Positions 1-64,000 of a stretch of DNA of 64,000 nt are shown here, piece after piece; within the stretch, counting starts at the first letter, position 1; every line of letters begins with the position of its first letter. The stretch lies in NCBI RefSeq assembly GCF_034421375.1, contig NZ_CP139779.1, positions 744,001 to 808,000 of the forward strand, read 5' to 3'. The translations under genes and the position numbers were made by a program. Under the pieces are notes generated by a model. The model did no database searches, was not told where the DNA came from, and saw nothing but the letters and a program-made list of their open reading frames with translations. Source of the stretch: Microbacterium invictum (GTDB taxonomy: Bacteria > Actinomycetota > Actinomycetes > Actinomycetales > Microbacteriaceae).

Positions 1-1420
1 CCTGCTCGCCGTCCCCACGCCCCGGACGCTCTCCGCGCTCGCGGCGCGCGGGTTCGGGATCGGGCTCGAGCAGCAGCGGCGACTCGCCCTGGGCGACCAC
101 CGCGAGGGCAGCCGCGACATCCACCTCGGGCACGTCGTTGTGACGGACGTAGTGGGCGACGATGTCGCGGAAGCGTGCGATGCGTTCGGTCTCGCCGAGG
201 GCTGCCGTGATGCGGTCGTCGAACCGGGCCAGTCGCGTCACGTTGACCTCGTCGACGCTCGGGAGCGGAATCTCGGTCAGCGACTGACGCGTGGCACGCT
301 CGATCGCACGCACGAGCCCGCGCTCGCGCGGGGTGACGAAGCTGATCGCGTCGCCTGACCGCCCGGCCCGCCCGGTGCGTCCGATGCGATGCACGTACGA
401 CTCGGTGTCGGTGGGGATGTCGAAGTTCACGACGTGCGAGATGCGCTCGACGTCGAGGCCGCGGGCGGCCACGTCGGTCGCGACGAGGATGTCGAGCTTG
501 CCCGACTTCAGCTGGTTGATGGTCTTCTCGCGGACGGGCTGGGCGACGTCCCCGTTGATCGCCGCCGCCGAGTAGCCGCGCGCTCGAAGCTTCTCGGCGA
601 TCTCCTCGGTCACGCTCTTCGTGCGACCGAAGACGATCAACCCGTCGAAGTTCTCCGTCTCGAGGATGCGGGTGAGAGCGTCCATCTTCTGCTGGAACGA
701 CACGATGAGGTAGCGCTGGGTGATCGTCGACGACGTCGTCGTCTTGGTCTTGATCGTGATCTCTTCGGGGTCGTGCAGGTATTGCTGCGAGATGCGCCGG
801 ATGGCGGCGGGCATCGTCGCCGAGAAGAGGGCCACCTGCTTCGAGTCGGGCGTGTCGGCGAGGATCGTCTCGACGTCTTCGGCGAAGCCCATCTTCAGCA
901 TCTCGTCGGCCTCGTCGAGCACGAGGTACTTCAGCTCGCTCAGGTCGAGCGTCCCCTTGTCGAGGTGGTCCATGATGCGCCCGGGGGTTCCGACGATGAT
1001 GTGCACGCCCCGCCGGAGGGCCGACAGCTGCACACCGTAGCCCTGGCCGCCGTAGACGGGCAGCACGTGCACACCGCGCCGGTGCGATGCGTACTTCTCG
1101 AACGCCTCGCACACCTGCAGCGCGAGCTCACGCGTGGGAGCGAGCACCAGGGCCTGCGGTGTCTTCTGCGACACGTCGAGTCGATCCAGAATCGGCAGTG
1201 CGAATGCGGCGGTCTTGCCCGTCCCCGTCTGTGCGAGCCCGACCACGTCGCGGCCCGCGAGAAGGGTGGGGATCGTCGCCGCCTGGATCGCCGACGGCGT
1301 CTCGTAGCCGACGTCGCGCAGCCCCGCGAGCATCGCATCACCGAGCCCCAGGTCGGCGAAGGTCATCGAGGCGGACTCCTTCGGAGCCTCTTCCTCGATC
1401 GGGGCGTCGGGCGTGGTCAC
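1..1420 (-). CDS. DEAD/DEAH-box RNA helicase, 3' end beyond the window
   Basis: ATP-dependent RNA helicase of the DeaD/CsdA type, expected to remodel RNA in ribosome assembly or mRNA turnover. About 473 residues are visible. The Q motif (F21 to Q46), motif I AQTGTGKT (residues 63-70), DEAD box (169-172), SAT motif and the HRIGRTGRAGR motif VI near residue 350 are all present, so the helicase core is complete. The C-terminal extension is cut off by the left edge, so it is unknown whether a DbpA-like RNA-binding domain follows. The GTG start lies 5 nt after a TACTCT -10-like box, which suggests a leaderless or nearly leaderless mRNA. An in-frame ATG at 1366 is an alternative start but would leave only two residues before the Q-motif phenylalanine. 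Confidence 0.93.
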   Translation of the reverse strand, partial: MTTPDAPIEEEAPKESASMTFADLGLGDAMLAGLRDVGYETPSAIQAATIPTLLAGRDVVGLAQTGTGKTAAFALPILDRLDVSQKTPQALVLAPTRELALQVCEAFEKYASHRRGVHVLPVYGGQGYGVQLSALRRGVHIIVGTPGRIMDHLDKGTLDLSELKYLVLDEADEMLKMGFAEDVETILADTPDSKQVALFSATMPAAIRRISQQYLHDPEEITIKTKTTTSSTITQRYLIVSFQQKMDALTRILETENFDGLIVFGRTKSVTEEIAEKLRARGYSAAAINGDVAQPVREKTINQLKSGKLDILVATDVAARGLDVERISHVVNFDIPTDTESYVHRIGRTGRAGRSGDAISFVTPRERGLVRAIERATRQSLTEIPLPSVDEVNVTRLARFDDRITAALGETERIARFRDIVAHYVRHNDVPEVDVAAALAVVAQGESPLLLEPDPEPARRERGERPGRGDGEQ

Positions 1421-1541
1421 CCTTCAGAGTATTGCGGACTCTCCTCGCCCCGGCAGGGTCCCACCCGCACGATCCCCTTCTCGGACGGCGACCTGACGCT
1501 GCGTGATCAGTCCGTGACCCACGAACGGGGCCACCACCGCC

Positions 1542-2941
1542 ATGATGAGCCGTATGACAGACCAGGGCGACTCTTCCGAACTGGCGGCGCTCAGAGACCG
1601 CGTCCGCGCGCTGGAGAACGAGAACTCCGCACTCGCGGCCGCGGCGAAGCCGGTCCGTGCGGCCGAGGGGTCGCGGTGGCGGGCCGTCGCGTCCGCCCTC
1701 CTCATCGTCGTCGCCTCTCTCCTCCTCCCGGTGACGATCGTCGCCGCGTGGGCCCGGATCCAGCTGGTGGACGAGGATGCTTTCGTGCAGACCCTCGCGC
1801 CGCTGGTCGACGACCCCGCGGTCCAGCAGCTCATCATCGACGAGACGCTCGACGCCATCGGCGAGCAGGTCGACTTCGAGGCGTTGACGGCGGATGTCTT
1901 CGAGGGCATCGCGGACCTCGGCCTCCCGCCGCGGGCCGAGGCGGCGCTCGGGGTGCTTCAGGCGCCGGCGGCGAGCGGGCTGGAGAGTCTGGTCGCGGGA
2001 GCGGTGACGACGGTCGTCGAGTCGGATGCCTTCTCGGACGTGTGGGCGACCGCGACGCGGGCCGCACACCGGGCGCTGACGGTCTCTGCCACCTCCGATG
2101 GCGGGGGCGTGGTCGTCCGCACCGACGACGGCGTAGGAATTCAGCTCGGAGCGGTCGTCGAGCGCGTCCAGCAGGTGCTCTCGACCGGGATGTCGCGATC
2201 GCCCAGCTGATCCCCGAGGTGGACCGGGTGATCATCGTCGGCGAGGGGCAGGGGCTGGAAGCCGTTCGTCTCGGATACGCCCTGGCCGTGACGGTGGGGA
2301 CGTGGCTGCCGATCGTGACCCTCGCCGTGGCGGCGGGCGGCATCGTGCTCGCCCGCCGGCGCAGCACAGCGATCATCGGCGTCGGGATCGGCTTCGCGCT
2401 CGGAGCGGGAAGCCTGGCGGTGTCGTTCCTCGTCGGACGTGCCGCCGTCGGGATCGTCGCCGAACGCCTCGACCTCTCTCCCTCGGCACTGGAGGTGATC
2501 TACGGACGCTTCGTCGACGCGATGACCGAGACCGCGGTCGTCTTCACTCTGATCGGCGTGCTCCTCATCGTCGCGGGCTGGCTCGCCGGACGCTCGACCT
2601 CTGCGGTCCGTGTGCGGGGCAGCATCCACGGCCTCGATTCCGCCGCGAGACGCGGCCTTCAGGAACGAGGACTGAACACCGGGGGATTCGGGTCGTGGCT
2701 CGCCGAGCGGAGGAGGCTCGTCCGGGGCATCGTCGCCGTCCTCGCCGTCATCTGGCTGTTCCTTATCCGACCGATCGGACTCGGTGACGTCTTCCTCGTC
2801 GTGGTGACCGCGCTCGTCGTCGCGTGGATCCTGGAGCTTCTTCAGCGCCGGCCGGAGGAGGAGCCGCCGGCCGACGGCGATGCGCCGGATTCTTCACTCG
2901 CAGGCGTCGCCGACGCGCCTGCAGCCTCGTCGTCTCGCTGA
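1542..2941 (+). pseudogene. Conserved membrane protein with apparent single-base frameshift
   Basis: Two open frames together make one membrane protein of about 465 residues. The first runs from 1542 to a stop at 2208-2210. It has a short coiled segment, one membrane helix (about residues 47-67) and an extracellular-looking region. The second frame takes over around 2180-2195 with a run reading IAQLIPEVDR, then continues to 2939 with further hydrophobic helices and an acidic tail. Restoring one base near 2180 would join VVERVQQVL to the second half. Either the gene is broken in this strain or the base was lost in sequencing. ATG codons at 1542, 1545 and 1554 are possible starts; none has a convincing ribosome site. 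The function of the family is not recognised. The stop abuts the stop of the convergent ThDP gene with no gap. Confidence 0.7.
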
Positions 2942-4621
2942 TCAGGCCCCTGCCGTCGCCGACAGGGTCACGCCGTTCACCCGCAGGATCTCCTCCTGGT
3001 ACGGCGCGATGACGGTGCCCGAGATCCGGCAGTCGAGCACGAGGAAGCGGCGCTCGTCTGCGGGTGTCGCCGCCCACGAGGCGAGGCGGTCGAGGTCGTC
3101 CATCCGCTCGACGACGACACCCTCCGCCCCCACTCCGGAGGCGAGCGCGGCGAAGTCGACCTGAGGGATGAGCATCGGCCCGCGGGCGAGGCCCTTCAGC
3201 CCGTACAGGTTGATCTCCGCCCCGTAGGCGGCGTCGTTCCAGACCACGGCGAGGCCGCGGCCCTGCGCGACCCGCACGGCGGACTCGAGGTCGGCGAGGG
3301 CCATCAGGCCGCCGCCGTCGCCGGTGGTGAGGACGACGGTGGCCTCCGGATGCGCGAGCGCGGCGCCCGGCACGGAGGGCCAGCCGAGGCCGATCGACTG
3401 GTAGGCCGTGCCGACCATCATCATCCGATCCGGTGAGGCGACCGGCCAGTACATGTTCGCCCAGCCGATGAAGTGCCCGCCGTCGGAGACGACGACCCGA
3501 TCGGCGGGCAGGAGCTCGCCGATGCGGGCGGCGACCGAGCGCGGGTCGAGCCGGCTGTCGGGAGCGACGCCGTCGCCCTCGTCGTACCGGCGCAGCGGCG
3601 CGAGATCGACCGACTCGCGCCAGCCGCTCGGCGAACCGCCGAGCCGGGCGAGCTCGGCGACGAGCTCCTCGGCGACGAGCCCCGCGTCTGCCCGGACGTA
3701 GCCGCCGACATGCGGATGGGTGGCCGTGGGTGCGAGGTCGACCTGGAAGATGCGGGCGCCCGGCGCGAAGAGTTCGCCGAACCGCATCGTGAACTGGTTG
3801 AGCGACGCGCCGAACACGACGGCCACATCGGCCTCGCGCACGAGCTCCATCGCGCCTTCGGCGCCGAAGCCCCCGGTCACGCCGAGGTCGTGCTCGCCAC
3901 GGGGGAAGATCCCGCGGGCCAGGGACGAGCTGGCGGTGATCGCCCCGGTCGCGTCGGCCAGAGCGCCGAGCGCCTCGGCTGCGCCGGCGATCCAGGCGCC
4001 GCGACCGGCCAGCAGGAGGGGGCGCTCGGCGTCGCGGAGCGCTTGGGCGATGTCGCGGACGGCGGCTCGGGCGAAAGCGCTGGCCGGTGCCTGCGGCTCG
4101 GGCAGGCGCGGCGTCGGTGCATCGGGCACGGGGCCCGCCTCACGCGTCACGACGTCGTAGGGGATGGCCAGCACCACGGGCACCCGGTAGGTCAGCGCGT
4201 GCTCGATCGCGATCACGGTGGTGGCGGCGGCATCGGCCCGACCCACGGTGTAGGTGCGGACGCCGACCCCGGCCGCCAGTGCGATCTGGTCGACGTCCCA
4301 GGCCCGGGGGCCCGACGTGGGAGCGTCTCCGACGACCAGCACGAGCGGCACGCGTGCCTGGGCGGCCTCGGCCAGGGGCGTGAGGGTGTTGGTGAAACCG
4401 GCGCCGTACGTGGCGGTGGCGGCGGCCAATCGTCCGGACGCGCGGTGGTAGGCATCGGCGGCGACGACGGCACCGGCCTCGTGACGGACCGCCGTGAAGG
4501 TCGTGGCACCCTCGCGCTCGAGCGCGTCGAGGAAGTAGGCGTTGCCGTTGCCCATCACCCCGAAGACATGCTCGATGTGGCGGGCGAGGGTGGCGGCGAC
4601 GTGTGCGGAGACGGTGGGCAT
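2942..4621 (-). CDS. Thiamine diphosphate-dependent enzyme, acetolactate synthase-like
   Basis: A 559-residue three-domain ThDP enzyme of the acetolactate synthase/benzoylformate decarboxylase superfamily. Visible marks are the N-terminal PYR-domain glutamate (E48, in VRHEAG) that activates the cofactor, a central Rossmann-like domain, and the C-terminal ThDP motif starting GDGGG at 434-438 and ending at N462. The exact reaction cannot be read from sequence. Its position next to the homoprotocatechuate genes suggests a 2-keto acid substrate. It could condense or decarboxylate aromatic pyruvates upstream of the pathway, or use the pyruvate and succinic semialdehyde released at its end. The ATG has AAAGG upstream. 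The promoter region carries CGTATATGAT (4756-4765), an element also found at the other hpa promoter, so co-regulation is likely. Confidence 0.85.
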   Translation of the reverse strand: MPTVSAHVAATLARHIEHVFGVMGNGNAYFLDALEREGATTFTAVRHEAGAVVAADAYHRASGRLAAATATYGAGFTNTLTPLAEAAQARVPLVLVVGDAPTSGPRAWDVDQIALAAGVGVRTYTVGRADAAATTVIAIEHALTYRVPVVLAIPYDVVTREAGPVPDAPTPRLPEPQAPASAFARAAVRDIAQALRDAERPLLLAGRGAWIAGAAEALGALADATGAITASSSLARGIFPRGEHDLGVTGGFGAEGAMELVREADVAVVFGASLNQFTMRFGELFAPGARIFQVDLAPTATHPHVGGYVRADAGLVAEELVAELARLGGSPSGWRESVDLAPLRRYDEGDGVAPDSRLDPRSVAARIGELLPADRVVVSDGGHFIGWANMYWPVASPDRMMMVGTAYQSIGLGWPSVPGAALAHPEATVVLTTGDGGGLMALADLESAVRVAQGRGLAVVWNDAAYGAEINLYGLKGLARGPMLIPQVDFAALASGVGAEGVVVERMDDLDRLASWAATPADERRFLVLDCRISGTVIAPYQEEILRVNGVTLSATAGA

Positions 4622-4755
4622 GACAGAGCCTTTCGGCCCTCACGAGGGTGAGGACGACGTACGGATGCGGGAACCGTATGTGTCTCACACGTGCTGCGCA
4701 CGGCTGCGTGCCCTTTTTTCGAGCACCGGCCCGATCGTGCGGGTCGGACGGTCAG

Positions 4756-4765
4756 ATCATATACG
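4756..4765 (-). promoter_or_regulatory. Probable promoter/operator element CGTATATGAT
   Basis: In the 184-nt gap upstream of the ThDP gene the minus strand reads CGTATATGAT. It contains a good -10 hexamer (TATGAT) and matches 9 of 10 bases of CGTATATTAT in the divergent promoter at 11302-11311. It may be a -10 region, a GntR operator, or both. The rest of the gap (4622-4805) holds no gene. Confidence 0.45.
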
Positions 4766-4805
4766 GAGTGGATGTCGCCGACCAGGCGGGGCCACGCTGT
4801 CGGCG

Positions 4806-5612
4806 TCAGTAGCTCGAGCGGTCGGGCTCCGCGGTATCCGCAGGCGACCACCGCGACGCGAGGGCCTCGGACGTGCGGGCGAGGATCGCCACATCGGCGG
4901 CCACGAGCACGAAGGTGGCGCCCCGGTCGACGTAGGCCTGCGCGGCCTCGGGGTCGAAGGCGTTGACTCCGACCGGCCTTCCCGCCGCCCGGACCGCGGC
5001 GAACGCACGATGCACGGCAGCGATGACCTCGGGATGCGTCTGCTGCCCGAGCAGCCCGAGCGAGGCGGCGAGATCGCTCGGTCCGACGAACACGCCGTCG
5101 ACGCCGTCCACGGCGGCGATCTCTCCGGCGGACGCCACCCCCACCACCGTCTCGACCTGGACGAAGAGCGACACGTGCTCGTCGGCGCCGGTGAGGTAGC
5201 CGTCGACCCGGTTCCACCGGGCGGAGCGCCCCAGCGCCGACCCGACACCGCGCTGTCCGCGCGGGGGGTAGCGGACGGCCGCTACCGCCGCTTCGGCGTC
5301 AGCCGCCGACGAGACCATCGGCACGAGGATGTTCTGCGCACCGAGGTCGAGCACCTGCTTGAGGACGACCGGGTCGTTGCTCGGCACGCGGACGACGGGG
5401 GTGATGGGGTAGGCGGCGACGGCCTGCAGCTGTCCGAGCACCGACTCCAGACCGTTCGGGGCGTGCTCCATGTCGATGAGCATCCAGTCCAGGCCCGATC
5501 CTGCGCAGATCTCGGCCACGAGGGGTGAGCCCGAGCACACCCACATCCCTGCGAGAGGTCGATCGGATGCCGCGAGCGCGGCGCGCAAGGTCGGACTCAG
5601 ACGAAGCGGCAT
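4806..5612 (-). CDS. hpaI: 4-hydroxy-2-oxoheptanedioate aldolase (HpcH/HpaI family)
   Basis: A 268-residue class II pyruvate aldolase that would cleave 4-hydroxy-2-oxoheptane-1,7-dioate to pyruvate and succinic semialdehyde, the last step of homoprotocatechuate meta-cleavage. Active-site residues sit where the Escherichia coli enzyme has them, shifted by five: H50 (in DMEH), R75 (VVRVPSND), and metal ligands E154 (VQVETV) and D180 (GPSD). The start was set at the ATG with GGAAAG seven bases upstream. The reading frame stays open further upstream, but that part is arginine-rich and lies antisense to nothing but hpaH coding sequence. The first codons overlap the end of hpaH by 16 nt, so translation is probably coupled. 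This is the last gene of the leftward hpa operon. Confidence 0.93.
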   Translation of the reverse strand: MPLRLSPTLRAALAASDRPLAGMWVCSGSPLVAEICAGSGLDWMLIDMEHAPNGLESVLGQLQAVAAYPITPVVRVPSNDPVVLKQVLDLGAQNILVPMVSSAADAEAAVAAVRYPPRGQRGVGSALGRSARWNRVDGYLTGADEHVSLFVQVETVVGVASAGEIAAVDGVDGVFVGPSDLAASLGLLGQQTHPEVIAAVHRAFAAVRAAGRPVGVNAFDPEAAQAYVDRGATFVLVAADVAILARTSEALASRWSPADTAEPDRSSY

Positions 5613-6382
5613 GTGATCTTTCCCATCGGTCCGTAATCGCACAGCACCTCGTCGCCGGCTGCCACCCACATAGGCCGGGTGAACGATCCGGCGAGGATGA
5701 TCTCTCCCGCCTCCAGGCGCGCGCCGTGCTGGTGGAACTTGTTCGCAAGCCACGCGACGCCGGTGGCGGGATGCCCGAGCACGCCGGCGGCGACGCCGGT
5801 CTCGACGATCTCGCCGTTTCGCGAGAGCACCCCGGGCACCCACCGCAGGTCGATCTCATCGGGGCGCTTGTGCACGTCGCCGAGCACCATCGCCCCGTAG
5901 GCGGCGTTGTCCGAGATCGTGTCGACGATCGTCCGGCCCTCCAGCTCGATGTGGGAGTTCAGTACCTCGAGGGCGGGGACGGCGTAGTCGATCGCGGCGA
6001 GCGCGTCGTCGAGCGTGCAGTCGGGCCCTTCCAGCGACCGGCCGAGGACGAAGGCGAGCTCGACCTCGATGCGCACGTTGGAGAACCGGGAGGCGTCGAT
6101 CTCGTCGCCCGATCGGTAGACGGTGTCGTCGAACATGACACCGTAGTCGGGTTCGCTGATGCCTGTCGCCTCCTGCATCGCCTTGGAGGTGAGACCGATC
6201 TTGCGACCGACGAGCCGGCGCCCTTCGGCGATGTTGCGATCCCGCCACACGCCCTGGATCGCGTAGGAGTCCTCGACGGTGGCGTCGGGATAGCGTGCAG
6301 TGATCCGGGGGATCACGCCGTTCGTGCGGTCGGCCTCGGCGAGCTCCGCGGCGATCGTCGCGATGGTGTCAGCAGGCAGCAT
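5597..6382 (-). CDS. hpaH: 2-oxo-hept-4-ene-1,7-dioate hydratase
   Basis: A 261-residue member of the 2-keto-4-pentenoate hydratase/FAH fold family, length typical for HpaH/HpcG. It would add water to 2-oxohept-4-ene-1,7-dioate to give the substrate of the HpaI aldolase encoded immediately downstream. Family signatures include GRKIGLTSKAMQ near residue 60, the acidic metal-binding stretch RIEVELAFVLGR near residue 105, and LAGSFTRPMWV close to the C-terminus. It sits between hpaD and hpaI in an unbroken leftward operon, 18 nt after hpaD. Assignment within the family relies on this context as well as sequence. Confidence 0.92.
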   Translation of the reverse strand: MLPADTIATIAAELAEADRTNGVIPRITARYPDATVEDSYAIQGVWRDRNIAEGRRLVGRKIGLTSKAMQEATGISEPDYGVMFDDTVYRSGDEIDASRFSNVRIEVELAFVLGRSLEGPDCTLDDALAAIDYAVPALEVLNSHIELEGRTIVDTISDNAAYGAMVLGDVHKRPDEIDLRWVPGVLSRNGEIVETGVAAGVLGHPATGVAWLANKFHQHGARLEAGEIILAGSFTRPMWVAAGDEVLCDYGPMGKITCRFV

Positions 6383-6400
6383 CCGGTGTCCTCCTCTCGC

Positions 6401-7546
6401 TCAGAGCTGGTTGCCGAGCTTGAACTCGCCGTCGCTCCGCTCCGGCGCCCGGGTGTACGAGAACCCGTCGGCCCCGATGGTCACCGCCATCTCGCTGGAG
6501 TCGGTGCGGGCGAGCACCGGCTGGGGATTGCCGTCGAGGTCGAGCACGAGCGAGGCCTCGGTGTACCAGGACGGCACGACGGGGTTCCCCCACCAGTCTC
6601 GACGCTGGTTGTCGTGCACGTCCCAGGTGATCACGGGGTTGTCGGGGTCGCCGGTGTAGTAGTCCTGCGTGTAGACCTCGACGCGGTGCCCGTCGGGGTC
6701 GCGCAGGTAGAGGTAGAAGGCGTTGGAGACCCCGTGACGGCCGGGCCCGCGCTCGATCGCGTCTGAGCGGCGAAGTGCCCCCAGCTTGTCGCAGATCGCC
6801 AGGATGTTGTGCTTCTCGTGCGTGGCGAAGCAGACGTGGTGCATGCGCGGGCCGTCGCCGCCGGTCATCGCCGTGTCGTGAACCGTGGGCTTGCGGCGCA
6901 TCCACGCGGCATAGACCGTGCCCTCCTCGTCCTGGATGTCCTCGGTCACGCGGAAGCCCAGCGACTGCATGAAGTTCACCGCCCGCGGCACGTCGGGGGT
7001 CACCTGGTTGAAGTGGTCCAGCCGCACCAGCTCGCCGGGGCTGTACAGGTCGTACCGCCACGACAGCCGCTCGACGTGCTCGGTGGCGAAGAAGAACTCG
7101 TACGGGAACCCGAGCGGGTCGACCACTCGGACCGAATCGCCGATGCCCGTGGTGAACCCGTTCGGCTCGCGCCGCACCTCGCACCCGAGCTCGGTGTAGA
7201 ACGCCACCGCCCTGTCGAGGTCTTCGGCCGAGCGCACGCGGTACGAGAATGCGGCGACGGCCGCGATCGGGCCCTGGCGCAGCACGAGGTTGTGGTGGAT
7301 GAACTCCTCGGTCGAGCGGAGGTAGATCACCTCGTCGTCCTCCTCGGTGACGTGCAGACCGAGCACGTCGACGTAGAACTCCCGCGAGGCCGCGAGGTCG
7401 GTGACGACGAGTTCCATGTACGCGCAGCGGAGGATGTCGGGCGCCGGGGCGGTCGGGGTGGGGATCGGGTTCGCCGACTGGATCGGCGCCTCCTGGCTCA
7501 CCCAGAAGCCGGAGGAGGTCGGGGTCATCGTGTCGCGGTGGCTCAT
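6401..7546 (-). CDS. hpaD: 3,4-dihydroxyphenylacetate 2,3-dioxygenase
   Basis: A type I extradiol ring-cleavage dioxygenase of the vicinal-oxygen-chelate fold (381 residues, two betaalphabetabetabeta repeats per half). It opens the homoprotocatechuate ring to 5-carboxymethyl-2-hydroxymuconate semialdehyde. All active-site residues known from the Brevibacterium fuscum enzyme are present with a constant offset of 23: metal ligands H178, H237 and E290, the acid/base H223, N180 and Y280. The offset comes from a longer proline-rich N-terminus. Whether the metal is Fe or Mn cannot be told from sequence. The gene begins one base after hpaE ends. Confidence 0.95.
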   Translation of the reverse strand: MSHRDTMTPTSSGFWVSQEAPIQSANPIPTPTAPAPDILRCAYMELVVTDLAASREFYVDVLGLHVTEEDDEVIYLRSTEEFIHHNLVLRQGPIAAVAAFSYRVRSAEDLDRAVAFYTELGCEVRREPNGFTTGIGDSVRVVDPLGFPYEFFFATEHVERLSWRYDLYSPGELVRLDHFNQVTPDVPRAVNFMQSLGFRVTEDIQDEEGTVYAAWMRRKPTVHDTAMTGGDGPRMHHVCFATHEKHNILAICDKLGALRRSDAIERGPGRHGVSNAFYLYLRDPDGHRVEVYTQDYYTGDPDNPVITWDVHDNQRRDWWGNPVVPSWYTEASLVLDLDGNPQPVLARTDSSEMAVTIGADGFSYTRAPERSDGEFKLGNQL

Positions 7547-7547
7547 G

Positions 7548-9068
7548 TCAGTCCTCCTTGCCGAACGTGGGGTTGTGCACCGCGCCGAGCGTGATGTGCA
7601 CGGCCTGCTGGTCGGTATAGAAGTCGATCGACCGGTAGCCGCCCTCGTGACCCAGGCCAGAGGCCTTCACGCCGCCGAAGGGGGTGCGGAGGTCGCGGAC
7701 GTTGTTGGAATTCAGCCACACCATGCCCGCCTCGATGGACTGCGCGAAATTGTGGGCGCGCTTCAGGTCGTTCGTCCAGACGTACGCCGCCAGTCCGTAC
7801 TTCACACCGTTCGCGAGCTCGAGCGCCTCTTCCTCGGTGTCGAAGGGGGTGATCGCGACGACCGGGCCGAAGATCTCCTCCTGGAAGATCCGCGCGTCGG
7901 GTGCGACATCGGCGAACACCGTCGGCTCGACGAAGTTGCCGGTCTCAAACCCATCGGGGCGGCCCCCGCCGGCCACGAGGCGTCCCTCGGACTTCCCGAT
8001 CTCGATGTAGCTCATCACCTTCTCGAAGTGCTCGGGGTGCACGAGCGCGCCGACCTCGGTGGCGGGATCGTGCGGATAGCCGACCCGGACCCGCTTCGCC
8101 TGGGCGGCGTACCGCTCGACGAAGTCGTCATAGACCTCGCGCTGCACGAGGATGCGGCTCCCCGCCGTGCAGCGCTCGCCGTTGAGCGAGAAGACCCCGA
8201 AGATCGTCGCATCGATCGCCGCGGCGAGGTCGGCGTCGGCGAAGACGACCGCCGGCGACTTGCCGCCGAGCTCCATCGACAGGCCTTTGAGGTGCGGCGC
8301 GGCGTTGGCGAAGATGGTCTGTCCGGTGCGACTCTCGCCGGTGAAGGAGATCAGCGGCACGTCAGGGTGCTTCACCAGGGCGTCTCCGGCCTCTTCACCG
8401 AGGCCGTTGACGAGGTTGAACACGCCCTCGGGCAGGCCTGCCTCCTCGAAGATGCCCGCCCACAGCGACGCCGAGAGCGGTGTGAACTCGGCGGGCTTGA
8501 GCACGACGGTGTTTCCGGTCGCGAGAGCCGGACCCAGCTTCCACGACTCGAGCATGAAGGGGGTGTTCCACGGTGTGATGAGGCCGGCGACGCCGATCGG
8601 CTTGCGATTGACGTAGTTGATCTGCCGGCCCGGCACCTTGTAGGTGTCGTCTGCCTGAGCGACGATCAGGTCGGCGAAGAAGCGGAAGTTCTCCGCCGCA
8701 CGTCGGGCCTGCCCGAGGGCCTGGGTGATCGGCAGCCCCGAATCGAACGACTCCAGCTCGGCGAGTCGGGCGTCACGAGACTCGACGATGTCGGCGATGC
8801 GGTGGAGGATGCGGGATCGCTCGCGCGGCAGCATCCTCGGCCACGGCCCCTCGGTGAACGCGATCCGCGCGGCGGCGACGGCGCGGTCGATGTCGGCCTT
8901 CTTGCCGGCTGCGGCGGTCAGGTAGGTCTCGTTCGAGACCGGGTCGAGGACGTCGAAGGTCGCGCCGTCGACGGAATCGACGAACGTGCCGCCGATGTAG
9001 TGCTGGATGTGGTCGGGAAGGTCGGCGGGCATGTGGCGCGCCGTCGCGCGGGTGGCGGTGTCGGTCAT
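7548..9068 (-). CDS. hpaE: 5-carboxymethyl-2-hydroxymuconate semialdehyde dehydrogenase
   Basis: A 506-residue NAD-dependent aldehyde dehydrogenase with general base E266 (in MELGGK) and catalytic C300 (in NGERC), plus the GFTGES-like cofactor loop (SFTGES, 241-246). It would oxidise the ring-cleavage product of HpaD to 5-carboxymethyl-2-hydroxymuconate. The family has many substrates, so the specific name rests on strong HpaE-like sequence together with its place directly upstream of hpaD. It lies 18 nt downstream of the GntR regulator gene in the same operon. Confidence 0.93.
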   Translation of the reverse strand: MTDTATRATARHMPADLPDHIQHYIGGTFVDSVDGATFDVLDPVSNETYLTAAAGKKADIDRAVAAARIAFTEGPWPRMLPRERSRILHRIADIVESRDARLAELESFDSGLPITQALGQARRAAENFRFFADLIVAQADDTYKVPGRQINYVNRKPIGVAGLITPWNTPFMLESWKLGPALATGNTVVLKPAEFTPLSASLWAGIFEEAGLPEGVFNLVNGLGEEAGDALVKHPDVPLISFTGESRTGQTIFANAAPHLKGLSMELGGKSPAVVFADADLAAAIDATIFGVFSLNGERCTAGSRILVQREVYDDFVERYAAQAKRVRVGYPHDPATEVGALVHPEHFEKVMSYIEIGKSEGRLVAGGGRPDGFETGNFVEPTVFADVAPDARIFQEEIFGPVVAITPFDTEEEALELANGVKYGLAAYVWTNDLKRAHNFAQSIEAGMVWLNSNNVRDLRTPFGGVKASGLGHEGGYRSIDFYTDQQAVHITLGAVHNPTFGKED

Positions 9069-9086
9069 GGTTCTCCTTCGCGAGGG

Positions 9087-9788
9087 TCAAAAGGCCGGGA
9101 GGCCGAGGGTCTCGTCGGGGTGCTCGTGGATCATGTAGGCATCGAGCGTGGCCGAGCGGTGGCGCCGGGCGGCCTTCTCGATCTCGCCGAGCGGCGCGCT
9201 CGTCTCGATGAGGCGGAGGATGTTCTCGTGCTCCTGCACCGACTCCTGGGCGCGGCCGGGGACGAAGCTGAAGGTCGAGTCGCGGAGGTGGCCGAGGCGC
9301 CCCCACTCGGCCTCGACGAGCTCGAGCATCCTCGGGTTCGCGCACTTGCCGTAGAGGGTGGCGTGGAACTCCTGGTTAAGGCGTGTGAACGACCGCGGAT
9401 CGAAGTCGGCGAGCGACGCGATCATCCGCTCGTTGACCTGGCGCGCGTGACGGATGTCCTCGACGCTCAGCCGCCGGGCGGCCAGGGCCGTGGCGGCCCC
9501 CTCGAGGATCGAGAGGGCCTGCATGCTGAAGCGGTACTGCGTGTCGTCGACCATCGACACCCGCGCGCCGACGTTGCGCTCGAAGGTCACGAGCCCTTCC
9601 GCCTCGAGCTGGCGGATGGCTTCGCGCACCGGCACCACGCTCATGTCGAGATCGGCGGCGATCGTGCCGAGCACCAGCCGGTAGCCCGGCGTGAACTCCT
9701 GCGACGCGATGCGCTCCTTCACCCAGTGGTAGGCGCGCTGCGACTTGCTGAGGCTCGATGCCTGTGCGGTCACCTCTCCGCTCGCCAT
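9087..9788 (-). CDS. GntR-family transcriptional regulator, FCD type
   Basis: A 233-residue regulator with an N-terminal winged helix (about residues 18-85, with VVPVREAIRQLEAEGLV) and a C-terminal FCD ligand domain containing the LNQEFHATLY metal-site region. It lies inside the hpa operon, between the FAH/RraA fusion and hpaE, so it probably senses a pathway intermediate and controls the operon and itself. Candidate binding sites are the CGTATATNAT elements at 4756-4765 and 11302-11311. The ATG start is 12 nt after a GAAGGA ribosome site, which is a long spacing. It overlaps the upstream gene by 19 nt, so coupling is likely. The open frame extends further upstream, but that extension is antisense-like arginine-rich sequence. 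Confidence 0.9.
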   Translation of the reverse strand: MASGEVTAQASSLSKSQRAYHWVKERIASQEFTPGYRLVLGTIAADLDMSVVPVREAIRQLEAEGLVTFERNVGARVSMVDDTQYRFSMQALSILEGAATALAARRLSVEDIRHARQVNERMIASLADFDPRSFTRLNQEFHATLYGKCANPRMLELVEAEWGRLGHLRDSTFSFVPGRAQESVQEHENILRLIETSAPLGEIEKAARRHRSATLDAYMIHEHPDETLGLPAF

Positions 9789-11269
9789 GCGCGATACCGT
9801 TCCTTCCACTCCCCGGCGAGGGGGAACAAGCCCTCCACCGGATGACCCTGGGCGACCTGCTCGGCGATCCAGCCGTCTTCGATCTCCTGCTCGAGGGCCG
9901 CGTCGACGACCTCTTCGACCAGCGACGGTGGGATCACGATGACGCCGTCCGCGTCGCCGACGAGGATGTCGCCGGGCTGGACGGTCGTTCCGCCGCAGGC
10001 GATGGTGAGGTCGGCATCCCACGGCACGTGGCGGCGTCCGAGGACGGCGGGGTGTGCGCCGGCGGTGTAGACCGGAATGCCGACCGCCGTCACGGCGTCG
10101 ATGTCGCGAACACCGCCGTCGGTGACGATGCCGGTGGCGCCGCGCGCGTGCGCGCGAATCGCGAGGATGTCGCCGAGCGTGCCCGACCCGGTCTCGCCGC
10201 GCGCCTCGATGACGAGCACCTCGCCGTCGCGGACGGCGTCGAACGCCCGCTTCTGCGCGTTGTACCCGCCGCCGTGGCTGTCGAAGAGGTCTTCACGGTT
10301 CGGCAGGAAGCGCAGGGTGCGGGCGAGCCCGACAAGCTTCTTGCCGGGGTGGAGAGGCCGGACGCCGTCGATCGTAACGTTGTTCAGGCCGCGCTTGCGC
10401 AGCTGCTGCGAGAGCCCCGCGACGGGGGCGCGTTCGAGCTTGTCGCGAAGATCGGCCGAAAGACCCGGGGCGGACTCGGGGGGAAGCCCCGCGGCCTCGC
10501 GGGAACCCCACGCCTCGGTGCGTTGGTCGTCGTCGACGGCGGGGAGGGAGCCGACACCCGGGTCGAAGCCCGTCTCGCCCTGCACGACCGTCGTCGTGAG
10601 GCGGCCGGACGAGGGCGCGCCGGGCGCGTTCGGCGCATCGACCTCGATCTCGACGACGTCGCCGGGAACGACGACCGACGACCCCGCCGGCGTCCCGGTG
10701 AGGATGACGTCACCACGCTCCAGGGTCATGTGCTGGGACAGGTCGGCGACGATCTGCGCGAAGGGGAAGATCATCCCGTCCGTGGCGTCGTCCTGGGCGG
10801 GTTCACCGTTCACCCAGGCACGCACGCGGAGATCGGCGGGGTCGATCTCGCGGGCGTCGATCAGACGGGGGCCGAGCGGGGTGTAGCCGTCGCGGCCCTT
10901 GGACCGGACGTTGGATCCCTTGTCGAGCGCGCGGAGGTCGTAGAGCCCGAAGTCGTTCGACGCCGTGACCCAGCCGACGTGCGCCCAGGCCCCGTCGACG
11001 CCCACGCTGCGGACGTCCCTGCCGATGACGAGGGCGACTTCTGCCTCGAAGGCGAGCAGCTCGGTGCCGGCGGGGCGCTCGATGGTGTCACCGGAGCGGG
11101 CCAGGGAGCTGGACGGTTTGAAGAAGTAGGACGGTGCACTCGGGCGCCGACCCCGCTGGTCGGCGCGGGAGGCGTAGCTGAGATGGACCGCGACGATCTT
11201 CCCGGGGCGCTGGGGGAGCGCGGAGAACCGCGGATCAGCGGCATCCCCCCTGGTGGTGTGTTCGCTCAT
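9770..11269 (-). CDS. Fused FAH-family isomerase and RraA-like decarboxylase/aldolase domain protein
   Basis: First gene of the hpa operon, 499 residues in two enzymes. Residues about 15-245 are a fumarylacetoacetate-hydrolase fold domain (metal ligands E75 and E77 in FEAEV, and the KGSNVRSKGRDGYTPLGP stretch), matching the HpaG isomerase half. Residues about 290-480 are RraA-like (TDGGVRDID with R388 and D389, and GDADGVIVIPP). That family contains 4-hydroxy-4-methyl-2-oxoglutarate aldolases with oxaloacetate decarboxylase activity. HpaG in enterobacteria fuses two FAH domains for decarboxylation and isomerisation. Here the RraA-like half may supply the decarboxylase. The ATG with GAGGGAG one base upstream of GCTC is preferred over a codon ten residues earlier. 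Confidence 0.88.
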   Translation of the reverse strand: MSEHTTRGDAADPRFSALPQRPGKIVAVHLSYASRADQRGRRPSAPSYFFKPSSSLARSGDTIERPAGTELLAFEAEVALVIGRDVRSVGVDGAWAHVGWVTASNDFGLYDLRALDKGSNVRSKGRDGYTPLGPRLIDAREIDPADLRVRAWVNGEPAQDDATDGMIFPFAQIVADLSQHMTLERGDVILTGTPAGSSVVVPGDVVEIEVDAPNAPGAPSSGRLTTTVVQGETGFDPGVGSLPAVDDDQRTEAWGSREAAGLPPESAPGLSADLRDKLERAPVAGLSQQLRKRGLNNVTIDGVRPLHPGKKLVGLARTLRFLPNREDLFDSHGGGYNAQKRAFDAVRDGEVLVIEARGETGSGTLGDILAIRAHARGATGIVTDGGVRDIDAVTAVGIPVYTAGAHPAVLGRRHVPWDADLTIACGGTTVQPGDILVGDADGVIVIPPSLVEEVVDAALEQEIEDGWIAEQVAQGHPVEGLFPLAGEWKERYRAWRAER

Positions 11270-11301
11270 GAGCTCCCTCGCGCTTGCGCCATATTCCAAA
11301 T

Positions 11302-11311
11302 CGTATATTAT
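11302..11311 (+). promoter_or_regulatory. Divergent hpa promoter element CGTATATTAT
   Basis: The 112-nt gap between the fusion gene and the transporter contains one AT-rich island (11291-11311). CGTATATTAT is 9/10 identical to the element before the ThDP gene. Read rightward, TTGCGC (11284-11289) and TATTAT (11306-11311) are 16 nt apart, a plausible promoter for the transporter. The element is also placed to act as an operator for both directions. Confidence 0.45.
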
Positions 11312-11381
11312 CGGGGCAGCCCCGGCAAGGAACCCGCCGTGGGATCGCCGGAGACGACGTCGTCACGAGGAGTCAGAGAAG

Positions 11382-12764
11382 ATGAGCGAGACATCGCAGC
11401 GGGGGTTCACCCCCACGGGCACCATCAGCACACCGAAGGATCGGCGCCGCGTCGTGTTCGCGACGGTGGTGGGCACCACGGTGGAGTGGTACGACTTCTT
11501 CATCTACGCCCAGGCGGCGGGGCTCGTCTTCGCCCAGCTCTTCTTCGCGCCCCTCGGGGAGTCCATGGGCATCATCCTGTCGTTCCTCACGGTGGGCATC
11601 AGCTTCCTGTTCCGTCCGCTCGGAGCCTTCCTCGCCGGACACTTCGGCGACAAATACGGTCGCCGCATCGTCCTCGTGATCACCCTCATCCTCATGGGCG
11701 TCGCGACGACGCTCGTCGGGCTGCTCCCCACGTACGCGGCCATCGGGGTCGCTGCGCCCATCCTCCTGATCGTTCTGCGCATCCTGCAGGGTGTCTCGGC
11801 GGGCGGCGAATGGGGCGGCGCCGTCCTCATGGCCGTCGAGCATGCACCCAAGCGCAAGCGCGGGCTCTTCGGCGCATCGCCGCAGATCGGAGTGCCGATC
11901 GGACTGCTGCTCGCCTCGGGGATGATGGCGCTGATGTCGGTGCTCGCTCCCGGGGACGCCTTCCTCGAGTGGGGCTGGCGTGTGCCGTTCCTCTTCTCGA
12001 TCGTCCTCATCCTCGTCGGCTACTACATCCGGCGCCGCGTGGAAGAAAGCCCCGTATTCGTCGAGCTGGCCGAGCGCAAGGAGCGCACCCGCACCCCGAT
12101 CGCGCAGCTGTTCCGCAAGCACGCCCTGCTGGTCTTCATCGCCGCCCTGGTCTTCGCAGGCAACAACGCCGTCGGGTACATGACGACGGGTGGCTACATC
12201 CAGAACTACGCCACCAACCCCGAGGGACCTCTCGCGCTCGAGCGCAGCAGCGTGCTGCTGGCCGTCACCGGTTCGGCGGTGTTCTGGCTCGCCTCGACGT
12301 GGGTCGCCGGCTGGATCAGCGACCGGATCGGTCGTCGCACCACCTACATCGGCGGCTGGCTGCTGCAGCTGGTCGGTGTGTTCACGCTGTTCCCCCTCGT
12401 GAACACCGGCGAGATCGGGCTCCTCTTCACCGGGCTGGCGATCCTCGCCGTCGGCCTCGGGTTCACCTACGGGCAGCAGGCGGCGTACTACGCCGAGCTG
12501 TTCCCGGCCTCCATCCGATTCTCGGGGGTATCGATCTCGTACGCGATCGGCGCGATCCTCGGCGGCGCGTTCGCACCCACGATCGCGACGGCGCTCGTGC
12601 AGGCGACGGGTTCGACCTGGTCGGTCGCCCTGTACCTCGCGGGCATGACAGTGCTGGGCCTCGCCGCAACCCTGGTGTTGCGTGATCGCACCGGCATCCC
12701 CCTTGGTCCCGACCACGAGGCGGAGCAGGCGAAGAGCCCCATCTACGGGATGGCGCGGGCCTGA
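11382..12764 (+). CDS. MFS transporter, metabolite:H+ symporter (MHS) type
   Basis: A 460-residue twelve-helix carrier of the major facilitator superfamily. The N-terminal VEWYDFFIYAQA motif, the loop FGDKYGRRIVL and the GVSAGGEWGGAVLM segment are typical of the metabolite:proton symporters that carry organic and aromatic acids. Its divergent position from the hpa operon suggests uptake of 4-hydroxyphenylacetate, homoprotocatechuate or a related acid. That role is inferred from context. It is not the usual HpaX type. The ATG start has AGGAG nine bases upstream; an open frame upstream of it covers the promoter and is not coding. It converges on the SSF gene with a 28-nt gap. Confidence 0.9.
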   Translation: MSETSQRGFTPTGTISTPKDRRRVVFATVVGTTVEWYDFFIYAQAAGLVFAQLFFAPLGESMGIILSFLTVGISFLFRPLGAFLAGHFGDKYGRRIVLVITLILMGVATTLVGLLPTYAAIGVAAPILLIVLRILQGVSAGGEWGGAVLMAVEHAPKRKRGLFGASPQIGVPIGLLLASGMMALMSVLAPGDAFLEWGWRVPFLFSIVLILVGYYIRRRVEESPVFVELAERKERTRTPIAQLFRKHALLVFIAALVFAGNNAVGYMTTGGYIQNYATNPEGPLALERSSVLLAVTGSAVFWLASTWVAGWISDRIGRRTTYIGGWLLQLVGVFTLFPLVNTGEIGLLFTGLAILAVGLGFTYGQQAAYYAELFPASIRFSGVSISYAIGAILGGAFAPTIATALVQATGSTWSVALYLAGMTVLGLAATLVLRDRTGIPLGPDHEAEQAKSPIYGMARA

Positions 12765-12792
12765 GCGTCGGGGTGGGGCGGATCCTGGTCTT

Positions 12793-14298
12793 CTAACCCA
12801 CGGCCACCGGCTCGGCCGCCGTCCGCTCGGCGTCCAGCCCCGCACGGACCGTCTTCTCCGACTCCACTTCGGCCGGCTTCCTGCCCGAGATCAGCGAGGC
12901 GATGATGAAGGTGCCGAAGCCGATCGCGGCCGCGAGTAGCGTCGCCCAGCCGTCGAACTCGGGGCCCACCAGCGTATTCGGGATGTAGAAGATGTCATTC
13001 GGCACCCCGTAGAGGGTGGGGGTGAGGGCGAGGAAGGTCATCCGCACGACGAACCCGACGCCGATCGCCGTCAGCGCCGCGATCGCTCCGGGCCGCTTCC
13101 AGAAGACGCCGAAGAGGAACGGCGCCGCAAGACACGCGAGCATCAGGTCGAACGCCAGGGTCAGCAGGATGCCGGTCTGGCTCACACGGATCGCGAGGAA
13201 GGCGCCGGCCATGACGAACGGGATCATCGCGATGCGGGTCCACCGCAGCAGCGGGTCCGGGCCGTCGCCGCTCCGACGGCGGACTGTGAAGATGTTGCGG
13301 ACCGCGATCGCGGAGGTCGCGAGCATCGCGCCCGAGGCGGTGGAGAAGGATGCCGCCACGATTCCCGACAGGACGAGGATGGCGACGATCGGCGGTGCGA
13401 AGTCGCCGAGGAGCGTGTAGAGGATCGGACCGTCGTCGACCGAGATCCCGAGCGTCGCCGAGGCGCTGAGTGCGACGATGGCGAAGACGGTGCCGATGGC
13501 GGCGGTGAGTCCGGCCGCCCAGAAGCACGAACGCTGGGCGACGGTGGGGCTCTTGGCGCCGAAGATGCGCTGCATGAAGTCGATCGCGACGATGTCGCCG
13601 ATCGCGAGCGAGATGAGGGTCGCCCAGTTGATCGGGGCGCCGACGGCAGGGTCGGTGAGCTGCTCGAACGCGAACGGCCCCATGCCCTCGGGGATGACGA
13701 TGCCGAGCGTCGTCGCCACCCACAGCAGCAGGACGACGGCGGCGACGATCGTTATCGCGGTCTGGATCACAGCGGTGTAGGCGTCGGAGAAGAGTCCGCC
13801 CGCGATGGTGTACGCCAGGACCAGCAGCACGGCGAGCACCACGCCCCACGCGTAGGGGATCCCTGCGAAGTGCTCCAGAAGGAACCCGCAGGCGACCATG
13901 TTGCCTGCCAGGAGCACGGTGAACGACACGACCATCAGCACCGACGCCGCGACCTCGGTCGGGCGGTTGTAGCGCAGCCGGAAGAAGTCGCCGAGGGTGA
14001 ACAGCTTCATCGCATTCATCCGCTTCGCCAGAACCAGGCCGGTGAGGAGAAGACACAGTGCCAGGCCGATCGCGAGGGACGCTCCCGACCAGAAGCCGAA
14101 CTGCGACGTGAGGTCGGTATTGCCGACCGTGGCATTGGCGTCGACGGCCGCGGCGGTCAAGGACACTGCGACCAGGGGCACGCCGAGGCGACGTCCGGCG
14201 ACGAGGTAGTTGCTGCTGTCGCCGTCGATCTTTCGACCGACGGCGATGCCGACGACGAGGACGAGGACGACGCTGATCGCGACTCCGATGATGATCAT
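12793..14298 (-). CDS. Sodium:solute symporter (SSF) family transporter
   Basis: A 501-residue membrane protein with about 13 hydrophobic helices. SSF features include the YLVAGRRLG segment after helix 1, the unwound first core helix region with AAVDANATVG, and the GDIVAIDFMQRIF stretch in the middle. SSF proteins import urea (DUR3 relatives), amino acids and organic acids with sodium or protons. Next to the guanidine/urea degradation genes, guanidine or urea uptake is the likely job. This is supported by an operator 39 nt upstream that matches the one before that operon. GGGAG six bases before the ATG fixes the start. Confidence 0.88.
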   Translation of the reverse strand: MIIIGVAISVVLVLVVGIAVGRKIDGDSSNYLVAGRRLGVPLVAVSLTAAAVDANATVGNTDLTSQFGFWSGASLAIGLALCLLLTGLVLAKRMNAMKLFTLGDFFRLRYNRPTEVAASVLMVVSFTVLLAGNMVACGFLLEHFAGIPYAWGVVLAVLLVLAYTIAGGLFSDAYTAVIQTAITIVAAVVLLLWVATTLGIVIPEGMGPFAFEQLTDPAVGAPINWATLISLAIGDIVAIDFMQRIFGAKSPTVAQRSCFWAAGLTAAIGTVFAIVALSASATLGISVDDGPILYTLLGDFAPPIVAILVLSGIVAASFSTASGAMLATSAIAVRNIFTVRRRSGDGPDPLLRWTRIAMIPFVMAGAFLAIRVSQTGILLTLAFDLMLACLAAPFLFGVFWKRPGAIAALTAIGVGFVVRMTFLALTPTLYGVPNDIFYIPNTLVGPEFDGWATLLAAAIGFGTFIIASLISGRKPAEVESEKTVRAGLDAERTAAEPVAVG

Positions 14299-14336
14299 GC
14301 GGACTCCCAGGCGGTGGGTGGGGCGTGACGGATGAG

Positions 14337-14358
14337 TTTCTGTTGCTTGACAGAAAGA
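14337..14358. promoter_or_regulatory. TetR-type operator, copy 1
   Basis: TTTCTGT-TGCTTG-ACAGAAA (14337-14356) is a perfect 7-bp inverted repeat with a 6-bp spacer, 39 nt upstream of the SSF start. Extended to 14358 it matches 16 of 22 positions of the site at 15167-15188. The remaining gap (14299-14452) shows no gene. Confidence 0.6.
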
Positions 14359-14452
14359 ATCGCGACGTGGCCGCTCCAGGTGGTTTCCGCTGTGTAACGG
14401 TCCTGTGAAGAAGGCGGCGGAGCCCGGGTTCGTCAGCTGAGCCCCGTGTTCG

Positions 14453-15112
14453 TCAACGGAGCGAGGTCACCAGGCGGGCGCCGTCGACGGCTGCCCGCGC
14501 GCGTACCTCGGGCGCGAGGTCGAGCACCCGGAGGGCGGCGTCGGCGATCTCGGCCGCGAGGAGATCGGTCGGCTCCACGCCGCGCTTGCGCTGGAGGATG
14601 ACGTTCTCGACGAGTGCCAGGACCAGCGTGCTCCCGATCTCGATCCGGTCGGGCGGCACTGCGCAGGCGGTCACCAGTGTGCGGTAGGTGGTCTCCAGCT
14701 CGCTGCGACGCTCGCGGAACGGAAGGAAGTGCTCGTCCGAGACCTCGGGCAGAAGGTACAGCGCCCCGACGTTGTGCGGGCCTGCGGCCAGGAGCCGGAC
14801 GTCCGCGACGCACAGTGCCCACAACCGGGCCGCGGCGTCTTCGTCGGCGGCGAGCAGTTCGGCGGCGACGTCGAGCGAGGGCTGCACGGTACCCAACAGC
14901 AGGGCCAGCAGCACGTCCTGCTTGCGCGCGAAGTGGTGGTAGAGGGATGCCTGGCGGATGCCCGCGGCTTCGGCGATCGCGTGAGTGCTCGCCGAGGCGT
15001 ACCCGCGCGTGCAGAACAGCTCGGCCGCCGCGGCGAGGACGTCGGCCCGGGTGCCCTGTCCGGTGGGGGAGGAACCCGAGGCGCGGGGCCGTCCGGTCCG
15101 TGTCGACGCCAT
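14453..15112 (-). CDS. TetR/AcrR-family transcriptional regulator
   Basis: A 219-residue regulator. The N-terminal helix-turn-helix (about residues 24-66, with STHAIAEAAGIRQASLYHHF) is typical TetR, followed by a helical ligand domain without recognisable specificity. It stands between the SSF gene and the divergent guanidine operon. Matched inverted repeats lie before both (14337 and 15167), so it probably represses both and itself. The ATG at 15112 is chosen because a TACGGT box ends six bases upstream, as in other leaderless genes of this window. A GTG two codons earlier is possible but has no ribosome site. Confidence 0.88.
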   Translation of the reverse strand: MASTRTGRPRASGSSPTGQGTRADVLAAAAELFCTRGYASASTHAIAEAAGIRQASLYHHFARKQDVLLALLLGTVQPSLDVAAELLAADEDAAARLWALCVADVRLLAAGPHNVGALYLLPEVSDEHFLPFRERRSELETTYRTLVTACAVPPDRIEIGSTLVLALVENVILQRKRGVEPTDLLAAEIADAALRVLDLAPEVRARAAVDGARLVTSLR

Positions 15113-15118
15113 GTTCAC

Positions 15119-15124
15119 ACCGTA
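15119..15124 (-). promoter_or_regulatory. -10 box TACGGT of leaderless tetR transcript
   Basis: TACGGT on the minus strand, six bases before the ATG at 15112. With a normal -10 to +1 distance, transcription would begin at or next to the start codon. No Shine-Dalgarno sequence is present. Confidence 0.45.
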
Positions 15125-15166
15125 CCCGGCTGCCTGTAACGCGCAGGAAACGCCGGCGTGGTCAGA

Positions 15167-15188
15167 TACCTGTCGATCGATAGAAAGA
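15167..15188. promoter_or_regulatory. TetR-type operator, copy 2
   Basis: The core CTGTCGATCGATAG (15170-15183) is an inverted repeat with 12 of 14 symmetric positions. The 22-bp site is 16/22 identical to copy 1, including the right arm GANAGAAAGA. It lies in the divergent gap between the TetR gene and the DUF1989 operon. The gap was read for a guanidine-I (ykkC) riboswitch and none was recognised. Confidence 0.6.
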
Positions 15189-15212
15189 CCAGTCGGCAGG
15201 GAGCGGGTCGCG

Positions 15213-16052
15213 ATGAGCGGACGGATGCAGGACCTCGGCGATGTCGGCCGGGCGCGGGCCGATGCGCGGGCGCGCGCGGCGGTGTCGGAGTGGATGCCGT
15301 TCCTCCCGCCGTCCGACGCGCCCTTCCTCCCCGCCGATGTCCCGTCGGCAGACCTCAGATGGGCCGAGGTGGTCGCGCCGGGCGGCTACACGCATCTACG
15401 TGTCGCTCGGGGAACCCGCATCCGACTGAGCGATCCGACCGGTGACGCGAGTGCCGGTGTGCTCCTGTTCAATGCACTCGCCCCCCACGAGCGCCTCAAT
15501 GTCGCCGACACCCAGAAGATCCCGTGGCAGGCATATCTCGGCGCGGGGCATCCGCTTCTCTCCGGCGATGGCCGGGTTCTCGCGACGATCGCCGCCGACG
15601 GCTCCGGCCACCACGACGCCTTCTGCGGGGTCACCTCCGATGCCTGGAACGAGGAGCGCTACGGCGACGCGGCCCCCGAAGGTGCGTCGCCCTCGGGGCA
15701 CGGACTGCTGCGGCTCGCCGCGAGCAAGCACGGCCTGACTGCGCGCGACCTCCCACCGGCCGTCACGTTCTTCCAGGGGGTGAGGGTCGCCCCGGACGGC
15801 GCCCTCGACTGGATCGGCTCCGCGGGTCCGGGCACTTCCGTCGATCTCGTCGCCGAGCTGCCGCTGATCGTCCTGATCGCCAACACGCCGCACCCGATCG
15901 ACCCGCGCGAGGACTACATCGTCGGGCCGCTGCAGGTCGTCGCCTGGGCCTCTCGCCCCACCGGTCACGGCGACCCCGTCTTCTCGGCCACTCCCGAGCG
16001 GGAGCGTGCCTACCGCAACACCATCGCCTACGCCGAACTCGCCGGACTCTGA
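15213..16052 (+). CDS. DUF1989 protein, urea carboxylase-associated 2 type (likely carboxyguanidine deiminase subunit)
   Basis: A 279-residue protein of the DUF1989 family, first gene of the operon. Conserved stretches include the GYTHLRVARGTRIRLSD segment, the FNALAPHERLNVADT region and a probable metal-binding GHHDAFCG near residue 135. In bacteria that use guanidine, paired DUF1989 proteins (CgdA/CgdB) form a zinc enzyme that deiminates carboxyguanidine to allophanate. The presence of two such genes followed by a biotin carboxylase and allophanate hydrolase makes that role likely here. The ATG start has an upstream GGGAG. The open frame further upstream crosses the operator and is not used. 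Which Cgd subunit this is was not decided. Confidence 0.87.
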   Translation: MSGRMQDLGDVGRARADARARAAVSEWMPFLPPSDAPFLPADVPSADLRWAEVVAPGGYTHLRVARGTRIRLSDPTGDASAGVLLFNALAPHERLNVADTQKIPWQAYLGAGHPLLSGDGRVLATIAADGSGHHDAFCGVTSDAWNEERYGDAAPEGASPSGHGLLRLAASKHGLTARDLPPAVTFFQGVRVAPDGALDWIGSAGPGTSVDLVAELPLIVLIANTPHPIDPREDYIVGPLQVVAWASRPTGHGDPVFSATPERERAYRNTIAYAELAGL

Positions 16053-16064
16053 GGAGAGCGAACT

Positions 16065-16745
16065 GTGAAGACAACCGTGCCCCCGCGTCCGGTCCACGCC
16101 CCCGACGTTCCGCTCGATCCGTCCGAGCCGCTCGTGCCAGGCGACATCGTGCTCGACGAGATCGTCGCCCCGCGCGCACCCTGGTCGGCCGTCATCCGAG
16201 CCGGTGACGTCCTCACCATCGTCGACGTGGGGGGCAATCAGTCCGCGGACTTCCTGGCCTACGCGGCGGATGACCCGGAGGAGCGGTACAGCGCGGCGGA
16301 CACGATCGCGTGGCAGCGGAACGTCTATGTCCGCACCGGCACGGTGCTGCGGAGCAACCTGGGACGCCCGATGATGACGGTGGTCGGCAACGAGGTCGAT
16401 CGGCAGGACACCATCGGCGGCGCCTGCAGCAAAGAGTCCAACACCCTGCGTTACGGCCACCACACCCTCTACCAGCACGGGTGTCGTGAGAACTTCCTCG
16501 CCGAAGCGACCCGGCATGGGCTCGGTGCCCGGGATCTGGTGTCGAACCTCAACTGGTTCATGAACGTGCCGGTCGAGGCCGACGGATCGCTCGGCATCGT
16601 CGACGGCATGTCGGCGCCGGGGAAGCGCGTGGCACTGCGCGCGGAACGGGACGTGCGGGTGATCGTGTCGAACTGTCCTCAGATGAACAACCCGTGCAAC
16701 GACTTCAGCTGCACCCCGCTGCGCATGATCGTGACGCGCCCATGA
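16065..16745 (+). CDS. DUF1989 protein, urea carboxylase-associated 1 type (likely carboxyguanidine deiminase subunit)
   Basis: A 226-residue DUF1989 protein, partner of the preceding gene. Conserved metal-site candidates are GACSKESNTLRYG (near residue 118) and the C-terminal NCPQMNNPCNDF with two cysteines. Together with its partner it would remove one amino group of carboxyguanidine and feed allophanate hydrolase. The GTG start has GAGGAG eight bases upstream, 12 nt after the preceding stop. The end overlaps the carboxylase start as ATGA, so the two are coupled. Confidence 0.88.
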   Translation: MKTTVPPRPVHAPDVPLDPSEPLVPGDIVLDEIVAPRAPWSAVIRAGDVLTIVDVGGNQSADFLAYAADDPEERYSAADTIAWQRNVYVRTGTVLRSNLGRPMMTVVGNEVDRQDTIGGACSKESNTLRYGHHTLYQHGCRENFLAEATRHGLGARDLVSNLNWFMNVPVEADGSLGIVDGMSAPGKRVALRAERDVRVIVSNCPQMNNPCNDFSCTPLRMIVTRP

Positions 16746-19700
16746 CCGGCTTCGACACCGTCCTCATCGCCAACCGCGGAGAGATCGCTCGCCGCATCAT
16801 CCGCACTGCCCGCGCGCAGGGGCTTCGCACCGTCGCGGTGTACTCCGACGCCGACCGCGCAGCCCCCCACGTGCGCGAAGCCGATGTCGCGATCCGCCTC
16901 GGACCGGCCCCGGCCGCCGAGTCGTACCTCCGCACGGATGCCCTCCTCGAGGCGGCGGCGCGCACCGGCGCCGGCGCTGTCCACCCGGGGTACGGGTTCC
17001 TGGCCGAGAACGCCGACGCCGCGCGTTCGGTCGAGGCGGCGGGCCTCGCCTGGGTGGGGCCGACGCCCGACCAGCTCGAGGCGTTCGGACTGAAGCACCG
17101 GGCCCGCGCGCTCGCCGAGGCGGCGGGGGTGCCGCTTCTTCCCGGCACCGGGGTCCTCTCCTCGCTCGCCGAGGCCGAAGCCGCGGCCGACGCGATCGGG
17201 TACCCCGTCATCCTCAAAGCCACCGGCGGCGGCGGCGGCATCGGCATGCGCGCTTGCGCCGACCGCGCCGAGCTCCGTGCCGCCTGGGATGCCGTCAGCC
17301 GGCAGGCGGCCGCCAGCTTCGCCGCCGCGGGGCTGTTCCTGGAGAAGCTCGTCCGCCCGGCCCGCCACGTCGAGGTGCAGCTCTTCGGCGACGGCGCGGG
17401 ACGCGTCGCGGTCCTCGGCGACCGGGACTGCTCGCTGCAGCGTCGCAACCAGAAGGTCATCGAAGAGGCGCCGGCGCCCGGACTTCCCGACGACGTGCGG
17501 GCGACGCTCCATGCGTCCGCGTCGGCGCTCGCCGCCGGCATCCGCTACCGGTCGGCCGGAACGGCCGAATTCGTGTACGACCCCGTCGCCGAGCGCGCCT
17601 ACTTCCTCGAGGTCAACGCGCGTCTGCAGGTGGAGCACCCGGTGACCGAGGCGGTGTTCGGTGTCGATCTCGTCGCCCTCATGCTCGATCTCGCCGCGGG
17701 CAACGCCGTGCCGGACGCGCTGTTCGACGAACCGCTCGCGCCCACCGGTCACGCCGTCGAGGCTCGCGTCTACGCCGAGGACCCCGACCGCGACAACACT
17801 CCGTCGACGGGACTCGTGACGGCGGTGCGGATGCCGGAGGGCGAGGGCATCCGGGTGGACACGTGGATCGAGCCGGGCCTGGAGGTCACCCCCTTCTACG
17901 ATCCGCTGCTGGCGAAGGTCATCGCCTTCGGCGCGGATCGCGACACCGCCTTCGACAGGCTGAGCGTCGCGCTCGCCGAGACCCGCGTGGACGGCATCGT
18001 CACCGGAGCCGGGATGCTGCGCACGCTCGCCGTCGACCCCGTCGTGCGGTCGGTCGCGCACTCCACCGGCACGGTCGACGGCGCACGCGACCCCGATCCG
18101 CGCATCGAGGTCGTCGATCCGGGGATGATGACCACCGTGCAGGACCTGCCGGGCCGCATCGGCTACTGGCAGGTGGGCGTGCCGCCGTCCGGTCCGATGG
18201 ACTCCGTGTCGTTCCGTGCCGCCAACCTCGCCGTCGGCAATCCCGAGGAGGCACCGGCCCTCGAGGCCACGCTCAGCGGGCCCGTCCTGCGCTTCACGGC
18301 CGAAACGGTCGTCGCGGTCACCGGGGCGGCGACGCCGGTCTTCATCGACGACGTGCCCGCGCCGATGTGGGAGCCGGTCCTCGTGCCCGCCGGCGGCGTC
18401 CTGCGGATCGGCGCGACGGAGGGTCCGGGAATCCGGGTGTACGTCGGCGTTCGCGGCGGACTCGATGTGCCGCCCTATCTCGGAAGCGCGTCGACCTTCA
18501 CGCTGGGCGGCTTCGGCGGTCACGGCGGGCGGGCGCTGGTGGCGGGCGACGTCCTGCGCCGAGGCGACATGGCGGACACGACCCCTTCGCCGATCGACCC
18601 GGGCCGGCGGCCTCACCTGACCGCGTCGTGGCAGCTCGCCGTCACCGAGGGTCCCCACGCCGCGCCGGAGTTCTTCACCCGCGAGGACATCGACGAGTTG
18701 TACGCCGCCGAGTACCGGGTCCAGGTGAACTCGGCGCGCACCGGCGTGCGGCTGAGCGGGCCGCGACCGCGCTGGGCGCGCACCGACGGCGGCGAGGCGG
18801 GACTTCACCCGTCGAACATCCACGACACGCCCTACGCGGTCGGGGCGCTCGACTTCACCGGCGACACCCCGGTGCTCCTCGGACCCGATGGCCCCAGCCT
18901 CGGCGGATTCGTGTGCCCCGTCGTGGTCGCCTCGGGCGACCTGTGGAAGCTCGGACAGCTGCGCCCGGGCGACGTCGTGCGCTTCGTGCCGGTCCGCGAG
19001 GCGGACGCGGCGGCACTCGATCCCGCAGCACCGACCCTCCTCCGCCACGGAGGCGACGGGGATGACGGCATCCTGTTCCGGCGTGAATCGGATGACACGG
19101 CTGGTCGTCCGGGGACGACGTATCGCCGGGACGGTGACGACAACGTGCTGGTCGAGTTCGGCGACCAGACCCTCGATCTCGGACTGCGCATGCGGGTGCA
19201 CGCGCTGCAGGCGGCGCTCGCCGAGGCGGCGCCCGCCGGCATCCTCGATGTGACCCCGGGCATCCGCTCGCTGCAGATTCACACGGATGCCGCGACTCTG
19301 CGGGCATCGACGCTCGTCGGACTCCTGCGCGAGCTCGATGACGCACTGCCGCCGACGTCCGCCCTGACCGTGCCCTCCCGCGAGGTGCACCTGCCGCTGT
19401 CGTGGGACGACCCGGTGACCAGGCTCGCCATCGAGCGCTACATGGCCGGCGTGCGGGATGACGCTCCGTGGACGCCGTCGAACATCGAGTTCATCCGGCG
19501 CATCAACGGGCTCGACAGCATCGACGACGTATACCGGACCGTCTTCGATGCTCAGTACCTGGTGATGGGCCTCGGCGACGTCTACCTCGGTGCCCCGGTG
19601 GCGACGCCCCTCGACCCCCGCCATCGCCTGGTCACCACGAAGTACAACCCCGCGCGCACGTGGACCGCCGAGAACTCCGTCGGCATCGGCGGCGCCTACC

Positions 19701-20326
19701 TCTGCATCTACGGGATGGAGGGCCCGGGCGGCTACCAGTTCGTGGGGCGTACGGTGCAGATCTGGAACCGGTTCCGCCGTGGTGGCCTGTTCGCGGAGAA
19801 TCCCTGGGCGCTGCGCTTCTTCGATCGCATCCGGTGGTACCCGGTCTCGGCCGAAGAGCTTCTCGAGCTGCGCGCCGAGACAGACGCCGGTCGCGCGGAA
19901 TTCCGAACCGAAGAGGGCACGTTCGCGCTCGCCGAGCACGAGAGGTTCCTCGCCGACAACGCCGACGACATCGCGCGTTTCCGTGCGAGCCAGGGCGAGG
20001 CCTTCGCCGCCGAACGGGATCGGTGGCGCGCGTCGGGCGAGTTCGACAGGCCGATGCAGGCGGATGCCGCCGCAGAGACGCCGACGCAGGAACTGCCGCC
20101 GGGAGCGGTCGGGGTGCGCGCGCCCTTCGCGGCGACCGTGTGGAAGGTCGAGGCCGAGCCCGGCACGGCCGTGACGGAAGGAGACCGGGTGGTGGTGCTC
20201 GAAGCGATGAAGATGGAGTCGCCGGTGACGGCGGCGGCCGCGGGGTCCATCGTCGAGGTGTACGTCCGGCCCGGTGAGCGGGTCGCCGCCGGGCAGCTGC
20301 TGGCCGCCGTCGGAGTCGACCGGTGA
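16742..20326 (+). CDS. Biotin-dependent urea/guanidine carboxylase
   Basis: A 1194-residue multidomain carboxylase. Residues 1-450 are biotin carboxylase (ANRGEIARRII, the ATP-grasp loop KATGGGGGIGM, and EVNARLQVEHPVTE). About 455-760 are the KipA/AHS2-like and about 770-1040 the KipI/AHS1-like halves of the carboxyltransferase. The C-terminus is a biotinyl domain with biotin-accepting K1157 in EAMKMES. Such enzymes carboxylate urea to allophanate or guanidine to carboxyguanidine. The two DUF1989 partners favour guanidine, because the deiminase step is needed only for that substrate. The ATG overlaps the preceding stop and the GTG of the next gene overlaps its stop, so the four genes form one tightly coupled operon. 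Substrate preference needs residue-level comparison of the carboxyltransferase domain. Confidence 0.93.
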   Translation: MTGFDTVLIANRGEIARRIIRTARAQGLRTVAVYSDADRAAPHVREADVAIRLGPAPAAESYLRTDALLEAAARTGAGAVHPGYGFLAENADAARSVEAAGLAWVGPTPDQLEAFGLKHRARALAEAAGVPLLPGTGVLSSLAEAEAAADAIGYPVILKATGGGGGIGMRACADRAELRAAWDAVSRQAAASFAAAGLFLEKLVRPARHVEVQLFGDGAGRVAVLGDRDCSLQRRNQKVIEEAPAPGLPDDVRATLHASASALAAGIRYRSAGTAEFVYDPVAERAYFLEVNARLQVEHPVTEAVFGVDLVALMLDLAAGNAVPDALFDEPLAPTGHAVEARVYAEDPDRDNTPSTGLVTAVRMPEGEGIRVDTWIEPGLEVTPFYDPLLAKVIAFGADRDTAFDRLSVALAETRVDGIVTGAGMLRTLAVDPVVRSVAHSTGTVDGARDPDPRIEVVDPGMMTTVQDLPGRIGYWQVGVPPSGPMDSVSFRAANLAVGNPEEAPALEATLSGPVLRFTAETVVAVTGAATPVFIDDVPAPMWEPVLVPAGGVLRIGATEGPGIRVYVGVRGGLDVPPYLGSASTFTLGGFGGHGGRALVAGDVLRRGDMADTTPSPIDPGRRPHLTASWQLAVTEGPHAAPEFFTREDIDELYAAEYRVQVNSARTGVRLSGPRPRWARTDGGEAGLHPSNIHDTPYAVGALDFTGDTPVLLGPDGPSLGGFVCPVVVASGDLWKLGQLRPGDVVRFVPVREADAAALDPAAPTLLRHGGDGDDGILFRRESDDTAGRPGTTYRRDGDDNVLVEFGDQTLDLGLRMRVHALQAALAEAAPAGILDVTPGIRSLQIHTDAATLRASTLVGLLRELDDALPPTSALTVPSREVHLPLSWDDPVTRLAIERYMAGVRDDAPWTPSNIEFIRRINGLDSIDDVYRTVFDAQYLVMGLGDVYLGAPVATPLDPRHRLVTTKYNPARTWTAENSVGIGGAYLCIYGMEGPGGYQFVGRTVQIWNRFRRGGLFAENPWALRFFDRIRWYPVSAEELLELRAETDAGRAEFRTEEGTFALAEHERFLADNADDIARFRASQGEAFAAERDRWRASGEFDRPMQADAAAETPTQELPPGAVGVRAPFAATVWKVEAEPGTAVTEGDRVVVLEAMKMESPVTAAAAGSIVEVYVRPGERVAAGQLLAAVGVDR

Positions 20327-21990
20327 GCGCGGTCGCCCGGGTGCGGGACGCGTACGCACGGATCGGCGAGGTCGACCGACCCGAGATCTGGATCTCGCTG
20401 CGCAGGGAGGCCGACGCCGTCGCCGAGGCGGAGAGGGTGGATGAGCGGGTCGAGGGCGGGGACGTCCTTCCGCTGGCCGGCCTCGTCGCCGCGGTGAAGG
20501 ACAACATCGACGTCGCGGGGCTCTCCACGACGGCGGGGAGCCGCGCCTTCTCGTACGACCCCGATGTGGACGCGCCTGCTGTCGCCCGGCTGCGGGACGC
20601 CGGCGTCATCGTCATCGGCAAGACCAACCTCGACCAGTTCGCCACGGGCCTCGTCGGCACCCGCAGCCCCTACGGTGCCGTCCGCAACGCCTGGGATCCC
20701 GTTCGGATCTCGGGGGGATCGAGCTCCGGCTCCGCGGTGGCCACCGCGCTCGGGATCGTCGACATCGCCCTGGGCACCGACACGGCGGGATCGGGGCGCG
20801 TGCCCGCCGCGCTGAACGGGATCGTGGGTGTCAAGCCCACCATCGGCCTCATCCCCACGACCGGTGTGGTGCCCGCCTGCCGCACACTCGACTGCGTCAC
20901 CGTCTTCGCGCGCGACCTTCTACTCGCCCGGCACGCGGTGGAGACGATGACCGGACCGGACGGAGCCGATCCGCTCGCGCGCGCCGACAACCCCGCTCCG
21001 CCGCTGGCGGCGCGACCGGTCGTGGCCGTTCCGACGGCGGAGCATCTCGAGGGCCTCGCGGACGGATGGAAAGAGGCCTTCGCGCGCGTGGTCGCCGGAC
21101 TCCCGGCATCCGGAATCGACGTCGTCGAAGTCGACATCGCCCCGCTCCTCGAGGCGGCGTCGCTCCTCTACGGCGGTGCCTTCGTGGCCGAGCGCACCGC
21201 GGCCGTCGGAGACTTCATCCAGGCCCACCCCGAGCTCGTCGGCGGCGACCTCGACCCGACGGTGGCGGGCATCATCCTCGCGGGCGCCGACGCGCGGGCC
21301 GCCGACTACTTCCGCGACCGCGAGAGGCTCGATCGCCTCGGCCTCGAGGGGCTCGGTCGGCTCGCCGGGACGGTCGCGCTCCTCACCCCCACGACCACGT
21401 GGCATCCGACTCTCGAGGAGGTCGCGGCCGATCCGATCGGCGCCAACGCGAGGATGGGCCGATACACGAACTTCGCGAACCTGCTCGACCTGAGCGCGCT
21501 GGCCGTTCCCGCCGGCTTCGTCGACGGGCGACCCTTCGGGGTGATGCTCACCGGCGCGCCCTTCGCCGATCGGACCCTCGCTCAGCTCGCCGAACGACTG
21601 ACCGCGCCGCCGGTGGAGCTCTTCGTCGTGGGAGCGCACCTGCGCGGCCAGCCCCTCAACCCCCAGCTCGTCGCCGCCGGCGGGACGTTCGTCGAGGAGG
21701 CCACCACCGCGGAGGCGTACTCGCTGTACGCACTGGACACCGTCCCCCCGAAGCCCGGTCTCGCCCAGGCCGCCGAGGGCGGGGCGGCGATCGTGGGGGA
21801 GGTGTGGCGCCTGCCGGCGGCGGGCTTCGGGCGCTTCGTCGCCGAGCTGCCGCAACCGATGGGGATCGGTCGCGTCGTCCTCGCCGACGGTCGCGCGGTC
21901 GCCGGCTTTCTCTGCGAGGCGGTCGCCCTGGAGGGAGCGACCGATATCACGCATTTCGGCGGGTGGCGGGCCTATCGGGCGGCGAGCTAG
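20323..21990 (+). CDS. atzF: Allophanate hydrolase
   Basis: A 555-residue amidase-signature enzyme splitting allophanate into two ammonia and two CO2. The catalytic triad K59, S133 and S157 has the same spacing (74 and 24 residues) as the known AtzF triad. GTDTAGSGRVPA carries the nucleophile S157. After about residue 440 it has the allophanate hydrolase C-terminal domain (ELFVVGAHLRGQPLN, and THFGGWRAYRA at the end), which distinguishes it from general amidases. GTGA overlap with the carboxylase shows coupled translation. This enzyme completes the urea/guanidine-to-ammonia route. Confidence 0.94.
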   Translation: MSAVARVRDAYARIGEVDRPEIWISLRREADAVAEAERVDERVEGGDVLPLAGLVAAVKDNIDVAGLSTTAGSRAFSYDPDVDAPAVARLRDAGVIVIGKTNLDQFATGLVGTRSPYGAVRNAWDPVRISGGSSSGSAVATALGIVDIALGTDTAGSGRVPAALNGIVGVKPTIGLIPTTGVVPACRTLDCVTVFARDLLLARHAVETMTGPDGADPLARADNPAPPLAARPVVAVPTAEHLEGLADGWKEAFARVVAGLPASGIDVVEVDIAPLLEAASLLYGGAFVAERTAAVGDFIQAHPELVGGDLDPTVAGIILAGADARAADYFRDRERLDRLGLEGLGRLAGTVALLTPTTTWHPTLEEVAADPIGANARMGRYTNFANLLDLSALAVPAGFVDGRPFGVMLTGAPFADRTLAQLAERLTAPPVELFVVGAHLRGQPLNPQLVAAGGTFVEEATTAEAYSLYALDTVPPKPGLAQAAEGGAAIVGEVWRLPAAGFGRFVAELPQPMGIGRVVLADGRAVAGFLCEAVALEGATDITHFGGWRAYRAAS

Positions 21991-21993
21991 CAT
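21988..21993 (+). promoter_or_regulatory. -10 box TAGCAT of leaderless S4 gene
   Basis: TAGCAT overlaps the allophanate hydrolase stop codon and ends six bases before the ATG at 22000. No Shine-Dalgarno sequence lies between, so a leaderless mRNA is likely. Confidence 0.4.
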
Positions 21994-21999
21994 CCCAGG

Positions 22000-22227
22000 A
22001 TGACCACGCCGACCCCGATCACCGATGTCTCGATCGGCGGAGAAGGCATCCGCCTCGGGCAGTTCCTGAAGTTCGCCGGCGTGCTGGACTCCGGCGGTGA
22101 CGTCAAAGAGGCCATCATCGACGGATTCGTGACGGTCAACGACGAGGTGGAACGTCGCCGGGGCCGCCAGCTCCAGCTCGGCGACGTCGTGTCCTTCGAC
22201 GGTCGCCGGGTGCGCGTCTGCGCGTGA
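22000..22227 (+). CDS. S4-domain RNA-binding protein (RlbA/YbcJ-like)
   Basis: A 75-residue protein made of a single S4 RNA-binding domain (IRLGQFLKFAGVLDSGGDVK, then GFVTVNDEVERRRGRQLQLGDVV). Related small proteins bind ribosomal or tRNA-like RNA, and the exact RNA partner is not known for most. It follows allophanate hydrolase by nine bases, but its own -10 box and the unrelated function suggest a separate transcript. Confidence 0.88.
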   Translation: MTTPTPITDVSIGGEGIRLGQFLKFAGVLDSGGDVKEAIIDGFVTVNDEVERRRGRQLQLGDVVSFDGRRVRVCA

Positions 22228-22279
22228 CCGACGGGGTCTCGGGCATCTGCTGACGACCCTCGCGCCCTCCGGGGCGGCA

Positions 22280-22285
22280 CATAAT
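22280..22285 (+). promoter_or_regulatory. -10-like box CATAAT before the photolyase-like gene
   Basis: CATAAT ends six bases before the ATG at 22292. The spacing matches the other leaderless genes here, although the first base deviates from TANNNT. Confidence 0.3.
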
Positions 22286-22291
22286 GGCGGC

Positions 22292-23503
22292 ATGTTCGAT
22301 CCCACCCGGACGGCCGGCCTCGAAACCCTGAGGGACTTCGTGCCGAGAGCGGGATCCGTCTACGCACGCCAGCGCAACATCGACACCGCTCCCCACCGCA
22401 CCAACGTGTCGACGCTGTCGCCCTACATCCGGCACCGGCTGGTGACCGAGCGCGAGGTGGTGGCGGCGGTGCTCGAGGTGCACAGCCTGTCGGCGGCCGA
22501 GAAGTTCGTGCAGGAGGTGATGTGGCGCACCTACTGGAAGGGGTGGCTCGAGCAGAATCCGGAGGTGTGGCGACGCTATCGTCGTGACGTCTCGGCGCTG
22601 ATCGACGGCGGCGCGACAGACGCGGCCGACTACCGCGACGCGGTCTCCGGGCGCACCGGCATCGACGCGATGGATGCGTGGGTCGGCGAGCTCGTCGAGA
22701 CGGGCTACCTCCACAACCACACCCGCATGTGGTTCGCGAGCATCTGGATCTTCACCCTGCGCCTGCCGTGGCAGCTCGGGGCCGACTTCTTCTACCGGCA
22801 CCTGCTCGACGGGGATGCCGCGTCGAACACCCTCTCGTGGCGGTGGGTCGCAGGGCTTCAGACCGTCGGGAAGACCTACCTCGCCACCGCCTCGAACATC
22901 GCCCGCTACACCGAGGGTCGCTTCCACCCCGAGGGGCTCGCCACCGCGGCTCATCCGCTCACCGAGGATCCCCTTCCCGCGCGGACGCCCATCCCCGAGC
23001 CCGAGCCCGCCACGCCCTCGACACGCGTGGGCGTGCTGCTCCATGAGGAGGACCTCGACCTCGGAAGCCTCGCCCGCGAGCACCCGTGGCTCGATGACGG
23101 CCGGGTCGTCGCGATCGCTGCGTCCCAGGATGCCGCCGGGCGCTCGCCGTCGGGCGTGTCCGACGCCGTGGACGCCTTCACGACCGGGGCGGTGGAAGAC
23201 GCCGTCGCGCGAGCGACGCACGACGTGACGGTTCGCACGCTCGCCGGCACGCCCGCTGCAGCGGGCGCGTGGGCGGCATCCGAGAATCTCGACGCGGTCG
23301 TCGTGCCGTACGCGCCCGTCGGCCCCGTGGCCGAGCGGATGACCGGGCTGCGCACGTCCCTGCGCGACGAGGGCATCGCCCTGTCGACGCTTCGCCGAGA
23401 CTGGGACACGCTGGCGTGGCCGCATGCCCGGCGCGGCTTCTTCCCCTTCCGCACCCGGATCCCGACGCTCCTCGCGGAGCAGGGCATACCCGGGCCGAGG
23501 TGA
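22292..23503 (+). CDS. Photolyase/cryptochrome-like FAD-binding protein with permuted domain order
   Basis: A 403-residue protein. Residues 1-230 resemble the C-terminal FAD-binding domain of DNA photolyases: RQRNIDTAPHRTNVSTLSPY near residue 27, HNHTRMWFASIWIF near 143 and LSWRWVAGLQT near 183, followed by NIARYT. The alpha/beta domain that normally comes first is absent from the N-terminus. Residues 245-403 look like that missing domain, with VGVLLHEEDLDL at its start and a run ending FFPFRTRIPTLL. If so, the two domains are swapped. DNA repair or light sensing is plausible, but activity cannot be claimed. The DUF2207-like gene starts inside its stop codon. Confidence 0.75.
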   Translation: MFDPTRTAGLETLRDFVPRAGSVYARQRNIDTAPHRTNVSTLSPYIRHRLVTEREVVAAVLEVHSLSAAEKFVQEVMWRTYWKGWLEQNPEVWRRYRRDVSALIDGGATDAADYRDAVSGRTGIDAMDAWVGELVETGYLHNHTRMWFASIWIFTLRLPWQLGADFFYRHLLDGDAASNTLSWRWVAGLQTVGKTYLATASNIARYTEGRFHPEGLATAAHPLTEDPLPARTPIPEPEPATPSTRVGVLLHEEDLDLGSLAREHPWLDDGRVVAIAASQDAAGRSPSGVSDAVDAFTTGAVEDAVARATHDVTVRTLAGTPAAAGAWAASENLDAVVVPYAPVGPVAERMTGLRTSLRDEGIALSTLRRDWDTLAWPHARRGFFPFRTRIPTLLAEQGIPGPR

Positions 23504-24345
23504 GGGTGCGTCGTCCGCCCGCGGTCGCGCTGATCGTCGCTGCCGGAGTGGCCGTCCTGAGCGATCCCGCGGCCGCGTCGATCTCGACGGACCCGGAAGG
23601 CGTCGTCGTCCAGAGCCTCTCGGCCGACCTCACGCTCGGTCGTGGGCAGGACGGAGTCAGCGCGCTCACGGTGGCCGAGACCTATGTCGTCGACCTGTCC
23701 GACTCCGGCCGGGGCGGCGAGATCCGGCGCGAGGTATCGGAGTCCTTCGAGGGTGCACCGCGGCATCCGCGCGTCATATCGATCACCGACGCCGACGGTG
23801 GTGAGCGACCACGTGAGGCCGCCAGCGCCGGCGGTGTGTACTCGATGACCGCACGGGCGGACGAGGCGGAACGCGGCGATCAGACCTTCGTCTTCACCTA
23901 CACGGTGGACGGCGTCGTCTCCGTCGGCGACGAGAACGAGGGGCAGGAGCTCGCCTGGGCCGTCACGGGGGCCGATCGATCGCCGGCGATCGGCGAGGTG
24001 GGCGCGACGTTCCGGGTGCCAGCCCCTCTCGTGCCCTCGCTCTCGGGGGAGCACCGCTGCGTGCTCCGATCCGCGGGATCGGAGCAGGCCTGCGATCTCG
24101 AGGTCACCCCTGGTCAGCTCGGCGCGGTGCTCTTCGAGGCGTCGATCGATGAACTGACGGCCGATGAGACGATGACGCTCTTCGTCGGGTTCGCGCCCGG
24201 CACCTTCACCGCCGCGGACGAGGCGTCGGGGGCGTGGGTCGCGGTAGTTCTCGTCGTCGTGTGCGCTACCGCGGTCGGCGCCGCTGTGTGGGTCGTCGTG
24301 GCTCGGAGACGCACGCCCCGGACGGGACCGGAGCTCGTACCATGA
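23500..24345 (+). CDS. DUF2207-like membrane-anchored protein
   Basis: A 281-residue protein with a signal peptide (hydrophobic core VALIVAAGVAVL ending near AAASI), an extracellular beta-rich domain of about 200 residues resembling DUF2207, one C-terminal helix (about 250-272) and a short basic tail. Full DUF2207 proteins have further membrane helices and a low-complexity tail, so this is a short version. No catalytic motif was seen. The GTG at 23500 overlaps the preceding stop as GTGA; a second GTG at 23506 is possible. Coupling to the photolyase-like gene is likely, but a shared function is not evident. Confidence 0.68.
   Translation: MRVRRPPAVALIVAAGVAVLSDPAAASISTDPEGVVVQSLSADLTLGRGQDGVSALTVAETYVVDLSDSGRGGEIRREVSESFEGAPRHPRVISITDADGGERPREAASAGGVYSMTARADEAERGDQTFVFTYTVDGVVSVGDENEGQELAWAVTGADRSPAIGEVGATFRVPAPLVPSLSGEHRCVLRSAGSEQACDLEVTPGQLGAVLFEASIDELTADETMTLFVGFAPGTFTAADEASGAWVAVVLVVVCATAVGAAVWVVVARRRTPRTGPELVP
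24338..24343 (+). promoter_or_regulatory. -10 box TACCAT of leaderless aldo/keto reductase gene
   Basis: TACCAT ends six bases before the GTG at 24350 and overlaps the stop region of the preceding gene. No ribosome site is present. Confidence 0.4.
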
Positions 24346-24349
24346 TCCT

Positions 24350-25213
24350 GTGAGCGCTTCGCAGTCGAACGTCTCGACCACCGGGGGCATCGGAACCGAC
24401 CCGACGGTCCCGCTCAATGACGGACATCGGATGCCGCGCGTCGGCCTGGGCGTCTACAAGATGACCGATGAGGAGGCCGGCGCCGCCGTCGAAACCGCGC
24501 TCGCGGCGGGCTACCGGGGCATCGACACGGCGGCGATGTACGACAACGAAGCCGGTGTGGGCGCGGGCCTGAGGAGAAGCGGGGTACCGCGAAGCGAGGT
24601 TTTCGTCGCCACCAAGGTGCGCTTCGAGGACAACGGCTACGACTCCACCCTGCGGGCGTTCGACGACAGTGTCCGCAAGCTCGGCACCGACACCGTCGAC
24701 CTCTACCTGATCCACTGGCCGGCGCCGCTGCGCGACCGGTACGTCGACGCGTGGCGTGCGCTGATCCGGCTGCGCGACGAGGGGCGAGCCCGCTCCATCG
24801 GGGTGAGCAACTTCCACAGCGACCACCTCGACCGCATCATCGCCGAAACCGGGGTGATCCCCGCGGTTCATCAGATCGAGCTGCATCCGCGCTTCCCGCA
24901 GCACCGGATGCGGGCGTACGACGCCAATCTCGGCATCATCACGCAGGCCTGGTCGCCGCTCGCGCGAGGACGACTCCTCGACGAGCCGGCGCTGGTGAAG
25001 ATCGCGCGGGCACGCGGCGTGACCCCCGCCCAGGTCGTCCTCCGATGGCACCTCGAGAACGACGTCACGGTGATCCCCAAGTCGGTGAACCCCAAGCGCA
25101 TTCGCGAGAACCACGATCTCTTCCGGTTCTCGCTGACGGCATCCGACCATCGCGTGATCGCCGATCTCGAGACCGGCGAGCGCACCGGTGTCGACCCGAA
25201 CGATCGCAACTGA
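24350..25213 (+). CDS. Aldo/keto reductase
   Basis: A 287-residue NADPH-dependent carbonyl reductase of the 2,5-diketo-D-gluconate reductase type. The catalytic tetrad is complete: D59, Y64, K89 and H122 (in LIHWP). The phosphate-binding C-terminal segment VIPKSVNPKRIREN is present. Substrate range in this family is broad, so no specific role is assigned. It stands alone between unrelated genes and converges with the SDR gene downstream, with a 40-nt gap. Confidence 0.92.
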   Translation: MSASQSNVSTTGGIGTDPTVPLNDGHRMPRVGLGVYKMTDEEAGAAVETALAAGYRGIDTAAMYDNEAGVGAGLRRSGVPRSEVFVATKVRFEDNGYDSTLRAFDDSVRKLGTDTVDLYLIHWPAPLRDRYVDAWRALIRLRDEGRARSIGVSNFHSDHLDRIIAETGVIPAVHQIELHPRFPQHRMRAYDANLGIITQAWSPLARGRLLDEPALVKIARARGVTPAQVVLRWHLENDVTVIPKSVNPKRIRENHDLFRFSLTASDHRVIADLETGERTGVDPNDRN

Positions 25214-25253
25214 TCGGGTCGGCACCGGTGCTGCGAGGACGATGCCGCTGCGG

Positions 25254-26144
25254 TCAGTGCACCGGCATCCCGCCCGTCACCGCGATGGTCTCGCCCACGA
25301 CGTAGCTGGACTCCTGCGAGGCGAGGAAGACGAACGCCGGGGCGAGCTCGACCGGCTGGCCCGCTCGGCCCATCGGGGTCTGCGACCCGAACTCCTCGAT
25401 CTTCTCGTTCGGCACGAACGCCGGCTGGAGCGGCGTCCAGATGGGGCCGGGCGCGACGCCGTTCACCCGGATGCCGCGCTCGATGAGCTGCTGCGACAGG
25501 GCACGGGTCCAGTTCGCGATCCCGGCCTTCGACACCGCGTACTCCGCCAGGGACGGCGAGGGCTGGAACCCCTGGACGCTGGAGGTCGTGATGATCGAGG
25601 CGCCGGGCTTCAGGTGGGGTGATGCGGCCTTGGTCAGCCAGAAGAGCGGGTAGATGTTGGCCTTCACGACGTGGTCGAGCGTCGCGGTCTCGAAGTCGTC
25701 GATGCTGTCGACGGTCGGCATCGTGCCGGCGTTGATCACGAGGATGTCGAGCCCGCCGAGCCCCTCGACGGCCTTCTCGACGATCGCGATGTTCGTCTTC
25801 TCCTCTTGCAGGTCGCCCGGCAGGAGGACGGCGACCCGACCCTCCTTCTCGATGAGGGCGGCCACCTCCTCGGCCTGGGCCTGCTCCTCCGCGAGGTAGC
25901 TGAGGGCGACGTCCGCGCCCTCGCGGGCGAAGGCGATCGCGACGGCGCGGCCGATACCCGAGTCGGCGCCGGTGACGAGCGCCTTCCGGCCGGGGAGCCG
26001 CCCGAAGCCGACGTAGGTCGTCTCACCGTGGTCGGGTGCAGGGTCCATCTTGTGGATGTCGCCGGGCGCGCTCTGCTGCTGCGGCGGGAAGGGAGGGCGC
26101 GGGAACTGCGTCGTGGGGTCCTGAGGGGTGTACATGTTCGCCAT
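25254..26144 (-). CDS. SDR family oxidoreductase, YhxC/YghA type
   Basis: A 296-residue classical short-chain dehydrogenase. It has the long N-terminal extension rich in proline and glutamine (residues 1-45) typical of the stress-associated YhxC/YghA group, then the cofactor motif GADSGIG (59-65) and catalytic S188, Y201 and K205. Substrate unknown; carbonyl or aldehyde detoxification is a common guess for the group. The ATG at 26144 is preferred over a GTG at 26153 because a TAGCGT box ends seven bases before it. It is divergent from the GH15 gene and shares a GCAACCC promoter element with it and with the second SDR gene at 31929. Confidence 0.88.
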   Translation of the reverse strand: MANMYTPQDPTTQFPRPPFPPQQQSAPGDIHKMDPAPDHGETTYVGFGRLPGRKALVTGADSGIGRAVAIAFAREGADVALSYLAEEQAQAEEVAALIEKEGRVAVLLPGDLQEEKTNIAIVEKAVEGLGGLDILVINAGTMPTVDSIDDFETATLDHVVKANIYPLFWLTKAASPHLKPGASIITTSSVQGFQPSPSLAEYAVSKAGIANWTRALSQQLIERGIRVNGVAPGPIWTPLQPAFVPNEKIEEFGSQTPMGRAGQPVELAPAFVFLASQESSYVVGETIAVTGGMPVH

Positions 26145-26151
26145 GTCCGCC

Positions 26152-26191
26152 ACGCTAGGCGGGAGGACGGATGCCGGGGCCCGGGGTTGCG
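26152..26191 (-). promoter_or_regulatory. Leaderless promoter with GCAACCCC element
   Basis: On the minus strand GCAACCCC begins at 26190 and TAGCGT occupies 26157-26152, starting 33 nt further on. The ATG follows seven bases later. With the facing copy at 26237-26245 it forms a 9-bp inverted repeat (GGGTTGCGC / GCGCAACCC). Confidence 0.4.
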
Positions 26192-26238
26192 CGCGGGCCG
26201 AGACCGCGATACGTCGCTACCCTCCGCCGCCGGCTGGC

Positions 26239-26275
26239 GCAACCCTGCGGCGAATGCCTCCACCCTTCGTAGCCT
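26239..26275 (+). promoter_or_regulatory. Leaderless promoter with GCAACCC element
   Basis: GCAACCC starts at 26239 and TAGCCT at 26270, a distance of 31 nt, and the GTG start comes six bases after the box. The same 31-nt distance is seen at 31972/31941 before the second SDR gene. Confidence 0.4.
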
Positions 26276-26281
26276 GAGGGC

Positions 26282-28093
26282 GTGACCCCGGCATCCCCCT
26301 CGCCCAGCGACCTGCGCGACTACGCGCCCATCGGCGACGGCCGGACGATCGCCCTGGTGGGTCTGCGGGGGCAGATCGACTGGCTCCCGCTGCCGAACCT
26401 CGACTCTCCGCCGGTGTTCGCCCGCATCCTCGACGACGCCACGGGCGGATGCATCGAGCTCGAGCCGGTCGGCGAGTACACCGTGCGACGCCGCTACATC
26501 GCGCGGACGAACGTGCTGCAGACGACCTTCACAACCCCGACGGGCCGCGCCCGCATCACCGACGCGCTGGTGACCGGGGTGGCGGGGCGTCTGCCGTGGG
26601 CCGAACTCGCACGTCGCGTCGAGGGCGTGGACGGCGAGGTCGAGTTCCAGTGGGCGGTTCAGCCCGGGTCGCGCCTGCAGACCGCGGCGCCGTGGATCGA
26701 ACAGCACGAGGGCGCCGCGGTGCTCCGCGTCGGGGGGATCTCGCTCGCCGTGGTCGGCAGTGCGCACGGACCCGACGATCCCGACCCCGACGGGGTCCGC
26801 GGGCCGCTCCTGCGCGGGTCGTTCACCACGGCCAGCGATTCGCGGCACATCCTTGTGATCGTCGCCACTGACGGCGAACCCCTCCACCTCCCCGTTCCCG
26901 ATAACGTCGACCGCAGCATCGACCGCACGATCGACGGCTGGCGCGCGTGGTCGCGGGAATTCTCCTACGAGGGACCGTGGCAGGACGCCGTGCAGCGCAG
27001 CGCCCTGGCGCTGAAGCTCCTCGTCTACTCGCCGACCGGCGCCATCGCCGCGGCGGCGACGACCTCCCTTCCCGAGAATCCGAGGGGAGGGAAGAACTGG
27101 GACTACCGCTTCGCGTGGGTGCGCGACCTGGCCTACACCGCCCACGCCCTCGTGCGCTTCGGACTGCGGGAGGAGACGCACGCGGCGATCTCGTGGCTCT
27201 TGCGCACGATCCGAGAGAACGGCCCCGACCTGCACGTGCTGTATTCGTTGACCGGCGAGATCACCTCGGGGGTGGAGGAGTTCGACGTCGACGGCTGGAA
27301 GGGCATCGGCCCCGTGGTCTCAGGCAACCCAGCCCGCGATCAGCTCCAGCTGGGGGTCTACGGGGACCTCTTCGCGATCTGCCGCACGTACGTCGACGCC
27401 GGCAACATCCTGGATGTCGCGACCGGACGCATGCTCGCCGACATGGCCGACCGCACGTGCGACCTGTGGCGCAACCCCGACTCGGGGATGTGGGAGCTTC
27501 CGGAGATCCGGCACTACACCTCGTCGAAGATGGGGTGCTGGCAGGCGCTGAACGACGCCGCGTGGCTGGCCGAGCGCGGCTCGATCCCCGGCAACGCCGA
27601 CCGGTGGCGCGCCGAGCGCGAGCGCATCCGGCAGTGGGTGGCCGAGTTCGGCTGGTCGGGCGACGCCGGCAGCTACGTGATGTACCCGGGGTCGACCGAT
27701 CTCGACACCTCCGTGATCCTGCACGCCGAGAGCGGCTTCGACCGGGGCGAGCGGATGTCGGCGACGATCGACGCGCTCACCGCGGCGCTCGGCGCCGGTG
27801 ACGGACTGCTCTACCGGTACACCGGGATGGCGGCCGAGGAGCACACCTTCGTCGCGTCGGCGTTCTGGCGGGCGGGCGCCCTGGCGTGCGTCGGACGACA
27901 CGATGAGGCGCTCGCCGCGATGGACGCGCTGGTCGACGCGGCCAATGACGTGGGGATCTACGCCGAGATGATCTCCGCCGATGACGGCGCGTTCTGGGGC
28001 AACCTGCCCCAGGCCCTCAGCCACCTCGCGCTCGTCAGCGCCGCGCTGACCATTCGCCAGCTCGTGTCGGACGACGAGCTCGAGGGGCACTGA
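26282..28093 (+). CDS. Glycoside hydrolase family 15 protein (trehalase/glucoamylase-like)
   Basis: A 603-residue protein with an N-terminal beta-sandwich domain (about 1-210; begins LRDYAPIGDGRTIALVG) and a C-terminal (alpha/alpha)6 barrel. The barrel carries WDYRFAWVRDLAYTAHAL, the acidic stretch around VEEFDVDGWKGIGPV with a candidate acid, and GIYAEMI with a candidate base glutamate. Mycobacterial relatives are trehalases and others are glucoamylases, so an alpha-glucosidic disaccharide or oligosaccharide is the likely substrate. There is no signal peptide, so it acts inside the cell. The GTG start follows the TAGCCT box by six bases. Trehalose turnover would fit the stress-type neighbours, but this is inference. 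Confidence 0.9.
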   Translation: MTPASPSPSDLRDYAPIGDGRTIALVGLRGQIDWLPLPNLDSPPVFARILDDATGGCIELEPVGEYTVRRRYIARTNVLQTTFTTPTGRARITDALVTGVAGRLPWAELARRVEGVDGEVEFQWAVQPGSRLQTAAPWIEQHEGAAVLRVGGISLAVVGSAHGPDDPDPDGVRGPLLRGSFTTASDSRHILVIVATDGEPLHLPVPDNVDRSIDRTIDGWRAWSREFSYEGPWQDAVQRSALALKLLVYSPTGAIAAAATTSLPENPRGGKNWDYRFAWVRDLAYTAHALVRFGLREETHAAISWLLRTIRENGPDLHVLYSLTGEITSGVEEFDVDGWKGIGPVVSGNPARDQLQLGVYGDLFAICRTYVDAGNILDVATGRMLADMADRTCDLWRNPDSGMWELPEIRHYTSSKMGCWQALNDAAWLAERGSIPGNADRWRAERERIRQWVAEFGWSGDAGSYVMYPGSTDLDTSVILHAESGFDRGERMSATIDALTAALGAGDGLLYRYTGMAAEEHTFVASAFWRAGALACVGRHDEALAAMDALVDAANDVGIYAEMISADDGAFWGNLPQALSHLALVSAALTIRQLVSDDELEGH

Positions 28094-28109
28094 CCGCCCG
28101 TTCGCGCGC

Positions 28110-29663
28110 TCAGGCGGCGCGGGAGCGCAGCATCCGGTCGGCCGTCCGCAGCGACAGAGCCATCTGCGCCAGGCACGGATTGGCCGCCAGGGCGCTGGGG
28201 TAGGTGGAGTTGTCGCACACCCAGAGATTCGGGATGTCGTGGCTGCGGCCCTCGGCATCGACGACGCCGTCCGCGGGATCGTCGCTCATCCGGCAGGTGC
28301 CGAGCGTGTGCGCCGAGCGCGCGAGCACCCGGATGTCGCGGGCCCCGATCGCCTCGAGGATTCCGGTGAGCGTCCGCGTCGCGTGATCGTCGATGGCCTT
28401 CTCGTTGGTGCCCGGGGTGAAGGTGATCTCGGCGCGGGGCACGCCGAACTCGTCTTTCTCGTCCGAGAGCACCAGTCGGTTCCGGTCGGCGGGCAGGCAC
28501 TCGGCGTTGATGCCGATCCCGACGGAGTATCGCCAGGCGTCGAGGGCGTCCATGAGCTCCCGGCCCCACAGGTCGCCGCCGCGCACGAGCATCGTGGCCT
28601 GGGTGACCGGCATCACCCCGAGGCTCTGGATGAGGTAGCCGCCGGCGAAGTCGGCGTCGGCGGGGCGCACGAAGTCCTCGCTGATGAGCGCGGACGGGTA
28701 GCCGCGGTAGCCGCGGACCTGCGCGTCGACGCGACCCCATGCCTGCAGGGCGCCGTGCGCCACGAAGTTGCGCCCCACCATGCCGCTGGAGTTGGCAAGC
28801 CCCGTGTGCAGGAGCAGGCGCGGGGTCTCGATCCCGCCTGCGGCGAGGACGAGGGCGGCGCAGCGCTGACGCACCTCGCGCCCGTCCCGGGTGTAGACGA
28901 CGGCACTGACCCGCCCGGCCTCGTCGAGCTCGATGCCGTGCACGAGGCTGTCCGGACGGATCTCGGCCCCGGCGGCGACCGCCGCCGGGAGGTAGGTGTT
29001 CGCCGTCGTCGCCTTGGCGTCGCTGCGATCCCCCTGGTGAATGCTGCCGAGGTTGAGGTTCCTCGACCGACGGCCGTAGTGCGGCTGATCGTGGTCGCGG
29101 GTGAGGATCGCCGCGGGAGCGGTGGCTGTGCGGATCCCCGTCTTCTCTGCGCCGACAGCGACGAGATCGGCCGGGGCGTTCCGCTCGACGGCGGGCCAGT
29201 GGTAGGTCCGCCCCCGGTCCCACGGGTACGGCGTCGGACCCGAGACGCCGACGGTGCGCTCGACCTCCTCGATGTAGGCGGTGAGCTCATCCGGGTCGAT
29301 CGGCCAGTCCGCACCCACGCCGAACTCGCTGCGAAGGGTGAGGTCGCGCGCATCGGGCCGCGGAGTGAACGCCCCCCAGTGCAGGGTGCCACCCCCGACA
29401 CCGCGGCCGCTGTTGTTCGGCCCGAACGCGGTGGGGGCCTCGCCGCCGCTGATCCGCTCCGCCATCCAGTTGACTCGCCGCCCCTCGACCTCGTCGGGGA
29501 TCAGCTGCTCGGGGTCGAGGTTCGGACCCGCCTCGAGGGCGACGACGCGCAGGCCGTTGCCCGCCAGGCGGGCGAGGAGAGGGCCGCCCCCGGCGCCGGT
29601 GCCCACGACGACGACGTCGACGATCTCGTCGGTGGGGTAGGTGCGCATGTCGGTGAGGTTCAT
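28110..29663 (-). CDS. GMC family oxidoreductase (gluconate 2-dehydrogenase large subunit-like)
   Basis: A 517-residue FAD enzyme. The Rossmann motif VVVGTGAGGGPLLARLAG (about residues 17-34), the family segment GRGVGGGTLHWGAF (near 87) and the C-terminal SAHTLGTCRM and NPCLAQMAL stretches place it with gluconate 2-dehydrogenase/GMC alcohol dehydrogenases. These oxidise sugar acids, sugars or alcohols and pass electrons to a partner. The gene before it, overlapping by ATGA, encodes a subunit-3-like domain, supporting a two-subunit complex. No twin-arginine signal is visible on either protein. The start is the ATG at the overlap, since the open frame upstream runs inside the neighbour. Substrate unknown. 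Confidence 0.88.
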   Translation of the reverse strand: MNLTDMRTYPTDEIVDVVVVGTGAGGGPLLARLAGNGLRVVALEAGPNLDPEQLIPDEVEGRRVNWMAERISGGEAPTAFGPNNSGRGVGGGTLHWGAFTPRPDARDLTLRSEFGVGADWPIDPDELTAYIEEVERTVGVSGPTPYPWDRGRTYHWPAVERNAPADLVAVGAEKTGIRTATAPAAILTRDHDQPHYGRRSRNLNLGSIHQGDRSDAKATTANTYLPAAVAAGAEIRPDSLVHGIELDEAGRVSAVVYTRDGREVRQRCAALVLAAGGIETPRLLLHTGLANSSGMVGRNFVAHGALQAWGRVDAQVRGYRGYPSALISEDFVRPADADFAGGYLIQSLGVMPVTQATMLVRGGDLWGRELMDALDAWRYSVGIGINAECLPADRNRLVLSDEKDEFGVPRAEITFTPGTNEKAIDDHATRTLTGILEAIGARDIRVLARSAHTLGTCRMSDDPADGVVDAEGRSHDIPNLWVCDNSTYPSALAANPCLAQMALSLRTADRMLRSRAA

Positions 29664-31033
29664 TCGTCTTCTTCCGCTGCAACGGTGCCGAGGGTGTCGG
29701 GCTCCCAGGCGGCGCGGCGGTCGGCGCGGAGCTCGGAGAAGCCGGGGTCTGGGGAGTCGATCGCGGTGATGAAGCCGTCGAATCCGAGCCGAGCGGAGGT
29801 CGCGGGATGCGACACCCACGCCTGTGCGAGGTCGGCGCGGACGTCCTCGAACCACCGCTGCGTCGTCTTGTCGTCCCACGGCGAGCCCGCGAAGCCCTCT
29901 CCGGCGATGATGTCGGCGATGAGGTGGTCCCGGCTCGTGGTGTCGCCGGGCCAGGCGCCGGCGAGCGCATCGAGTCCGAGCCGATAGGCCTCGGCGTCGT
30001 GGGGGAGGCCCGGTGGCCGCCAGCCGTCGCCCCGGCCGGCGGCGAGTTCGCGGTCGACGACCCGCGCGAGGTCGAACCGATCATCGGGGCTGCGCGGCAT
30101 GAGGCGTTCCGCGACCGCCCCGAGGAGGACGAGCTGCGCGCGGGAGAGCGCCTTCGGTTCGGCATCCGGGTCGTCGGCGAGATGGCGGCGGGCGAGGATG
30201 CCGCGGGTCTCGGCATCGGTCCGGTCGGAGGCGATGACACAGCCCCAGCTCTCGGGAACGCGGGTCGATCCCGTCGAGATGGCGGCCCACAGTCCTTCGA
30301 TCGCCGCGGCGACCTCGGCGGGGCGCTCGAACAGGAGCAGATGGCCGGCGCCGGGCAATGACATGATCGTCGCGTTCGGCAGGGTGCGGGCGACGAGGCC
30401 GGGCTGAGCGTCGGCGCCGAGGTCGGCATCCTCCTCGCCCGCGACGACGACCGCGGGGACGGCGGCGATGTCGAGGCCGCCGCTGACGTCTTCGCGGCTG
30501 CCCGTCTGGAGCCAGCGACGCCAGGCCTGCGGCGACATCGTCTGCACCTGGGCGATCGCCGCCCCCTCTTCGGCCGGATCCAGCGATGCCCCGACGTTGT
30601 CGGCGACGAATCGGCGCGCGTGAGCCTCGGAGATCGGCCCGTCGGCCGCCCACGACAGCATCTCCTCGCGCTTGTCGTCGGACATCGGCTCCGGTGTGGC
30701 AGGAGAGGGCGCGAGCAGCACCAGGCCCGCCAGGCCGAACAGGGGCGCATCGCCACGGAGGACGCGGTCGGCGACGACGGCGGCGACCTTGCCTCCCATG
30801 CTGTGGCCGCACAGGAGCCACGGCCCGCCGGTCGCGGTCTGCGCGATCGCCGCGATCACGGCGTCGGCGAGGGCGGAGACGCCGTCGCCGTCGGCATCCG
30901 GAGCCCCGCCGTGGCCGGGAAGGTCGACACCGACGGCCGCGAGGGCGGGAGACAGATGTGCGGCGAGGGGTGCGACGGCCTCGGCCGAGAGCCCGAGCCC
31001 GGGCAGCACGTAGACCGTGCCCTCGGCTTTCAC
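29660..31033 (-). CDS. Fusion of alpha/beta hydrolase with gluconate 2-dehydrogenase subunit 3-like domain
   Basis: A 457-residue protein in two parts. Residues 1-250 are an alpha/beta hydrolase with the nucleophile elbow GHSMGG (near residue 75) and the terminal histidine in GAGHLL. Residues about 270-450 resemble the small subunit 3 of gluconate 2-dehydrogenase: a run ending RAQLVLLGAVAERLMP, then KTTQRWFEDVRADL. The downstream overlapping gene encodes the matching GMC flavoprotein. Subunit 3 is usually a separate, Tat-exported protein; here no signal is seen and it is attached to a hydrolase. The pair could release and oxidise an ester- or lactone-linked sugar acid in the cytoplasm, which is speculation. 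The GTG start overlaps the preceding SDR stop. Confidence 0.8.
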   Translation of the reverse strand: MKAEGTVYVLPGLGLSAEAVAPLAAHLSPALAAVGVDLPGHGGAPDADGDGVSALADAVIAAIAQTATGGPWLLCGHSMGGKVAAVVADRVLRGDAPLFGLAGLVLLAPSPATPEPMSDDKREEMLSWAADGPISEAHARRFVADNVGASLDPAEEGAAIAQVQTMSPQAWRRWLQTGSREDVSGGLDIAAVPAVVVAGEEDADLGADAQPGLVARTLPNATIMSLPGAGHLLLFERPAEVAAAIEGLWAAISTGSTRVPESWGCVIASDRTDAETRGILARRHLADDPDAEPKALSRAQLVLLGAVAERLMPRSPDDRFDLARVVDRELAAGRGDGWRPPGLPHDAEAYRLGLDALAGAWPGDTTSRDHLIADIIAGEGFAGSPWDDKTTQRWFEDVRADLAQAWVSHPATSARLGFDGFITAIDSPDPGFSELRADRRAAWEPDTLGTVAAEEDE

Positions 31034-31929
31034 GGGGTGATCATCCCGCCGTTGACGTTGAGCGTGGCACCGGAGACGTAGCTCGACTCCGATGAGGCGA
31101 GGAAGACGTACGCCGGGGCGAGCTCGGCCGGCTGGCCGGAGCGCTGGTAGGTGTTCTCGTCGTCGAAGGCCTTCATCTGCTCGTCCGACACGCCGTCCGA
31201 GACCTGCAGGGCCGTCCAGACCGGACCGGGCGCGACGACGTTCACGCGGATGCCGCGCTCGGCGAGCTGGACGGCGAGGCCCTTGGACAGGTTGTTGATC
31301 GCCGCCTTCGTCGAGGCGTAGTCGAGCCGGTCGGGTGCGGGCTTGTACGCCTCGAGGGAGGCGGTGTTGATGATGCTCGAGCCCGCGGGAAGGTGGGCGA
31401 GGGCGGCCTTGGTCAGCCAGAAGGGTGCGAAGACGTTGGTGCGGAAGGTGAGCTCGAACTGCTCGTCGCTGAGGTCTTCCACCCGGTCCACAGCGATCTG
31501 GCGTCCGGCGTTGTTGACGAGGATGTCGAGGCCGCCGAGCGCCTCGACCGCCTCGTCGATGACGGCGCGGCAGCGGGCGGCGTCGGAGATGTCGGCGACG
31601 ATCGCGTGGCCTCGCGTCCCGGCATCCGCGATCTGGTCCAGGATGTGCGCGGCATCCTCGGCCTCGCCCGGGAGGTGCACGATCGCGACGTCCGCGCCCT
31701 CACGCGCGAAAGCGATGGCCACGGCGCCGCCGATGCCCGAGTCGCCGCCGGTGATGAGCGCCTTCCGGCCGGCGAGGCGCCCGGTGCCGCGGTAGGTCTT
31801 CTCCCCGAGGTCGGGGACCGGCTGCATCCGTGCCTGCACACCCGGTTCGGGCTGGTGCTGCAGGGGCGGCTCGACGCGGGCGTAGCGCGTCACCGGGTTG
31901 TCGAACGTGTACTGGTCCCGAGTGCTCAT
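31030..31929 (-). CDS. SDR family oxidoreductase, YhxC/YghA type
   Basis: A 299-residue short-chain dehydrogenase related to the one at 25254-26144, with the same kind of 55-residue N-terminal extension. Cofactor motif GGDSGIG at 61-67 and catalytic Y204 and K208. Unlike its relative it heads an operon: its stop overlaps the hydrolase/subunit-3 fusion, which overlaps the GMC oxidoreductase. The three may therefore work on one substrate. The start at ATG 31929 is fixed by a TATCGT box ending six bases upstream, consistent with a leaderless mRNA. Confidence 0.89.
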   Translation of the reverse strand: MSTRDQYTFDNPVTRYARVEPPLQHQPEPGVQARMQPVPDLGEKTYRGTGRLAGRKALITGGDSGIGGAVAIAFAREGADVAIVHLPGEAEDAAHILDQIADAGTRGHAIVADISDAARCRAVIDEAVEALGGLDILVNNAGRQIAVDRVEDLSDEQFELTFRTNVFAPFWLTKAALAHLPAGSSIINTASLEAYKPAPDRLDYASTKAAINNLSKGLAVQLAERGIRVNVVAPGPVWTALQVSDGVSDEQMKAFDDENTYQRSGQPAELAPAYVFLASSESSYVSGATLNVNGGMITP

Positions 31930-31935
31930 GCGGTC

Positions 31936-31973
31936 ACGATAGGTGGCGGATCTGCCGGAAAGTCGGGGTTGCG
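31936..31973 (-). promoter_or_regulatory. Leaderless promoter with GCAACCCC element
   Basis: On the minus strand GCAACCCC starts at 31972 and TATCGT occupies 31941-31936, a distance of 31 nt, with the ATG six bases on. The arrangement matches those upstream of 26144 and 26282. Confidence 0.4.
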
Positions 31974-31990
31974 TGAACGCCGCTTTTGGG

Positions 31991-33292
31991 TCATTGGAAG
32001 GAGGCCGGGCCGCCCCAGCCGCCGACCCACGCCTCGATCCGCGGTTCGTCGCCCACCGCCGACACGCCGGAGGCGACGACGGATGCCACGCGGAACCCGG
32101 CCTCGGTGCCCCAGCGTTGCGCGCGCCGTGTCGCGCGGCGGGAGCGCAGCACCCCGAGGGGGGAGCCCGCCGGGTCGGTGAGGTGCACGGTGCCGACCTC
32201 GCCCGTAGCGAGCCGATCGACGAGGTCGATGATCCAGGCGGGGTCGGTGATGACGAGGGCGCGCTCGAGGTGCAGTACAACCCGCGCATCGGGCACGTCG
32301 CCCGAGATCACGCGGGGGTCTGCAAGCGGGGGATCGACGTCGTCCCCGAGCACCACGCGCGCCTGAGGGAACGCGGCCAGCACCGAGTCGACGGTGAGGA
32401 AGAGGGCCGCCGCCGACGGGGAGGCGGACAGGTGGACCGCGATGTCGGGTGCGGTCGGCAGCAGGCCGCGGGGGGCTGACCCGCGCACCGGGATGTCGCG
32501 TGCGAGTCGCAGGGACTGCGCGTTGGCGCGCGCGGTGCCCGACCCGTCGCGGGCCGACCATTCCGGACCGTCGTGCCAGGCGACCGCGTCGGGCACATGG
32601 GCGAAGACCGCCCCGGCCTGCCAGGCGCGATGGGCGAACTCCCAGTCCTCGCCGCCGTAGGCGGTGAACGACTCGTCGAAGCCGCCGACCTCGTCGAAGA
32701 GCCGCCGCGAGCACGCCAGGACGGCTCCGATGACGAAGCGGTACGACCGATCGTCCGCGTCGCGGAGGTTGCCGCTGTGCGCGTAGGCATCTCGCAGCCA
32801 CGCGGGGTCGGTGAGCTCCCGGCCCGCGGTCGCCGCCGGCAGGGGCGCATCGGGCGGGAGTCCGGCGAAGTCGGCGTGGCGGCGCCGGCCGACGGTCACC
32901 GCCTCGGCGAGGAGGGCCGGCAACCGGGTGAGCGCCCGCAGGTACCCCGGCTCGGGCGCGGTGTCGGCGTCGAGGAAGCACAGCACATCGCCCGTGCTCG
33001 CGCGCACCCCGAGGTTGCGGACGGCGGAGAGCCGGAACCCGCGATCATCCTGCCTCACCAGACCCACCCCCGGCGGGGTCCGGACCTCGCCGGGGCTGCC
33101 GTCGTCGGCGACGATGACCTCGACGAGCTCGGTCGGGTAGTCCTGTGCCGCGAGGGCGTGGAGGGTGCGGGCGAGTTCAGCGGGCTGGTCGAAGTGGGCG
33201 ACGATCACCGAGACCCGGGGGAGCGGGTCGGGAACGACGCCGTCCAGGGTGTCCCAGGTGTTTCCGACGACCCACGGCTCGCGAGCGGTCAT
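31991..33292 (-). CDS. Glycosyltransferase family 2 protein
   Basis: A 433-residue GT-A glycosyltransferase. The catalytic core is in residues 25-260, with VSVIVAHFDQPAELARTL at the start of the fold, the nucleotide-binding FLDADTAP and the GGFDESFTAYGGEDWEF stretch typical of polypeptide-GalNAc/galactosyltransferase-like GT2 enzymes. The C-terminal 170 residues form an additional domain of unknown role. It is the last gene of a leftward glycan operon and overlaps the preceding GT4 gene by ATGA, which also fixes its start. Donor and acceptor are unknown. Confidence 0.85.
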   Translation of the reverse strand: MTAREPWVVGNTWDTLDGVVPDPLPRVSVIVAHFDQPAELARTLHALAAQDYPTELVEVIVADDGSPGEVRTPPGVGLVRQDDRGFRLSAVRNLGVRASTGDVLCFLDADTAPEPGYLRALTRLPALLAEAVTVGRRRHADFAGLPPDAPLPAATAGRELTDPAWLRDAYAHSGNLRDADDRSYRFVIGAVLACSRRLFDEVGGFDESFTAYGGEDWEFAHRAWQAGAVFAHVPDAVAWHDGPEWSARDGSGTARANAQSLRLARDIPVRGSAPRGLLPTAPDIAVHLSASPSAAALFLTVDSVLAAFPQARVVLGDDVDPPLADPRVISGDVPDARVVLHLERALVITDPAWIIDLVDRLATGEVGTVHLTDPAGSPLGVLRSRRATRRAQRWGTEAGFRVASVVASGVSAVGDEPRIEAWVGGWGGPASFQ

Positions 33293-34260
33293 CCGATCTC
33301 CTCCCACCACGACAGGTACGCCTCGGCCACGTCGCGGATCGAGAACGGCACACGGTCCAGGCCGTGCCAGGTCGAGGCCGGCGTCGCGGCTGCGCGGCGG
33401 ATCGCAGCCGCGAGATCGGCGGGCTCGACCGGGCTCAGCGTGCCGGGGCGAAGCCGCGCCATCTCGTCGACGTAGCGGTTGCGTTCGGTGACGGGGCGAC
33501 GGCCCCACCCGATCCACGTCGCGAGCGATCCCGACGCCGACACGTGCCGGTGCGCCACCACCGGCACCGCGACGCTTCGCCCGCGCGCCGCGAGATCGGC
33601 ATCGTCGAGCCATCCCGTCACCTCGACGTCGAGGCCGAGCGCCTCGGCGCGACCGACGAAGGCCTCGAGGTCGGCGGCATGGCCGTCGGACGCCCGGCCG
33701 AGCACGGTCATCCGCGCGAGCCCGGCTGCGGCCGCCGCCCGGGCGACCTCGTCGTGTCCCTTCCCGGGGTAGAAGAAGCCGAGCACCCCGACCGCGCCGT
33801 CGGACGCGTGCGGCGTGACGTCCGGATCGATGTCGACGGGGAGCGGGATGCTGCGCACCGACCGCGGGGCGATGTCGGCCTCCCGCAGCAGGGCGAGCTC
33901 GTGGTCGCTGTTGACCGCGACCGCGCGCGCCGTGGCGGCGACGGCGGCATACGCGGCCCGGCGCCGGGGGAGGTTCCGCGGGCCGTCCGAAGGTTGGGGC
34001 ACGTCGTGCAGGGTGACCGTGACGGGGCGCCGCGCGGCGAGCGCGACGAAGCGCTCGGCGGCCGCCTCGGGCGAGTCGGCCCAAAGCCGGTCGGTGAACT
34101 GCACGTGCACGGGGCTTGCCGCGAGAAGGTCGGGCTCATCGGCCGCGTCGACGGTGAGGACGCCGGTGCGCCGCGCGGCGACGGCCTCTGCGACCTGGCG
34201 CCCGTACGCGGCCACCCCGTGGTCGCCCGGGTGCACGACGAGGACCGGCGCGCCGCTCAC
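33289..34260 (-). CDS. Glycosyltransferase, GT4-like
   Basis: A 323-residue GT-B-like protein. The N-terminal half starts VLVVHPGDHGVAAYGRQVAE, a GT4-type glycine-rich opening. Further on are a TLHDVPQPS segment, VNSDHELALL and the GFFYPGKGHDEV region at the domain junction. The usual E-x7-E motif is not clear, so acceptor chemistry is uncertain. The GTG at 34260 is taken as start because a G-rich ribosome site precedes it; a GTG two codons earlier is also possible. The leader is unusual (tandem G-rich repeat at 34271-34302). It is coupled to the GT2 gene downstream. Confidence 0.75.
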   Translation of the reverse strand: MSGAPVLVVHPGDHGVAAYGRQVAEAVAARRTGVLTVDAADEPDLLAASPVHVQFTDRLWADSPEAAAERFVALAARRPVTVTLHDVPQPSDGPRNLPRRRAAYAAVAATARAVAVNSDHELALLREADIAPRSVRSIPLPVDIDPDVTPHASDGAVGVLGFFYPGKGHDEVARAAAAAGLARMTVLGRASDGHAADLEAFVGRAEALGLDVEVTGWLDDADLAARGRSVAVPVVAHRHVSASGSLATWIGWGRRPVTERNRYVDEMARLRPGTLSPVEPADLAAAIRRAAATPASTWHGLDRVPFSIRDVAEAYLSWWEEIG

Positions 34261-34270
34261 GCGCACCCCC

Positions 34271-34302
34271 CTGCCCGCCCGCCTGTCCGCCCGCCTGCCC
34301 GC
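34271..34302. repeat. 12-bp tandem repeat, G-rich on the minus strand
   Basis: About 2.7 copies of CTGYCCGCCCGC: 34271-34282, 34283-34294, then a partial copy to 34302. On the minus strand it reads as repeated GGG and GG runs directly upstream of the GT4 start, so a G-quadruplex in the leader mRNA is possible. Confidence 0.6.
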
Positions 34303-34371
34303 GAGAGTGCGACGGCGCGCCGAGAATGCGGCGAGACCCCGCACCCTCGGCGCCCAGATGCACTCTCGCGG
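34299..34371. repeat. 73-nt nested intergenic palindrome
   Basis: Perfect 12-bp outer arms CCGCGAGAGTGC (34299-34310) and GCACTCTCGCGG (34360-34371) enclose a second pair (GGCG, 2-nt bulge, CCGAG with CTCGGCGCC) and an inner GCGG/CCGC. It begins one base after the WcbI-like stop. It may terminate or stabilise that mRNA, and it looks like a dispersed intergenic repeat, although only one copy was seen here. Confidence 0.7.
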
Positions 34372-34372
34372 T

Positions 34373-35302
34373 TCATCGGTGCTGCCAGCGCGAGAGGAGG
34401 GGAGCCAGGCGCGTCAGCGCGGCGTCGACGAAGGCGGGGTGGGCGGCGTACCAGCGGCGGTGGGCGTCGCGCACCTCGGCATCGTCGACCGCGCGGCCCT
34501 CGACCACCCAGTGCGCGCGCGGCTCCTCCGGCAGCGACCACGCCTCGATGACCTCGGGGGCCAGGGGGCTCCGCACCGAGGCGAGCAGCGGGCGCCCCGG
34601 GTCGGTCACCTCGCCCGCCAGGCCGAGGGCGTCGATCAGCCGGGCGCCGAGCGGCATCCAGATGGCGTTGCCCGGGTGATTGACCGTCCGGGCGTGGTCG
34701 GCGGTGGGGGCTGCGTAGAGGTCGGACACCGGCACGTCGATGTGCTGCTCGCGGGTACGGAGCTCGTCGAGCGAGTCCCCGGCGATGTCGCGGACGTCGT
34801 CGGGACGGAGTGCGGACCGGGCGGGAACTCCGGCTGCCGCCGCAAGCGTGCGGACATCGTGGTACGCCACGATCGGGGGGTCCTCCTCCACGCCCGGCAC
34901 GCGGATCGCGGCCTGGAAGGGCTGCAGCCCCGAGAAGCGGACCGAGGGCACGGTCAGCACGGCGCCCGACGTCGCCGACGAGAGCTGAGCGGTGCCGAGC
35001 GGGAGGCCGCGGTAGTCGGCGCGGATGGGCTGGGTGACGACCACGGCCGCGCCGGCGACGAGGACCTGCAGCCGCCCCGCCTCCTCGGCGGTCATCTCGT
35101 GCACCGGCGGCACCCGCACGAATCGCCGATCCGGGGCATCCAGCACGATCCGCAGGGATTCCGCCTGGCAGTTGCCGACCACGACCCCGTAGCGGTCGGG
35201 CAGCGGGGAGAGGCCGAAGAACTCCCCGTAGTGCTCACGGCGCTGTACCACCGAAGCGTCTTCCGGCGCAACGGCGGCGAGCACATTCGGAGCACCGTTC
35301 AT
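34373..35302 (-). CDS. WcbI-like polysaccharide biosynthesis protein, putative acetyltransferase
   Basis: A 309-residue protein whose N-terminal region contains the WcbI signature GNCQAESLRIVL (near residue 43). WcbI of Burkholderia is a capsule acetyltransferase that binds CoA. Further conserved-looking pieces are VVTQPIRADYRGLPLGT and VNHPGNAIWMPLG. A role in O-acetylating a surface glycan made with the neighbouring glycosyltransferases is likely but not proven. The ATG lies six bases after TACGTT (leaderless). It is separated from the downstream GT genes by the nested palindrome, so it may be its own transcript. Confidence 0.8.
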   Translation of the reverse strand: MNGAPNVLAAVAPEDASVVQRREHYGEFFGLSPLPDRYGVVVGNCQAESLRIVLDAPDRRFVRVPPVHEMTAEEAGRLQVLVAGAAVVVTQPIRADYRGLPLGTAQLSSATSGAVLTVPSVRFSGLQPFQAAIRVPGVEEDPPIVAYHDVRTLAAAAGVPARSALRPDDVRDIAGDSLDELRTREQHIDVPVSDLYAAPTADHARTVNHPGNAIWMPLGARLIDALGLAGEVTDPGRPLLASVRSPLAPEVIEAWSLPEEPRAHWVVEGRAVDDAEVRDAHRRWYAAHPAFVDAALTRLAPLLSRWQHR

Positions 35303-35308
35303 GATGTG

Positions 35309-35314
35309 AACGTA
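35309..35314 (-). promoter_or_regulatory. -10 box TACGTT of leaderless WcbI-like gene
   Basis: TACGTT on the minus strand, six bases before the ATG at 35302. No ribosome binding site is present between them. Confidence 0.45.
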
Positions 35315-35412
35315 TCTCGGCGATCACGTCGCGCTCCTCTCGCCCCCTTGCATTGCGACGTCTTCGCAAGTCTGGTATCGCGAAGCGTTCCACGGGCAGA
35401 GGGAGAGTAGAC

Positions 35413-36540
35413 ATAACCACCGACACCCCGCGCATCCGCGTCGCCTCCGTGCCGTCCGCACACCCCTACGTCCAGGCCGTCACCGATCGGCGGCTGGTCG
35501 ACCTGGCGCCCGATCCCCCCGTGCCCGGGGCCACGGACGGCCGCTGGTGGCCTCCCGTCGCGCTCACGGCGCCGTGGATCGATGACAACGCGCCCCGGCT
35601 CGACGTGCTGCACGTGCACTTCGGGTTGGAATCGTCGGCCCCCGATGATCTCGTCGCCGCGCTCACCGCCGCGCGCGAGCGCGGACTCGCGGTCGTTTAC
35701 ACGGTGCACGACCTCGACAATCCCCAGCTCACCGATCAGTCCCCCTATCTGGCGCTGCTGGACGTGATCATCCCCGCAGCCGACCGACTGGTCACCCTCA
35801 CCGCCGACGCGGCCTCGGAGGTCGAGCGCCGGTGGGGTCGCACCTGCGAGGTACTGCCGCACCCCCTCCTCACGGCCGACTCGGGCGAAAGCGGTGTCCC
35901 CGCCCCGAGCGACCCCGCCCCGCGTCGCGTCGGTCTGCACCTGCGCGACCTCCGCCCTAACATCGACGCCGCCGCCGCCGTAGCGGTGGCGGTCGCGGCC
36001 GCCGACCTCCTGACGACCGCGGGAACCCGCGTGCTCTTCGACATCCTGCTGAACGAGAGGGCGCGCGACGCCGACCTCGCCGCGCGACTCCAGGCGATCG
36101 CGGCGTCGCACCCGTCGGTGCAGCTGCGGCGCACACCCCGGATGACCGATGCCGCGGTCGAGGCGTGGCTCGCCGGGCTCGACCTCTTCGTCCTGCCCTA
36201 CCGGCATGGCACCCATTCGGGCTGGGTCGAACTCTGCTTCGATCTGGGTGTCCCCGTGGCCGGCACCCCGGTGGGACACATCGCGGCGCAGCATCCGTCG
36301 TCTTTCGCCACCCTCGATCTCGACGATCCGTCCACGATCGTCGATGCCGTGGAGCGGGCCAGGGCCGCCCGACAGGCGGCCGACCGACCCACGGCCCGAC
36401 GGGAGCGGCGTCGCGCCCGGATGAGGGAACGAGACGAGGTGCGGGCCGCGCACGCGGCGCTGTATCGCGGAGCGATGGAGGACGTGGCGCGCGCGCGGCG
36501 GGCCGGAGAACTCTTGCGGGTAGGGGAGGGACGCCGATGA
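35413..36540 (+). CDS. Glycosyltransferase, GT4-like, with unusual start codon
   Basis: A protein of about 375 residues with a GT-B layout: an N-terminal acceptor half with LHVHFGLESS and VVYTVHDLDN, and a C-terminal half ending in LFVLPYRHGTHSGWVELCFDLGVPV, which contains the donor-site glutamate region. The start is uncertain. A strong ribosome site (AGAGGGAGAG, 35396-35407) is followed at good distance by ATA (35413), not ATG or GTG. A TTG at 35353 would make 395 residues and a GTG at 35449 would make 363. Homology begins around the stretch ending RIRVASVPSAHPYVQ, which favours the ATA or the GTG. The ATGA overlap shows coupling to the next glycosyltransferase. Confidence 0.78.
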   Translation: MTTDTPRIRVASVPSAHPYVQAVTDRRLVDLAPDPPVPGATDGRWWPPVALTAPWIDDNAPRLDVLHVHFGLESSAPDDLVAALTAARERGLAVVYTVHDLDNPQLTDQSPYLALLDVIIPAADRLVTLTADAASEVERRWGRTCEVLPHPLLTADSGESGVPAPSDPAPRRVGLHLRDLRPNIDAAAAVAVAVAAADLLTTAGTRVLFDILLNERARDADLAARLQAIAASHPSVQLRRTPRMTDAAVEAWLAGLDLFVLPYRHGTHSGWVELCFDLGVPVAGTPVGHIAAQHPSSFATLDLDDPSTIVDAVERARAARQAADRPTARRERRRARMRERDEVRAAHAALYRGAMEDVARARRAGELLRVGEGRR

Positions 36541-37691
36541 GCGCGGTCGAACGGCTCCGGGTGCTCGTGGTGGCCCCCGAGCGGCACGCGCTCCGCCAGC
36601 CCCACGCGGGCGGGCTCGAGGCGGTGGTGTGGAATCGGGTCCGATGGCTCCGCCGGCAGGGCCACACGGTCTTCCTCTGCGCGGCGGACGGATCGGACTT
36701 CCTCGGACCGCGGCCCGAGCTGCGACTTCCCCGTCCGCGGTGGGGCCGGCCCCAGGACGCCTCCGACAGCACCAGTCCCGACGGCCACGACCGCCGGATG
36801 GCAGGGGCTTTCGATCGGCTGCGCGATCTCCTGGACGCCCGGATGCTGCCGGTCGACGTCGTCGACAACCACAGCCTCCACGGCGATCCGATCCTGTGGA
36901 GCTGCGACCTCGGACTGCCGGTGGTGACGACGCTGCACACGCCGCCGCTTCCCGGAATGGTGCGCGCGGCGCGCATGCTGCCGGGGCGGGCGCCGCACCG
37001 GTTCCTCGCGGTGAGCCAGTTCACGGCGCGGGCGTGGTCGGATGCCGGGGTCGACTCGTTCGTTTTCCCCAATGGTGTCGATGCCGACCAGTGGCATCTG
37101 GGCGCGGGGGGACCCGGGTGGGTGTGGTTCGGGCGGATCGTTCCCGAGAAGGCGCCGCACCTCGCGATCCGCGCGGCGCAGCGGGCCGGGGCGCGCCTGC
37201 GCATCGCGGGCAGGATCGGCGACGCCGCGTACTTCGCGCGGGAGGTCGAGCCCCTGCTCGGCGGGCGGATCGAGTACCTCGGGCCGCTCGGCCTCCCCGC
37301 GCTGAGCGATGTGATCGGTGCGTCGGCCGTGGCGCTGGTGACCCCGGTGTGGGACGAGCCGTTCGGCCTCGTCGCCGCCGAGGCGCTCATGACCGGCACC
37401 CCGGTCGCGGCGTTCGACGCGGGCGGCATCGGCGAGGTGCTCGCGGGCATGCCCGCCACGACGGTGGTGCCGACGGGTGACGTCGGCGCGCTCGGTCGCG
37501 CCGCCGCGGGTCTCGCCGCGCTCTCGCGCTGGGGTCTTCCGCGCGGTCGGATCCGGGATGCCGCCGAGGCGCGCTACTCGCTGGAGCAGCGTCACCGCGA
37601 GATCGAGCGGGTGCTGTCGGTCGCCGCGAACGGGGCTGCCCTTCCCGCGCTGGTGACGGCGGATGCCGTGGGCTCGGCGGTCGGGGCGTGA
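36537..37691 (+). CDS. Glycosyltransferase family 4 protein
   Basis: A 384-residue GT-B enzyme. It has an N-terminal glycine-rich QPHAGGLEAVV, an inter-domain FPNGVDADQW, the donor-domain opening FGRIVPEKAPHLAIRAA, and the E-x7-E motif in EPFGLVAAEAL, all typical of retaining GT4 transferases using nucleotide sugars. The start at the ATG overlapping the preceding stop is preferred; an open frame further upstream belongs to antisense-like sequence. It is the second of four consecutive rightward glycan genes. Confidence 0.88.
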   Translation: MSAVERLRVLVVAPERHALRQPHAGGLEAVVWNRVRWLRRQGHTVFLCAADGSDFLGPRPELRLPRPRWGRPQDASDSTSPDGHDRRMAGAFDRLRDLLDARMLPVDVVDNHSLHGDPILWSCDLGLPVVTTLHTPPLPGMVRAARMLPGRAPHRFLAVSQFTARAWSDAGVDSFVFPNGVDADQWHLGAGGPGWVWFGRIVPEKAPHLAIRAAQRAGARLRIAGRIGDAAYFAREVEPLLGGRIEYLGPLGLPALSDVIGASAVALVTPVWDEPFGLVAAEALMTGTPVAAFDAGGIGEVLAGMPATTVVPTGDVGALGRAAAGLAALSRWGLPRGRIRDAAEARYSLEQRHREIERVLSVAANGAALPALVTADAVGSAVGA

Positions 37692-38764
37692 TCGGCTGGT
37701 ACGTCCACCATCACGGATGGGGGCATGCCACGCGCGTTCGCGCGATCCTTCCCCACCTCGACGATGAGGTCACCGTGTTCTCCTCGCTGCCCGCGCCGCC
37801 GGGGCTGCCCTCCCACGCGCGGTGGGAGACGCTTCCCTTCGACGCGGACGACATCGTCGACCCCAGCGGCGCGCGGCACGCCCCGAGCCACTTCGGCGAC
37901 GAGACCGCTCGCGGCGCACTCCACTGGGCGCCCATCGCGCATCCCGGGCACCGAGCCCGCCTCGCCCTCATCGCCGACTGGGCCGCGACCACCGCGGTGT
38001 CGGCGTTCGTCATCGACGTGAGCGCGGAGGTCACGGCGTTCGTGCGGCTGCTGGGGGTGCCGACCGTGGTGGTCGCTCAGCCGGGCTGTCGCACCGACCG
38101 GCCGCACCGGATGGCCTACGAGATGGCCGATCGCATTCTCGCGCCATGGGCGGAGGGCACCATCCCGGCTGCGGGACTCGACGACTTCCGCGATCGCGTC
38201 CGTCGCGTCGGAGGCGTGTCGCGGTACGACGGGCGTTATGCGGTTGACGGGCGCGGCGCTGGTGACGGGCGTGACGCTGGCGGCGGGCGTGACGCGGGCG
38301 CCGGGCGCGGCGCGGACCATGCAGCGGGGCGGCGGGTGCTGTTCCTCGGAAGGACGCTGCCGGAATCCGTGCGACACCGCACGGCGATGCTGCTCGGTGA
38401 GGCCGGGTGGACGGTCGAGACGGCCGGGACCGGGGACGGTGACCGCATCGACGACGTGTGGCCGATGATCACCCGGGCGCAGGTCGTCGTCAGCGCGGCC
38501 GGACAGAACAGCGTCGCCGATCTCGCTGCAGCGAACGCGCGCGCTGTCGTCGTCCCGCAGGAGCGGCCCTTCGGCGAACAGGAGGAGACGGCCGGCGTGC
38601 TCGCCGCCGGGGGATGGGCGGAGGTCGCGCCGGCGTCGGCCGAGGCCGACGAGGTCGCGGCGCTCGTCGAGCGTGCAGCGGTGCGGACGCCGGACTGGCG
38701 CGGCTGGCAGGTGCGGGGAGCCGCGGAGCGTGCGGCGGCCGTCATCGAGGAGGTGCGGGTGTGA
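37688..38764 (+). CDS. GT28/MurG-like glycosyltransferase with an internal hexapeptide repeat
   Basis: A 358-residue GT-B protein. HHHGWGHATR at residues 7-16 and a C-terminal nucleotide-binding region SAAGQNSVADLAAANARAVV resemble MurG/UGT-type transferases. Between the two halves (about residues 181-210) is a hydrophilic linker made of five six-residue repeats (DGRYAV, DGRGAG, DGRDAG, GGRDAG, AGRGAD). Its DNA is an 18-bp tandem array (38228-38317). The linker is probably flexible and variable in length between strains. GTGA overlap with the preceding gene. Confidence 0.82.
   Translation: MIGWYVHHHGWGHATRVRAILPHLDDEVTVFSSLPAPPGLPSHARWETLPFDADDIVDPSGARHAPSHFGDETARGALHWAPIAHPGHRARLALIADWAATTAVSAFVIDVSAEVTAFVRLLGVPTVVVAQPGCRTDRPHRMAYEMADRILAPWAEGTIPAAGLDDFRDRVRRVGGVSRYDGRYAVDGRGAGDGRDAGGGRDAGAGRGADHAAGRRVLFLGRTLPESVRHRTAMLLGEAGWTVETAGTGDGDRIDDVWPMITRAQVVVSAAGQNSVADLAAANARAVVVPQERPFGEQEETAGVLAAGGWAEVAPASAEADEVAALVERAAVRTPDWRGWQVRGAAERAAAVIEEVRV
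38228..38317 (+). repeat. In-frame 18-bp tandem repeat, five units
   Basis: Five imperfect 18-bp units beginning GACGGGCG (the last two GGCGGGCG and GCCGGGCG) lie inside the GT28-like gene. Eighteen is divisible by three, so copy-number change would not break the frame. It encodes a Gly/Asp/Arg/Ala hexapeptide array. Confidence 0.85.
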
Positions 38765-39585
38765 CGGGGCGCGTCGCGGTCATCACCGCGTGGTCGCGGA
38801 ACCGCGAGGATCACCTGCGCCGTCAGCGTGCGTTCCTCGAAGGCGTTCGCGCCCCGGGCGCCGAGGTGGTCCGGGTCGAGGTGGGACTCGACGCCGAGGC
38901 GGCCCCGGCTCCGCCGGGCATCGTCGGCGCGCACGTCCCGCCGGGGCACCACGGAGTCCGGGTCGGGGCGGCGCGAAACGAGGGGGCGCGCATCGCCCTC
39001 GCCCAGGGCGCCGACGCGCTGGTGTTCCTCGACGTGGACTGTCTGCCCGGGCCGACGCTGCTCACCCGGTACCTCGAGGCTCTCCGCCGTCATCCGTCCG
39101 ATCTCGCCTGCGGGCCGGTCACTTATCTCGTGAGTGCGCAGCGTCCGAGGAGCATCGGCGAGCTCGACGCGATGACGCGGCCGCACCCCGCGCGGCCGAA
39201 TCCGGCTGCGGGCGACACCCGATCCGCGGCGAGCGATGAGTACGACCTCTTCTGGTCGCTCTCCTTCGCTGTCACCGCCGAGACGTGGCGCCGACTCGAC
39301 GGGTTCGACGAGGCCTACGAGGGCTACGGGGCGGAGGACACCGATTTCGCGCGCCGCGCCCGCGCTGCGGGAGTGGGGCTGCAGTGGGTGGGCGGCGCGC
39401 ACGCCTACCACCAGTGGCATCCGGCGGGCGCGCCGCCCTGGCGTCACCTCGATGACATCCTGCGAAACGGCGCGCGGTTCGCCCGCACGTGGGGAGAATG
39501 GCCGATGCGGGGCTGGATCGACGCCTTCGTCGCCGCCGGCGCGGTCGAGCCGCACGGCGACGGCTTCCGCCGGGTCGTCGCCTGA
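38761..39585 (+). CDS. Glycosyltransferase family 2, galactosyltransferase C-terminal type
   Basis: A 274-residue GT-A enzyme with nucleotide-binding FLDVDCLPGP (near residue 87) and a C-terminal GYGAEDTDFARRARAAG matching the glyco_transf_7C region of galactosyltransferases. It is the last gene of the four-gene rightward run and starts with a GTG overlapping the preceding stop. The donor sugar is unknown. It resembles the GT2 at 31991-33292 in its GGEDWEF/GAEDTDF motif. Confidence 0.87.
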   Translation: MTGRVAVITAWSRNREDHLRRQRAFLEGVRAPGAEVVRVEVGLDAEAAPAPPGIVGAHVPPGHHGVRVGAARNEGARIALAQGADALVFLDVDCLPGPTLLTRYLEALRRHPSDLACGPVTYLVSAQRPRSIGELDAMTRPHPARPNPAAGDTRSAASDEYDLFWSLSFAVTAETWRRLDGFDEAYEGYGAEDTDFARRARAAGVGLQWVGGAHAYHQWHPAGAPPWRHLDDILRNGARFARTWGEWPMRGWIDAFVAAGAVEPHGDGFRRVVA

Positions 39586-39606
39586 CGGCTCAGCGTCGGT
39601 CGCGGG

Positions 39607-39876
39607 TCACCAGATGGTGCCGCCGCCGATCGAGATGCCGCCCCACGTGAGCAGCACGAAGATCGCCGCGAACACCACGGGGGCGATGCCCTTGCCGCTG
39701 CGCGCGAGGCCTTTCAGCAGGGCGATGACGACGAGGACCGCGGCGACGAGCGACAGGCCTCCGCCGAGGATCAGCCCGATGAAGAGGGGGATCGGCATGA
39801 GGATGAGGCCGGCGAGCCCCACCCAGAAGGCGGCCCAGGCGGTGGGATTGCGGGTGCGTGCGGCGGCGTTGGACAT
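39607..39876 (-). CDS. Small membrane protein
   Basis: An 89-residue protein with two or three hydrophobic helices (about 13-37, 38-56 and 62-82) and a short polar N-terminus. It resembles DUF4190-type small integral membrane proteins. Function unknown. It is on the opposite strand to both neighbours, 21 nt from the glycosyltransferase stop. Confidence 0.7.
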   Translation of the reverse strand: MSNAAARTRNPTAWAAFWVGLAGLILMPIPLFIGLILGGGLSLVAAVLVVIALLKGLARSGKGIAPVVFAAIFVLLTWGGISIGGGTIW

Positions 39877-39937
39877 GCCTCGATACTGTCAGAGCGGGGC
39901 CGCCGATGCGCCGGGGCCTGTGACTCGAGGGGGAACG

Positions 39938-40414
39938 ATGGGCGAAGAGCGGTGGCTGCCGGAGGACTTCGAGCACCCCAGTTCGGTGCCGCTCGTGGAC
40001 GGCGTGCACCTGCGCCCGATCCGCGCGAGCGACGTCGATATCGACATGGTCACGGTGATGGCCAATCGCGACATGCTGTGGCGGATGTACGGCGAGGCGT
40101 GGGGGTGGCCGCCCGCGTCGATGACGCACGAGGAGGACGAGGAGGACCTCGCCCACCACGCCGCCGACATGGAGGCCCACGCGTCGTTCAACTACGCGGT
40201 GCTCACCGACGACGAGACGAGGCTGCTCGGCTGCGTCTACATCGACCCGCTCCCGGCGGGACCCGACGGGGCCGCCGCGGAAGTGTCGTGGTGGATCGCC
40301 GAGGACGCCCCCGATGCCTGGCGCGAGGCGCTCGACGCCTTCGTCCCCCGATGGATCTCCCAGGCGTGGCCGTTCGCCCACGTGAGCACCCCGTTCCAGC
40401 TGCCGCGTCCGTAA
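39938..40414 (+). CDS. GNAT-like N-acetyltransferase domain protein
   Basis: A 158-residue protein with HLRPIRASDVDIDMVTVMANRD at its start and a central strand TRLLGCVYIDPL, both reminiscent of the GNAT fold. The acetyl-CoA loop (R/Q-x-x-G-x-G/A) is not visible, so activity is doubtful. The ATG has GAGGGGG five bases upstream. No link to the neighbouring genes is apparent. Confidence 0.6.
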   Translation: MGEERWLPEDFEHPSSVPLVDGVHLRPIRASDVDIDMVTVMANRDMLWRMYGEAWGWPPASMTHEEDEEDLAHHAADMEAHASFNYAVLTDDETRLLGCVYIDPLPAGPDGAAAEVSWWIAEDAPDAWREALDAFVPRWISQAWPFAHVSTPFQLPRP

Positions 40415-40497
40415 CTCCTGCCCCGTCAGGTGTCGGAGGGTGATCGCCGCTAGCGTGTCACCGACGACTCCTCCCCGGGGTCGAGGATGGGGGCGGC

Positions 40498-42207
40498 GTG
40501 GCACTTCAGGCAGGGGCGACGTCGGAAGGCGTGTACACCGTCGGCGACTACCTGCTCGATCGGCTCGCGGGCGCCGGTGTGCGGCACCTCTTCGGTGTCC
40601 CCGGCGATTTCACCCTCGCCTTCCTCGACCACGTGCAGGCCCACCCCGACATCGAGTGGGTCGGCTGCGCGAACGAACTGGGCGCCGGCTACGCCGCCGA
40701 CGGATATGCCCGACTGCACGGGCTGGGAGCGCTGTGCACCACCTTCGGCGTCGGCGAGCTGTCGGCGCTCGCCGCCCTCGCGGGCAGCCGCGCCGAGCAC
40801 GTGCCCGTCGTCCACGTCGTGGGCGCCCCGACCACCGCCACCCAGGCCGCGGGCCGGGCGACGCACCACACGCTGGGAGACGGCGACTTCGGGCACTTCG
40901 CGCGAATGACCGCCGAGGTCGCCGCCGCGCACGCGACCGTCACCGCCGAGGGATACGCCGCCGAGATCGACCGCGTCCTCACCGAGGCTCGCGACCGCCG
41001 CCTCCCGGGCTACCTGGTGCTGCCGGCCGACGTTGCCGCGGCACCCGCCGTTCCGCCTGCGGCGCCGCTTCCCGAGCATCCCGGGGTCACCGACCCCGCC
41101 GTCGCGGCAGACTTCCGCGACGTGCTCACGGAGAGGATGACGCAGGCGTCGACCGTGACGCTGCTCGCCGACATCCTCGTCTCGCGCCTCGGTGCCGAGG
41201 ATCACCTGCATCGGGTGACCGCCCTCGGCGTGCCGCACGCGACGCTGCTCTGGGGTCGGCGGGTGGTCGACGAGTCGGCGCCGGGATACCTCGGCTCGTA
41301 CCTGGGAGCCTCGAGCGCCGAGGACGTCCGTGCCGCCGTCGAGGACGCCGACCTGCTCGTCATGGCCGGGGTGCAGTTCACCGACCTCACCAGCGGCTTC
41401 TTCTCGCAGCGCATCGATCCCGACCAGGCGGTCGAGATCGGTGGCGAGGCCGTGTCGTGGGACGGACGCATCTTCTCGCCTTTGGCGATGGCCAACGCGC
41501 TGGACATCGTCGCCGGGGTGCTTTCCGAGACGGGCGCGGGCGGGCGTGGGATGACGTCGGCGCATCCGACCGATCCGACCACCGACCCCACGGTTATCGC
41601 AGTCGCCCCCGGCTCCCCGCTCGGTCAGGAGTCACTCTGGCGCGAGGTCGCCGACTTCCTCCGACCCGGCGACATCGTCTTCGCGGATCAGGGCACCTCG
41701 TTCTACGGCATGGCCGACCACCGTCTCCCCGGCGGCGTGACCTTCGTCGGCCAGCCGCTCTGGGCCTCGATCGGATACACCCTGCCGGCGGTGCTGGGTG
41801 CGGCGCTCGCCGCCCCCGAGCGGCGCCCCGTGCTTCTCATCGGCGACGGCGCCGCCCAGATGACCGTGGCTGAGCTCGGCACGCTCCTGCGCCGCGGCAT
41901 CCCGGCGGTGGTCATCGTCGTCGACAACGGCGGCTACACCGTCGAACGCGTCATCCACGGCGCGAACGAGGCCTACAACGACATCGGCACGTGGGACTGG
42001 GTGATGCTGATGAGGGCGATGGATGCCGCGGGGTCGGCCCGCGGCATCCGTGTCGATACCGCCGCGGGGTTGCGGGCCGCGCTCTCCGAGGCGCGCGAGT
42101 CTGCCGTGCTGACACTCATCCAGGCCGTCGTGCCGCCCCAGGACGTGCCGCCGGTCCTCCGGACGATCGCCGCTGCCGCGGCGAACGCGAACCGGCCGAA
42201 GGACTGA
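40498..42207 (+). CDS. ThDP-dependent 2-keto-acid decarboxylase (indolepyruvate/phenylpyruvate decarboxylase-like)
   Basis: A 569-residue decarboxylase. Marks are the cofactor-activating E60 (in NELGAGYAADGY), the paired histidines H123/H124 (in ATHHTLGDGDF) found in pyruvate, indolepyruvate and branched-chain keto acid decarboxylases, and the ThDP motif GDGAAQMTVAEL with its asparagine in VVDNGGYT. It turns a 2-keto acid into an aldehyde. Indolepyruvate (auxin route), phenylpyruvate or branched-chain keto acids are all possible. The GTG start is 36 nt downstream of a TAGCGT box (40451-40456), and a GAGGATGGG serves as ribosome site. Confidence 0.9.
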   Translation: MALQAGATSEGVYTVGDYLLDRLAGAGVRHLFGVPGDFTLAFLDHVQAHPDIEWVGCANELGAGYAADGYARLHGLGALCTTFGVGELSALAALAGSRAEHVPVVHVVGAPTTATQAAGRATHHTLGDGDFGHFARMTAEVAAAHATVTAEGYAAEIDRVLTEARDRRLPGYLVLPADVAAAPAVPPAAPLPEHPGVTDPAVAADFRDVLTERMTQASTVTLLADILVSRLGAEDHLHRVTALGVPHATLLWGRRVVDESAPGYLGSYLGASSAEDVRAAVEDADLLVMAGVQFTDLTSGFFSQRIDPDQAVEIGGEAVSWDGRIFSPLAMANALDIVAGVLSETGAGGRGMTSAHPTDPTTDPTVIAVAPGSPLGQESLWREVADFLRPGDIVFADQGTSFYGMADHRLPGGVTFVGQPLWASIGYTLPAVLGAALAAPERRPVLLIGDGAAQMTVAELGTLLRRGIPAVVIVVDNGGYTVERVIHGANEAYNDIGTWDWVMLMRAMDAAGSARGIRVDTAAGLRAALSEARESAVLTLIQAVVPPQDVPPVLRTIAAAAANANRPKD

Positions 42208-42211
42208 CGAC

Positions 42212-43426
42212 TCAGGTCGTCCGGGGACGGCACGCGTGCGCGAGCAGCGCGGCCAGAGCCGCGACGGCCGCGACGGCGGCGGCGACGATCCAGCCGACGG
42301 AGGTCCCGAGAATATCGAAGGCGAAGCCGAACACGAAGGGCCCCAGCGCGCTGCCGGCGTAGGCGCCGGACTGGACGACACCCGTCGCACGGGCGCTGTG
42401 CGGGTGAGTCGTATGTGAGACCACGTAATGGATGAGGCCGCTCCATCCCCAGCCGAATCCGAACGCCAGGACGCATCCGATCACGAACGCGACAGGCGAG
42501 AAGGCGGCGATTCCGGCGATTCCGACTGCTCCGATACCGAGCATGAGACTCACCGTGGCCAGCGTGCCGCCGACACCGCGGTCGGCCAGCCACCCGACGA
42601 GGGGTCGGGCCACGGCTCCGGCGACGCTGCCGATACCGAGGATCAGACCGGCGACGCCGGGTGCGACACCGAGGTCAACTCCCGCGCTGACGGTGAACGC
42701 GCCGACGACATTCGCCTGCGCCGAACCCAGGCCGCTGGCCAGCGACACGAGCACGAGGAACGGCACGAGTCGTCGCGGCAGCGCACTGCGTTCTCGAGTG
42801 CGCGCGCGACGTCGCCGCGGTGCCGCCGGCACGACGGCGCGAAGGAGGGGCAGGACAAGCAGTCCGCAGGCGGCAGCGAGCGCGAACGTCCATCGCCAGC
42901 CCACCGTGAGAGCGAGGGTCGGCACGGCGAGACCGGCGAGGAGGGTCGACAGGGGGATCGCCGCCTGTTTGACGCCGTACGCCAGGGCTCGCCGCCGCCG
43001 TCCCACCTGCTGCGCGATGAGCGCGTTGGAGGGAGGATGCCCCAGGGCGTTGCCGAAGCCGGCGACGCCGAGCCAGACGATCAGCCACCACCACACGTCT
43101 GGTGCCAGAGCGATACCGGCCAGCGCGCCGCTCCCGAGGAGGGTGGCGAGCATCATCGACCGGCGTTCACCGAGCCGCGGCGCGAGGGCGCCGGCCACCG
43201 GGGAGAAGAGGGCCGACGCCGACCAGTAGGCGGCGATCACGACACCCAGCCGGCTGATCGTGAGCCCGACGTCGGCGGACATCTGCACGCTCACACCGGC
43301 GACGAGGAACACCGGCAGTACCGTCATCACCGTCGTCGAGATCGCCGCGACAACCGCGACGCGGCCCGGGCGACGACGCGCGCGTGACACGATGGGCGCA
43401 CGGCGGACGATGACGGCAGAGGGCAC
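42212..43426 (-). CDS. MFS transporter, CynX/NimT-like
   Basis: A 404-residue twelve-helix carrier. It has an N-terminal half with GVVIAAYWSASALFSPVAGA and the APRLGERRSMM loop, a basic central loop (RRRRARTRERSALPRR) and a second half with VGWLADRGVGG. The family moves small anions or metabolites. It is divergent from the GntR gene, and two matching operator sites lie between them, so it probably imports the substrate, or exports a product, of the catabolic cluster. GTG start with AGAGGA six bases upstream. Confidence 0.86.
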   Translation of the reverse strand: MPSAVIVRRAPIVSRARRRPGRVAVVAAISTTVMTVLPVFLVAGVSVQMSADVGLTISRLGVVIAAYWSASALFSPVAGALAPRLGERRSMMLATLLGSGALAGIALAPDVWWWLIVWLGVAGFGNALGHPPSNALIAQQVGRRRRALAYGVKQAAIPLSTLLAGLAVPTLALTVGWRWTFALAAACGLLVLPLLRAVVPAAPRRRRARTRERSALPRRLVPFLVLVSLASGLGSAQANVVGAFTVSAGVDLGVAPGVAGLILGIGSVAGAVARPLVGWLADRGVGGTLATVSLMLGIGAVGIAGIAAFSPVAFVIGCVLAFGFGWGWSGLIHYVVSHTTHPHSARATGVVQSGAYAGSALGPFVFGFAFDILGTSVGWIVAAAVAAVAALAALLAHACRPRTT

Positions 43427-43470
43427 TGCGAATCCTCTCGGCAGGGGCGTTGGGGGAGGCGCAGGCCATT

Positions 43471-43480
43471 CTGCATACAG
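43471..43480. promoter_or_regulatory. GntR operator candidate CTGCATACAG
   Basis: Imperfect palindrome CTGCATACAG, the exact reverse complement of the site at 43533-43542. The two are 62 bp apart, close to six helical turns, in the 132-bp gap between the MFS and GntR genes. Confidence 0.55.
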
Positions 43481-43532
43481 CTCACCGATTGCTTGGCACA
43501 ACTACGGCGAACTTTTCACCATCTACTCTATT

Positions 43533-43542
43533 CTGTATGCAG
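43533..43542. promoter_or_regulatory. GntR operator candidate CTGTATGCAG
   Basis: Second copy in the divergent gap, 17 nt upstream of the regulator start. Autoregulation is likely. Confidence 0.55.
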
Positions 43543-43558
43543 ATCGGGGGGAGCGCGG

Positions 43559-44209
43559 ATGGCAGCGCAGTTTGAGGAGGCCGTCGAACGGCTGCGTCAA
43601 TGGATCCTCGACGGCACATACGGCCCGGGTGCCAAGCTCGGTGCGGCAGAGGTGGCGTCGGCGCTGGGGATGTCGCGGACACCGGTGCGCGAGGCGTTCC
43701 GCATCCTGTCGATGGAGGGACTCGTCGAGCTCACCTCCAACCGGGGCGCGCGCGTGGCGATCTGGGAGGATCAGGAGCTCGACACCGTCTTCGAGACGCG
43801 GATCGCGCTCGAAGGGCTCGCCTGCCGCCTCGCCGCGGATCGCATCACCGCTGCACAGGTCGATCAGCTCGCCGAGATCGCCCAGCGCATCGTCGAGCTC
43901 GGGATGCCGCAGAGCGAAGAGGACATGCAGCAGATCCATCGCCTCAACGGCGAGTTCCACGGGGCGATCATCGCCATCGCCGGCAGCGATGCGCTCGGAA
44001 CCGCCATGGGCGGCATCGTTCATGCCGCGATCCTCACCCGCACCCGCGAGTCGTACGACGAGACCGATCAGACCCGAAGCGCGCAGCACCATGTCGAACT
44101 CGTCGCCGCACTCCGCGCCGGCGACGGTCGGTGGGCGCAGTCGGTCATGACGAGCCATCTTCTCGCCGCGCGCGCCTCCCTTCTCGGGCCGCGACGAACC
44201 CCGGCCTGA
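43559..44209 (+). CDS. GntR-family transcriptional regulator, FCD type
   Basis: A 216-residue regulator with an N-terminal winged helix ([16 protein letters not shown], then [17 protein letters not shown]) and an FCD ligand domain whose metal-site helix reads [10 protein letters not shown]. It precedes a LeuD-like gene by 29 nt and faces an MFS gene. TGYATRCA-type sites lie before this gene (two) and in the 45708-45875 divergent region (three). It is thus the likely switch for the whole cluster, with an acid of the pathway as ligand. The ATG has GGGGGGAG upstream; an open frame further upstream covers the operator region. Confidence 0.9.
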
Positions 44210-44238
44210 TGCCCGCGTCCGCCACCGACAGGAGAACC

Positions 44239-44829
44239 ATGGAGCCCCTCACGAGCCACACCGGCGTTGCCGCGCCGCTCGACGTGTCGAACATCGACAC
44301 CGATCAACTGCTCCCCGGCGAGTACCTCAAGCGCATCACCCGAACCGGGTTCGAGGACGGTCTGTTCGCATCGTGGCGAGCCGACCCAGGCTTCGTCCTG
44401 AACAGACCGGAGTACGCCCGCGCGTCGATCCTCGTGGCGGGTCCCGACTTCGGCACCGGGTCGTCGCGGGAGCACGCCGTGTGGGCCCTGCAGGACTGGG
44501 GGTTCCGGGTCGTCATCTCGTCGCGCTTCGCCGACATCTTCCGCTCGAATGCGGGCAAGTCCGGGCTTCTGGCGGCGCGGGTGGCACAGCCCGAGGTCTC
44601 GCGCATCCTGGCGGCACTCGACGACGCACCGGGGATGGAGCTCACCGTCGACCTGGCGGCGCGGACGGTGGCAGGTGACGGGCTCGGCGCGGTCCCCTTC
44701 GAGATCGACGACTACACCGCCTGGCGGCTGCTGAACGGCTTCGACGACATCGCCATCACTTTGCAGAGCGCGGGCGAGATCGCGGAGTTCGAAGCGCAGC
44801 GCCCTGCCTTCACCCCCCGGGTCCGCTAG
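44239..44829 (+). CDS. LeuD-like small subunit of an aconitase-family hydratase
   Basis: A 196-residue swivelling-domain protein with [14 protein letters not shown] near the N-terminus and the substrate loop [13 protein letters not shown]. It is homologous to 3-isopropylmalate dehydratase small subunit. The matching large subunit is 11 kb away at 55636 in the same cluster, not adjacent as in leucine operons, and both sit among catabolic genes. A (di)substituted maleate hydratase, as in DmdAB of nicotinate fermenters, is a reasonable guess. CAGGAG upstream fixes the ATG. Its stop overlaps that of the convergent lyase gene by four bases (CTAG). Confidence 0.88.
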
Positions 44830-45707
44830 GAGGGGAAGTCGCCCGCGCGTCCGAGGAGGGCCGGCGGGAGGATGCCGAGGGCCTCGGTGATGAACCGCGT
44901 CGCCGCGAGGACGCCGTCCAGGCTCTGGCTGACCTCGTGACCGCTGCGCTTCAGTGCGTACAGGAGGTCTTCGGTGGCGATGTTCCCCGTCGCCGCCGGC
45001 GCGAACGGACACCCCCCGATGCCGCCGGTCGACGCGTCGAGCACCTCGACGCCCATCTCGACCGCGGTCAGCGCGTTGGCGTACCCGGTGTTGCGCGTGT
45101 TGTGAAGATGCAGCCGCATCGGAACGTCGATCTCGTCGCGCGCGGCAGTCACGCGGTCTCGCACATCACGGGGAACGCCCACACCGATCGTGTCGGCCAG
45201 AGCGAGCTCTGAGATCGGCAGGTCGCTCACAGCGCGCGTCAGTTCGGCGATCCGCGCGACGGGTACCTCGCCCTCGAAGGGGCACCCGAAGGCGGCGCCG
45301 ATCGTCACGGTCGTCGGGATCCCCGCATCGACCAATCGCTCGACCATCTTCGGCAGCACGGCCAGGCTCTCTGCGACGGTCATCCCCTGATTCCGTCGCG
45401 AGAACTCATCCGTGGCCACGAGCACGATGTTGGCCTCGTCGATGCCCGCGGCGATCGCGCGATCCACGCCTCGGGGATTCATGACCAGGCCGCTGTAGGC
45501 GACCCCCTCGACCCGGGGAACCGCTGCCATGACCTCTTCGGCTCCCGCCATCTGAGGAACGCGATCGGGTCGCGCGAAGCTCACCGCCTCGATGCGCCGC
45601 GCGCCTGAGGCGACCACGTGCTCGATGTACCGGACGCGCGTCCGGACGTCGAGGACGACCTTCTCGTTCTGCAGGCCGTCCCGCGGCCCGACCTCCACGA
45701 TCTGCAC
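44826..45707 (-). CDS. Hydroxymethylglutaryl-CoA lyase family protein
   Basis: A 293-residue TIM-barrel lyase of the HMGL-like group. The N-terminal [12 protein letters not shown] gives the catalytic R9/D10, HLHNTRN the metal histidines, and [12 protein letters not shown] the active-site C233 and asparagine. These residues are complete, so it should cleave a 3-hydroxyacyl-CoA such as HMG-CoA or citramalyl-CoA. The divergent CoA-transferase gene could make its thioester substrate. The GTG start has GGGAGG five bases upstream. The frame extends upstream across the operator region, but that part is not protein-like. Confidence 0.9.
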
Positions 45708-45758
45708 GTTCGCCTCCCGGCATCCATTGTTACGTGAAAATGCGCCTGTGTTTCGGAT

Positions 45759-45768
45759 AAGTATGCAT
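45759..45768. promoter_or_regulatory. Weak GntR operator-like site AAGTATGCAT
   Basis: Seven of ten bases match the CTGTATGCAG site. It lies 21 bp (two turns) before the better site at 45780. Confidence 0.3.
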
Positions 45769-45779
45769 CCTGTAAATAA

Positions 45780-45789
45780 GTGCATGCAG
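45780..45789. promoter_or_regulatory. GntR operator candidate GTGCATGCAG
   Basis: Nine of ten positions fit YTGYATRCAG, in the 168-bp divergent region between the HMGL-like gene and the CoA-transferase operon. No gene is seen in this region. Confidence 0.5.
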
Positions 45790-45830
45790 AGTTGGCGAAA
45801 ACCCTGGACACAACCCCAGGATGTGAGTAG

Positions 45831-45848
45831 AACTGAATGCAATCAGTT
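45831..45848. promoter_or_regulatory. 18-bp palindrome upstream of the CoA-transferase operon
   Basis: AACTGA-ATGCAA-TCAGTT has perfect 6-bp arms. It includes CTGAATGCAA, an 8/10 match to the cluster operator, centred about 36 nt before the start codon. Confidence 0.5.
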
Positions 45849-45875
45849 CGAAGACGAGCGGAGGTGTGTGCATCC

Positions 45876-47129
45876 ATGAAGCCCCAGGATGTTCCCACGG
45901 GTTCGGCCAACGCACCCGACGAGAATGACCGCAGCGGCATGCCGCTGGCCGATCTTCGCGTCATCGAGATGGGTCAACTGCTCGCGGGCCCGTTCTGCGC
46001 CCAGCTGCTCGGCGACTTCGGTGCCGACGTCATCAAGATCGAGCAGCCCACCGTCGGAGACCCCATCCGCGAGTGGGGACAGGCGAAGGCCGATGGTGCG
46101 TCTCTGTGGTGGCCTGTGCTCGGACGGAACAAGCGCACGATCACCTGCAACCTGAGGGTCGCCGAGGGGCAGGATCTCGTGCGGCGGCTCGTCGCCGATG
46201 CCGACGTCCTGCTGGAGAACTTCCGCCCGGGCACCCTGGAGAAGTGGGGTCTCTCGCCCGAGGAGCTGTGGGCCATCAATCCCCGGCTCGTGATCACCCG
46301 CGTGAGCGGCTACGGGCAGACCGGCCCCTACTCCAGCCGCGCCGGCTACGGCTCGATCGGTGAGGCGATGGGGGGCCTGCGCCACGTCACGGGCGACCCG
46401 TCCACACCCCCCTCGCGCGCCGGCATCTCGATCGGCGACGAGCTGGCAGCGGTCTTCGCGACCATCGGCACCCTCGTGGCGCTCCACCACCGCGAGCGCA
46501 CCGGGCGCGGACAGGTCGTCGATTCCGCCATCTACGAGGCCGTGCTGGCCATGATGGAATCCCTCATCCCGGAGTGGCAGGTCGCCGGGTACGTCCGCGA
46601 ACGCACCGGCGCGACCCTCCCGGGGGTGGCGCCCAGCAACATCTACCCGACGCGCTCGGGGGCGATGGTGCTCGTCGCCGCCAACCAGGACTCCGTCTTC
46701 CGCCGCCTCACCGAGGTGATGGGGCGGCCCGAGCTCGCCGAGGACCCCCGGTTCGTCGACCACGCATCACGCGGCGAGAACATGACCGAGCTCGACGGCC
46801 TCATCGCGGGGTGGACGGCCGCGCACGCCACCGACGACCTGCTCGCGAAACTGCACGCGGCCGGCATCCCGGCGGGACTCATCTACACGGCGCCCGACAT
46901 GCTCGCCGACCCTCACTTCGCCGCGCGTGAAGCCATCACGCGCGTGTGGTCACCCGAGCTCGGTCGTGACCTGTCGATGCAGAACGTCTTCCCTCGGCTC
47001 TCCGAGACCCCCGGCCGCGTCCGGCACGTGGGTCGCCCGCGGGGAGCCGACAACACCAGCGTGTACGGCGAGCTACTGGGACTGAGCGCCCAGAAGATCG
47101 CCGAACTACGAGCCAGCGGAGTCATCTAG
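45876..47129 (+). CDS. CaiB/BaiF family III CoA-transferase
   Basis: A 417-residue CoA-transferase with the characteristic N-terminal LLAGPFCAQLLGDFGADVIKIE and catalytic D188 in ISIGDELAA. It moves CoA from a donor thioester such as succinyl-CoA to a carboxylic acid. First gene of the long catabolic operon; its product probably feeds the divergently encoded HMGL-like lyase or activates a released acid. The ATG at 45876 has GGAGG ten bases upstream. An earlier ATG at 45837 lies inside the operator palindrome and has no ribosome site. Confidence 0.92.
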   Translation: MKPQDVPTGSANAPDENDRSGMPLADLRVIEMGQLLAGPFCAQLLGDFGADVIKIEQPTVGDPIREWGQAKADGASLWWPVLGRNKRTITCNLRVAEGQDLVRRLVADADVLLENFRPGTLEKWGLSPEELWAINPRLVITRVSGYGQTGPYSSRAGYGSIGEAMGGLRHVTGDPSTPPSRAGISIGDELAAVFATIGTLVALHHRERTGRGQVVDSAIYEAVLAMMESLIPEWQVAGYVRERTGATLPGVAPSNIYPTRSGAMVLVAANQDSVFRRLTEVMGRPELAEDPRFVDHASRGENMTELDGLIAGWTAAHATDDLLAKLHAAGIPAGLIYTAPDMLADPHFAAREAITRVWSPELGRDLSMQNVFPRLSETPGRVRHVGRPRGADNTSVYGELLGLSAQKIAELRASGVI

Positions 47130-47139
47130 GAGGAATGGA

Positions 47140-49200
47140 ATGACCTATCGGGTCGGAGTGGATGTCGGCGGAACCTTCACCGACGTGCTCCTCATCAACG
47201 CGGAAACAGGCGAGACGTGGCGCTCCAAGGTGCCCTCGACGCCCGAGGACCAGTCGATCGGCGTGCTGCGCGGCATCGAGAAGGCGTGCGAGGAGGCCGG
47301 AATCGCCCGGGGCGATGTGACTCACGTGCAGCACGGCACGACGGTGGCCACGAACGCCGTGCTCGAGGGGAAGGGGGCCAAGGTCGGACTCATCACGACG
47401 GCCGGCTTCCGGCAGGTGCTCCAGATCGCGCGGTCGTATGTGCCGGGCGGTCTCGCGGGCTGGATCGTGTGGCCCAAGCCCGAGCCCCTCGCGAAGCTCG
47501 AGAACACCATCGAGGTCTCGGAGCGGGTGAGCACGAAGGGTGAGATCGTCGACGCGCTCGATGAGGACGACGCCCGGGCGCAGATCGCCAAGCTCCGCGC
47601 CGAGGGCGTCGGGACGGTCTGTGTGAGCCTCATCAACTCCTTCGCCAACGACGCCCACGAGCGACGCCTCGTCGAGATCCTCGCCGAGGAGATGCCCGGG
47701 GTCCCGGTGTCGATCTCGAGTGACGTCCTCCCCGAGATGCGCGAGTACGAGCGCACCCTCACGACCGTCGCCAACGGCTACGTGCAGGTTCAGGTGGGCG
47801 ACTACGTCCGCAACCTCGAGCACAAGATGCACGACGGCGGCCTGGATGCCGAACTCGCCGTCCTCCGTTCGGATGGCGGGCTGTCGTCGCCGGCCGCAGC
47901 GATCGATCGGCCGGTGACGCTCCTGATGTCCGGCCCCGCCGGTGGCGTGACCGGTGCGACCTGGGCGGCGAAAGCGGCCGAGCAGGGCGACTTCCTGGCC
48001 TTCGACATGGGCGGGACGTCCACCGACGTCGCGCTCGTGCAGGGGTATCAGCCCAAGATCGCCAAGGACACCGAGGTCGGGGATCTGAAGATCCGCGTGA
48101 GCTCGGTCGATGTGCGCACCGTCGGCGCCGGCGGCGGGTCCATCGCCCACGTGCCCGAGCTGACCCGCGCGCTTCGCGTCGGCCCGGAGTCGGCCGGCGC
48201 GGTGCCCGGACCCGCGTCCTACGGCAAGGGCGGCACCCTCCCCACCGTCACCGATGCCAATGTCGTGCTCGGCTACCTCCCCGCCGAGCTTGCCGGCGGA
48301 GAGATCACGATGGATGTCGCGGCGGCACGCGCCGCCGTGGCCTCGATCCAGGAGGCCACGGGCCTGAACAGCGTCGAGGCCGTGGCCGCCGGCATCATCG
48401 ACATCGTCAACGAGAACATCCTCGGCGCCATCCGCCTCGTCTCGGTGCAGCAGGGGCACGATCCGCGTGACTTCGCCCTCGTGGCCTTCGGCGGCGCGGG
48501 CCCACTCCACGGGAATGCGCTCGGCCGACTTCTCGGCTCATGGCCGGTCATCATCCCGCCGTCCCCGGGCGTGCTCAACGCCTACGGCGACGTCATGACC
48601 AGCCATCGCGAGGAGTCCGGCCGCACCATCCTGCGCGAGCTCGGATCCCTCACCCCCGCCGGTCTCGCGCAGGAGTTCGACGAGCTCGCCGCCGTCACCC
48701 GTGAGCGTCTCGGCCGTCAGGGGATCGCGGAGGAGACGCTGTCCTTCACCTACGCCGCAGACGTCCGCTACCACGGCCAGGGTTTCGAGTTGACCGTGGA
48801 GGTCGATCGGTCCTCGCTGGACGCACCGGACGGTCTCGAGCGGATCGCGGCGACATTCGATGCCGAGCACGAGCGCCTGTTCTCCTTCCTCCTCGACGCC
48901 GATCACGAGATCGTCGCCCTCACCGTCACCGCCAAGGGCGCCGAGACGCAGATCCCGCTCATCCGCCTCGAGGAGGGCGACGGCGACGTGTCGCGCGCGC
49001 TCCTGCGCACCACCGAGATCTGGGTCGACGGCGGCGTCCACACGGCGGGTCTGTACGACCGTGATCAGCTGCGCGCCGGCGATGTCGTCGTCGGCCCCGC
49101 GATCGTCGTGGAAATGGACTCCACCGCCCTCGTCCTCCCCGACCACGCCGCCACCGTGCACTCCAGCGGCGCCCTGCTCATCGAACCTGTGAAGGAGTAG
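47140..49200 (+). CDS. hyuA: Hydantoinase/oxoprolinase subunit A (HyuA family)
   Basis: A 686-residue ATPase subunit. Phosphate-binding motifs are VGVDVGGTFTDVLL (residues 4-17) and FDMGGTSTDVAL near residue 287, with GAGGGSIAHV and FGGAGPLHG further on. With HyuB it hydrolyses cyclic amides (hydantoins, 5-oxoproline, N-methylhydantoin, lactams, imides) at the cost of ATP. The amidase gene two places downstream suggests that ring opening gives a half-amide or carbamoyl product. GGAGGAATGGA provides the ribosome site, 10 nt after the CoA-transferase. Confidence 0.92.
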   Translation: MTYRVGVDVGGTFTDVLLINAETGETWRSKVPSTPEDQSIGVLRGIEKACEEAGIARGDVTHVQHGTTVATNAVLEGKGAKVGLITTAGFRQVLQIARSYVPGGLAGWIVWPKPEPLAKLENTIEVSERVSTKGEIVDALDEDDARAQIAKLRAEGVGTVCVSLINSFANDAHERRLVEILAEEMPGVPVSISSDVLPEMREYERTLTTVANGYVQVQVGDYVRNLEHKMHDGGLDAELAVLRSDGGLSSPAAAIDRPVTLLMSGPAGGVTGATWAAKAAEQGDFLAFDMGGTSTDVALVQGYQPKIAKDTEVGDLKIRVSSVDVRTVGAGGGSIAHVPELTRALRVGPESAGAVPGPASYGKGGTLPTVTDANVVLGYLPAELAGGEITMDVAAARAAVASIQEATGLNSVEAVAAGIIDIVNENILGAIRLVSVQQGHDPRDFALVAFGGAGPLHGNALGRLLGSWPVIIPPSPGVLNAYGDVMTSHREESGRTILRELGSLTPAGLAQEFDELAAVTRERLGRQGIAEETLSFTYAADVRYHGQGFELTVEVDRSSLDAPDGLERIAATFDAEHERLFSFLLDADHEIVALTVTAKGAETQIPLIRLEEGDGDVSRALLRTTEIWVDGGVHTAGLYDRDQLRAGDVVVGPAIVVEMDSTALVLPDHAATVHSSGALLIEPVKE

Positions 49201-49205
49201 CCGAC

Positions 49206-51077
49206 ATGGCAACGATCATCGAGACCAACCCGGAGCCGCTCGCGCCCGTCGAGGTCGACGTCGTCACCCTCGACCTCATCGAGAACAGTCTGCGAAACGC
49301 ACGATACGAGATGGACGAGGTGCTCTTCCGCACTGCGCTGTCTCCGGGCATCCGCGAACAGCACGACGAGTTCCCGCTCATCGCCGACGCGCAGGGACGC
49401 ATGGTCGTCGGGCAGTTCGGCCTCTCGGTGCCGGCTCTGCTCGAGCACTTCTCCGGCACGATCGAAGAGGGCGACGTCCTGCTCACGAGCGACCCGTACA
49501 GCTGCGGTGCCGCCATCAGCCACGCCAACGACTGGCTGGTGGTCTCGCCCATCTTCCACGACGGCCGGCTCATGGGCTGGGCGGCGATGTTCGGTCACAT
49601 GACCGATGTCGGCGGCAAGTCCCCGTCCTCGATGCCCACCGATGCGCGCACGATCTACGAAGAGGGCATCGTCATCCCGCCGTTCAAGCTCTACAAGGCG
49701 GGTGAGCTCAACACCGACGCGCTCGACATCATCCTCAACCAGGTACGGCAGCCGCAGTGGAACCGCGCCGACCTCAACGGGCTCGTCGCCGCCACGCGCA
49801 TCGCGGGCAAGCGCGTGGGCGAGATGTGCGAGCGCTTCGGCGCCGACACCTACGCCTCGGGCCTCGACGCGCTCCTGGACCGCAACTACCGCGCGATGAA
49901 GACGCTCCTGGAGATGCTGTTCGTCGACGGCGAGACCATCTCCTTCACCGACTACATCTGCGACGACGGTGTGGGATACGGGCCGTTCGAGCTGAAGCTG
50001 AGCCTCACCCGTCACGGCGACAAGGTCACCCTGGACTTCACCGGGAGTGCGCCTCAGGCCCCGGGACCGATCAACTACTTCCTCAACGAGAACCTCGTGA
50101 AGATGTTCTTCGGCATCTACGTCATCACCGTCGCCGACCCGCAGATCCTGTGGAACGACGGGTACTACCCCCTCATCGACGTCGTGATCCCGGACGGCTC
50201 GTTCTGGAAGCCCAAGTTCCCCGCGGCGCTGAACGCGCGCAACCACGGAATCGGCCGCCTGTTCGATCTCTTCGGAGGACTGCTCGGGCAGAAGACCCCC
50301 GACCTGCTCAACGCCGCCGGCTTCTCCTCCTCGCCCCACTTCATGTACTCGGGCACCTACTCCGAAGGGGAGAAGAAGGGCGAGTCGTTCCAGCTCTACT
50401 CCATCGGGTTCGGCGGGATCCCCGGTCGACCGATCGGCGACGGCCCCGACGGCCACTCGCTGTGGCCTTCGTTCCTCAACATCCCGTGCGAGTACCTCGA
50501 GAGCTACTACCCGATGCGCATCACGAAGTGGGAGACCATCCCCGACTCCGGCGGCGCGGGCCTGCACCGCGGTGGCAACGGCGTGGAAGTCGTCTACGAC
50601 TTCCTCGAGGACGGCGTGATCACCATCCACGACGACCGCTGGCTCACCTACCCCTGGGGGGTCAACGGCGGCAAGCCCGGCGCGCGCAGCCGCAAGTGGA
50701 TCGAACGCCTCGACGGAACGATCGAGGTGCTGCCGAGCAAGGTCGACGACGTGAAGGTGCGCAACGGCGAGAAGCTGCACTTCGGCACCTGGGGCGGCGG
50801 CGGCTGGGGCGACCCGCTCGCCCGCGACCCCGAACTGGTCGCCCTGGAGGTCAAGCGCGGCCTGGTCACCGCCGAGGGCGCCCGCGAGTACGGTGTCGTC
50901 CTGAGCGAGGACGGCTCGGTCGACGTCGCGGAGACCGGCGCCCTCCGCGATCGGATCCGTGACACCCGGCCCCCGCTCGAGACCTTCGACCGCGGCGGCG
51001 ACATCGAGACCATCCTCGCCAACGCGCTCGCCGAAACCGGCCTGCCGGCCCCGATGGCGCCCCCGGTGCTGACGTGA
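49206..51077 (+). CDS. hyuB: Hydantoinase/oxoprolinase subunit B (HyuB family)
   Basis: A 623-residue partner of HyuA. Typical features are the N-terminal VDVVTLDLIENSLRNARYEM, SGDPYSCGAAISHAND-like LLTSDPYSCGAAISHAND near residue 97, and a GGAGLHRGGNGVEV stretch near residue 450. It carries the substrate site for ATP-driven ring opening. It follows hyuA by 5 nt and its stop overlaps the amidase start. Carboxylase activity, as in acetone/acetophenone carboxylase relatives, is the main alternative, but the amidase neighbour favours an amidohydrolase. Confidence 0.92.
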   Translation: MATIIETNPEPLAPVEVDVVTLDLIENSLRNARYEMDEVLFRTALSPGIREQHDEFPLIADAQGRMVVGQFGLSVPALLEHFSGTIEEGDVLLTSDPYSCGAAISHANDWLVVSPIFHDGRLMGWAAMFGHMTDVGGKSPSSMPTDARTIYEEGIVIPPFKLYKAGELNTDALDIILNQVRQPQWNRADLNGLVAATRIAGKRVGEMCERFGADTYASGLDALLDRNYRAMKTLLEMLFVDGETISFTDYICDDGVGYGPFELKLSLTRHGDKVTLDFTGSAPQAPGPINYFLNENLVKMFFGIYVITVADPQILWNDGYYPLIDVVIPDGSFWKPKFPAALNARNHGIGRLFDLFGGLLGQKTPDLLNAAGFSSSPHFMYSGTYSEGEKKGESFQLYSIGFGGIPGRPIGDGPDGHSLWPSFLNIPCEYLESYYPMRITKWETIPDSGGAGLHRGGNGVEVVYDFLEDGVITIHDDRWLTYPWGVNGGKPGARSRKWIERLDGTIEVLPSKVDDVKVRNGEKLHFGTWGGGGWGDPLARDPELVALEVKRGLVTAEGAREYGVVLSEDGSVDVAETGALRDRIRDTRPPLETFDRGGDIETILANALAETGLPAPMAPPVLT

Positions 51078-51733
51078 GCAGCACCGACGGCGACCGCCCC
51101 GGCGTCCTGCCGCCGTCCGAGGCGGGGTTCGCGAACCGGCTCGAGCTGGGCGCTCGGCCCGCGCTCGTGATGGTCGACATCGTGCGCGCGTACTTCGAGC
51201 CGGGTGCGCAGCTCTACATGGGCGATGCGTCGAGCCTCGACGCGGCGGCGATCCTCCTCGAGGAGGCTCGAAGCGCGGGGATCCCGGTCGTCCACACCCG
51301 GGTGTCGTTCAGCGGCGGCGGTGCCGACGGCGGCTACTTCTTCAAGAAGGTCGGTGCGCTCGAGCACTTCGTCGGCGAGACGCCGCTGGGCGAGATCATG
51401 CCCGAAGTGGCACCTCTCCCCGGCGAAGTGGTCATCGTCAAGCAGTACGCGAGCGCCTTCTTCGGAACGACGCTGGCCTCCACACTCGCCGCTGCGGGGG
51501 TGGACACCCTCCTCATCGCGGGGGTGTCGACCAGCGGGTGCATTCGGGCGACCGCGGTGGACACGATCCAGCACGGGTTCATCCCCGTCGTCGTCCGCGA
51601 GGCGGTCGGCGACCGGCATCCCGCCCCGCACGAGGCGAACCTCTTCGACATCCAGGCGAAGTACGGCGAAGTGAAGACCCTCGCGGAGGCCACGGCCTAC
51701 CTGCGCGATCTCGCGGGGAGGGGGGAAGGATGA
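51074..51733 (+). CDS. Isochorismatase-fold cysteine hydrolase (N-carbamoylsarcosine/maleamate amidase-like)
   Basis: A 219-residue hydrolase with a complete catalytic triad D35 (MVDIVRAYF), K123 (VIVKQYASAFFG) and C156 (STSGCIRAT). In this fold the cysteine enzymes with DIVRAYF-type openings hydrolyse N-carbamoylsarcosine, maleamate or similar amides. After HyuAB it would release ammonia (or ammonia and CO2) from the ring-opened product. GTGA overlap with hyuB and ATGA overlap with the permease show tight coupling. Confidence 0.9.
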   Translation: MSSTDGDRPGVLPPSEAGFANRLELGARPALVMVDIVRAYFEPGAQLYMGDASSLDAAAILLEEARSAGIPVVHTRVSFSGGGADGGYFFKKVGALEHFVGETPLGEIMPEVAPLPGEVVIVKQYASAFFGTTLASTLAAAGVDTLLIAGVSTSGCIRATAVDTIQHGFIPVVVREAVGDRHPAPHEANLFDIQAKYGEVKTLAEATAYLRDLAGRGEG

Positions 51734-52740
51734 CGGTCACCGCTCCCGACACCGACGCGGTGGTCGCCGCGAAGCGGCGGTCCTCCTTCTCGCCGCTGGC
51801 GATCCTCGAACGCTACGGCGTGATCGTGGCGTGGCTCGTCGTGATCGTCGTGTTCTCGATCCTCCGGCCCGCGACCTTCCCCACCGCCGGGACGGTCTCG
51901 CTCATCTTCGGCACCCAGACGGTCATCCTCGTCGCCACCCTCGGACTCATGCTGACCCTCGCCGTCGGCGAGATCGATCTCTCGGTCGGCAGCGTGGTCG
52001 GATTCGGTGCGTCGCTGATGGTCGTGCTGAACGGCGTGGCCGGCGTGGACGTGTGGCTGTCGTTCCTGCTGACGATCGCCGCATGCGCCCTGTTCGGTCT
52101 GTGCAACGCCGTCCTCACCGTGATCGTGGGCGTGCAATCGATCATCGTGACCCTCGCCAGCGGCACCCTGCTCGCGGGGATCACGCTGGCCGTCACCGGA
52201 TCCAAGGTCGTGACCGGACTCGATGTCGCCGTCGTCCAGCTCATCTCCACGAGGTGGTTCGGCATCCCGATCCCGTTCTACCTCGGCATCGTCCTGACCG
52301 TGGTGCTGTGGTTCGTGCTGCAGCACACCCCGCTCGGTCGCCGCATGGCCTTCGTCAACTCCAACCGGGTGGTCGCGCGCCTCGCGGGCATCCGTGTCGA
52401 CCGCATCCGCATGGGAGGACTCATCGCGACGGCGGTGTTCGCCGGTCTCGCGGGCGTCATCCTCGCGGGTCAGAACGGCGCGGCCAACCCGCAGGCGGGT
52501 GCCTCGTACCTTCTGCCCGCTTTCGCCGGCGCGTTCCTCGGATCGACCACCATCCGTCCCGGCACGTTCAACGCCGTCGGCACCTGGGTCGCCGTCTACT
52601 TCCTCATCACCGGCATCACGGGCCTCGTCTACCTCGGCTTCGCCGGGTGGCCCGAGCAGGTGTTCTACGGTGCGTCCCTCCTCGTCGCCGTCTCGCTGAG
52701 CGTGCTCGCGCGGCGACGACGACGGGAAGGAATCACCTAG
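51730..52740 (+). CDS. ABC transporter permease, RbsC/XylH type
   Basis: A 336-residue permease with about eight to ten helices. It has the family segments VATLGLMLTLAVGEIDLSVG and a GLAGVILAGQNGAANPQAG stretch ending near AFLGSTTIRPG. Carbohydrate-uptake class 2 permeases import sugars, but also other polar compounds. With the binding protein and the ATPase downstream it forms a complete importer. Its place between amidase and hydratase genes implies the carried substrate is the cyclic amide or imide, or a related compound, rather than a sugar. The ATG overlaps the preceding stop. Confidence 0.9.
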   Translation: MTVTAPDTDAVVAAKRRSSFSPLAILERYGVIVAWLVVIVVFSILRPATFPTAGTVSLIFGTQTVILVATLGLMLTLAVGEIDLSVGSVVGFGASLMVVLNGVAGVDVWLSFLLTIAACALFGLCNAVLTVIVGVQSIIVTLASGTLLAGITLAVTGSKVVTGLDVAVVQLISTRWFGIPIPFYLGIVLTVVLWFVLQHTPLGRRMAFVNSNRVVARLAGIRVDRIRMGGLIATAVFAGLAGVILAGQNGAANPQAGASYLLPAFAGAFLGSTTIRPGTFNAVGTWVAVYFLITGITGLVYLGFAGWPEQVFYGASLLVAVSLSVLARRRRREGIT

Positions 52741-52790
52741 CACCGTCGTCCCGATCCGATCAGCTGCGGCTGCCGCCGAGACATCTGCCC

Positions 52791-52822
52791 GGTGGCCTGG
52801 GCACCGCTGTGCCCCGGCCACC
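52791..52822. terminator. 14-bp hairpin upstream of the binding-protein gene
   Basis: Arms 52791-52804 and 52809-52822 pair with a single T-C mismatch around the loop CGCT. There is no U-tract. It lies in the 135-nt gap between permease and binding-protein genes and could attenuate transcription or protect an mRNA end. Confidence 0.5.
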
Positions 52823-52875
52823 CCGTACCCACAACCGAATACCCACCCGAGCCCCACCCACCGAGAGGCAATTCC

Positions 52876-54048
52876 ATGACCATTCGCACACCCGGACGCG
52901 TCGCGGGCATCGCCGCGGCGCTGGTCCTCATCGCAGGATTGGCCGCGTGCTCCACCGACGCCGGCGGAGCGGCCCCGGCCGACTCCGGCGCCCCCGCCGA
53001 CTCCGGCGCCGCCGTCGACACCGCCGGGATCGAAACCGCCCAGGCCCAGCTGGACATCTACTACGAGCCCCCCACCTGGCAGGGCCCCGACGTTCCCGTC
53101 GATCTGACGGGCCTCGAGGGCAAGCGCGTCACCTACATCAACGTCTCCAGCGGCATCCCCGTCCTGAAGTACTGGACCGACACCGTCAAGGCGATCCTCG
53201 ACGAACAGGCCGGCGTGATCCTGGAGGAGGTCGACGCGAAGGGTTCCGTCGACGAGGCGAACCGCGGGTTCCAGCAGGCCATCGCCAGCGGGGCTGATCT
53301 GATCGTGCTCCAGGCACTCTCGCCGGAGCTGTTCGCCACGCAGATCGCCGACGCCCAGGCGCAGGGGATAAAGGTCATCACCGGCAACACCGGTGTCCCG
53401 GGTGATGTGTCGGAGGGCCAGGACGCCGAGGTCTCGTTCGACTACGTCAAGATCGGCGAGCTCATCGCCGACTGGTTCATCGTCGATTCCGAGGGCGCGG
53501 GCAAGGCCACGGTCATCTCATCCGACGACGTCCCCGCGTCTCAGCCGCAGGTTCAGGCCACCCTCGACCGGGTCGCCGAGCTGTGCCCCCAGTGCGACGT
53601 CAAGGTCGAGGACATCCAGATCCCGCAGTGGGAGACCTCGGTGCCGACGCTCGTGCAGAGCACGATCAACACCGACCCGGAGCGCACCTACTTCCTGCCG
53701 CTCTACGACGGCCAGGGGCTCTCGGGCCTCGGCGCCATCCGCGCCGCGGGGGCCGGAGACCGCGTGACCATGGGTGCGTTCAACGCCACCCCCGGCATCG
53801 TGGAGAGCCTCATGGACCCGACCAGCGGCCTCGGTCTCGACATCGGCGGGCAGAACGAGTGGTGGGCCTACGCCATGGCCGATCAGATCTTCCGCGTCCT
53901 TCAGGACGAGGAGCCAATCGAGAACTACAACGTCGGCCTGCGCATCTTCGACCGCGACAACGCGGAGGAGCTGATCGTGGGCGAAGAGCTCGACTGGTAC
54001 GGCTACGACGGCTACCGGGACGAGTTCCTGGCTCTGTGGGGTAAGTGA
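52876..54048 (+). CDS. ABC transporter substrate-binding lipoprotein
   Basis: A 390-residue periplasmic-binding-protein type 1 protein (ribose-binding-like). The signal peptide ends in a lipobox with lipidated C25 (GLAAC), followed by an Ala/Pro/Asp linker and the two-lobed domain (GIPVLKYWTDTVKAIL, DLIVLQALSP, VITGNTGVPGD). It hands ligand to the permease/ATPase pair. The gene stands between two strong hairpins, which may allow more binding protein than membrane subunits to be made. The ATG at 52876 has AGAGG upstream. Ligand unknown. Confidence 0.9.
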   Translation: MTIRTPGRVAGIAAALVLIAGLAACSTDAGGAAPADSGAPADSGAAVDTAGIETAQAQLDIYYEPPTWQGPDVPVDLTGLEGKRVTYINVSSGIPVLKYWTDTVKAILDEQAGVILEEVDAKGSVDEANRGFQQAIASGADLIVLQALSPELFATQIADAQAQGIKVITGNTGVPGDVSEGQDAEVSFDYVKIGELIADWFIVDSEGAGKATVISSDDVPASQPQVQATLDRVAELCPQCDVKVEDIQIPQWETSVPTLVQSTINTDPERTYFLPLYDGQGLSGLGAIRAAGAGDRVTMGAFNATPGIVESLMDPTSGLGLDIGGQNEWWAYAMADQIFRVLQDEEPIENYNVGLRIFDRDNAEELIVGEELDWYGYDGYRDEFLALWGK

Positions 54049-54053
54049 TCCCG

Positions 54054-54084
54054 GCGGGGGGCGCGGTCATCCCGCGCCCCCCGC
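54054..54084. terminator. Perfect 13-bp GC hairpin downstream of the binding-protein gene
   Basis: GCGGGGGGCGCGG (54054-54066) pairs perfectly with 54072-54084 around the loop TCATC, six bases after the stop. No U-tract follows. It probably acts as partial terminator or mRNA 3' shield before the ATPase gene. Confidence 0.65.
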
Positions 54085-54115
54085 GTCCCGACCGGTTCGC
54101 CAGACAAGGAGAACG

Positions 54116-55639
54116 ATGACGACCCAGGATGCCGCGCCGGCGCTGTCCGTCGCGAATGTGTCGAAGACATTCGGAACGACACGCGTGCTCACAGACGTGA
54201 CCCTGTCCGTCGCCCCCGGAGAGGTCGCCGCGCTGATCGGCGAGAACGGCAGCGGGAAGTCGACCTTCATCAAGATCCTGTCGGGATTCCACGAGGGCGA
54301 TCGCGGGGGAACCGTCTGCATGGGCGGAGTGGACGTCAGCGACGCGTTGCAGGACGGCCCCGAGAAGACCGGCATGGGCTTCATCCATCAGGACCTCGCG
54401 CTCGTGGAGACCATGACGATCGTCGAGAACCTGCGCATCGGCGGCTTCTCCACCGGGTTCCTCGGTCGGATCAGGTGGAGACAGGAGGCCGAGACGGTGC
54501 GCGGATTGCTGCGCCGAGTGGGACTCGACGTCGATCCGAACGTGCGCGTGGGTGAGCTCAGCGTCACCGACCGTGCGCTGGTGGCCATCGCGCGGGGGCT
54601 CGCCGAGATCGATCGCGCCTCGCACCTCTCCGCGCGCCTCCTCGTCCTCGACGAACCGACGGCCTACCTGCCCGTGACCGGTGTCGAGCGGTTGTTCCAG
54701 GCCGTCGCGCAGCTCGCAGCGGAAGGCGTCAGCGTGTTGTTCGTCTCCCACCGGCTCGACGAGGTGCTGCGATACTGCACCCGCGCCTTCGTGCTGCGGG
54801 GCGGCCGCCTCGTCGCCGATGAGCCGACCGCCGGCCGTACCGAGCGCGACCTCGTGACGCTCATGCTCGGCCGCGCGCCCGAGGATCTGTACCCCGAATA
54901 CGCCCTGTCACCCGCCGAGTGCAGCATCGAGGTGACCGGACTCGCCGGCGGCCTCGTCGAGAGCGTCGACTTCGACGCCCGCGCGGGCGAGATCATCGGT
55001 CTCATCGGTCTGCCCGGCAGTGGCTACGAGGAGATCCCCTACCTGCTGTCGGGGTGTCGACCGGCGACCTCGGGGTCGTTGCGCGTGGGCGATCAGGTGA
55101 TGGATGTCGGTCGTCTCGAGCCGGGGGCCGCGATCCGAGCCGGTGTCGCACTTCTGCCGGCCGACCGCAAGTCGGCCAGCGGCGCCCAAGACCTCTCGGT
55201 TTCCGACAACATCACCGTCGCCACCCTGGGAAGCGTCGTCCGACGGGGCGTGATCTCGCGTCGCGAGGAGCGCGATGTCGTGGCAGCGCAGATCGAGCGA
55301 TTCCACATCGCCCTCCCCGACCCGCAACATGCGTTGAGCTCGCTGTCGGGAGGCAACCAGCAGAAGGCGCTCCTGGCGAAGTGGGTGATCTCCGCCCCGC
55401 GCGTGTTCTTCCTCCACGAACCGACCCAGGGGGTGGACGTGGGCGCCAAGCGCGAGGTGTTCCGCCACCTCACCGAACTCGCACGCCAGGGGGCGACTCT
55501 GGTGATCTCGAGTGTCGAATACGAGGACCTCGCGGCCCTCTGCACGCGCGTGCACGTGATGCGTCGCGGGCGCATCATCCGCACGATCGAGCGCGACGAC
55601 CTGAGCGCGCACGAGCTGGCCGTGGCGGTGCACGGATGA
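54116..55639 (+). CDS. ABC transporter ATP-binding protein, RbsA/MglA type
   Basis: A 507-residue protein of two fused ATPase domains. Domain 1 has Walker [10 protein letters not shown] (about residues 42-50) and Walker [13 protein letters not shown], with a degenerate signature ([14 protein letters not shown]). Domain 2 has a degenerate Walker A ([11 protein letters not shown]) but an intact signature [17 protein letters not shown]. This split is normal for the family. It energises the importer formed with the permease and binding protein. AAGGAG upstream of the ATG; the stop overlaps the LeuC-like gene. Confidence 0.92.
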
Positions 55640-57108
55640 TTGCCCGGACGATGATCGACAAGATCTGGAGCGCCCATGCCATCGCGAGGGAGGGCAAGCC
55701 CGACCTGCTCTACATCGACCTGCACTTCCTCCACGAAGTCTCCAGCCCGCAGGCGTTCGACGGGCTCCGTCTCGCAGGGCGAGGCGTGCACCGCCCCGAC
55801 CTCACCATCGCGGTCGAAGACCACAACGTGCCCACCGACGGCCTCATCATGCGCGATCCGATCGGGCGCGCCCAGGTGGAGGCCCTCCGCCGGAACTGCC
55901 GAGAGTTCGGCATCGAACTGCGCCGTCTCGGCGAGCCCGGCCAGGGGATCGTGCACGTGATCGGCCCCGAGACGGGGCTGACCCAGCCCGGCATGACCAT
56001 CGTCTGCGGTGACAGTCACACCTCCACGCACGGCGCCCTCGGTGCCCTCGCCTTCGGGATCGGCACCAGCGAGGTCGAGCACGTGCTGGCGACTCAGACG
56101 CTCTCGCAGGCGAAGCCCCGCACGATGGCGGTGACCGTGACGGGCGAACTCGCCGACGGGGTCACCGCGAAAGACCTGGCCCTGCATCTCATCTCACGGG
56201 TCGGCACCGGCGGAGGACAGGGTCACATCGTCGAATATCGGGGGAGCGCGATCGAGGCGCTCTCGATCGAAGCGCGGATGACGCTGTGCAACATGTCCAT
56301 CGAGTGGGGTGCCCGCGCGGGTCTGGTCGCCCCCGACGAGAAGACCCTCGACTACGTGCGAGGGCGGGAGTACGCCCCGGCGGGGCCGGCCTGGGACGCC
56401 GCGGTCGATCACTGGATGAGCCTGCGCAGCGACCCCTGGGCGGTCTTCGACGCCGAGATCGTCATCGACGCCGCCGACGTCTCCCCGTGGGTCACCTGGG
56501 GCACCAACCCCGGGCAGGGGGTTCCGCTGTCCGGCTCGGTCCCCGCTCCGGAAGAGGCCGCCGACGACGTCGCCGTCGCGGGCGCCCGCAAGGCGCTCGA
56601 GTACATGGCGCTCGAACCCGGGACGAGGATGCGGGACATCCGTGTGGACACCGTCTTCATCGGCTCCTGCACCAACGCCCGCATCGAAGACCTCCGTGCC
56701 GCGGCTGATGTGCTGCGCGGGCGTGCGATCGCGCCCGACATCACCCTCCTCGTCGTCCCAGGATCGATGCGCGTCAAGGCGCAGGCCGAGGAGGAGGGGC
56801 TCGATGCCGTATTCCGGGAGGCGGGCGGTGAGTGGCGGATGGCCGGGTGCTCGATGTGCCTGGGCTTGAACGAGGACTCCGTCGCCCCGGGCGTGCGCAC
56901 GGCGTCGACGTCGAATCGCAACTTCGAAGGCCGTCAGGGCGCGGGCGCCCGAACCCATCTCGTTTCGCCCGCCGTCGCCGCCGCGACGGCGGTGCGCGGC
57001 ACGCTCTCCTCGCCCGCGGACCTGGTCGCACCGTCGACCCGTGCCGCATCCGCCGTCGCCGGCACCGCCGGCGCCTCACACGAAGGACTCTCCACCGATG
57101 ACCGCTGA
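55636..57108 (+). CDS. LeuC-like large subunit of an aconitase-family hydratase
   Basis: A 490-residue [4Fe-4S] hydratase subunit. Cluster ligands C345 (GSCTN), C405 and C408 (GCSMCLG) are present, as are [10 protein letters not shown] near residue 75 and [13 protein letters not shown] near 124. It would pair with the LeuD-like protein at 44239. The C-terminal 40 residues form an unusual Ala/Thr-rich tail. The catabolic setting suggests hydration of a substituted maleate (dimethylmaleate, citraconate) to a malate derivative, which the next gene could cleave. True isopropylmalate dehydratase remains possible. ATGA overlap with the ATPase; the start of the next gene lies 11 nt inside it. Confidence 0.9.
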
Positions 57109-57985
57109 CACCACGCTCCGCGCGCGCTTCGCCGCACTCCAGGGGGCCCCGCTCTTCGCTGCGGGTGGGGGCACGCCCCTCGAAGCGCTGCTGACCGAGC
57201 AGGCGGGATTCGACGCCTTCTACCTCTCCGGCTATGCCGTCGCGGCGTGGCGGCACGGCCTGCCCGACATCGGGCTTCTGGGAATGAGCGACACCGCCCA
57301 GGCACTGCGCGCCGTGGCCCGCGTGGTCGACATCCCCATCGTGTGCGATGCCGACACCGGGTACGGCGATGTGATCGCGGTGACCGCGAACGTGCGGGAG
57401 CTCGAGGCGATCGGTGCCGCCGCGATCCAGATCGAAGACCAGGAGTGGCCGAAGAAGTGCGGCCACATGGAGGGGAAGACCGTGATCGCCCGCGACGACG
57501 CGGTGCGCAAGGTCGCCGCCGCCGTGGAGGCCCGCCGCGATCCCGAGACGATGATCATCGCGCGCACCGACGCGCTCGCGCCGCTCGGCATCGACGAGGC
57601 GATCGCCCGCGCCCAGGCGTTCGCGGCCGTCGGCGCCGATCTGGTGTTCGTCGACGCGCCCCCGTCGAAGGACGACCTCCGGCGCATCTCCGAGGAAGTG
57701 GGCGGGCTCCTGGTGGCCAACATCAGCGAGGGTGGGCTGACTCCCACCGTTCCCCTGGAGGATCTCGCCGAGCTCGGCTACGGGTTCGTGATGTACCCCA
57801 CCTCGGCGCTCCGCGTCGCGGCGCGGACGATGGGAGAGTTCCTCGCCGAGCTGAAGGCGTCGGGAACCTCGGTGGCCTGGCGAGAACGGATGCACGGGCT
57901 CGACGGCCTCAACGAGATCGTCCGTCTCGATGACTACCTCGAGGTGGATGCCCGATTCGCCGCCACCCCGGTGCCGTCTGCCTGA
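57098..57985 (+). CDS. Isocitrate lyase/PEP mutase superfamily C-C lyase
   Basis: A 295-residue TIM-barrel protein. YLSGYAVAA (42-50), the metal-site DADTGYGD (84-91) and the catalytic loop KKCGHMEGK (119-127) with C121 are characteristic of the lyases (isocitrate, 2-methylisocitrate and 2,3-dimethylmalate lyase), unlike PEP mutases, which lack the cysteine. Following a LeuC-like hydratase, 2,3-dimethylmalate lyase (to pyruvate and propionate) or methylisocitrate lyase are the leading candidates. Its ATG lies within the end of the LeuC-like gene, so the two are co-translated. Confidence 0.9.
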
Positions 57986-57998
57986 GAAGACCGCGGCC

Positions 57999-59102
57999 AT
58001 GCTCACCATCTCCGGCGCGATCCTCGATCGGATCGGCGATCCCGCGCCCTACGCCTCCTCCCTCCCGCTGCGCATCGGTTCGCTCAGCCTCGATGACCCC
58101 GGTCCCGGTGAACTGCTCGTCCGCATCGAAGCGGCCGGCGTCTGCCACTCCGACCTGTCCGTGGTGTCCGGCGTGCGCCCGAGACCCGTCCCGATGCTGC
58201 TCGGGCACGAGGCGGCCGGGATCGTCGAGGCCGTCGGAGCGCAGACGTCGATCGCCGTCGGAACACGTGTGGTCATGACCTTCCTCCCGCGCTGCGGAAG
58301 CTGCGCGGCGTGCCGCACCGGCGGGCGCGCGCCCTGCGTCGTCGGCAGCGCGGCGAACGGTTCCGGCGTGCTGATGGGCGGCGGATCCCGGTTGCGCGAG
58401 GGCGGCGCGTCCGTCGCCCACCACCTCGGCGTCTCGGCCTTCGCCGACCACGCGGTGGTCGACGAGCGCTCCGTCGTGGTGGTCGACGACGACGTGCCGC
58501 CCGATGTCGCCGCTCTGATGGGATGCGCGGTGCTCACCGGCGGGGGTGCCGTCCTCAACTCCGCCGGCCTCGCTCCGGGGGAGAGCCTCCTCGTCGTCGG
58601 CCTCGGCGGCGTGGGGCTTGCGGCGCTCCTGGCGGGGCTGGCCCTCGGTGCGACGCGCGTCACGGCCGTGGATCTTCATCCCGCCAAGCTCGAGGCGGCG
58701 ATGGACCTCGGAGCCCACGAGGCGCTGACGCCCGACGAGGCCGCAGAGGCGGGTATCACGGCCGACGTGGTCGTGGAGGCCGTCGGGCGAGCGGTCGCCT
58801 TCGAGCAGGCGATCGCGCTGACCGCCCCCGGCGGCCGGACCGTCACTGTCGGCCTGCCCGCTCCCGACGATCTGGCGACCCTCTCACCGCTGTCGCTCGT
58901 CGCCGAAGGTCGCTCCGTCATCGGCAGCTATCTCGGCGGATCGGTTCCCCGGCGCGACATCCCCCGATTCCTCGCGCTCTGGCGAGAGGGACGCCTCCCC
59001 GTCGAGAAGCTCGTCAGCCGGCACATCGCCTTTGACGAGATCAACGATGCGATGGACGAGCTCGCGGCGGGCCGGGCCGTGCGTCAGATCATCCGGTTCT
59101 GA
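57999..59102 (+). CDS. Zinc-dependent alcohol dehydrogenase
   Basis: A 367-residue medium-chain dehydrogenase. Catalytic zinc ligands are in AGVCHSDL and GHEAAG; the four structural-zinc cysteines are in CGSCAACRTGGRAPC; the cofactor motif is GLGGVGLAALLAG. It is the last gene of the catabolic operon, 13 nt after the lyase. It may oxidise a hydroxymethyl group on the substrate or handle an aldehyde product. Nothing in the sequence fixes the substrate. Confidence 0.9.
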   Translation: MLTISGAILDRIGDPAPYASSLPLRIGSLSLDDPGPGELLVRIEAAGVCHSDLSVVSGVRPRPVPMLLGHEAAGIVEAVGAQTSIAVGTRVVMTFLPRCGSCAACRTGGRAPCVVGSAANGSGVLMGGGSRLREGGASVAHHLGVSAFADHAVVDERSVVVVDDDVPPDVAALMGCAVLTGGGAVLNSAGLAPGESLLVVGLGGVGLAALLAGLALGATRVTAVDLHPAKLEAAMDLGAHEALTPDEAAEAGITADVVVEAVGRAVAFEQAIALTAPGGRTVTVGLPAPDDLATLSPLSLVAEGRSVIGSYLGGSVPRRDIPRFLALWREGRLPVEKLVSRHIAFDEINDAMDELAAGRAVRQIIRF

Positions 59103-59132
59103 CCCGCGCCCGGCTCTCCGCCCGTCGGCGGG

Positions 59133-59666
59133 TCAGCTGGTCGACGCCTCCACCACCGACAGCCGCCGAAGCGCGTCGATCGCGTCGCGAGTGACGTGTT
59201 CCGGATCGCCCTCGACCGACACGGCGGCTCCGAGTTCGTCGGCCTGGAGGGGCTCGAGCGTCTGGAGCTGCGACTCCAGGAGCGCCGGCGGCATGAAGTG
59301 GCCGGCCCGGTGGCGGAGGCGCTCCGCCACCCGGCCGCGGGTTCCGGTGAGGTGGATGAAGGCGATGTCGGGTCGTTCGGCCCGGAGCGCGTCGCGGTAG
59401 GCGCGCTTCAGGGCCGAGCAGGCGATGACGGTCGCCTCCTGGTCGACGTCGGCGAGTCGCGCGGCGACGCGCGCGAGCCACGGCCAGCGGTCGTCGTCGG
59501 TGAGCGGCTCACCGCGGGCCATCTTCTCGCGCGCTTCGTCGGAGTGCAGGTCGTCGGCGTCGACGAACGGCGCGCCGAGCGCGGCGGCGAGGGCGATCCC
59601 GACCGTGGTCTTCCCGGCGCCGGAGACGCCCATCACCACCACGGGAGAACGCAGGACGTCGCTCAC
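59133..59666 (-). CDS. gntK: Gluconokinase
   Basis: A 177-residue kinase of the GntK group with Walker [10 protein letters not shown] (about 13-21), [14 protein letters not shown], and the arginine-rich [15 protein letters not shown]. It phosphorylates gluconate to 6-phosphogluconate. In this glucuronate cluster the expected kinase would act on 2-keto-3-deoxygluconate, so either gluconate is co-metabolised or the true KDG kinase lies elsewhere. The GTG overlaps the stop of the dehydratase gene. Confidence 0.9.
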
Positions 59667-60901
59667 CAGTCGTGCACCGTCCCATCGAGCAGTCGGTTGT
59701 AGGGCAGATATGCCTGCTCGTAAGGGTACTTGCCCGCTTCGTCGACGTTGAGTTCGACGCCGAGTCCGGGTCGATCGCCGGGGTGGAGGTACCCGTCCGT
59801 CCAGGTGAACGACTGCTCGAACACCTGATCGGTCTTCGCGCCGTGGCGCATGTACTCCTGGATGCCGAAGTTGTGGATCGCGAGCCCCAGGTGCATTGCG
59901 GCGGCCATGCCCACCGGCGAGATGTCGGTGGGTCCGTGCATGCCGGACTTGATCTGGTACATCGCGGCGTAGTCGAGGGTCTTCTTCAGCGCGGTGATGC
60001 CGCCCATGTGCGTGACGGCACCCCGGACGTAGTCGATGAGCTGGTCGCGGATGATGTCTTTGAAATCCCAGATCGTGTTGAAGATCTCGCCGATCGCCAG
60101 CGGCGTGGTGGTGTGCTGGCGCACCAGGCGGAGCGCCTCCTGGTTCTCGGCGGGTGTGCAGTCCTCCAGCCAGAAGAGGTCGTACGGCTCGAGGTCCTTG
60201 CCCAGGCGGGCTGCCTGGATGGGCGTCATCCGGTGGTGGCCGTCGTGCAGCAGCGGGATGTCGGGGCCGAACTCGTTGCGGACCGCCTCGAACACGCCGG
60301 GCAGGTGGTTGAGGTACGCCCGGGTGTCCCAGTCCTCCTCGACGGGCTTGGCGCCGCGCCGGGCCGGTTCGTGGTCGTACCGCACCGAAGCGTCACCGAC
60401 GTCGGCGCCCTGCGCGGCGATGCCGTAGATGGCTTTGAGCGTCGGAACACCCGTCTGCACGCGGATCGCCTTGTAGCCCTGCTCCTGGTGCGCGCGGATG
60501 GAGTCGAACAGCTCGGGCAGCTCCTTGCCCGAGGCATGCCCGTAGGCCATGAGCCCCTTGCGGCTCGCTCCTCCCAGGAGCTGATAGACCGGCATCCCGG
60601 CCGCCTTGCCCTTGATGTCCCACAGCGCCATGTCGACGGCGGCGATCGCCGCCATGGTCACCGGGCCGCGACGCCAGTAGGCCGACCGGTAGAGGAACTG
60701 CCAGGTGTCTTCGATCCTCGAGGCGTCGGCGCCGATCAGCAGCGGGACGACGTGCTCCCTGAGGTAGGCGACCACGGCGAGTTCCCGACCGTTCAGGGTC
60801 GCGTCGCCGAGACCGGTCAGCCCGTCAGCGGTGGTGAGCTTCAGCGTGACGAAGTTGCGGTCGGGGCTGGTGACGATGACGTCTGCCTTATCGATCAGCA
60901 C
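59663..60901 (-). CDS. D-mannonate dehydratase, enolase superfamily (ManD/RspA type)
   Basis: A 412-residue enolase-superfamily dehydratase. Metal ligands are visible in [19 protein letters not shown] and [14 protein letters not shown] and HGPTDISP are typical of the ManD subgroup. It would dehydrate D-mannonate to 2-keto-3-deoxygluconate, taking the place of the unrelated UxuA. Some ManD-family proteins prefer D-gluconate or are inefficient, so activity is inferred from the uxaC and uxuB neighbours. The GTG has GGAAGGA seven bases upstream; it overlaps uxuB by 14 nt. Confidence 0.87.
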
Positions 60902-62363
60902 GGGTGCGTCCTTCCGATTCTGAGGAGGGGAGGGGAGAGGAGGGGTGGTCGGATGTCGCGGCGACGGCCGTGATCAGCTCGGTGTCGGCGCGCAGTCTCG
61001 GGTCGAGCAGTTCCAGAAGGCCCGCCGTCACCTCTGCGGTGTCGGTCGAGCCCTCCAGCACGGCGTCGATGGCCGTGCGGGCGGCGTCGGGGTCACGTCT
61101 TCCGGCACGCAGATCGGCGATCCACGCCGCCAGAACCGACACGCACGCCTGCGGCATCAGCCCTCGACCGCGCTCGGCGCGGAGAACCGGCACGACCCGG
61201 AAGCGAAGTTTGCTCGTGGTCTCGGCGGCGATCTGATCGAGGAGGTGCACGATGCGGGAGTTGGCGAAGCGGTCCTCGAGCGACGCGCGATACGCCGGAA
61301 GCTGAAGACCGGGCGCGGGCAGCACATCGGCGACGGTGTCCCACCACCGATGCAGGTCCGCGGCGATCTCGGGGTCGGCGATCGCCTCGGCGACCGTGGT
61401 GTGACCGCGCCGACGCCCGCAGACGGCGAGCAGGGTGTGTGCACCGTTGAGCATCCACAGCTTGCGCCGCTCGAACGGTGCGATGTCGTCGACGAACCGC
61501 ACGCCCGAGCGTTCCCAGAGGGGACGACCCGCGGGGAAATCCCCCGAGATGATCCACTCCGAGAAGGGCTCGGTGACCACGGCGCCGCGGTCGACGATGC
61601 CGGAGCGGTCGCGAAGCCCGGCGATGTCGTCCTGCGTGGTGGCCGGGGTGATGCGGTCCACGACCGACGAGGCGAAGGCGACGGTGTCTTCGATCCACTG
61701 ACGCAGTTCTTCTGACACGGCCCCGGAGATCTCGGCCACGGCGCGTTCGACGACACGCCCGTTGGCGGGCATGTTGTCGCACGGCAGCACCGTCATCGCT
61801 CCCACCCCGGCGGCCATTCGCGCCTCCAGCGCCAGGACGACACGACCCAGGGCGGTCGTCAACGGGGGGTGCCCCTGACCCGTCCGCCACTGGCGGAGTG
61901 CGGCGATGTCGGCGGCGGTCGCAGGATCGTTTAGGTCGACCCGGCCGGAGGGATCCAGGCGGTAGCCCGCCTCCGTGACCGTGAGGGTGATGATCGCCAC
62001 GGCCGGATCGGCGGCGAGCGCCCGCAGCCTGGCGAGATCCGCGCCGTCGCTCGGAGCGACGAGATGACGGATGACGACGGCGTCGTCTTCTTCGGACGAG
62101 CGCACCAGGACGGTGTACAACCCGCTCTGCGCGGCGAGCGCGTCCGCGGCCGCGGGACTGCGTCCGGTGAACGAGGCGTAGCCCCACTCGTTCTCCGGAT
62201 CCGAGATCGCGGTGTGCCACAGCTGGTGCGAGCGGTGGAACGCTCCGAGCCCGAGGTGCAGAAGGCGCACCGGCGGGCGGGCGGGGCTCTCACCGGCGAT
62301 CTGCGCGAGGGTCGCGCTCAGGGCGACCGCATCGTTCGTCCGCGAGGGCGGGGCGGCGGTCAT
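60888..62363 (-). CDS. uxuB: Fructuronate reductase (mannitol dehydrogenase family)
   Basis: A 491-residue polyol dehydrogenase. [14 protein letters not shown] near residue 34 is the cofactor-binding start, and the catalytic signature [13 protein letters not shown] carries the lysine, asparagine and histidine of the family. Between uxaC and a mannonate dehydratase it most likely reduces D-fructuronate to D-mannonate with NADH. Tagaturonate or mannitol specificity is less likely in this context. The ATG overlaps the uxaC stop; the frame stays open upstream inside uxaC. Confidence 0.9.
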
Positions 62364-63763
62364 AGTTTGAACGCCCGCCGCGGAATCGCACTGTGGAGGT
62401 CGACCGCGATCCGCTCCGCCTCTCCGATGCTGAGACGCTCTTCGACCACCAGTCGGGCGAGGTAGCCGGCGTCGGTGCGCCGAGCCATGTCGTGACGCGC
62501 GGGGATGGACAGGAACGCCCGCGTGTCGTCGATGAACCCCGAGCCGCGGTAGAATCCGGCGGTCTCGACCGTCGCCGCCCGGAACCGAGCGGCGCTGTCG
62601 GGTGCGTCCAGGAACCACCAGGGCGCCCCGATGAACACCGACGGATAGAAGCCGGCGAGGGGAGCGAGCTCTCGGGAGAACGTGGTCTCGTCCACCGTGA
62701 ACAGGATGAGGTGGAAGCCGCGGGCGGTGCCGAACCTCTGCAGAAGCGGCCGGAGGGGCTCGACGAAGGTGGTCGCCACCGGGATGTCGTGACCTCGATC
62801 CGGCCCGTAGCCGGTGAACGTGGGCGTGTGGTGATTGCGGAAGACGCCGGCGTGGATGGTCATCACGAGGCCGTCTTCGGTCGACATTCGCGCGGATTCG
62901 AACAGCATGTGAGCCCGAAACGCCCGCGCCTCGGTGGCCGACAGCTCGCCCCGGCGCGCCCGGTCGAACAGTGCGGCAGCGGACGACGGGTCGATCTCGG
63001 CCGTGTCTGCGGTGAAGACGCCGAAGTCGGCCGAGGTCGCGCCGTGCTCGATGAACCGACGGCGGCTCGCGCGAAGACCCTCGAGATAGCCCTCGTACCC
63101 GTTCTGATCGACCGAATCGATGAGTCGCTCGACGCGGTCGCCCCACCCCGCGGCGGTCGGGTCGAGGTAGGCGTCGGGGCGGAAGGTGGGCCTGACCACC
63201 GTGCGCACACCCGGATCAGCCGCCAGGATCCGATGCGGCTCGAGTGTGTCCAGCGGGTCGTCGGTGGTCGCGAGGACCTCGATGTCGAAGCGCTCGAGGA
63301 GAGCGCGGGGACGCATGTCCGCTGCGGCAAGGGATTCGCTGAGGGCGTCGAAGAGCGCGTCGGGGTCAGCGTCACCCGGCAGCTGCTCGACTCCGAAGAC
63401 GTCCTGCAGGGTGCTGCGCAACCAGTATCCCGAGGCCGTTCCGGCGAACAGGTGCCAGCGGTCGCAGAAGATCCGCCAGATCCGCCGCGCCTCGGACTCG
63501 GAGATCTCGCCCTGCCCGATCGCGAGCGAGGCGAGGTCCACACCGTCGGCGTGGAGCAGCCGGGTGACGTAGTGGTCATCGCGGATGAGCAGCGTCGCCG
63601 GATCCCGGAACGGGCGATCCGTCGCGAGGATGCCGGGGTCGACATGGCCGTGCGGCGACAGGATCGGGAGATCAGCGATCAGCTGATACAGCCTCTCGGC
63701 GATCCGGCGGGTGGCCGGATCGGCGGGGAGCAACCGCCGGGAGGTGACGGAGGTGGTGGTCAC
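62360..63763 (-). CDS. uxaC: Glucuronate (uronate) isomerase
   Basis: A 467-residue amidohydrolase-superfamily isomerase converting D-glucuronate to D-fructuronate. The N-terminal LPILSPHGHVDPG holds the metal-binding HxH, with IRDDHYVTRLL and a central EVLATTDDPLDTL following; length matches UxaC. It stands directly downstream of uidA, so glucuronate released by beta-glucuronidase is its evident source. The GTG start has AAGGA seven bases upstream. Confidence 0.95.
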   Translation of the reverse strand: MTTTSVTSRRLLPADPATRRIAERLYQLIADLPILSPHGHVDPGILATDRPFRDPATLLIRDDHYVTRLLHADGVDLASLAIGQGEISESEARRIWRIFCDRWHLFAGTASGYWLRSTLQDVFGVEQLPGDADPDALFDALSESLAAADMRPRALLERFDIEVLATTDDPLDTLEPHRILAADPGVRTVVRPTFRPDAYLDPTAAGWGDRVERLIDSVDQNGYEGYLEGLRASRRRFIEHGATSADFGVFTADTAEIDPSSAAALFDRARRGELSATEARAFRAHMLFESARMSTEDGLVMTIHAGVFRNHHTPTFTGYGPDRGHDIPVATTFVEPLRPLLQRFGTARGFHLILFTVDETTFSRELAPLAGFYPSVFIGAPWWFLDAPDSAARFRAATVETAGFYRGSGFIDDTRAFLSIPARHDMARRTDAGYLARLVVEERLSIGEAERIAVDLHSAIPRRAFKL

Positions 63764-63793
63764 GGTGAGTCCTTGCGATGTCGGTCTGTGGCG

Positions 63794-64000
63794 TCAGTCG
63801 GCTGCGGACAGCCAGCGCGTCCGCAGCTCGTGTGCGGCGGCCTTGGGCCGGCGGTCGCGTGTGAAGACGCCCTTCTTGTTCCCGTCGACGCGGATCACGC
63901 CCTGGGAGGTCTGGAAGTCGGCGAAGTTCCACACGTGCTCGCCGATCACAGCGTCGACGCGGTCGAAGACCTCGTGATAGGTGCGCAGGAGCGCGACCTG
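63794..64000 (-). CDS. uidA: Beta-glucuronidase C-terminus, gene continues beyond the window
   Basis: The last 68 codons of a leftward gene cut by the right edge. They read [15 protein letters not shown], then [20 protein letters not shown], a hallmark of the GH2 beta-glucuronidase C-terminus; the NKKG pair binds the glucuronate carboxylate. The catalytic glutamates lie outside the window. It is 30 nt upstream of uxaC and starts the glucuronide utilisation order seen here. Confidence 0.92.

Follow-up and report, generated by a model that had tools for sequence, protein, structure and literature searches.

The genes at positions 42212-59102 of the window, by which we mean the whole 64,000-nt stretch of Microbacterium invictum DNA that was analysed, appear to encode a catabolic route in which an imported nitrogen heterocycle with an amide ring is converted to a half-amide, a substituted maleate and a substituted malate and is then cleaved at a C-C bond. 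On the sequence evidence we consider this reading reasonably likely, and a five-membered cyclic imide of the alkyl-maleimide or alkyl-succinimide type would be the most likely substrate. The block is probably a real, undescribed breakdown pathway, because unrelated bacteria share this assortment of enzyme types; no description of this gene set was found in open-access papers.

In the predicted order of reactions, HyuAB would open the ring in an ATP-driven step to give the half-amide, a NicF-like amidase would release ammonia and leave the substituted maleate, and a LeuCD-type hydratase would convert the latter to the substituted malate. Two exits may follow, which would be interchangeable and are both carried by the window: an ICL-family lyase may cut the substituted malate directly into a 2-oxo acid and a short acid, or activation by a CoA-transferase may precede cleavage by an HMGL-like lyase into a 2-oxo acid and an acyl-CoA. 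For the alcohol dehydrogenase (ADH), the target would be either a side chain or an aldehyde product.

Organization of the cluster

Every named gene in this region is an intact open reading frame, and the Pfam matches (NCBIfam for HyuA and HyuB) bear out the families assigned in a first-pass annotation (Table 1). The genes from the CoA-transferase through ADH all lie on the plus strand, with intergenic distances of -11 to +135 bases. The earlier description of the cluster as standing under one apparent regulator was too simple: the HMGL and MFS genes are on the minus strand, and LeuD adjoins the GntR gene, 10.8 kb away from LeuC. Orthologues of the GntR regulator are present in two of the actinobacterial genomes described below (73% identity in G281 and 54% in G731), where the stretches around the clusters held no match to the MFS carrier, a divergent neighbour whose membership of the cluster is uncertain. 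For the GntR gene the ATG at 43559 is the more likely start, and the true start of the CoA-transferase is perhaps approximately 100 bases downstream of that listed; the ADH frame is open from 57930, and we infer a start at 57999.

Table 1. Genes of the cluster and their positions in the window
Predicted product	Position	Strand	Basis
MFS carrier, possible uptake or efflux	42212..43501	-	Pfam MFS_1, 3.2e-39
GntR/FCD regulator	43493..44209	+	Pfam GntR + FCD
LeuD-like hydratase small subunit	44239..44829	+	TIGR00171, 180.5 bits (cutoff 116.25)
HMGL-like acyl-CoA lyase, GTG start	44826..45707	-	PF00682, 3.8e-37
Class III CoA-transferase	45837..47129	+	PF02515 (CoA_transf_3), 2.7e-122
HyuA, ATP-binding subunit, predicted cyclic amide hydrolase	47140..49200	+	Caprolactamase alpha model, ATP motifs
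HyuB, metal-binding subunit, predicted cyclic amide hydrolase	49206..51077	+	PDB matches, metal tetrad
Isochorismatase-fold half-amidase, NicF-like	51074..51733	+	PF00857, 3.6e-40; triad
ABC permease, ribose-type importer	51730..52740	+	Read from sequence; conserved with cluster
ABC substrate-binding protein	52876..54048	+	Peripla_BP_4, 4.7e-19
ABC ATPase	54116..55639	+	Read from sequence; conserved with cluster
LeuC-like hydratase large subunit	55636..57108	+	TIGR00170, 690 bits (cutoff 560.25)
ICL/PEP-mutase superfamily C-C lyase	57098..57985	+	PF13714, 2e-42; KKCGH
Zinc alcohol dehydrogenase (ADH)	57999..59102	+	ADH_N + ADH_zinc_N

Catalytic residues and family assignments

HyuA contains the ASKHA-type ATP motifs DVGGT8, DMGGT289 and GAVPGP353 (GxxPGP), for which the ATP-dependent cyclic amide hydrolases served as reference, and HyuB contains an Asp-His-Asp-His metal tetrad (D54, H106, D109 and H131) that aligns with D41, H99, D102 and H124 of caprolactamase CapB (both as given in the accessible text of PMC8453981). 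The PDB matches of HyuB included N-methylhydantoinase (238 bits) and 6yra_B (185 bits). The motifs and the tetrad are thus held in common with CapAB and N-methylhydantoinase; however, HyuA (511 bits against the NCBIfam alpha model) and HyuB (201 bits) fell far below the caprolactamase equivalog cutoffs of 1000 each, and the window-type HyuB clade stood on a long stem (2.39) in our tree. In some clusters, other ring-opening front ends stand in the place of HyuAB.

The amidase carries D35, K123 and C156, the Asp-Lys-Cys triad of isochorismatase-fold amidases, at the positions named in the first-pass annotation, and its best PDB match was N-carbamoylsarcosine amidohydrolase (155 bits). It is 53% identical to the amidases of nicotinate-type clusters in Pantoea (L156) and Pararhizobium (L165) and 54% to that of Azospirillum (L164); in clusters of this type the amidase substrate is presumably maleamate. 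The closest plasmid-borne amidases, those of Tistrella (61%) and Novosphingobium (57%), both lie within CoA-transferase/HMGL clusters (L153 and L154) and are nearer to the window amidase than the nicotinate-type ones (57-61% versus 53-54%). At least 120 relatives were listed for the amidase, each at 66% identity or more.

LeuC, which matches the Pfam family Aconitase, contains C345 (GSCTN) and the CxxC pair C405 and C408; LeuD matches Aconitase_C. Both LeuC and LeuD exceed the cutoffs of the 3-isopropylmalate dehydratase families (TIGR00170 and TIGR00171), so family scans leave them undistinguished from the leucine enzymes. The earlier concern that this pair might be the only isopropylmalate dehydratase of the genome did not hold, since a second LeuCD is located at 1701510 (63% and 61% identical to the window LeuC and LeuD, respectively), next to genes that by eye resemble murA, gpsA and ddl; the window LeuC belongs to a clade separate from this other copy. 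Against the LeuD/DmdB family TIGR02087, the window LeuD scored 61.3 bits, below the cutoff of 108.95, and the Paraburkholderia small subunit scored 152.4 bits (cutoff 109).

The ICL-family lyase has the K-[KR]-C-G-H loop in the form KKCGH, with the lyase cysteine at C121 as annotated earlier. It scored below the cutoff of TIGR02317, the equivalog for the 2-methylisocitrate lyase PrpB (271.2 bits, cutoff 354.4). It shares with PrpB of the methylcitrate cycle the superfamily, the KKCGH/KRCGH motif and a Pro at the YP position, but FPEA is replaced by FVDA and NITEFG by NISEGG, and a prp-type locus is located elsewhere in the genome (GntR and a PrpB-like gene, with PrpD and PrpC as neighbours by eye). 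One point against the preferred reading is that the actinobacterial ICL clade carries Asp at a position that is Glu in PrpB, in PDP and in the proteobacterial clade. PDB 3fa3, named 2,3-dimethylmalate lyase, was among the structure matches, where it counts as a listed name only. Relatives of the lyase numbered at least 120, all at 55% identity or more, with Nanopelagicaceae and Acidimicrobiales among them, and ADH adjoins the lyase gene in 13 of the 15 actinobacterial genomes of its clade.

For the CoA-transferase, the best named families were the succinate-glutarate and mesaconate CoA-transferases, both far under cutoff. HMGL contains the motifs PRDG, HLH and GGCP and exceeds the cutoff of the HMG-CoA lyase subfamily model PRK05692 (283.5 versus 246 bits). 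These two genes form a conserved unit with HyuAB and the amidase in genomes that have no ICL gene nearby, and thus have the appearance of a second exit by C-C cleavage.

Recurrence and exchange of modules

The full set was present in three further actinobacterial genomes (G281, G731 and G411), and ICL, LeuC and HyuAB occurred together in two more (G1238 and G1088). It was found in none of 78 control ICL-family loci, 19 of which were stretches shorter than 12 kb; one control locus (L015, Rokubacteria) carried the amidase, LeuC, LeuD and ICL without HyuAB. Among 32 plasmid records with an ICL match, 16 were examined, and nine of these, all from Proteobacteria, combined HyuAB, LeuC and/or LeuD, an amidase and ICL. 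No CoA-transferase or HMGL match lay within the nine clusters, the single CoA-transferase match (34%, L162) being more than 5 kb outside. The plasmid HyuB proteins were 31-34% identical to that of the window (three compared) and formed a separate clade (100/99), and the plasmid amidases (four compared) aligned to the window amidase at 26-39% over 46-101 residues. With HyuB from another clade and the amidase from another subfamily, parts have been swapped or the set has more than one origin. Path lengths in the tree from the window type are shorter to the proteobacterial HyuB clade than to either reference enzyme, and HyuB alone is therefore no proof of separate recruitment.

The modules are exchangeable. 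A Geobacillus plasmid (L175, Bacillota) has the order amidase-HyuA-HyuB-CoA-transferase-HMGL...LeuC-LeuD, and ICL was not found in the stretch examined. Among 17 loci with a window-type HyuB, an amidase was nearby in 15, the CoA-transferase in 13, HMGL (by sequence) in 10, LeuC in seven and ICL in six, tallies that are biased because the loci were partly picked via ICL or amidase matches. All seven LeuC-bearing loci had ICL (six) and/or CoA-transferase with HMGL (five). LeuC was absent from the examined stretch in the remaining 10, which means that not every such route would include a LeuCD hydration step, and none of these partners adjoins the near HyuB relative of Sphingomonas JE1. The synteny search proposed in the first-pass annotation was thus positive in other Actinobacteria and in Sulfitobacter, Azospirillum, Rhizobiaceae and Paraburkholderia. 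It favours that part of the earlier pathway which runs from HyuAB through the amidase and an aconitase-family hydratase to an ICL-family lyase, and the conserved linkage contradicts the idea that HyuAB and the amidase are unconnected with the other genes. The alkyl-maleimide substrate and the products pyruvate and propionate that the first-pass annotation named are putative.

Alternative readings and related pathways

Four stretches (L142, L140, L154 and L174) carry the CoA-transferase, HMGL, HyuAB and the amidase without LeuCD or ICL. They fit an unlikely reading in which HyuAB and the amidase open glutarimide, glutaconimide or a pyridine-derived ring, the acid takes the form of a 3-hydroxyglutaryl-type CoA ester in its processing by the CoA-transferase and HMGL, and LeuCD and ICL form a side branch; the accessible text of PMC9304392 describes a fungal nicotinate route via glutarimide and hydroxyglutaramate. 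The HMG-CoA lyase assignment of HMGL, the best match of the CoA-transferase to succinate-glutarate CoA-transferase, though under cutoff, and the molybdenum hydroxylase and FAD monooxygenase of the type B clusters G153 and G517 point to the same six-membered ring. However, the nine proteobacterial plasmids link LeuC and/or LeuD and ICL to HyuAB and the amidase with neither CoA-transferase nor HMGL in the cluster, an arrangement in keeping with a skeleton of the malate/maleate type. The window amidase is also 53-54% identical to the nicotinate-type enzymes presumed to act on maleamate.

The same four stretches, together with two Cupriavidus loci (L168 and L171) that hold LeuCD and ICL without HyuAB and amidase, would also suit two pathways with different substrates (HyuAB, amidase, CoA-transferase and HMGL; ICL, LeuCD and ADH) joined in Microbacteriaceae. 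We give this little credence: the halves are interleaved in the window (LeuD precedes the CoA-transferase, and the ABC genes are followed by LeuC and ICL), they stay together in G281, G731 and G411, and Proteobacteria show the combination again, as does Geobacillus except for ICL. Degradation of N-methylhydantoin/creatinine or another ureide that merely adjoins unrelated LeuCD and ICL genes is equally improbable. The names of the best PDB matches of HyuB and the amidase suggest it, but linkage to LeuCD, ICL or CoA-transferase with HMGL recurs in Actinobacteria, Proteobacteria and Bacillota, where the parts involved belong to different lineages, and amidases at 53-54% identity are located in nicotinate-type clusters.

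The preferred imide route has parallels in known pathways. Nicotinate fermentation in Eubacterium barkeri ends with dimethylmaleate hydratase (DmdAB) and 2,3-dimethylmalate lyase, and shares with the predicted route an aconitase-family hydratase followed by an ICL-superfamily lyase on a substituted malate; the Paraburkholderia version also has a small subunit of the LeuD/DmdB family. In contrast, the window LeuD is not of the DmdB type, the window adds HyuAB, the amidase, the CoA-transferase and HMGL, and its cluster has no E. barkeri-like front end. The aerobic nicotinate (nic) pathway uses the maleamate amidase NicF, and the amidases at 53-54% identity to that of the window lie in clusters of this type. 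Its gene cluster also comprises a Mo-hydroxylase, an FAD monooxygenase, a 2,5-dihydroxypyridine dioxygenase and a deformylase; none of these, nor a maleate isomerase, is among the genes at 42212-59102. Bacterial cyclic imide metabolism proceeds by an imidase and a half-amidase, and the proposed route shares its logic of imide, half-amide and diacid; we know of no LeuCD/ICL follow-up to it. A fungal imide step is on record, and the imidases named in the accessible text of PMC9304392 differ in not being of the HyuAB type.

A broader reading, which we regard as doubtful, is that the cluster represents a widespread and so far undescribed catabolism of alkyl-maleimides and alkyl-succinimides from the breakdown of tetrapyrroles (chlorophyll, haem and bilins), with HyuAB as an ATP-driven imidase, a NicF-like half-amidase, LeuCD as an alkylmaleate hydratase and two interchangeable C-C-cleaving exits, assembled on more than one occasion out of components from different lineages. 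Pigment decay is known to yield imides as end products, and to our knowledge no bacterial genes have been described for their final breakdown. If the proposed pathway is correct, genes labelled in databases as 'leucine biosynthesis', 'hydantoinase', 'oxaloacetate decarboxylase' and 'N-carbamoylsarcosine amidase' would belong to one modular nitrogen-heterocycle pathway present in soil, freshwater and marine bacteria. It would assign concrete roles to orphan lyases of the ICL superfamily and to the ATP-dependent HyuAB proteins, and the last stage of imide breakdown would have a candidate route.

Cluster layout and alternative roles

The genes that the first-pass annotation had named at positions 42212-59102 were all found, intact. 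They encode an MFS carrier, a GntR regulator, the hydratase subunits LeuC and LeuD, an HMGL-like lyase (HMGL), a class III CoA-transferase (CoAT), the ATP-driven cyclic amide hydrolase HyuAB, an isochorismatase-fold amidase, an ABC importer, a lyase of the ICL/PEP-mutase superfamily (ICL), and a zinc alcohol dehydrogenase (ADH). A sequence check located the claimed catalytic residues, namely D35, K123, and C156 of the amidase and C121 of ICL, the latter within KKCGH. The ATP motifs were retained in HyuA and the metal tetrad in HyuB; in caprolactamase, exchanging the corresponding CapA aspartates or CapB metal ligands for alanine is reported to abolish activity completely or almost completely (PMC8453981). 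Both ends of the cluster adjoin other ORFs that were read by eye, and a second TPP-type ORF lies within the cluster of genome G1297 (locus L149).

Coordinates and arrangement of features in the window and in compared loci (L-numbers)
Feature	Locus	Positions	Strand	Context
CoAT to ADH	window		single strand	spacing between genes from -11 (overlap) to +135 (gap) bases
GntR, LeuD	window			upstream of the CoAT-ADH run
HMGL	window		opposite strand	between LeuD and CoAT
ICL-family protein	window	57098-57985
TPP-dependent decarboxylase-like ORF	window	40498-42207		adjoins MFS gene
Gluconokinase-, mannonate dehydratase-, fructuronate reductase-, and glucuronate isomerase-like ORFs	window	59133-63763	minus	adjoining hexuronate cluster
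AMDase-fold protein	L095; L096; L126; L153	14920-15663; 7442-8191; 13307-14056; 4003-4746		beside FAD monooxygenase or amidase and CoAT
FAD_binding_2 flavoprotein	L158; L159; L151	13327-14733; 13790-15175; 12845-14212		proteobacterial clusters

The host genome is a single contig of 3.53 Mb, of which the window covers 744001-808000, and several known roles could be weighed against its content. The first-pass annotation had named as a refuting condition that the LeuCD pair might be the only isopropylmalate dehydratase of the genome; however, a second LeuC, 63% identical to that of the window, is encoded at 1701510 with an adjoining LeuD, next to genes assigned by eye to murA, gpsA, and ddl. The refutation therefore fails, and leucine biosynthesis is disfavored as the role of the cluster. 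In the LeuC tree, the window protein clustered with those of genomes G281, G731, G153, and G517 (100/99), apart from the second genomic copy. A propionate or methylcitrate role is disfavored because the genome carries a separate prp-type locus (a GntR gene, a PrpB-like gene detected by BLAST, and ORFs assigned by eye to PrpD and PrpC) and because the window ICL falls below the PrpB cutoff. Another ICL-like match at 1080643 makes the glyoxylate cycle less likely, and the lack of a nicotinate front end in the cluster disfavors a pure nicotinate pathway. For a route from isonicotinate or citrazinate to cis-aconitamide, a search of open-access papers offered nothing useful, and a dedicated LeuCD and ICL would in that case duplicate TCA enzymes. 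No description of this gene set was found among the open-access PMC papers listed in the searches.

Recurrence of the gene set in Actinobacteria and on plasmids

The combination of LeuCD, HyuAB, ICL, and amidase genes, for which the first-pass annotation had suggested a synteny search, recurs in Actinobacteria and on plasmids of Proteobacteria. At E <= 1e-60, relatives of ICL were present in 7 of 366 genomes sampled from the genus; at E <= 1e-75, the numbers were 7 of 398 for the family, 5 of 394 for the class, and 2 of 396 for the phylum (each count includes the window genome, and the latter three samples overlap). Several Microbacteriaceae were among the listed named relatives of ICL and the amidase, which makes a Microbacterium-like actinobacterium the likely host. 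Gene calls in several of the compared genomes came from a simple codon-bias caller, and the key genes were confirmed by tblastn. The full set (CoAT, HyuA, HyuB, HMGL, LeuC, LeuD, amidase, ABC, ADH, and ICL) was found in G281, G731, and G411. G1238 carries ICL, SDR, LeuC, HyuA, HyuB, amidase, and HisD genes, with no LeuD or ADH detected, and a 10.8-kb contig of G1088 holds HyuB, HyuA, LeuD, a LeuC of another subfamily, ADH, ICL, and ABC genes. A 13-kb contig of G510 holds amidase, ABC, ADH, two ICL, HisD, SDR, and 3HADH-like genes; HyuAB, LeuCD, CoAT, and HMGL are absent from it.

In G411, G510, G1238, and Sulfitobacter pontiacus (loci L124, L128, L147, and L151), genes for a HisD-family dehydrogenase and an SDR lie with the set, the HisD proteins of G411 and Sulfitobacter being 53% identical. 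This pairing suggests oxidation of a hydroxymethyl side chain. At two further loci, L100 and L101 (G214 and G003), an ICL-family gene adjoins GntR, LeuCD, and CaiB genes and ORFs that look by eye like MaoC, CitE, and PrpD family members; the LeuCD of these clusters is close to the second LeuCD of the window genome.

A tblastn search of 72,556 plasmid records with the ICL protein gave 32 matches, of which 16 were examined, including six unannotated records read by tblastn or with our own gene caller. HyuAB, LeuC and/or LeuD, an isochorismatase-fold amidase, and ICL occurred together in nine of the 16: Sulfitobacter pontiacus, Sulfitobacter sp. S190 and sp. SK012, Azospirillum oryzae, A. brasilense, Allorhizobium, Neorhizobium (leuD only, at the stretch edge, without leuC), and two Paraburkholderia. 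Three records, two from Cupriavidus and one from the archaeon Halomarina, had LeuCD and ICL without HyuAB, the last with an isochorismatase gene as well. Neither LeuCD nor HyuAB was found in the other four (Pseudohalocynthiibacter, Roseivivax, Tistrella, and R. leguminosarum); the Tistrella record has PrpD-family genes instead. Six of 122 plasmid amidase matches and five of 20 plasmid HyuB matches were also examined, together with a Novosphingobium HyuB locus found via the amidase list. As controls, we used 78 ICL-family loci of 36-45% identity from the genome scan, which kept 80 of 215 relatives; the two omitted, L008 and L009, contain the set themselves. None contained the full set at tblastn E <= 1e-15, 19 of the 78 stretches being shorter than 12 kb; parts were seen at a Rokubacteria locus (L015; amidase, LeuC, and LeuD), at one other with HyuA, and at one with LeuD.

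Exchangeable parts, front ends, and proposed exits

The actinobacterial and proteobacterial clusters combine the same enzyme classes from different parts. In the HyuB tree, which omits L135 (a HyuB fragment) and L128 (a contig without HyuB), the window-type proteins of 17 loci clustered together (100/100) with a long stem of 2.39, and nine proteobacterial proteins formed their own 100/99 clade; three of the latter were 31-34% identical to the window HyuB. The proteobacterial clade joined CapB before the window type (84/75, not starred), with a program warning that long branches meet, and by path length it was nearer the window type than were CapB and N-methylhydantoinase. Four proteobacterial amidases matched that of the window at 26-39% identity over only 46-101 residues, and the Paraburkholderia hydratase belongs to the LeuD/DmdB family. 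The two groups were also separate in the ICL tree; however, an AU test did not reject a single clade (p 0.205), and two separate recruitments of ICL are thus not claimed. That test dropped 15 of 58 rows, comprising six long-branch rows (L155 twice, L166, L169, L074, and L018) and nine of the 19 other controls, and its tested group of 30 rows included L157, L167, L168, and L171, all without the full set. Either the parts were swapped for non-orthologues or the set was assembled more than once, and both origins argue that these enzyme classes serve one pathway.

The proteobacterial clusters also hold a flavoprotein resembling fumarate reductase flavocytochrome and TcuA. A role as a succinate-type dehydrogenase is not claimed, since the protein scored below cutoffs and a conserved C-terminal stretch of fumarate reductases is altered. 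Asp/Glu racemases or a tautomerase occur in some of these clusters, and such genes, with the flavoprotein, perhaps represent a succinimide-derived branch.

Among the 15 actinobacterial genomes of this ICL clade, ADH adjoins ICL in 13 (exceptions G1238 and G1297), with differing front ends. G153, G517, and G1297 carry amidase, LeuC, LeuD, and ICL, the first two also ADH, with an FAD monooxygenase and an AMDase-fold protein in place of the preceding HyuAB. The front ends of G153 and G517 additionally include a molybdenum hydroxylase, whose large subunit in G153 is PaoC-like (671 bits; cutoff 1180). In G205, G087, G214, and G594, ICL and ADH occur alongside DUF6282, CMD, and LLM monooxygenase proteins, and G205, G087, and G214 additionally carry a GatA-type amidase. 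In G1219, ICL, ADH, and DUF6282 come with a distantly related pair of the aconitase family. Thus, ICL and ADH appear nearly constant in Actinobacteria, and the ring-opening module varies. The DUF6282 loci possibly represent a third such module, in which DUF6282 may be the ring hydrolase. The loci that join ICL and ADH with DUF6282 are L097, L098, L099, L129, and L148, with CMD and LLM in four of the five and a GatA-type amidase in L097-L099. The AMDase-fold (type B) protein was rejected as a maleate isomerase: all four sequences lack cysteine at the positions aligned to C80 and C198 of NicE homologues, which we take to be the catalytic pair. The local sequences read GMS[AS]ETFW in three and GISAETFW in one, and QVGTNL in all four.

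A putative second C-C-cleaving exit was indicated by window-type HyuAB loci with CoAT and HMGL (L142, L140, Novosphingobium L154, and Acidiphilium L174), none with LeuCD or ICL within the fetched stretch. On a Geobacillus plasmid (L175), amidase, HyuAB, CoAT, and HMGL genes are followed by a transposase and LeuCD, with no ICL within the stretch. LeuC occurs in seven of the 17 window-type loci, always with ICL (six) and/or CoAT and HMGL (five). ICL and CoAT-HMGL therefore look like alternative cuts of the same hydroxylated diacid, and the window carries both. Loci without LeuCD would use another hydratase or an acid that is already hydroxylated.

Substrate and specificity

The window amidase is 53-54% identical to amidases of nicotinate-type clusters, whose substrate we take to be maleamate, and maleamate amidohydrolase is the JGI name of about 20 among at least 120 relatives listed. 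In the PDB, by contrast, the best match to the window amidase is N-carbamoylsarcosine amidohydrolase, and the plasmid-borne amidases nearest to it lie in CoAT/HMGL clusters. Alkylmaleates are substrates of LeuCD-type hydratases, with isopropylmaleate as the established case and citraconate as a further one. The window lyase keeps Pro where the PDP chain has Ser, presumably a mark of enzymes that accept a tertiary alcohol. Taken together, amidase kinship, LeuCD substrates, and the lyase Pro favor an alkyl-maleimide or -succinimide as the substrate, which would give a 2-alkylmalate. At a position occupied by Glu in PrpB, PDP, and the ICL enzymes of the proteobacterial clusters, the actinobacterial A/B/C clade of ICL carries Asp (F[IV]DA); this clade also lacks the Phe of PrpB NITEFG, and both are a possible specificity mark. 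Since alkyl-imides of tetrapyrrole origin are abundant in nature, we speculate that such an imide is the substrate.

The gene-cluster observation of the first-pass annotation was thus borne out. Its proposed pathway, from a cyclic imide or lactam through a half-amide and a substituted maleate to a substituted malate that is then cleaved, is supported in its route logic, but the particular substrate and products that it named are unsupported. The parts belong to known families and the last steps resemble the closing steps of nicotinate fermentation, so the cluster is not a categorically new system. As read from the compared loci, the earlier proposal is extended by two putative exits, exchangeable front ends, and one combination built from different parts.
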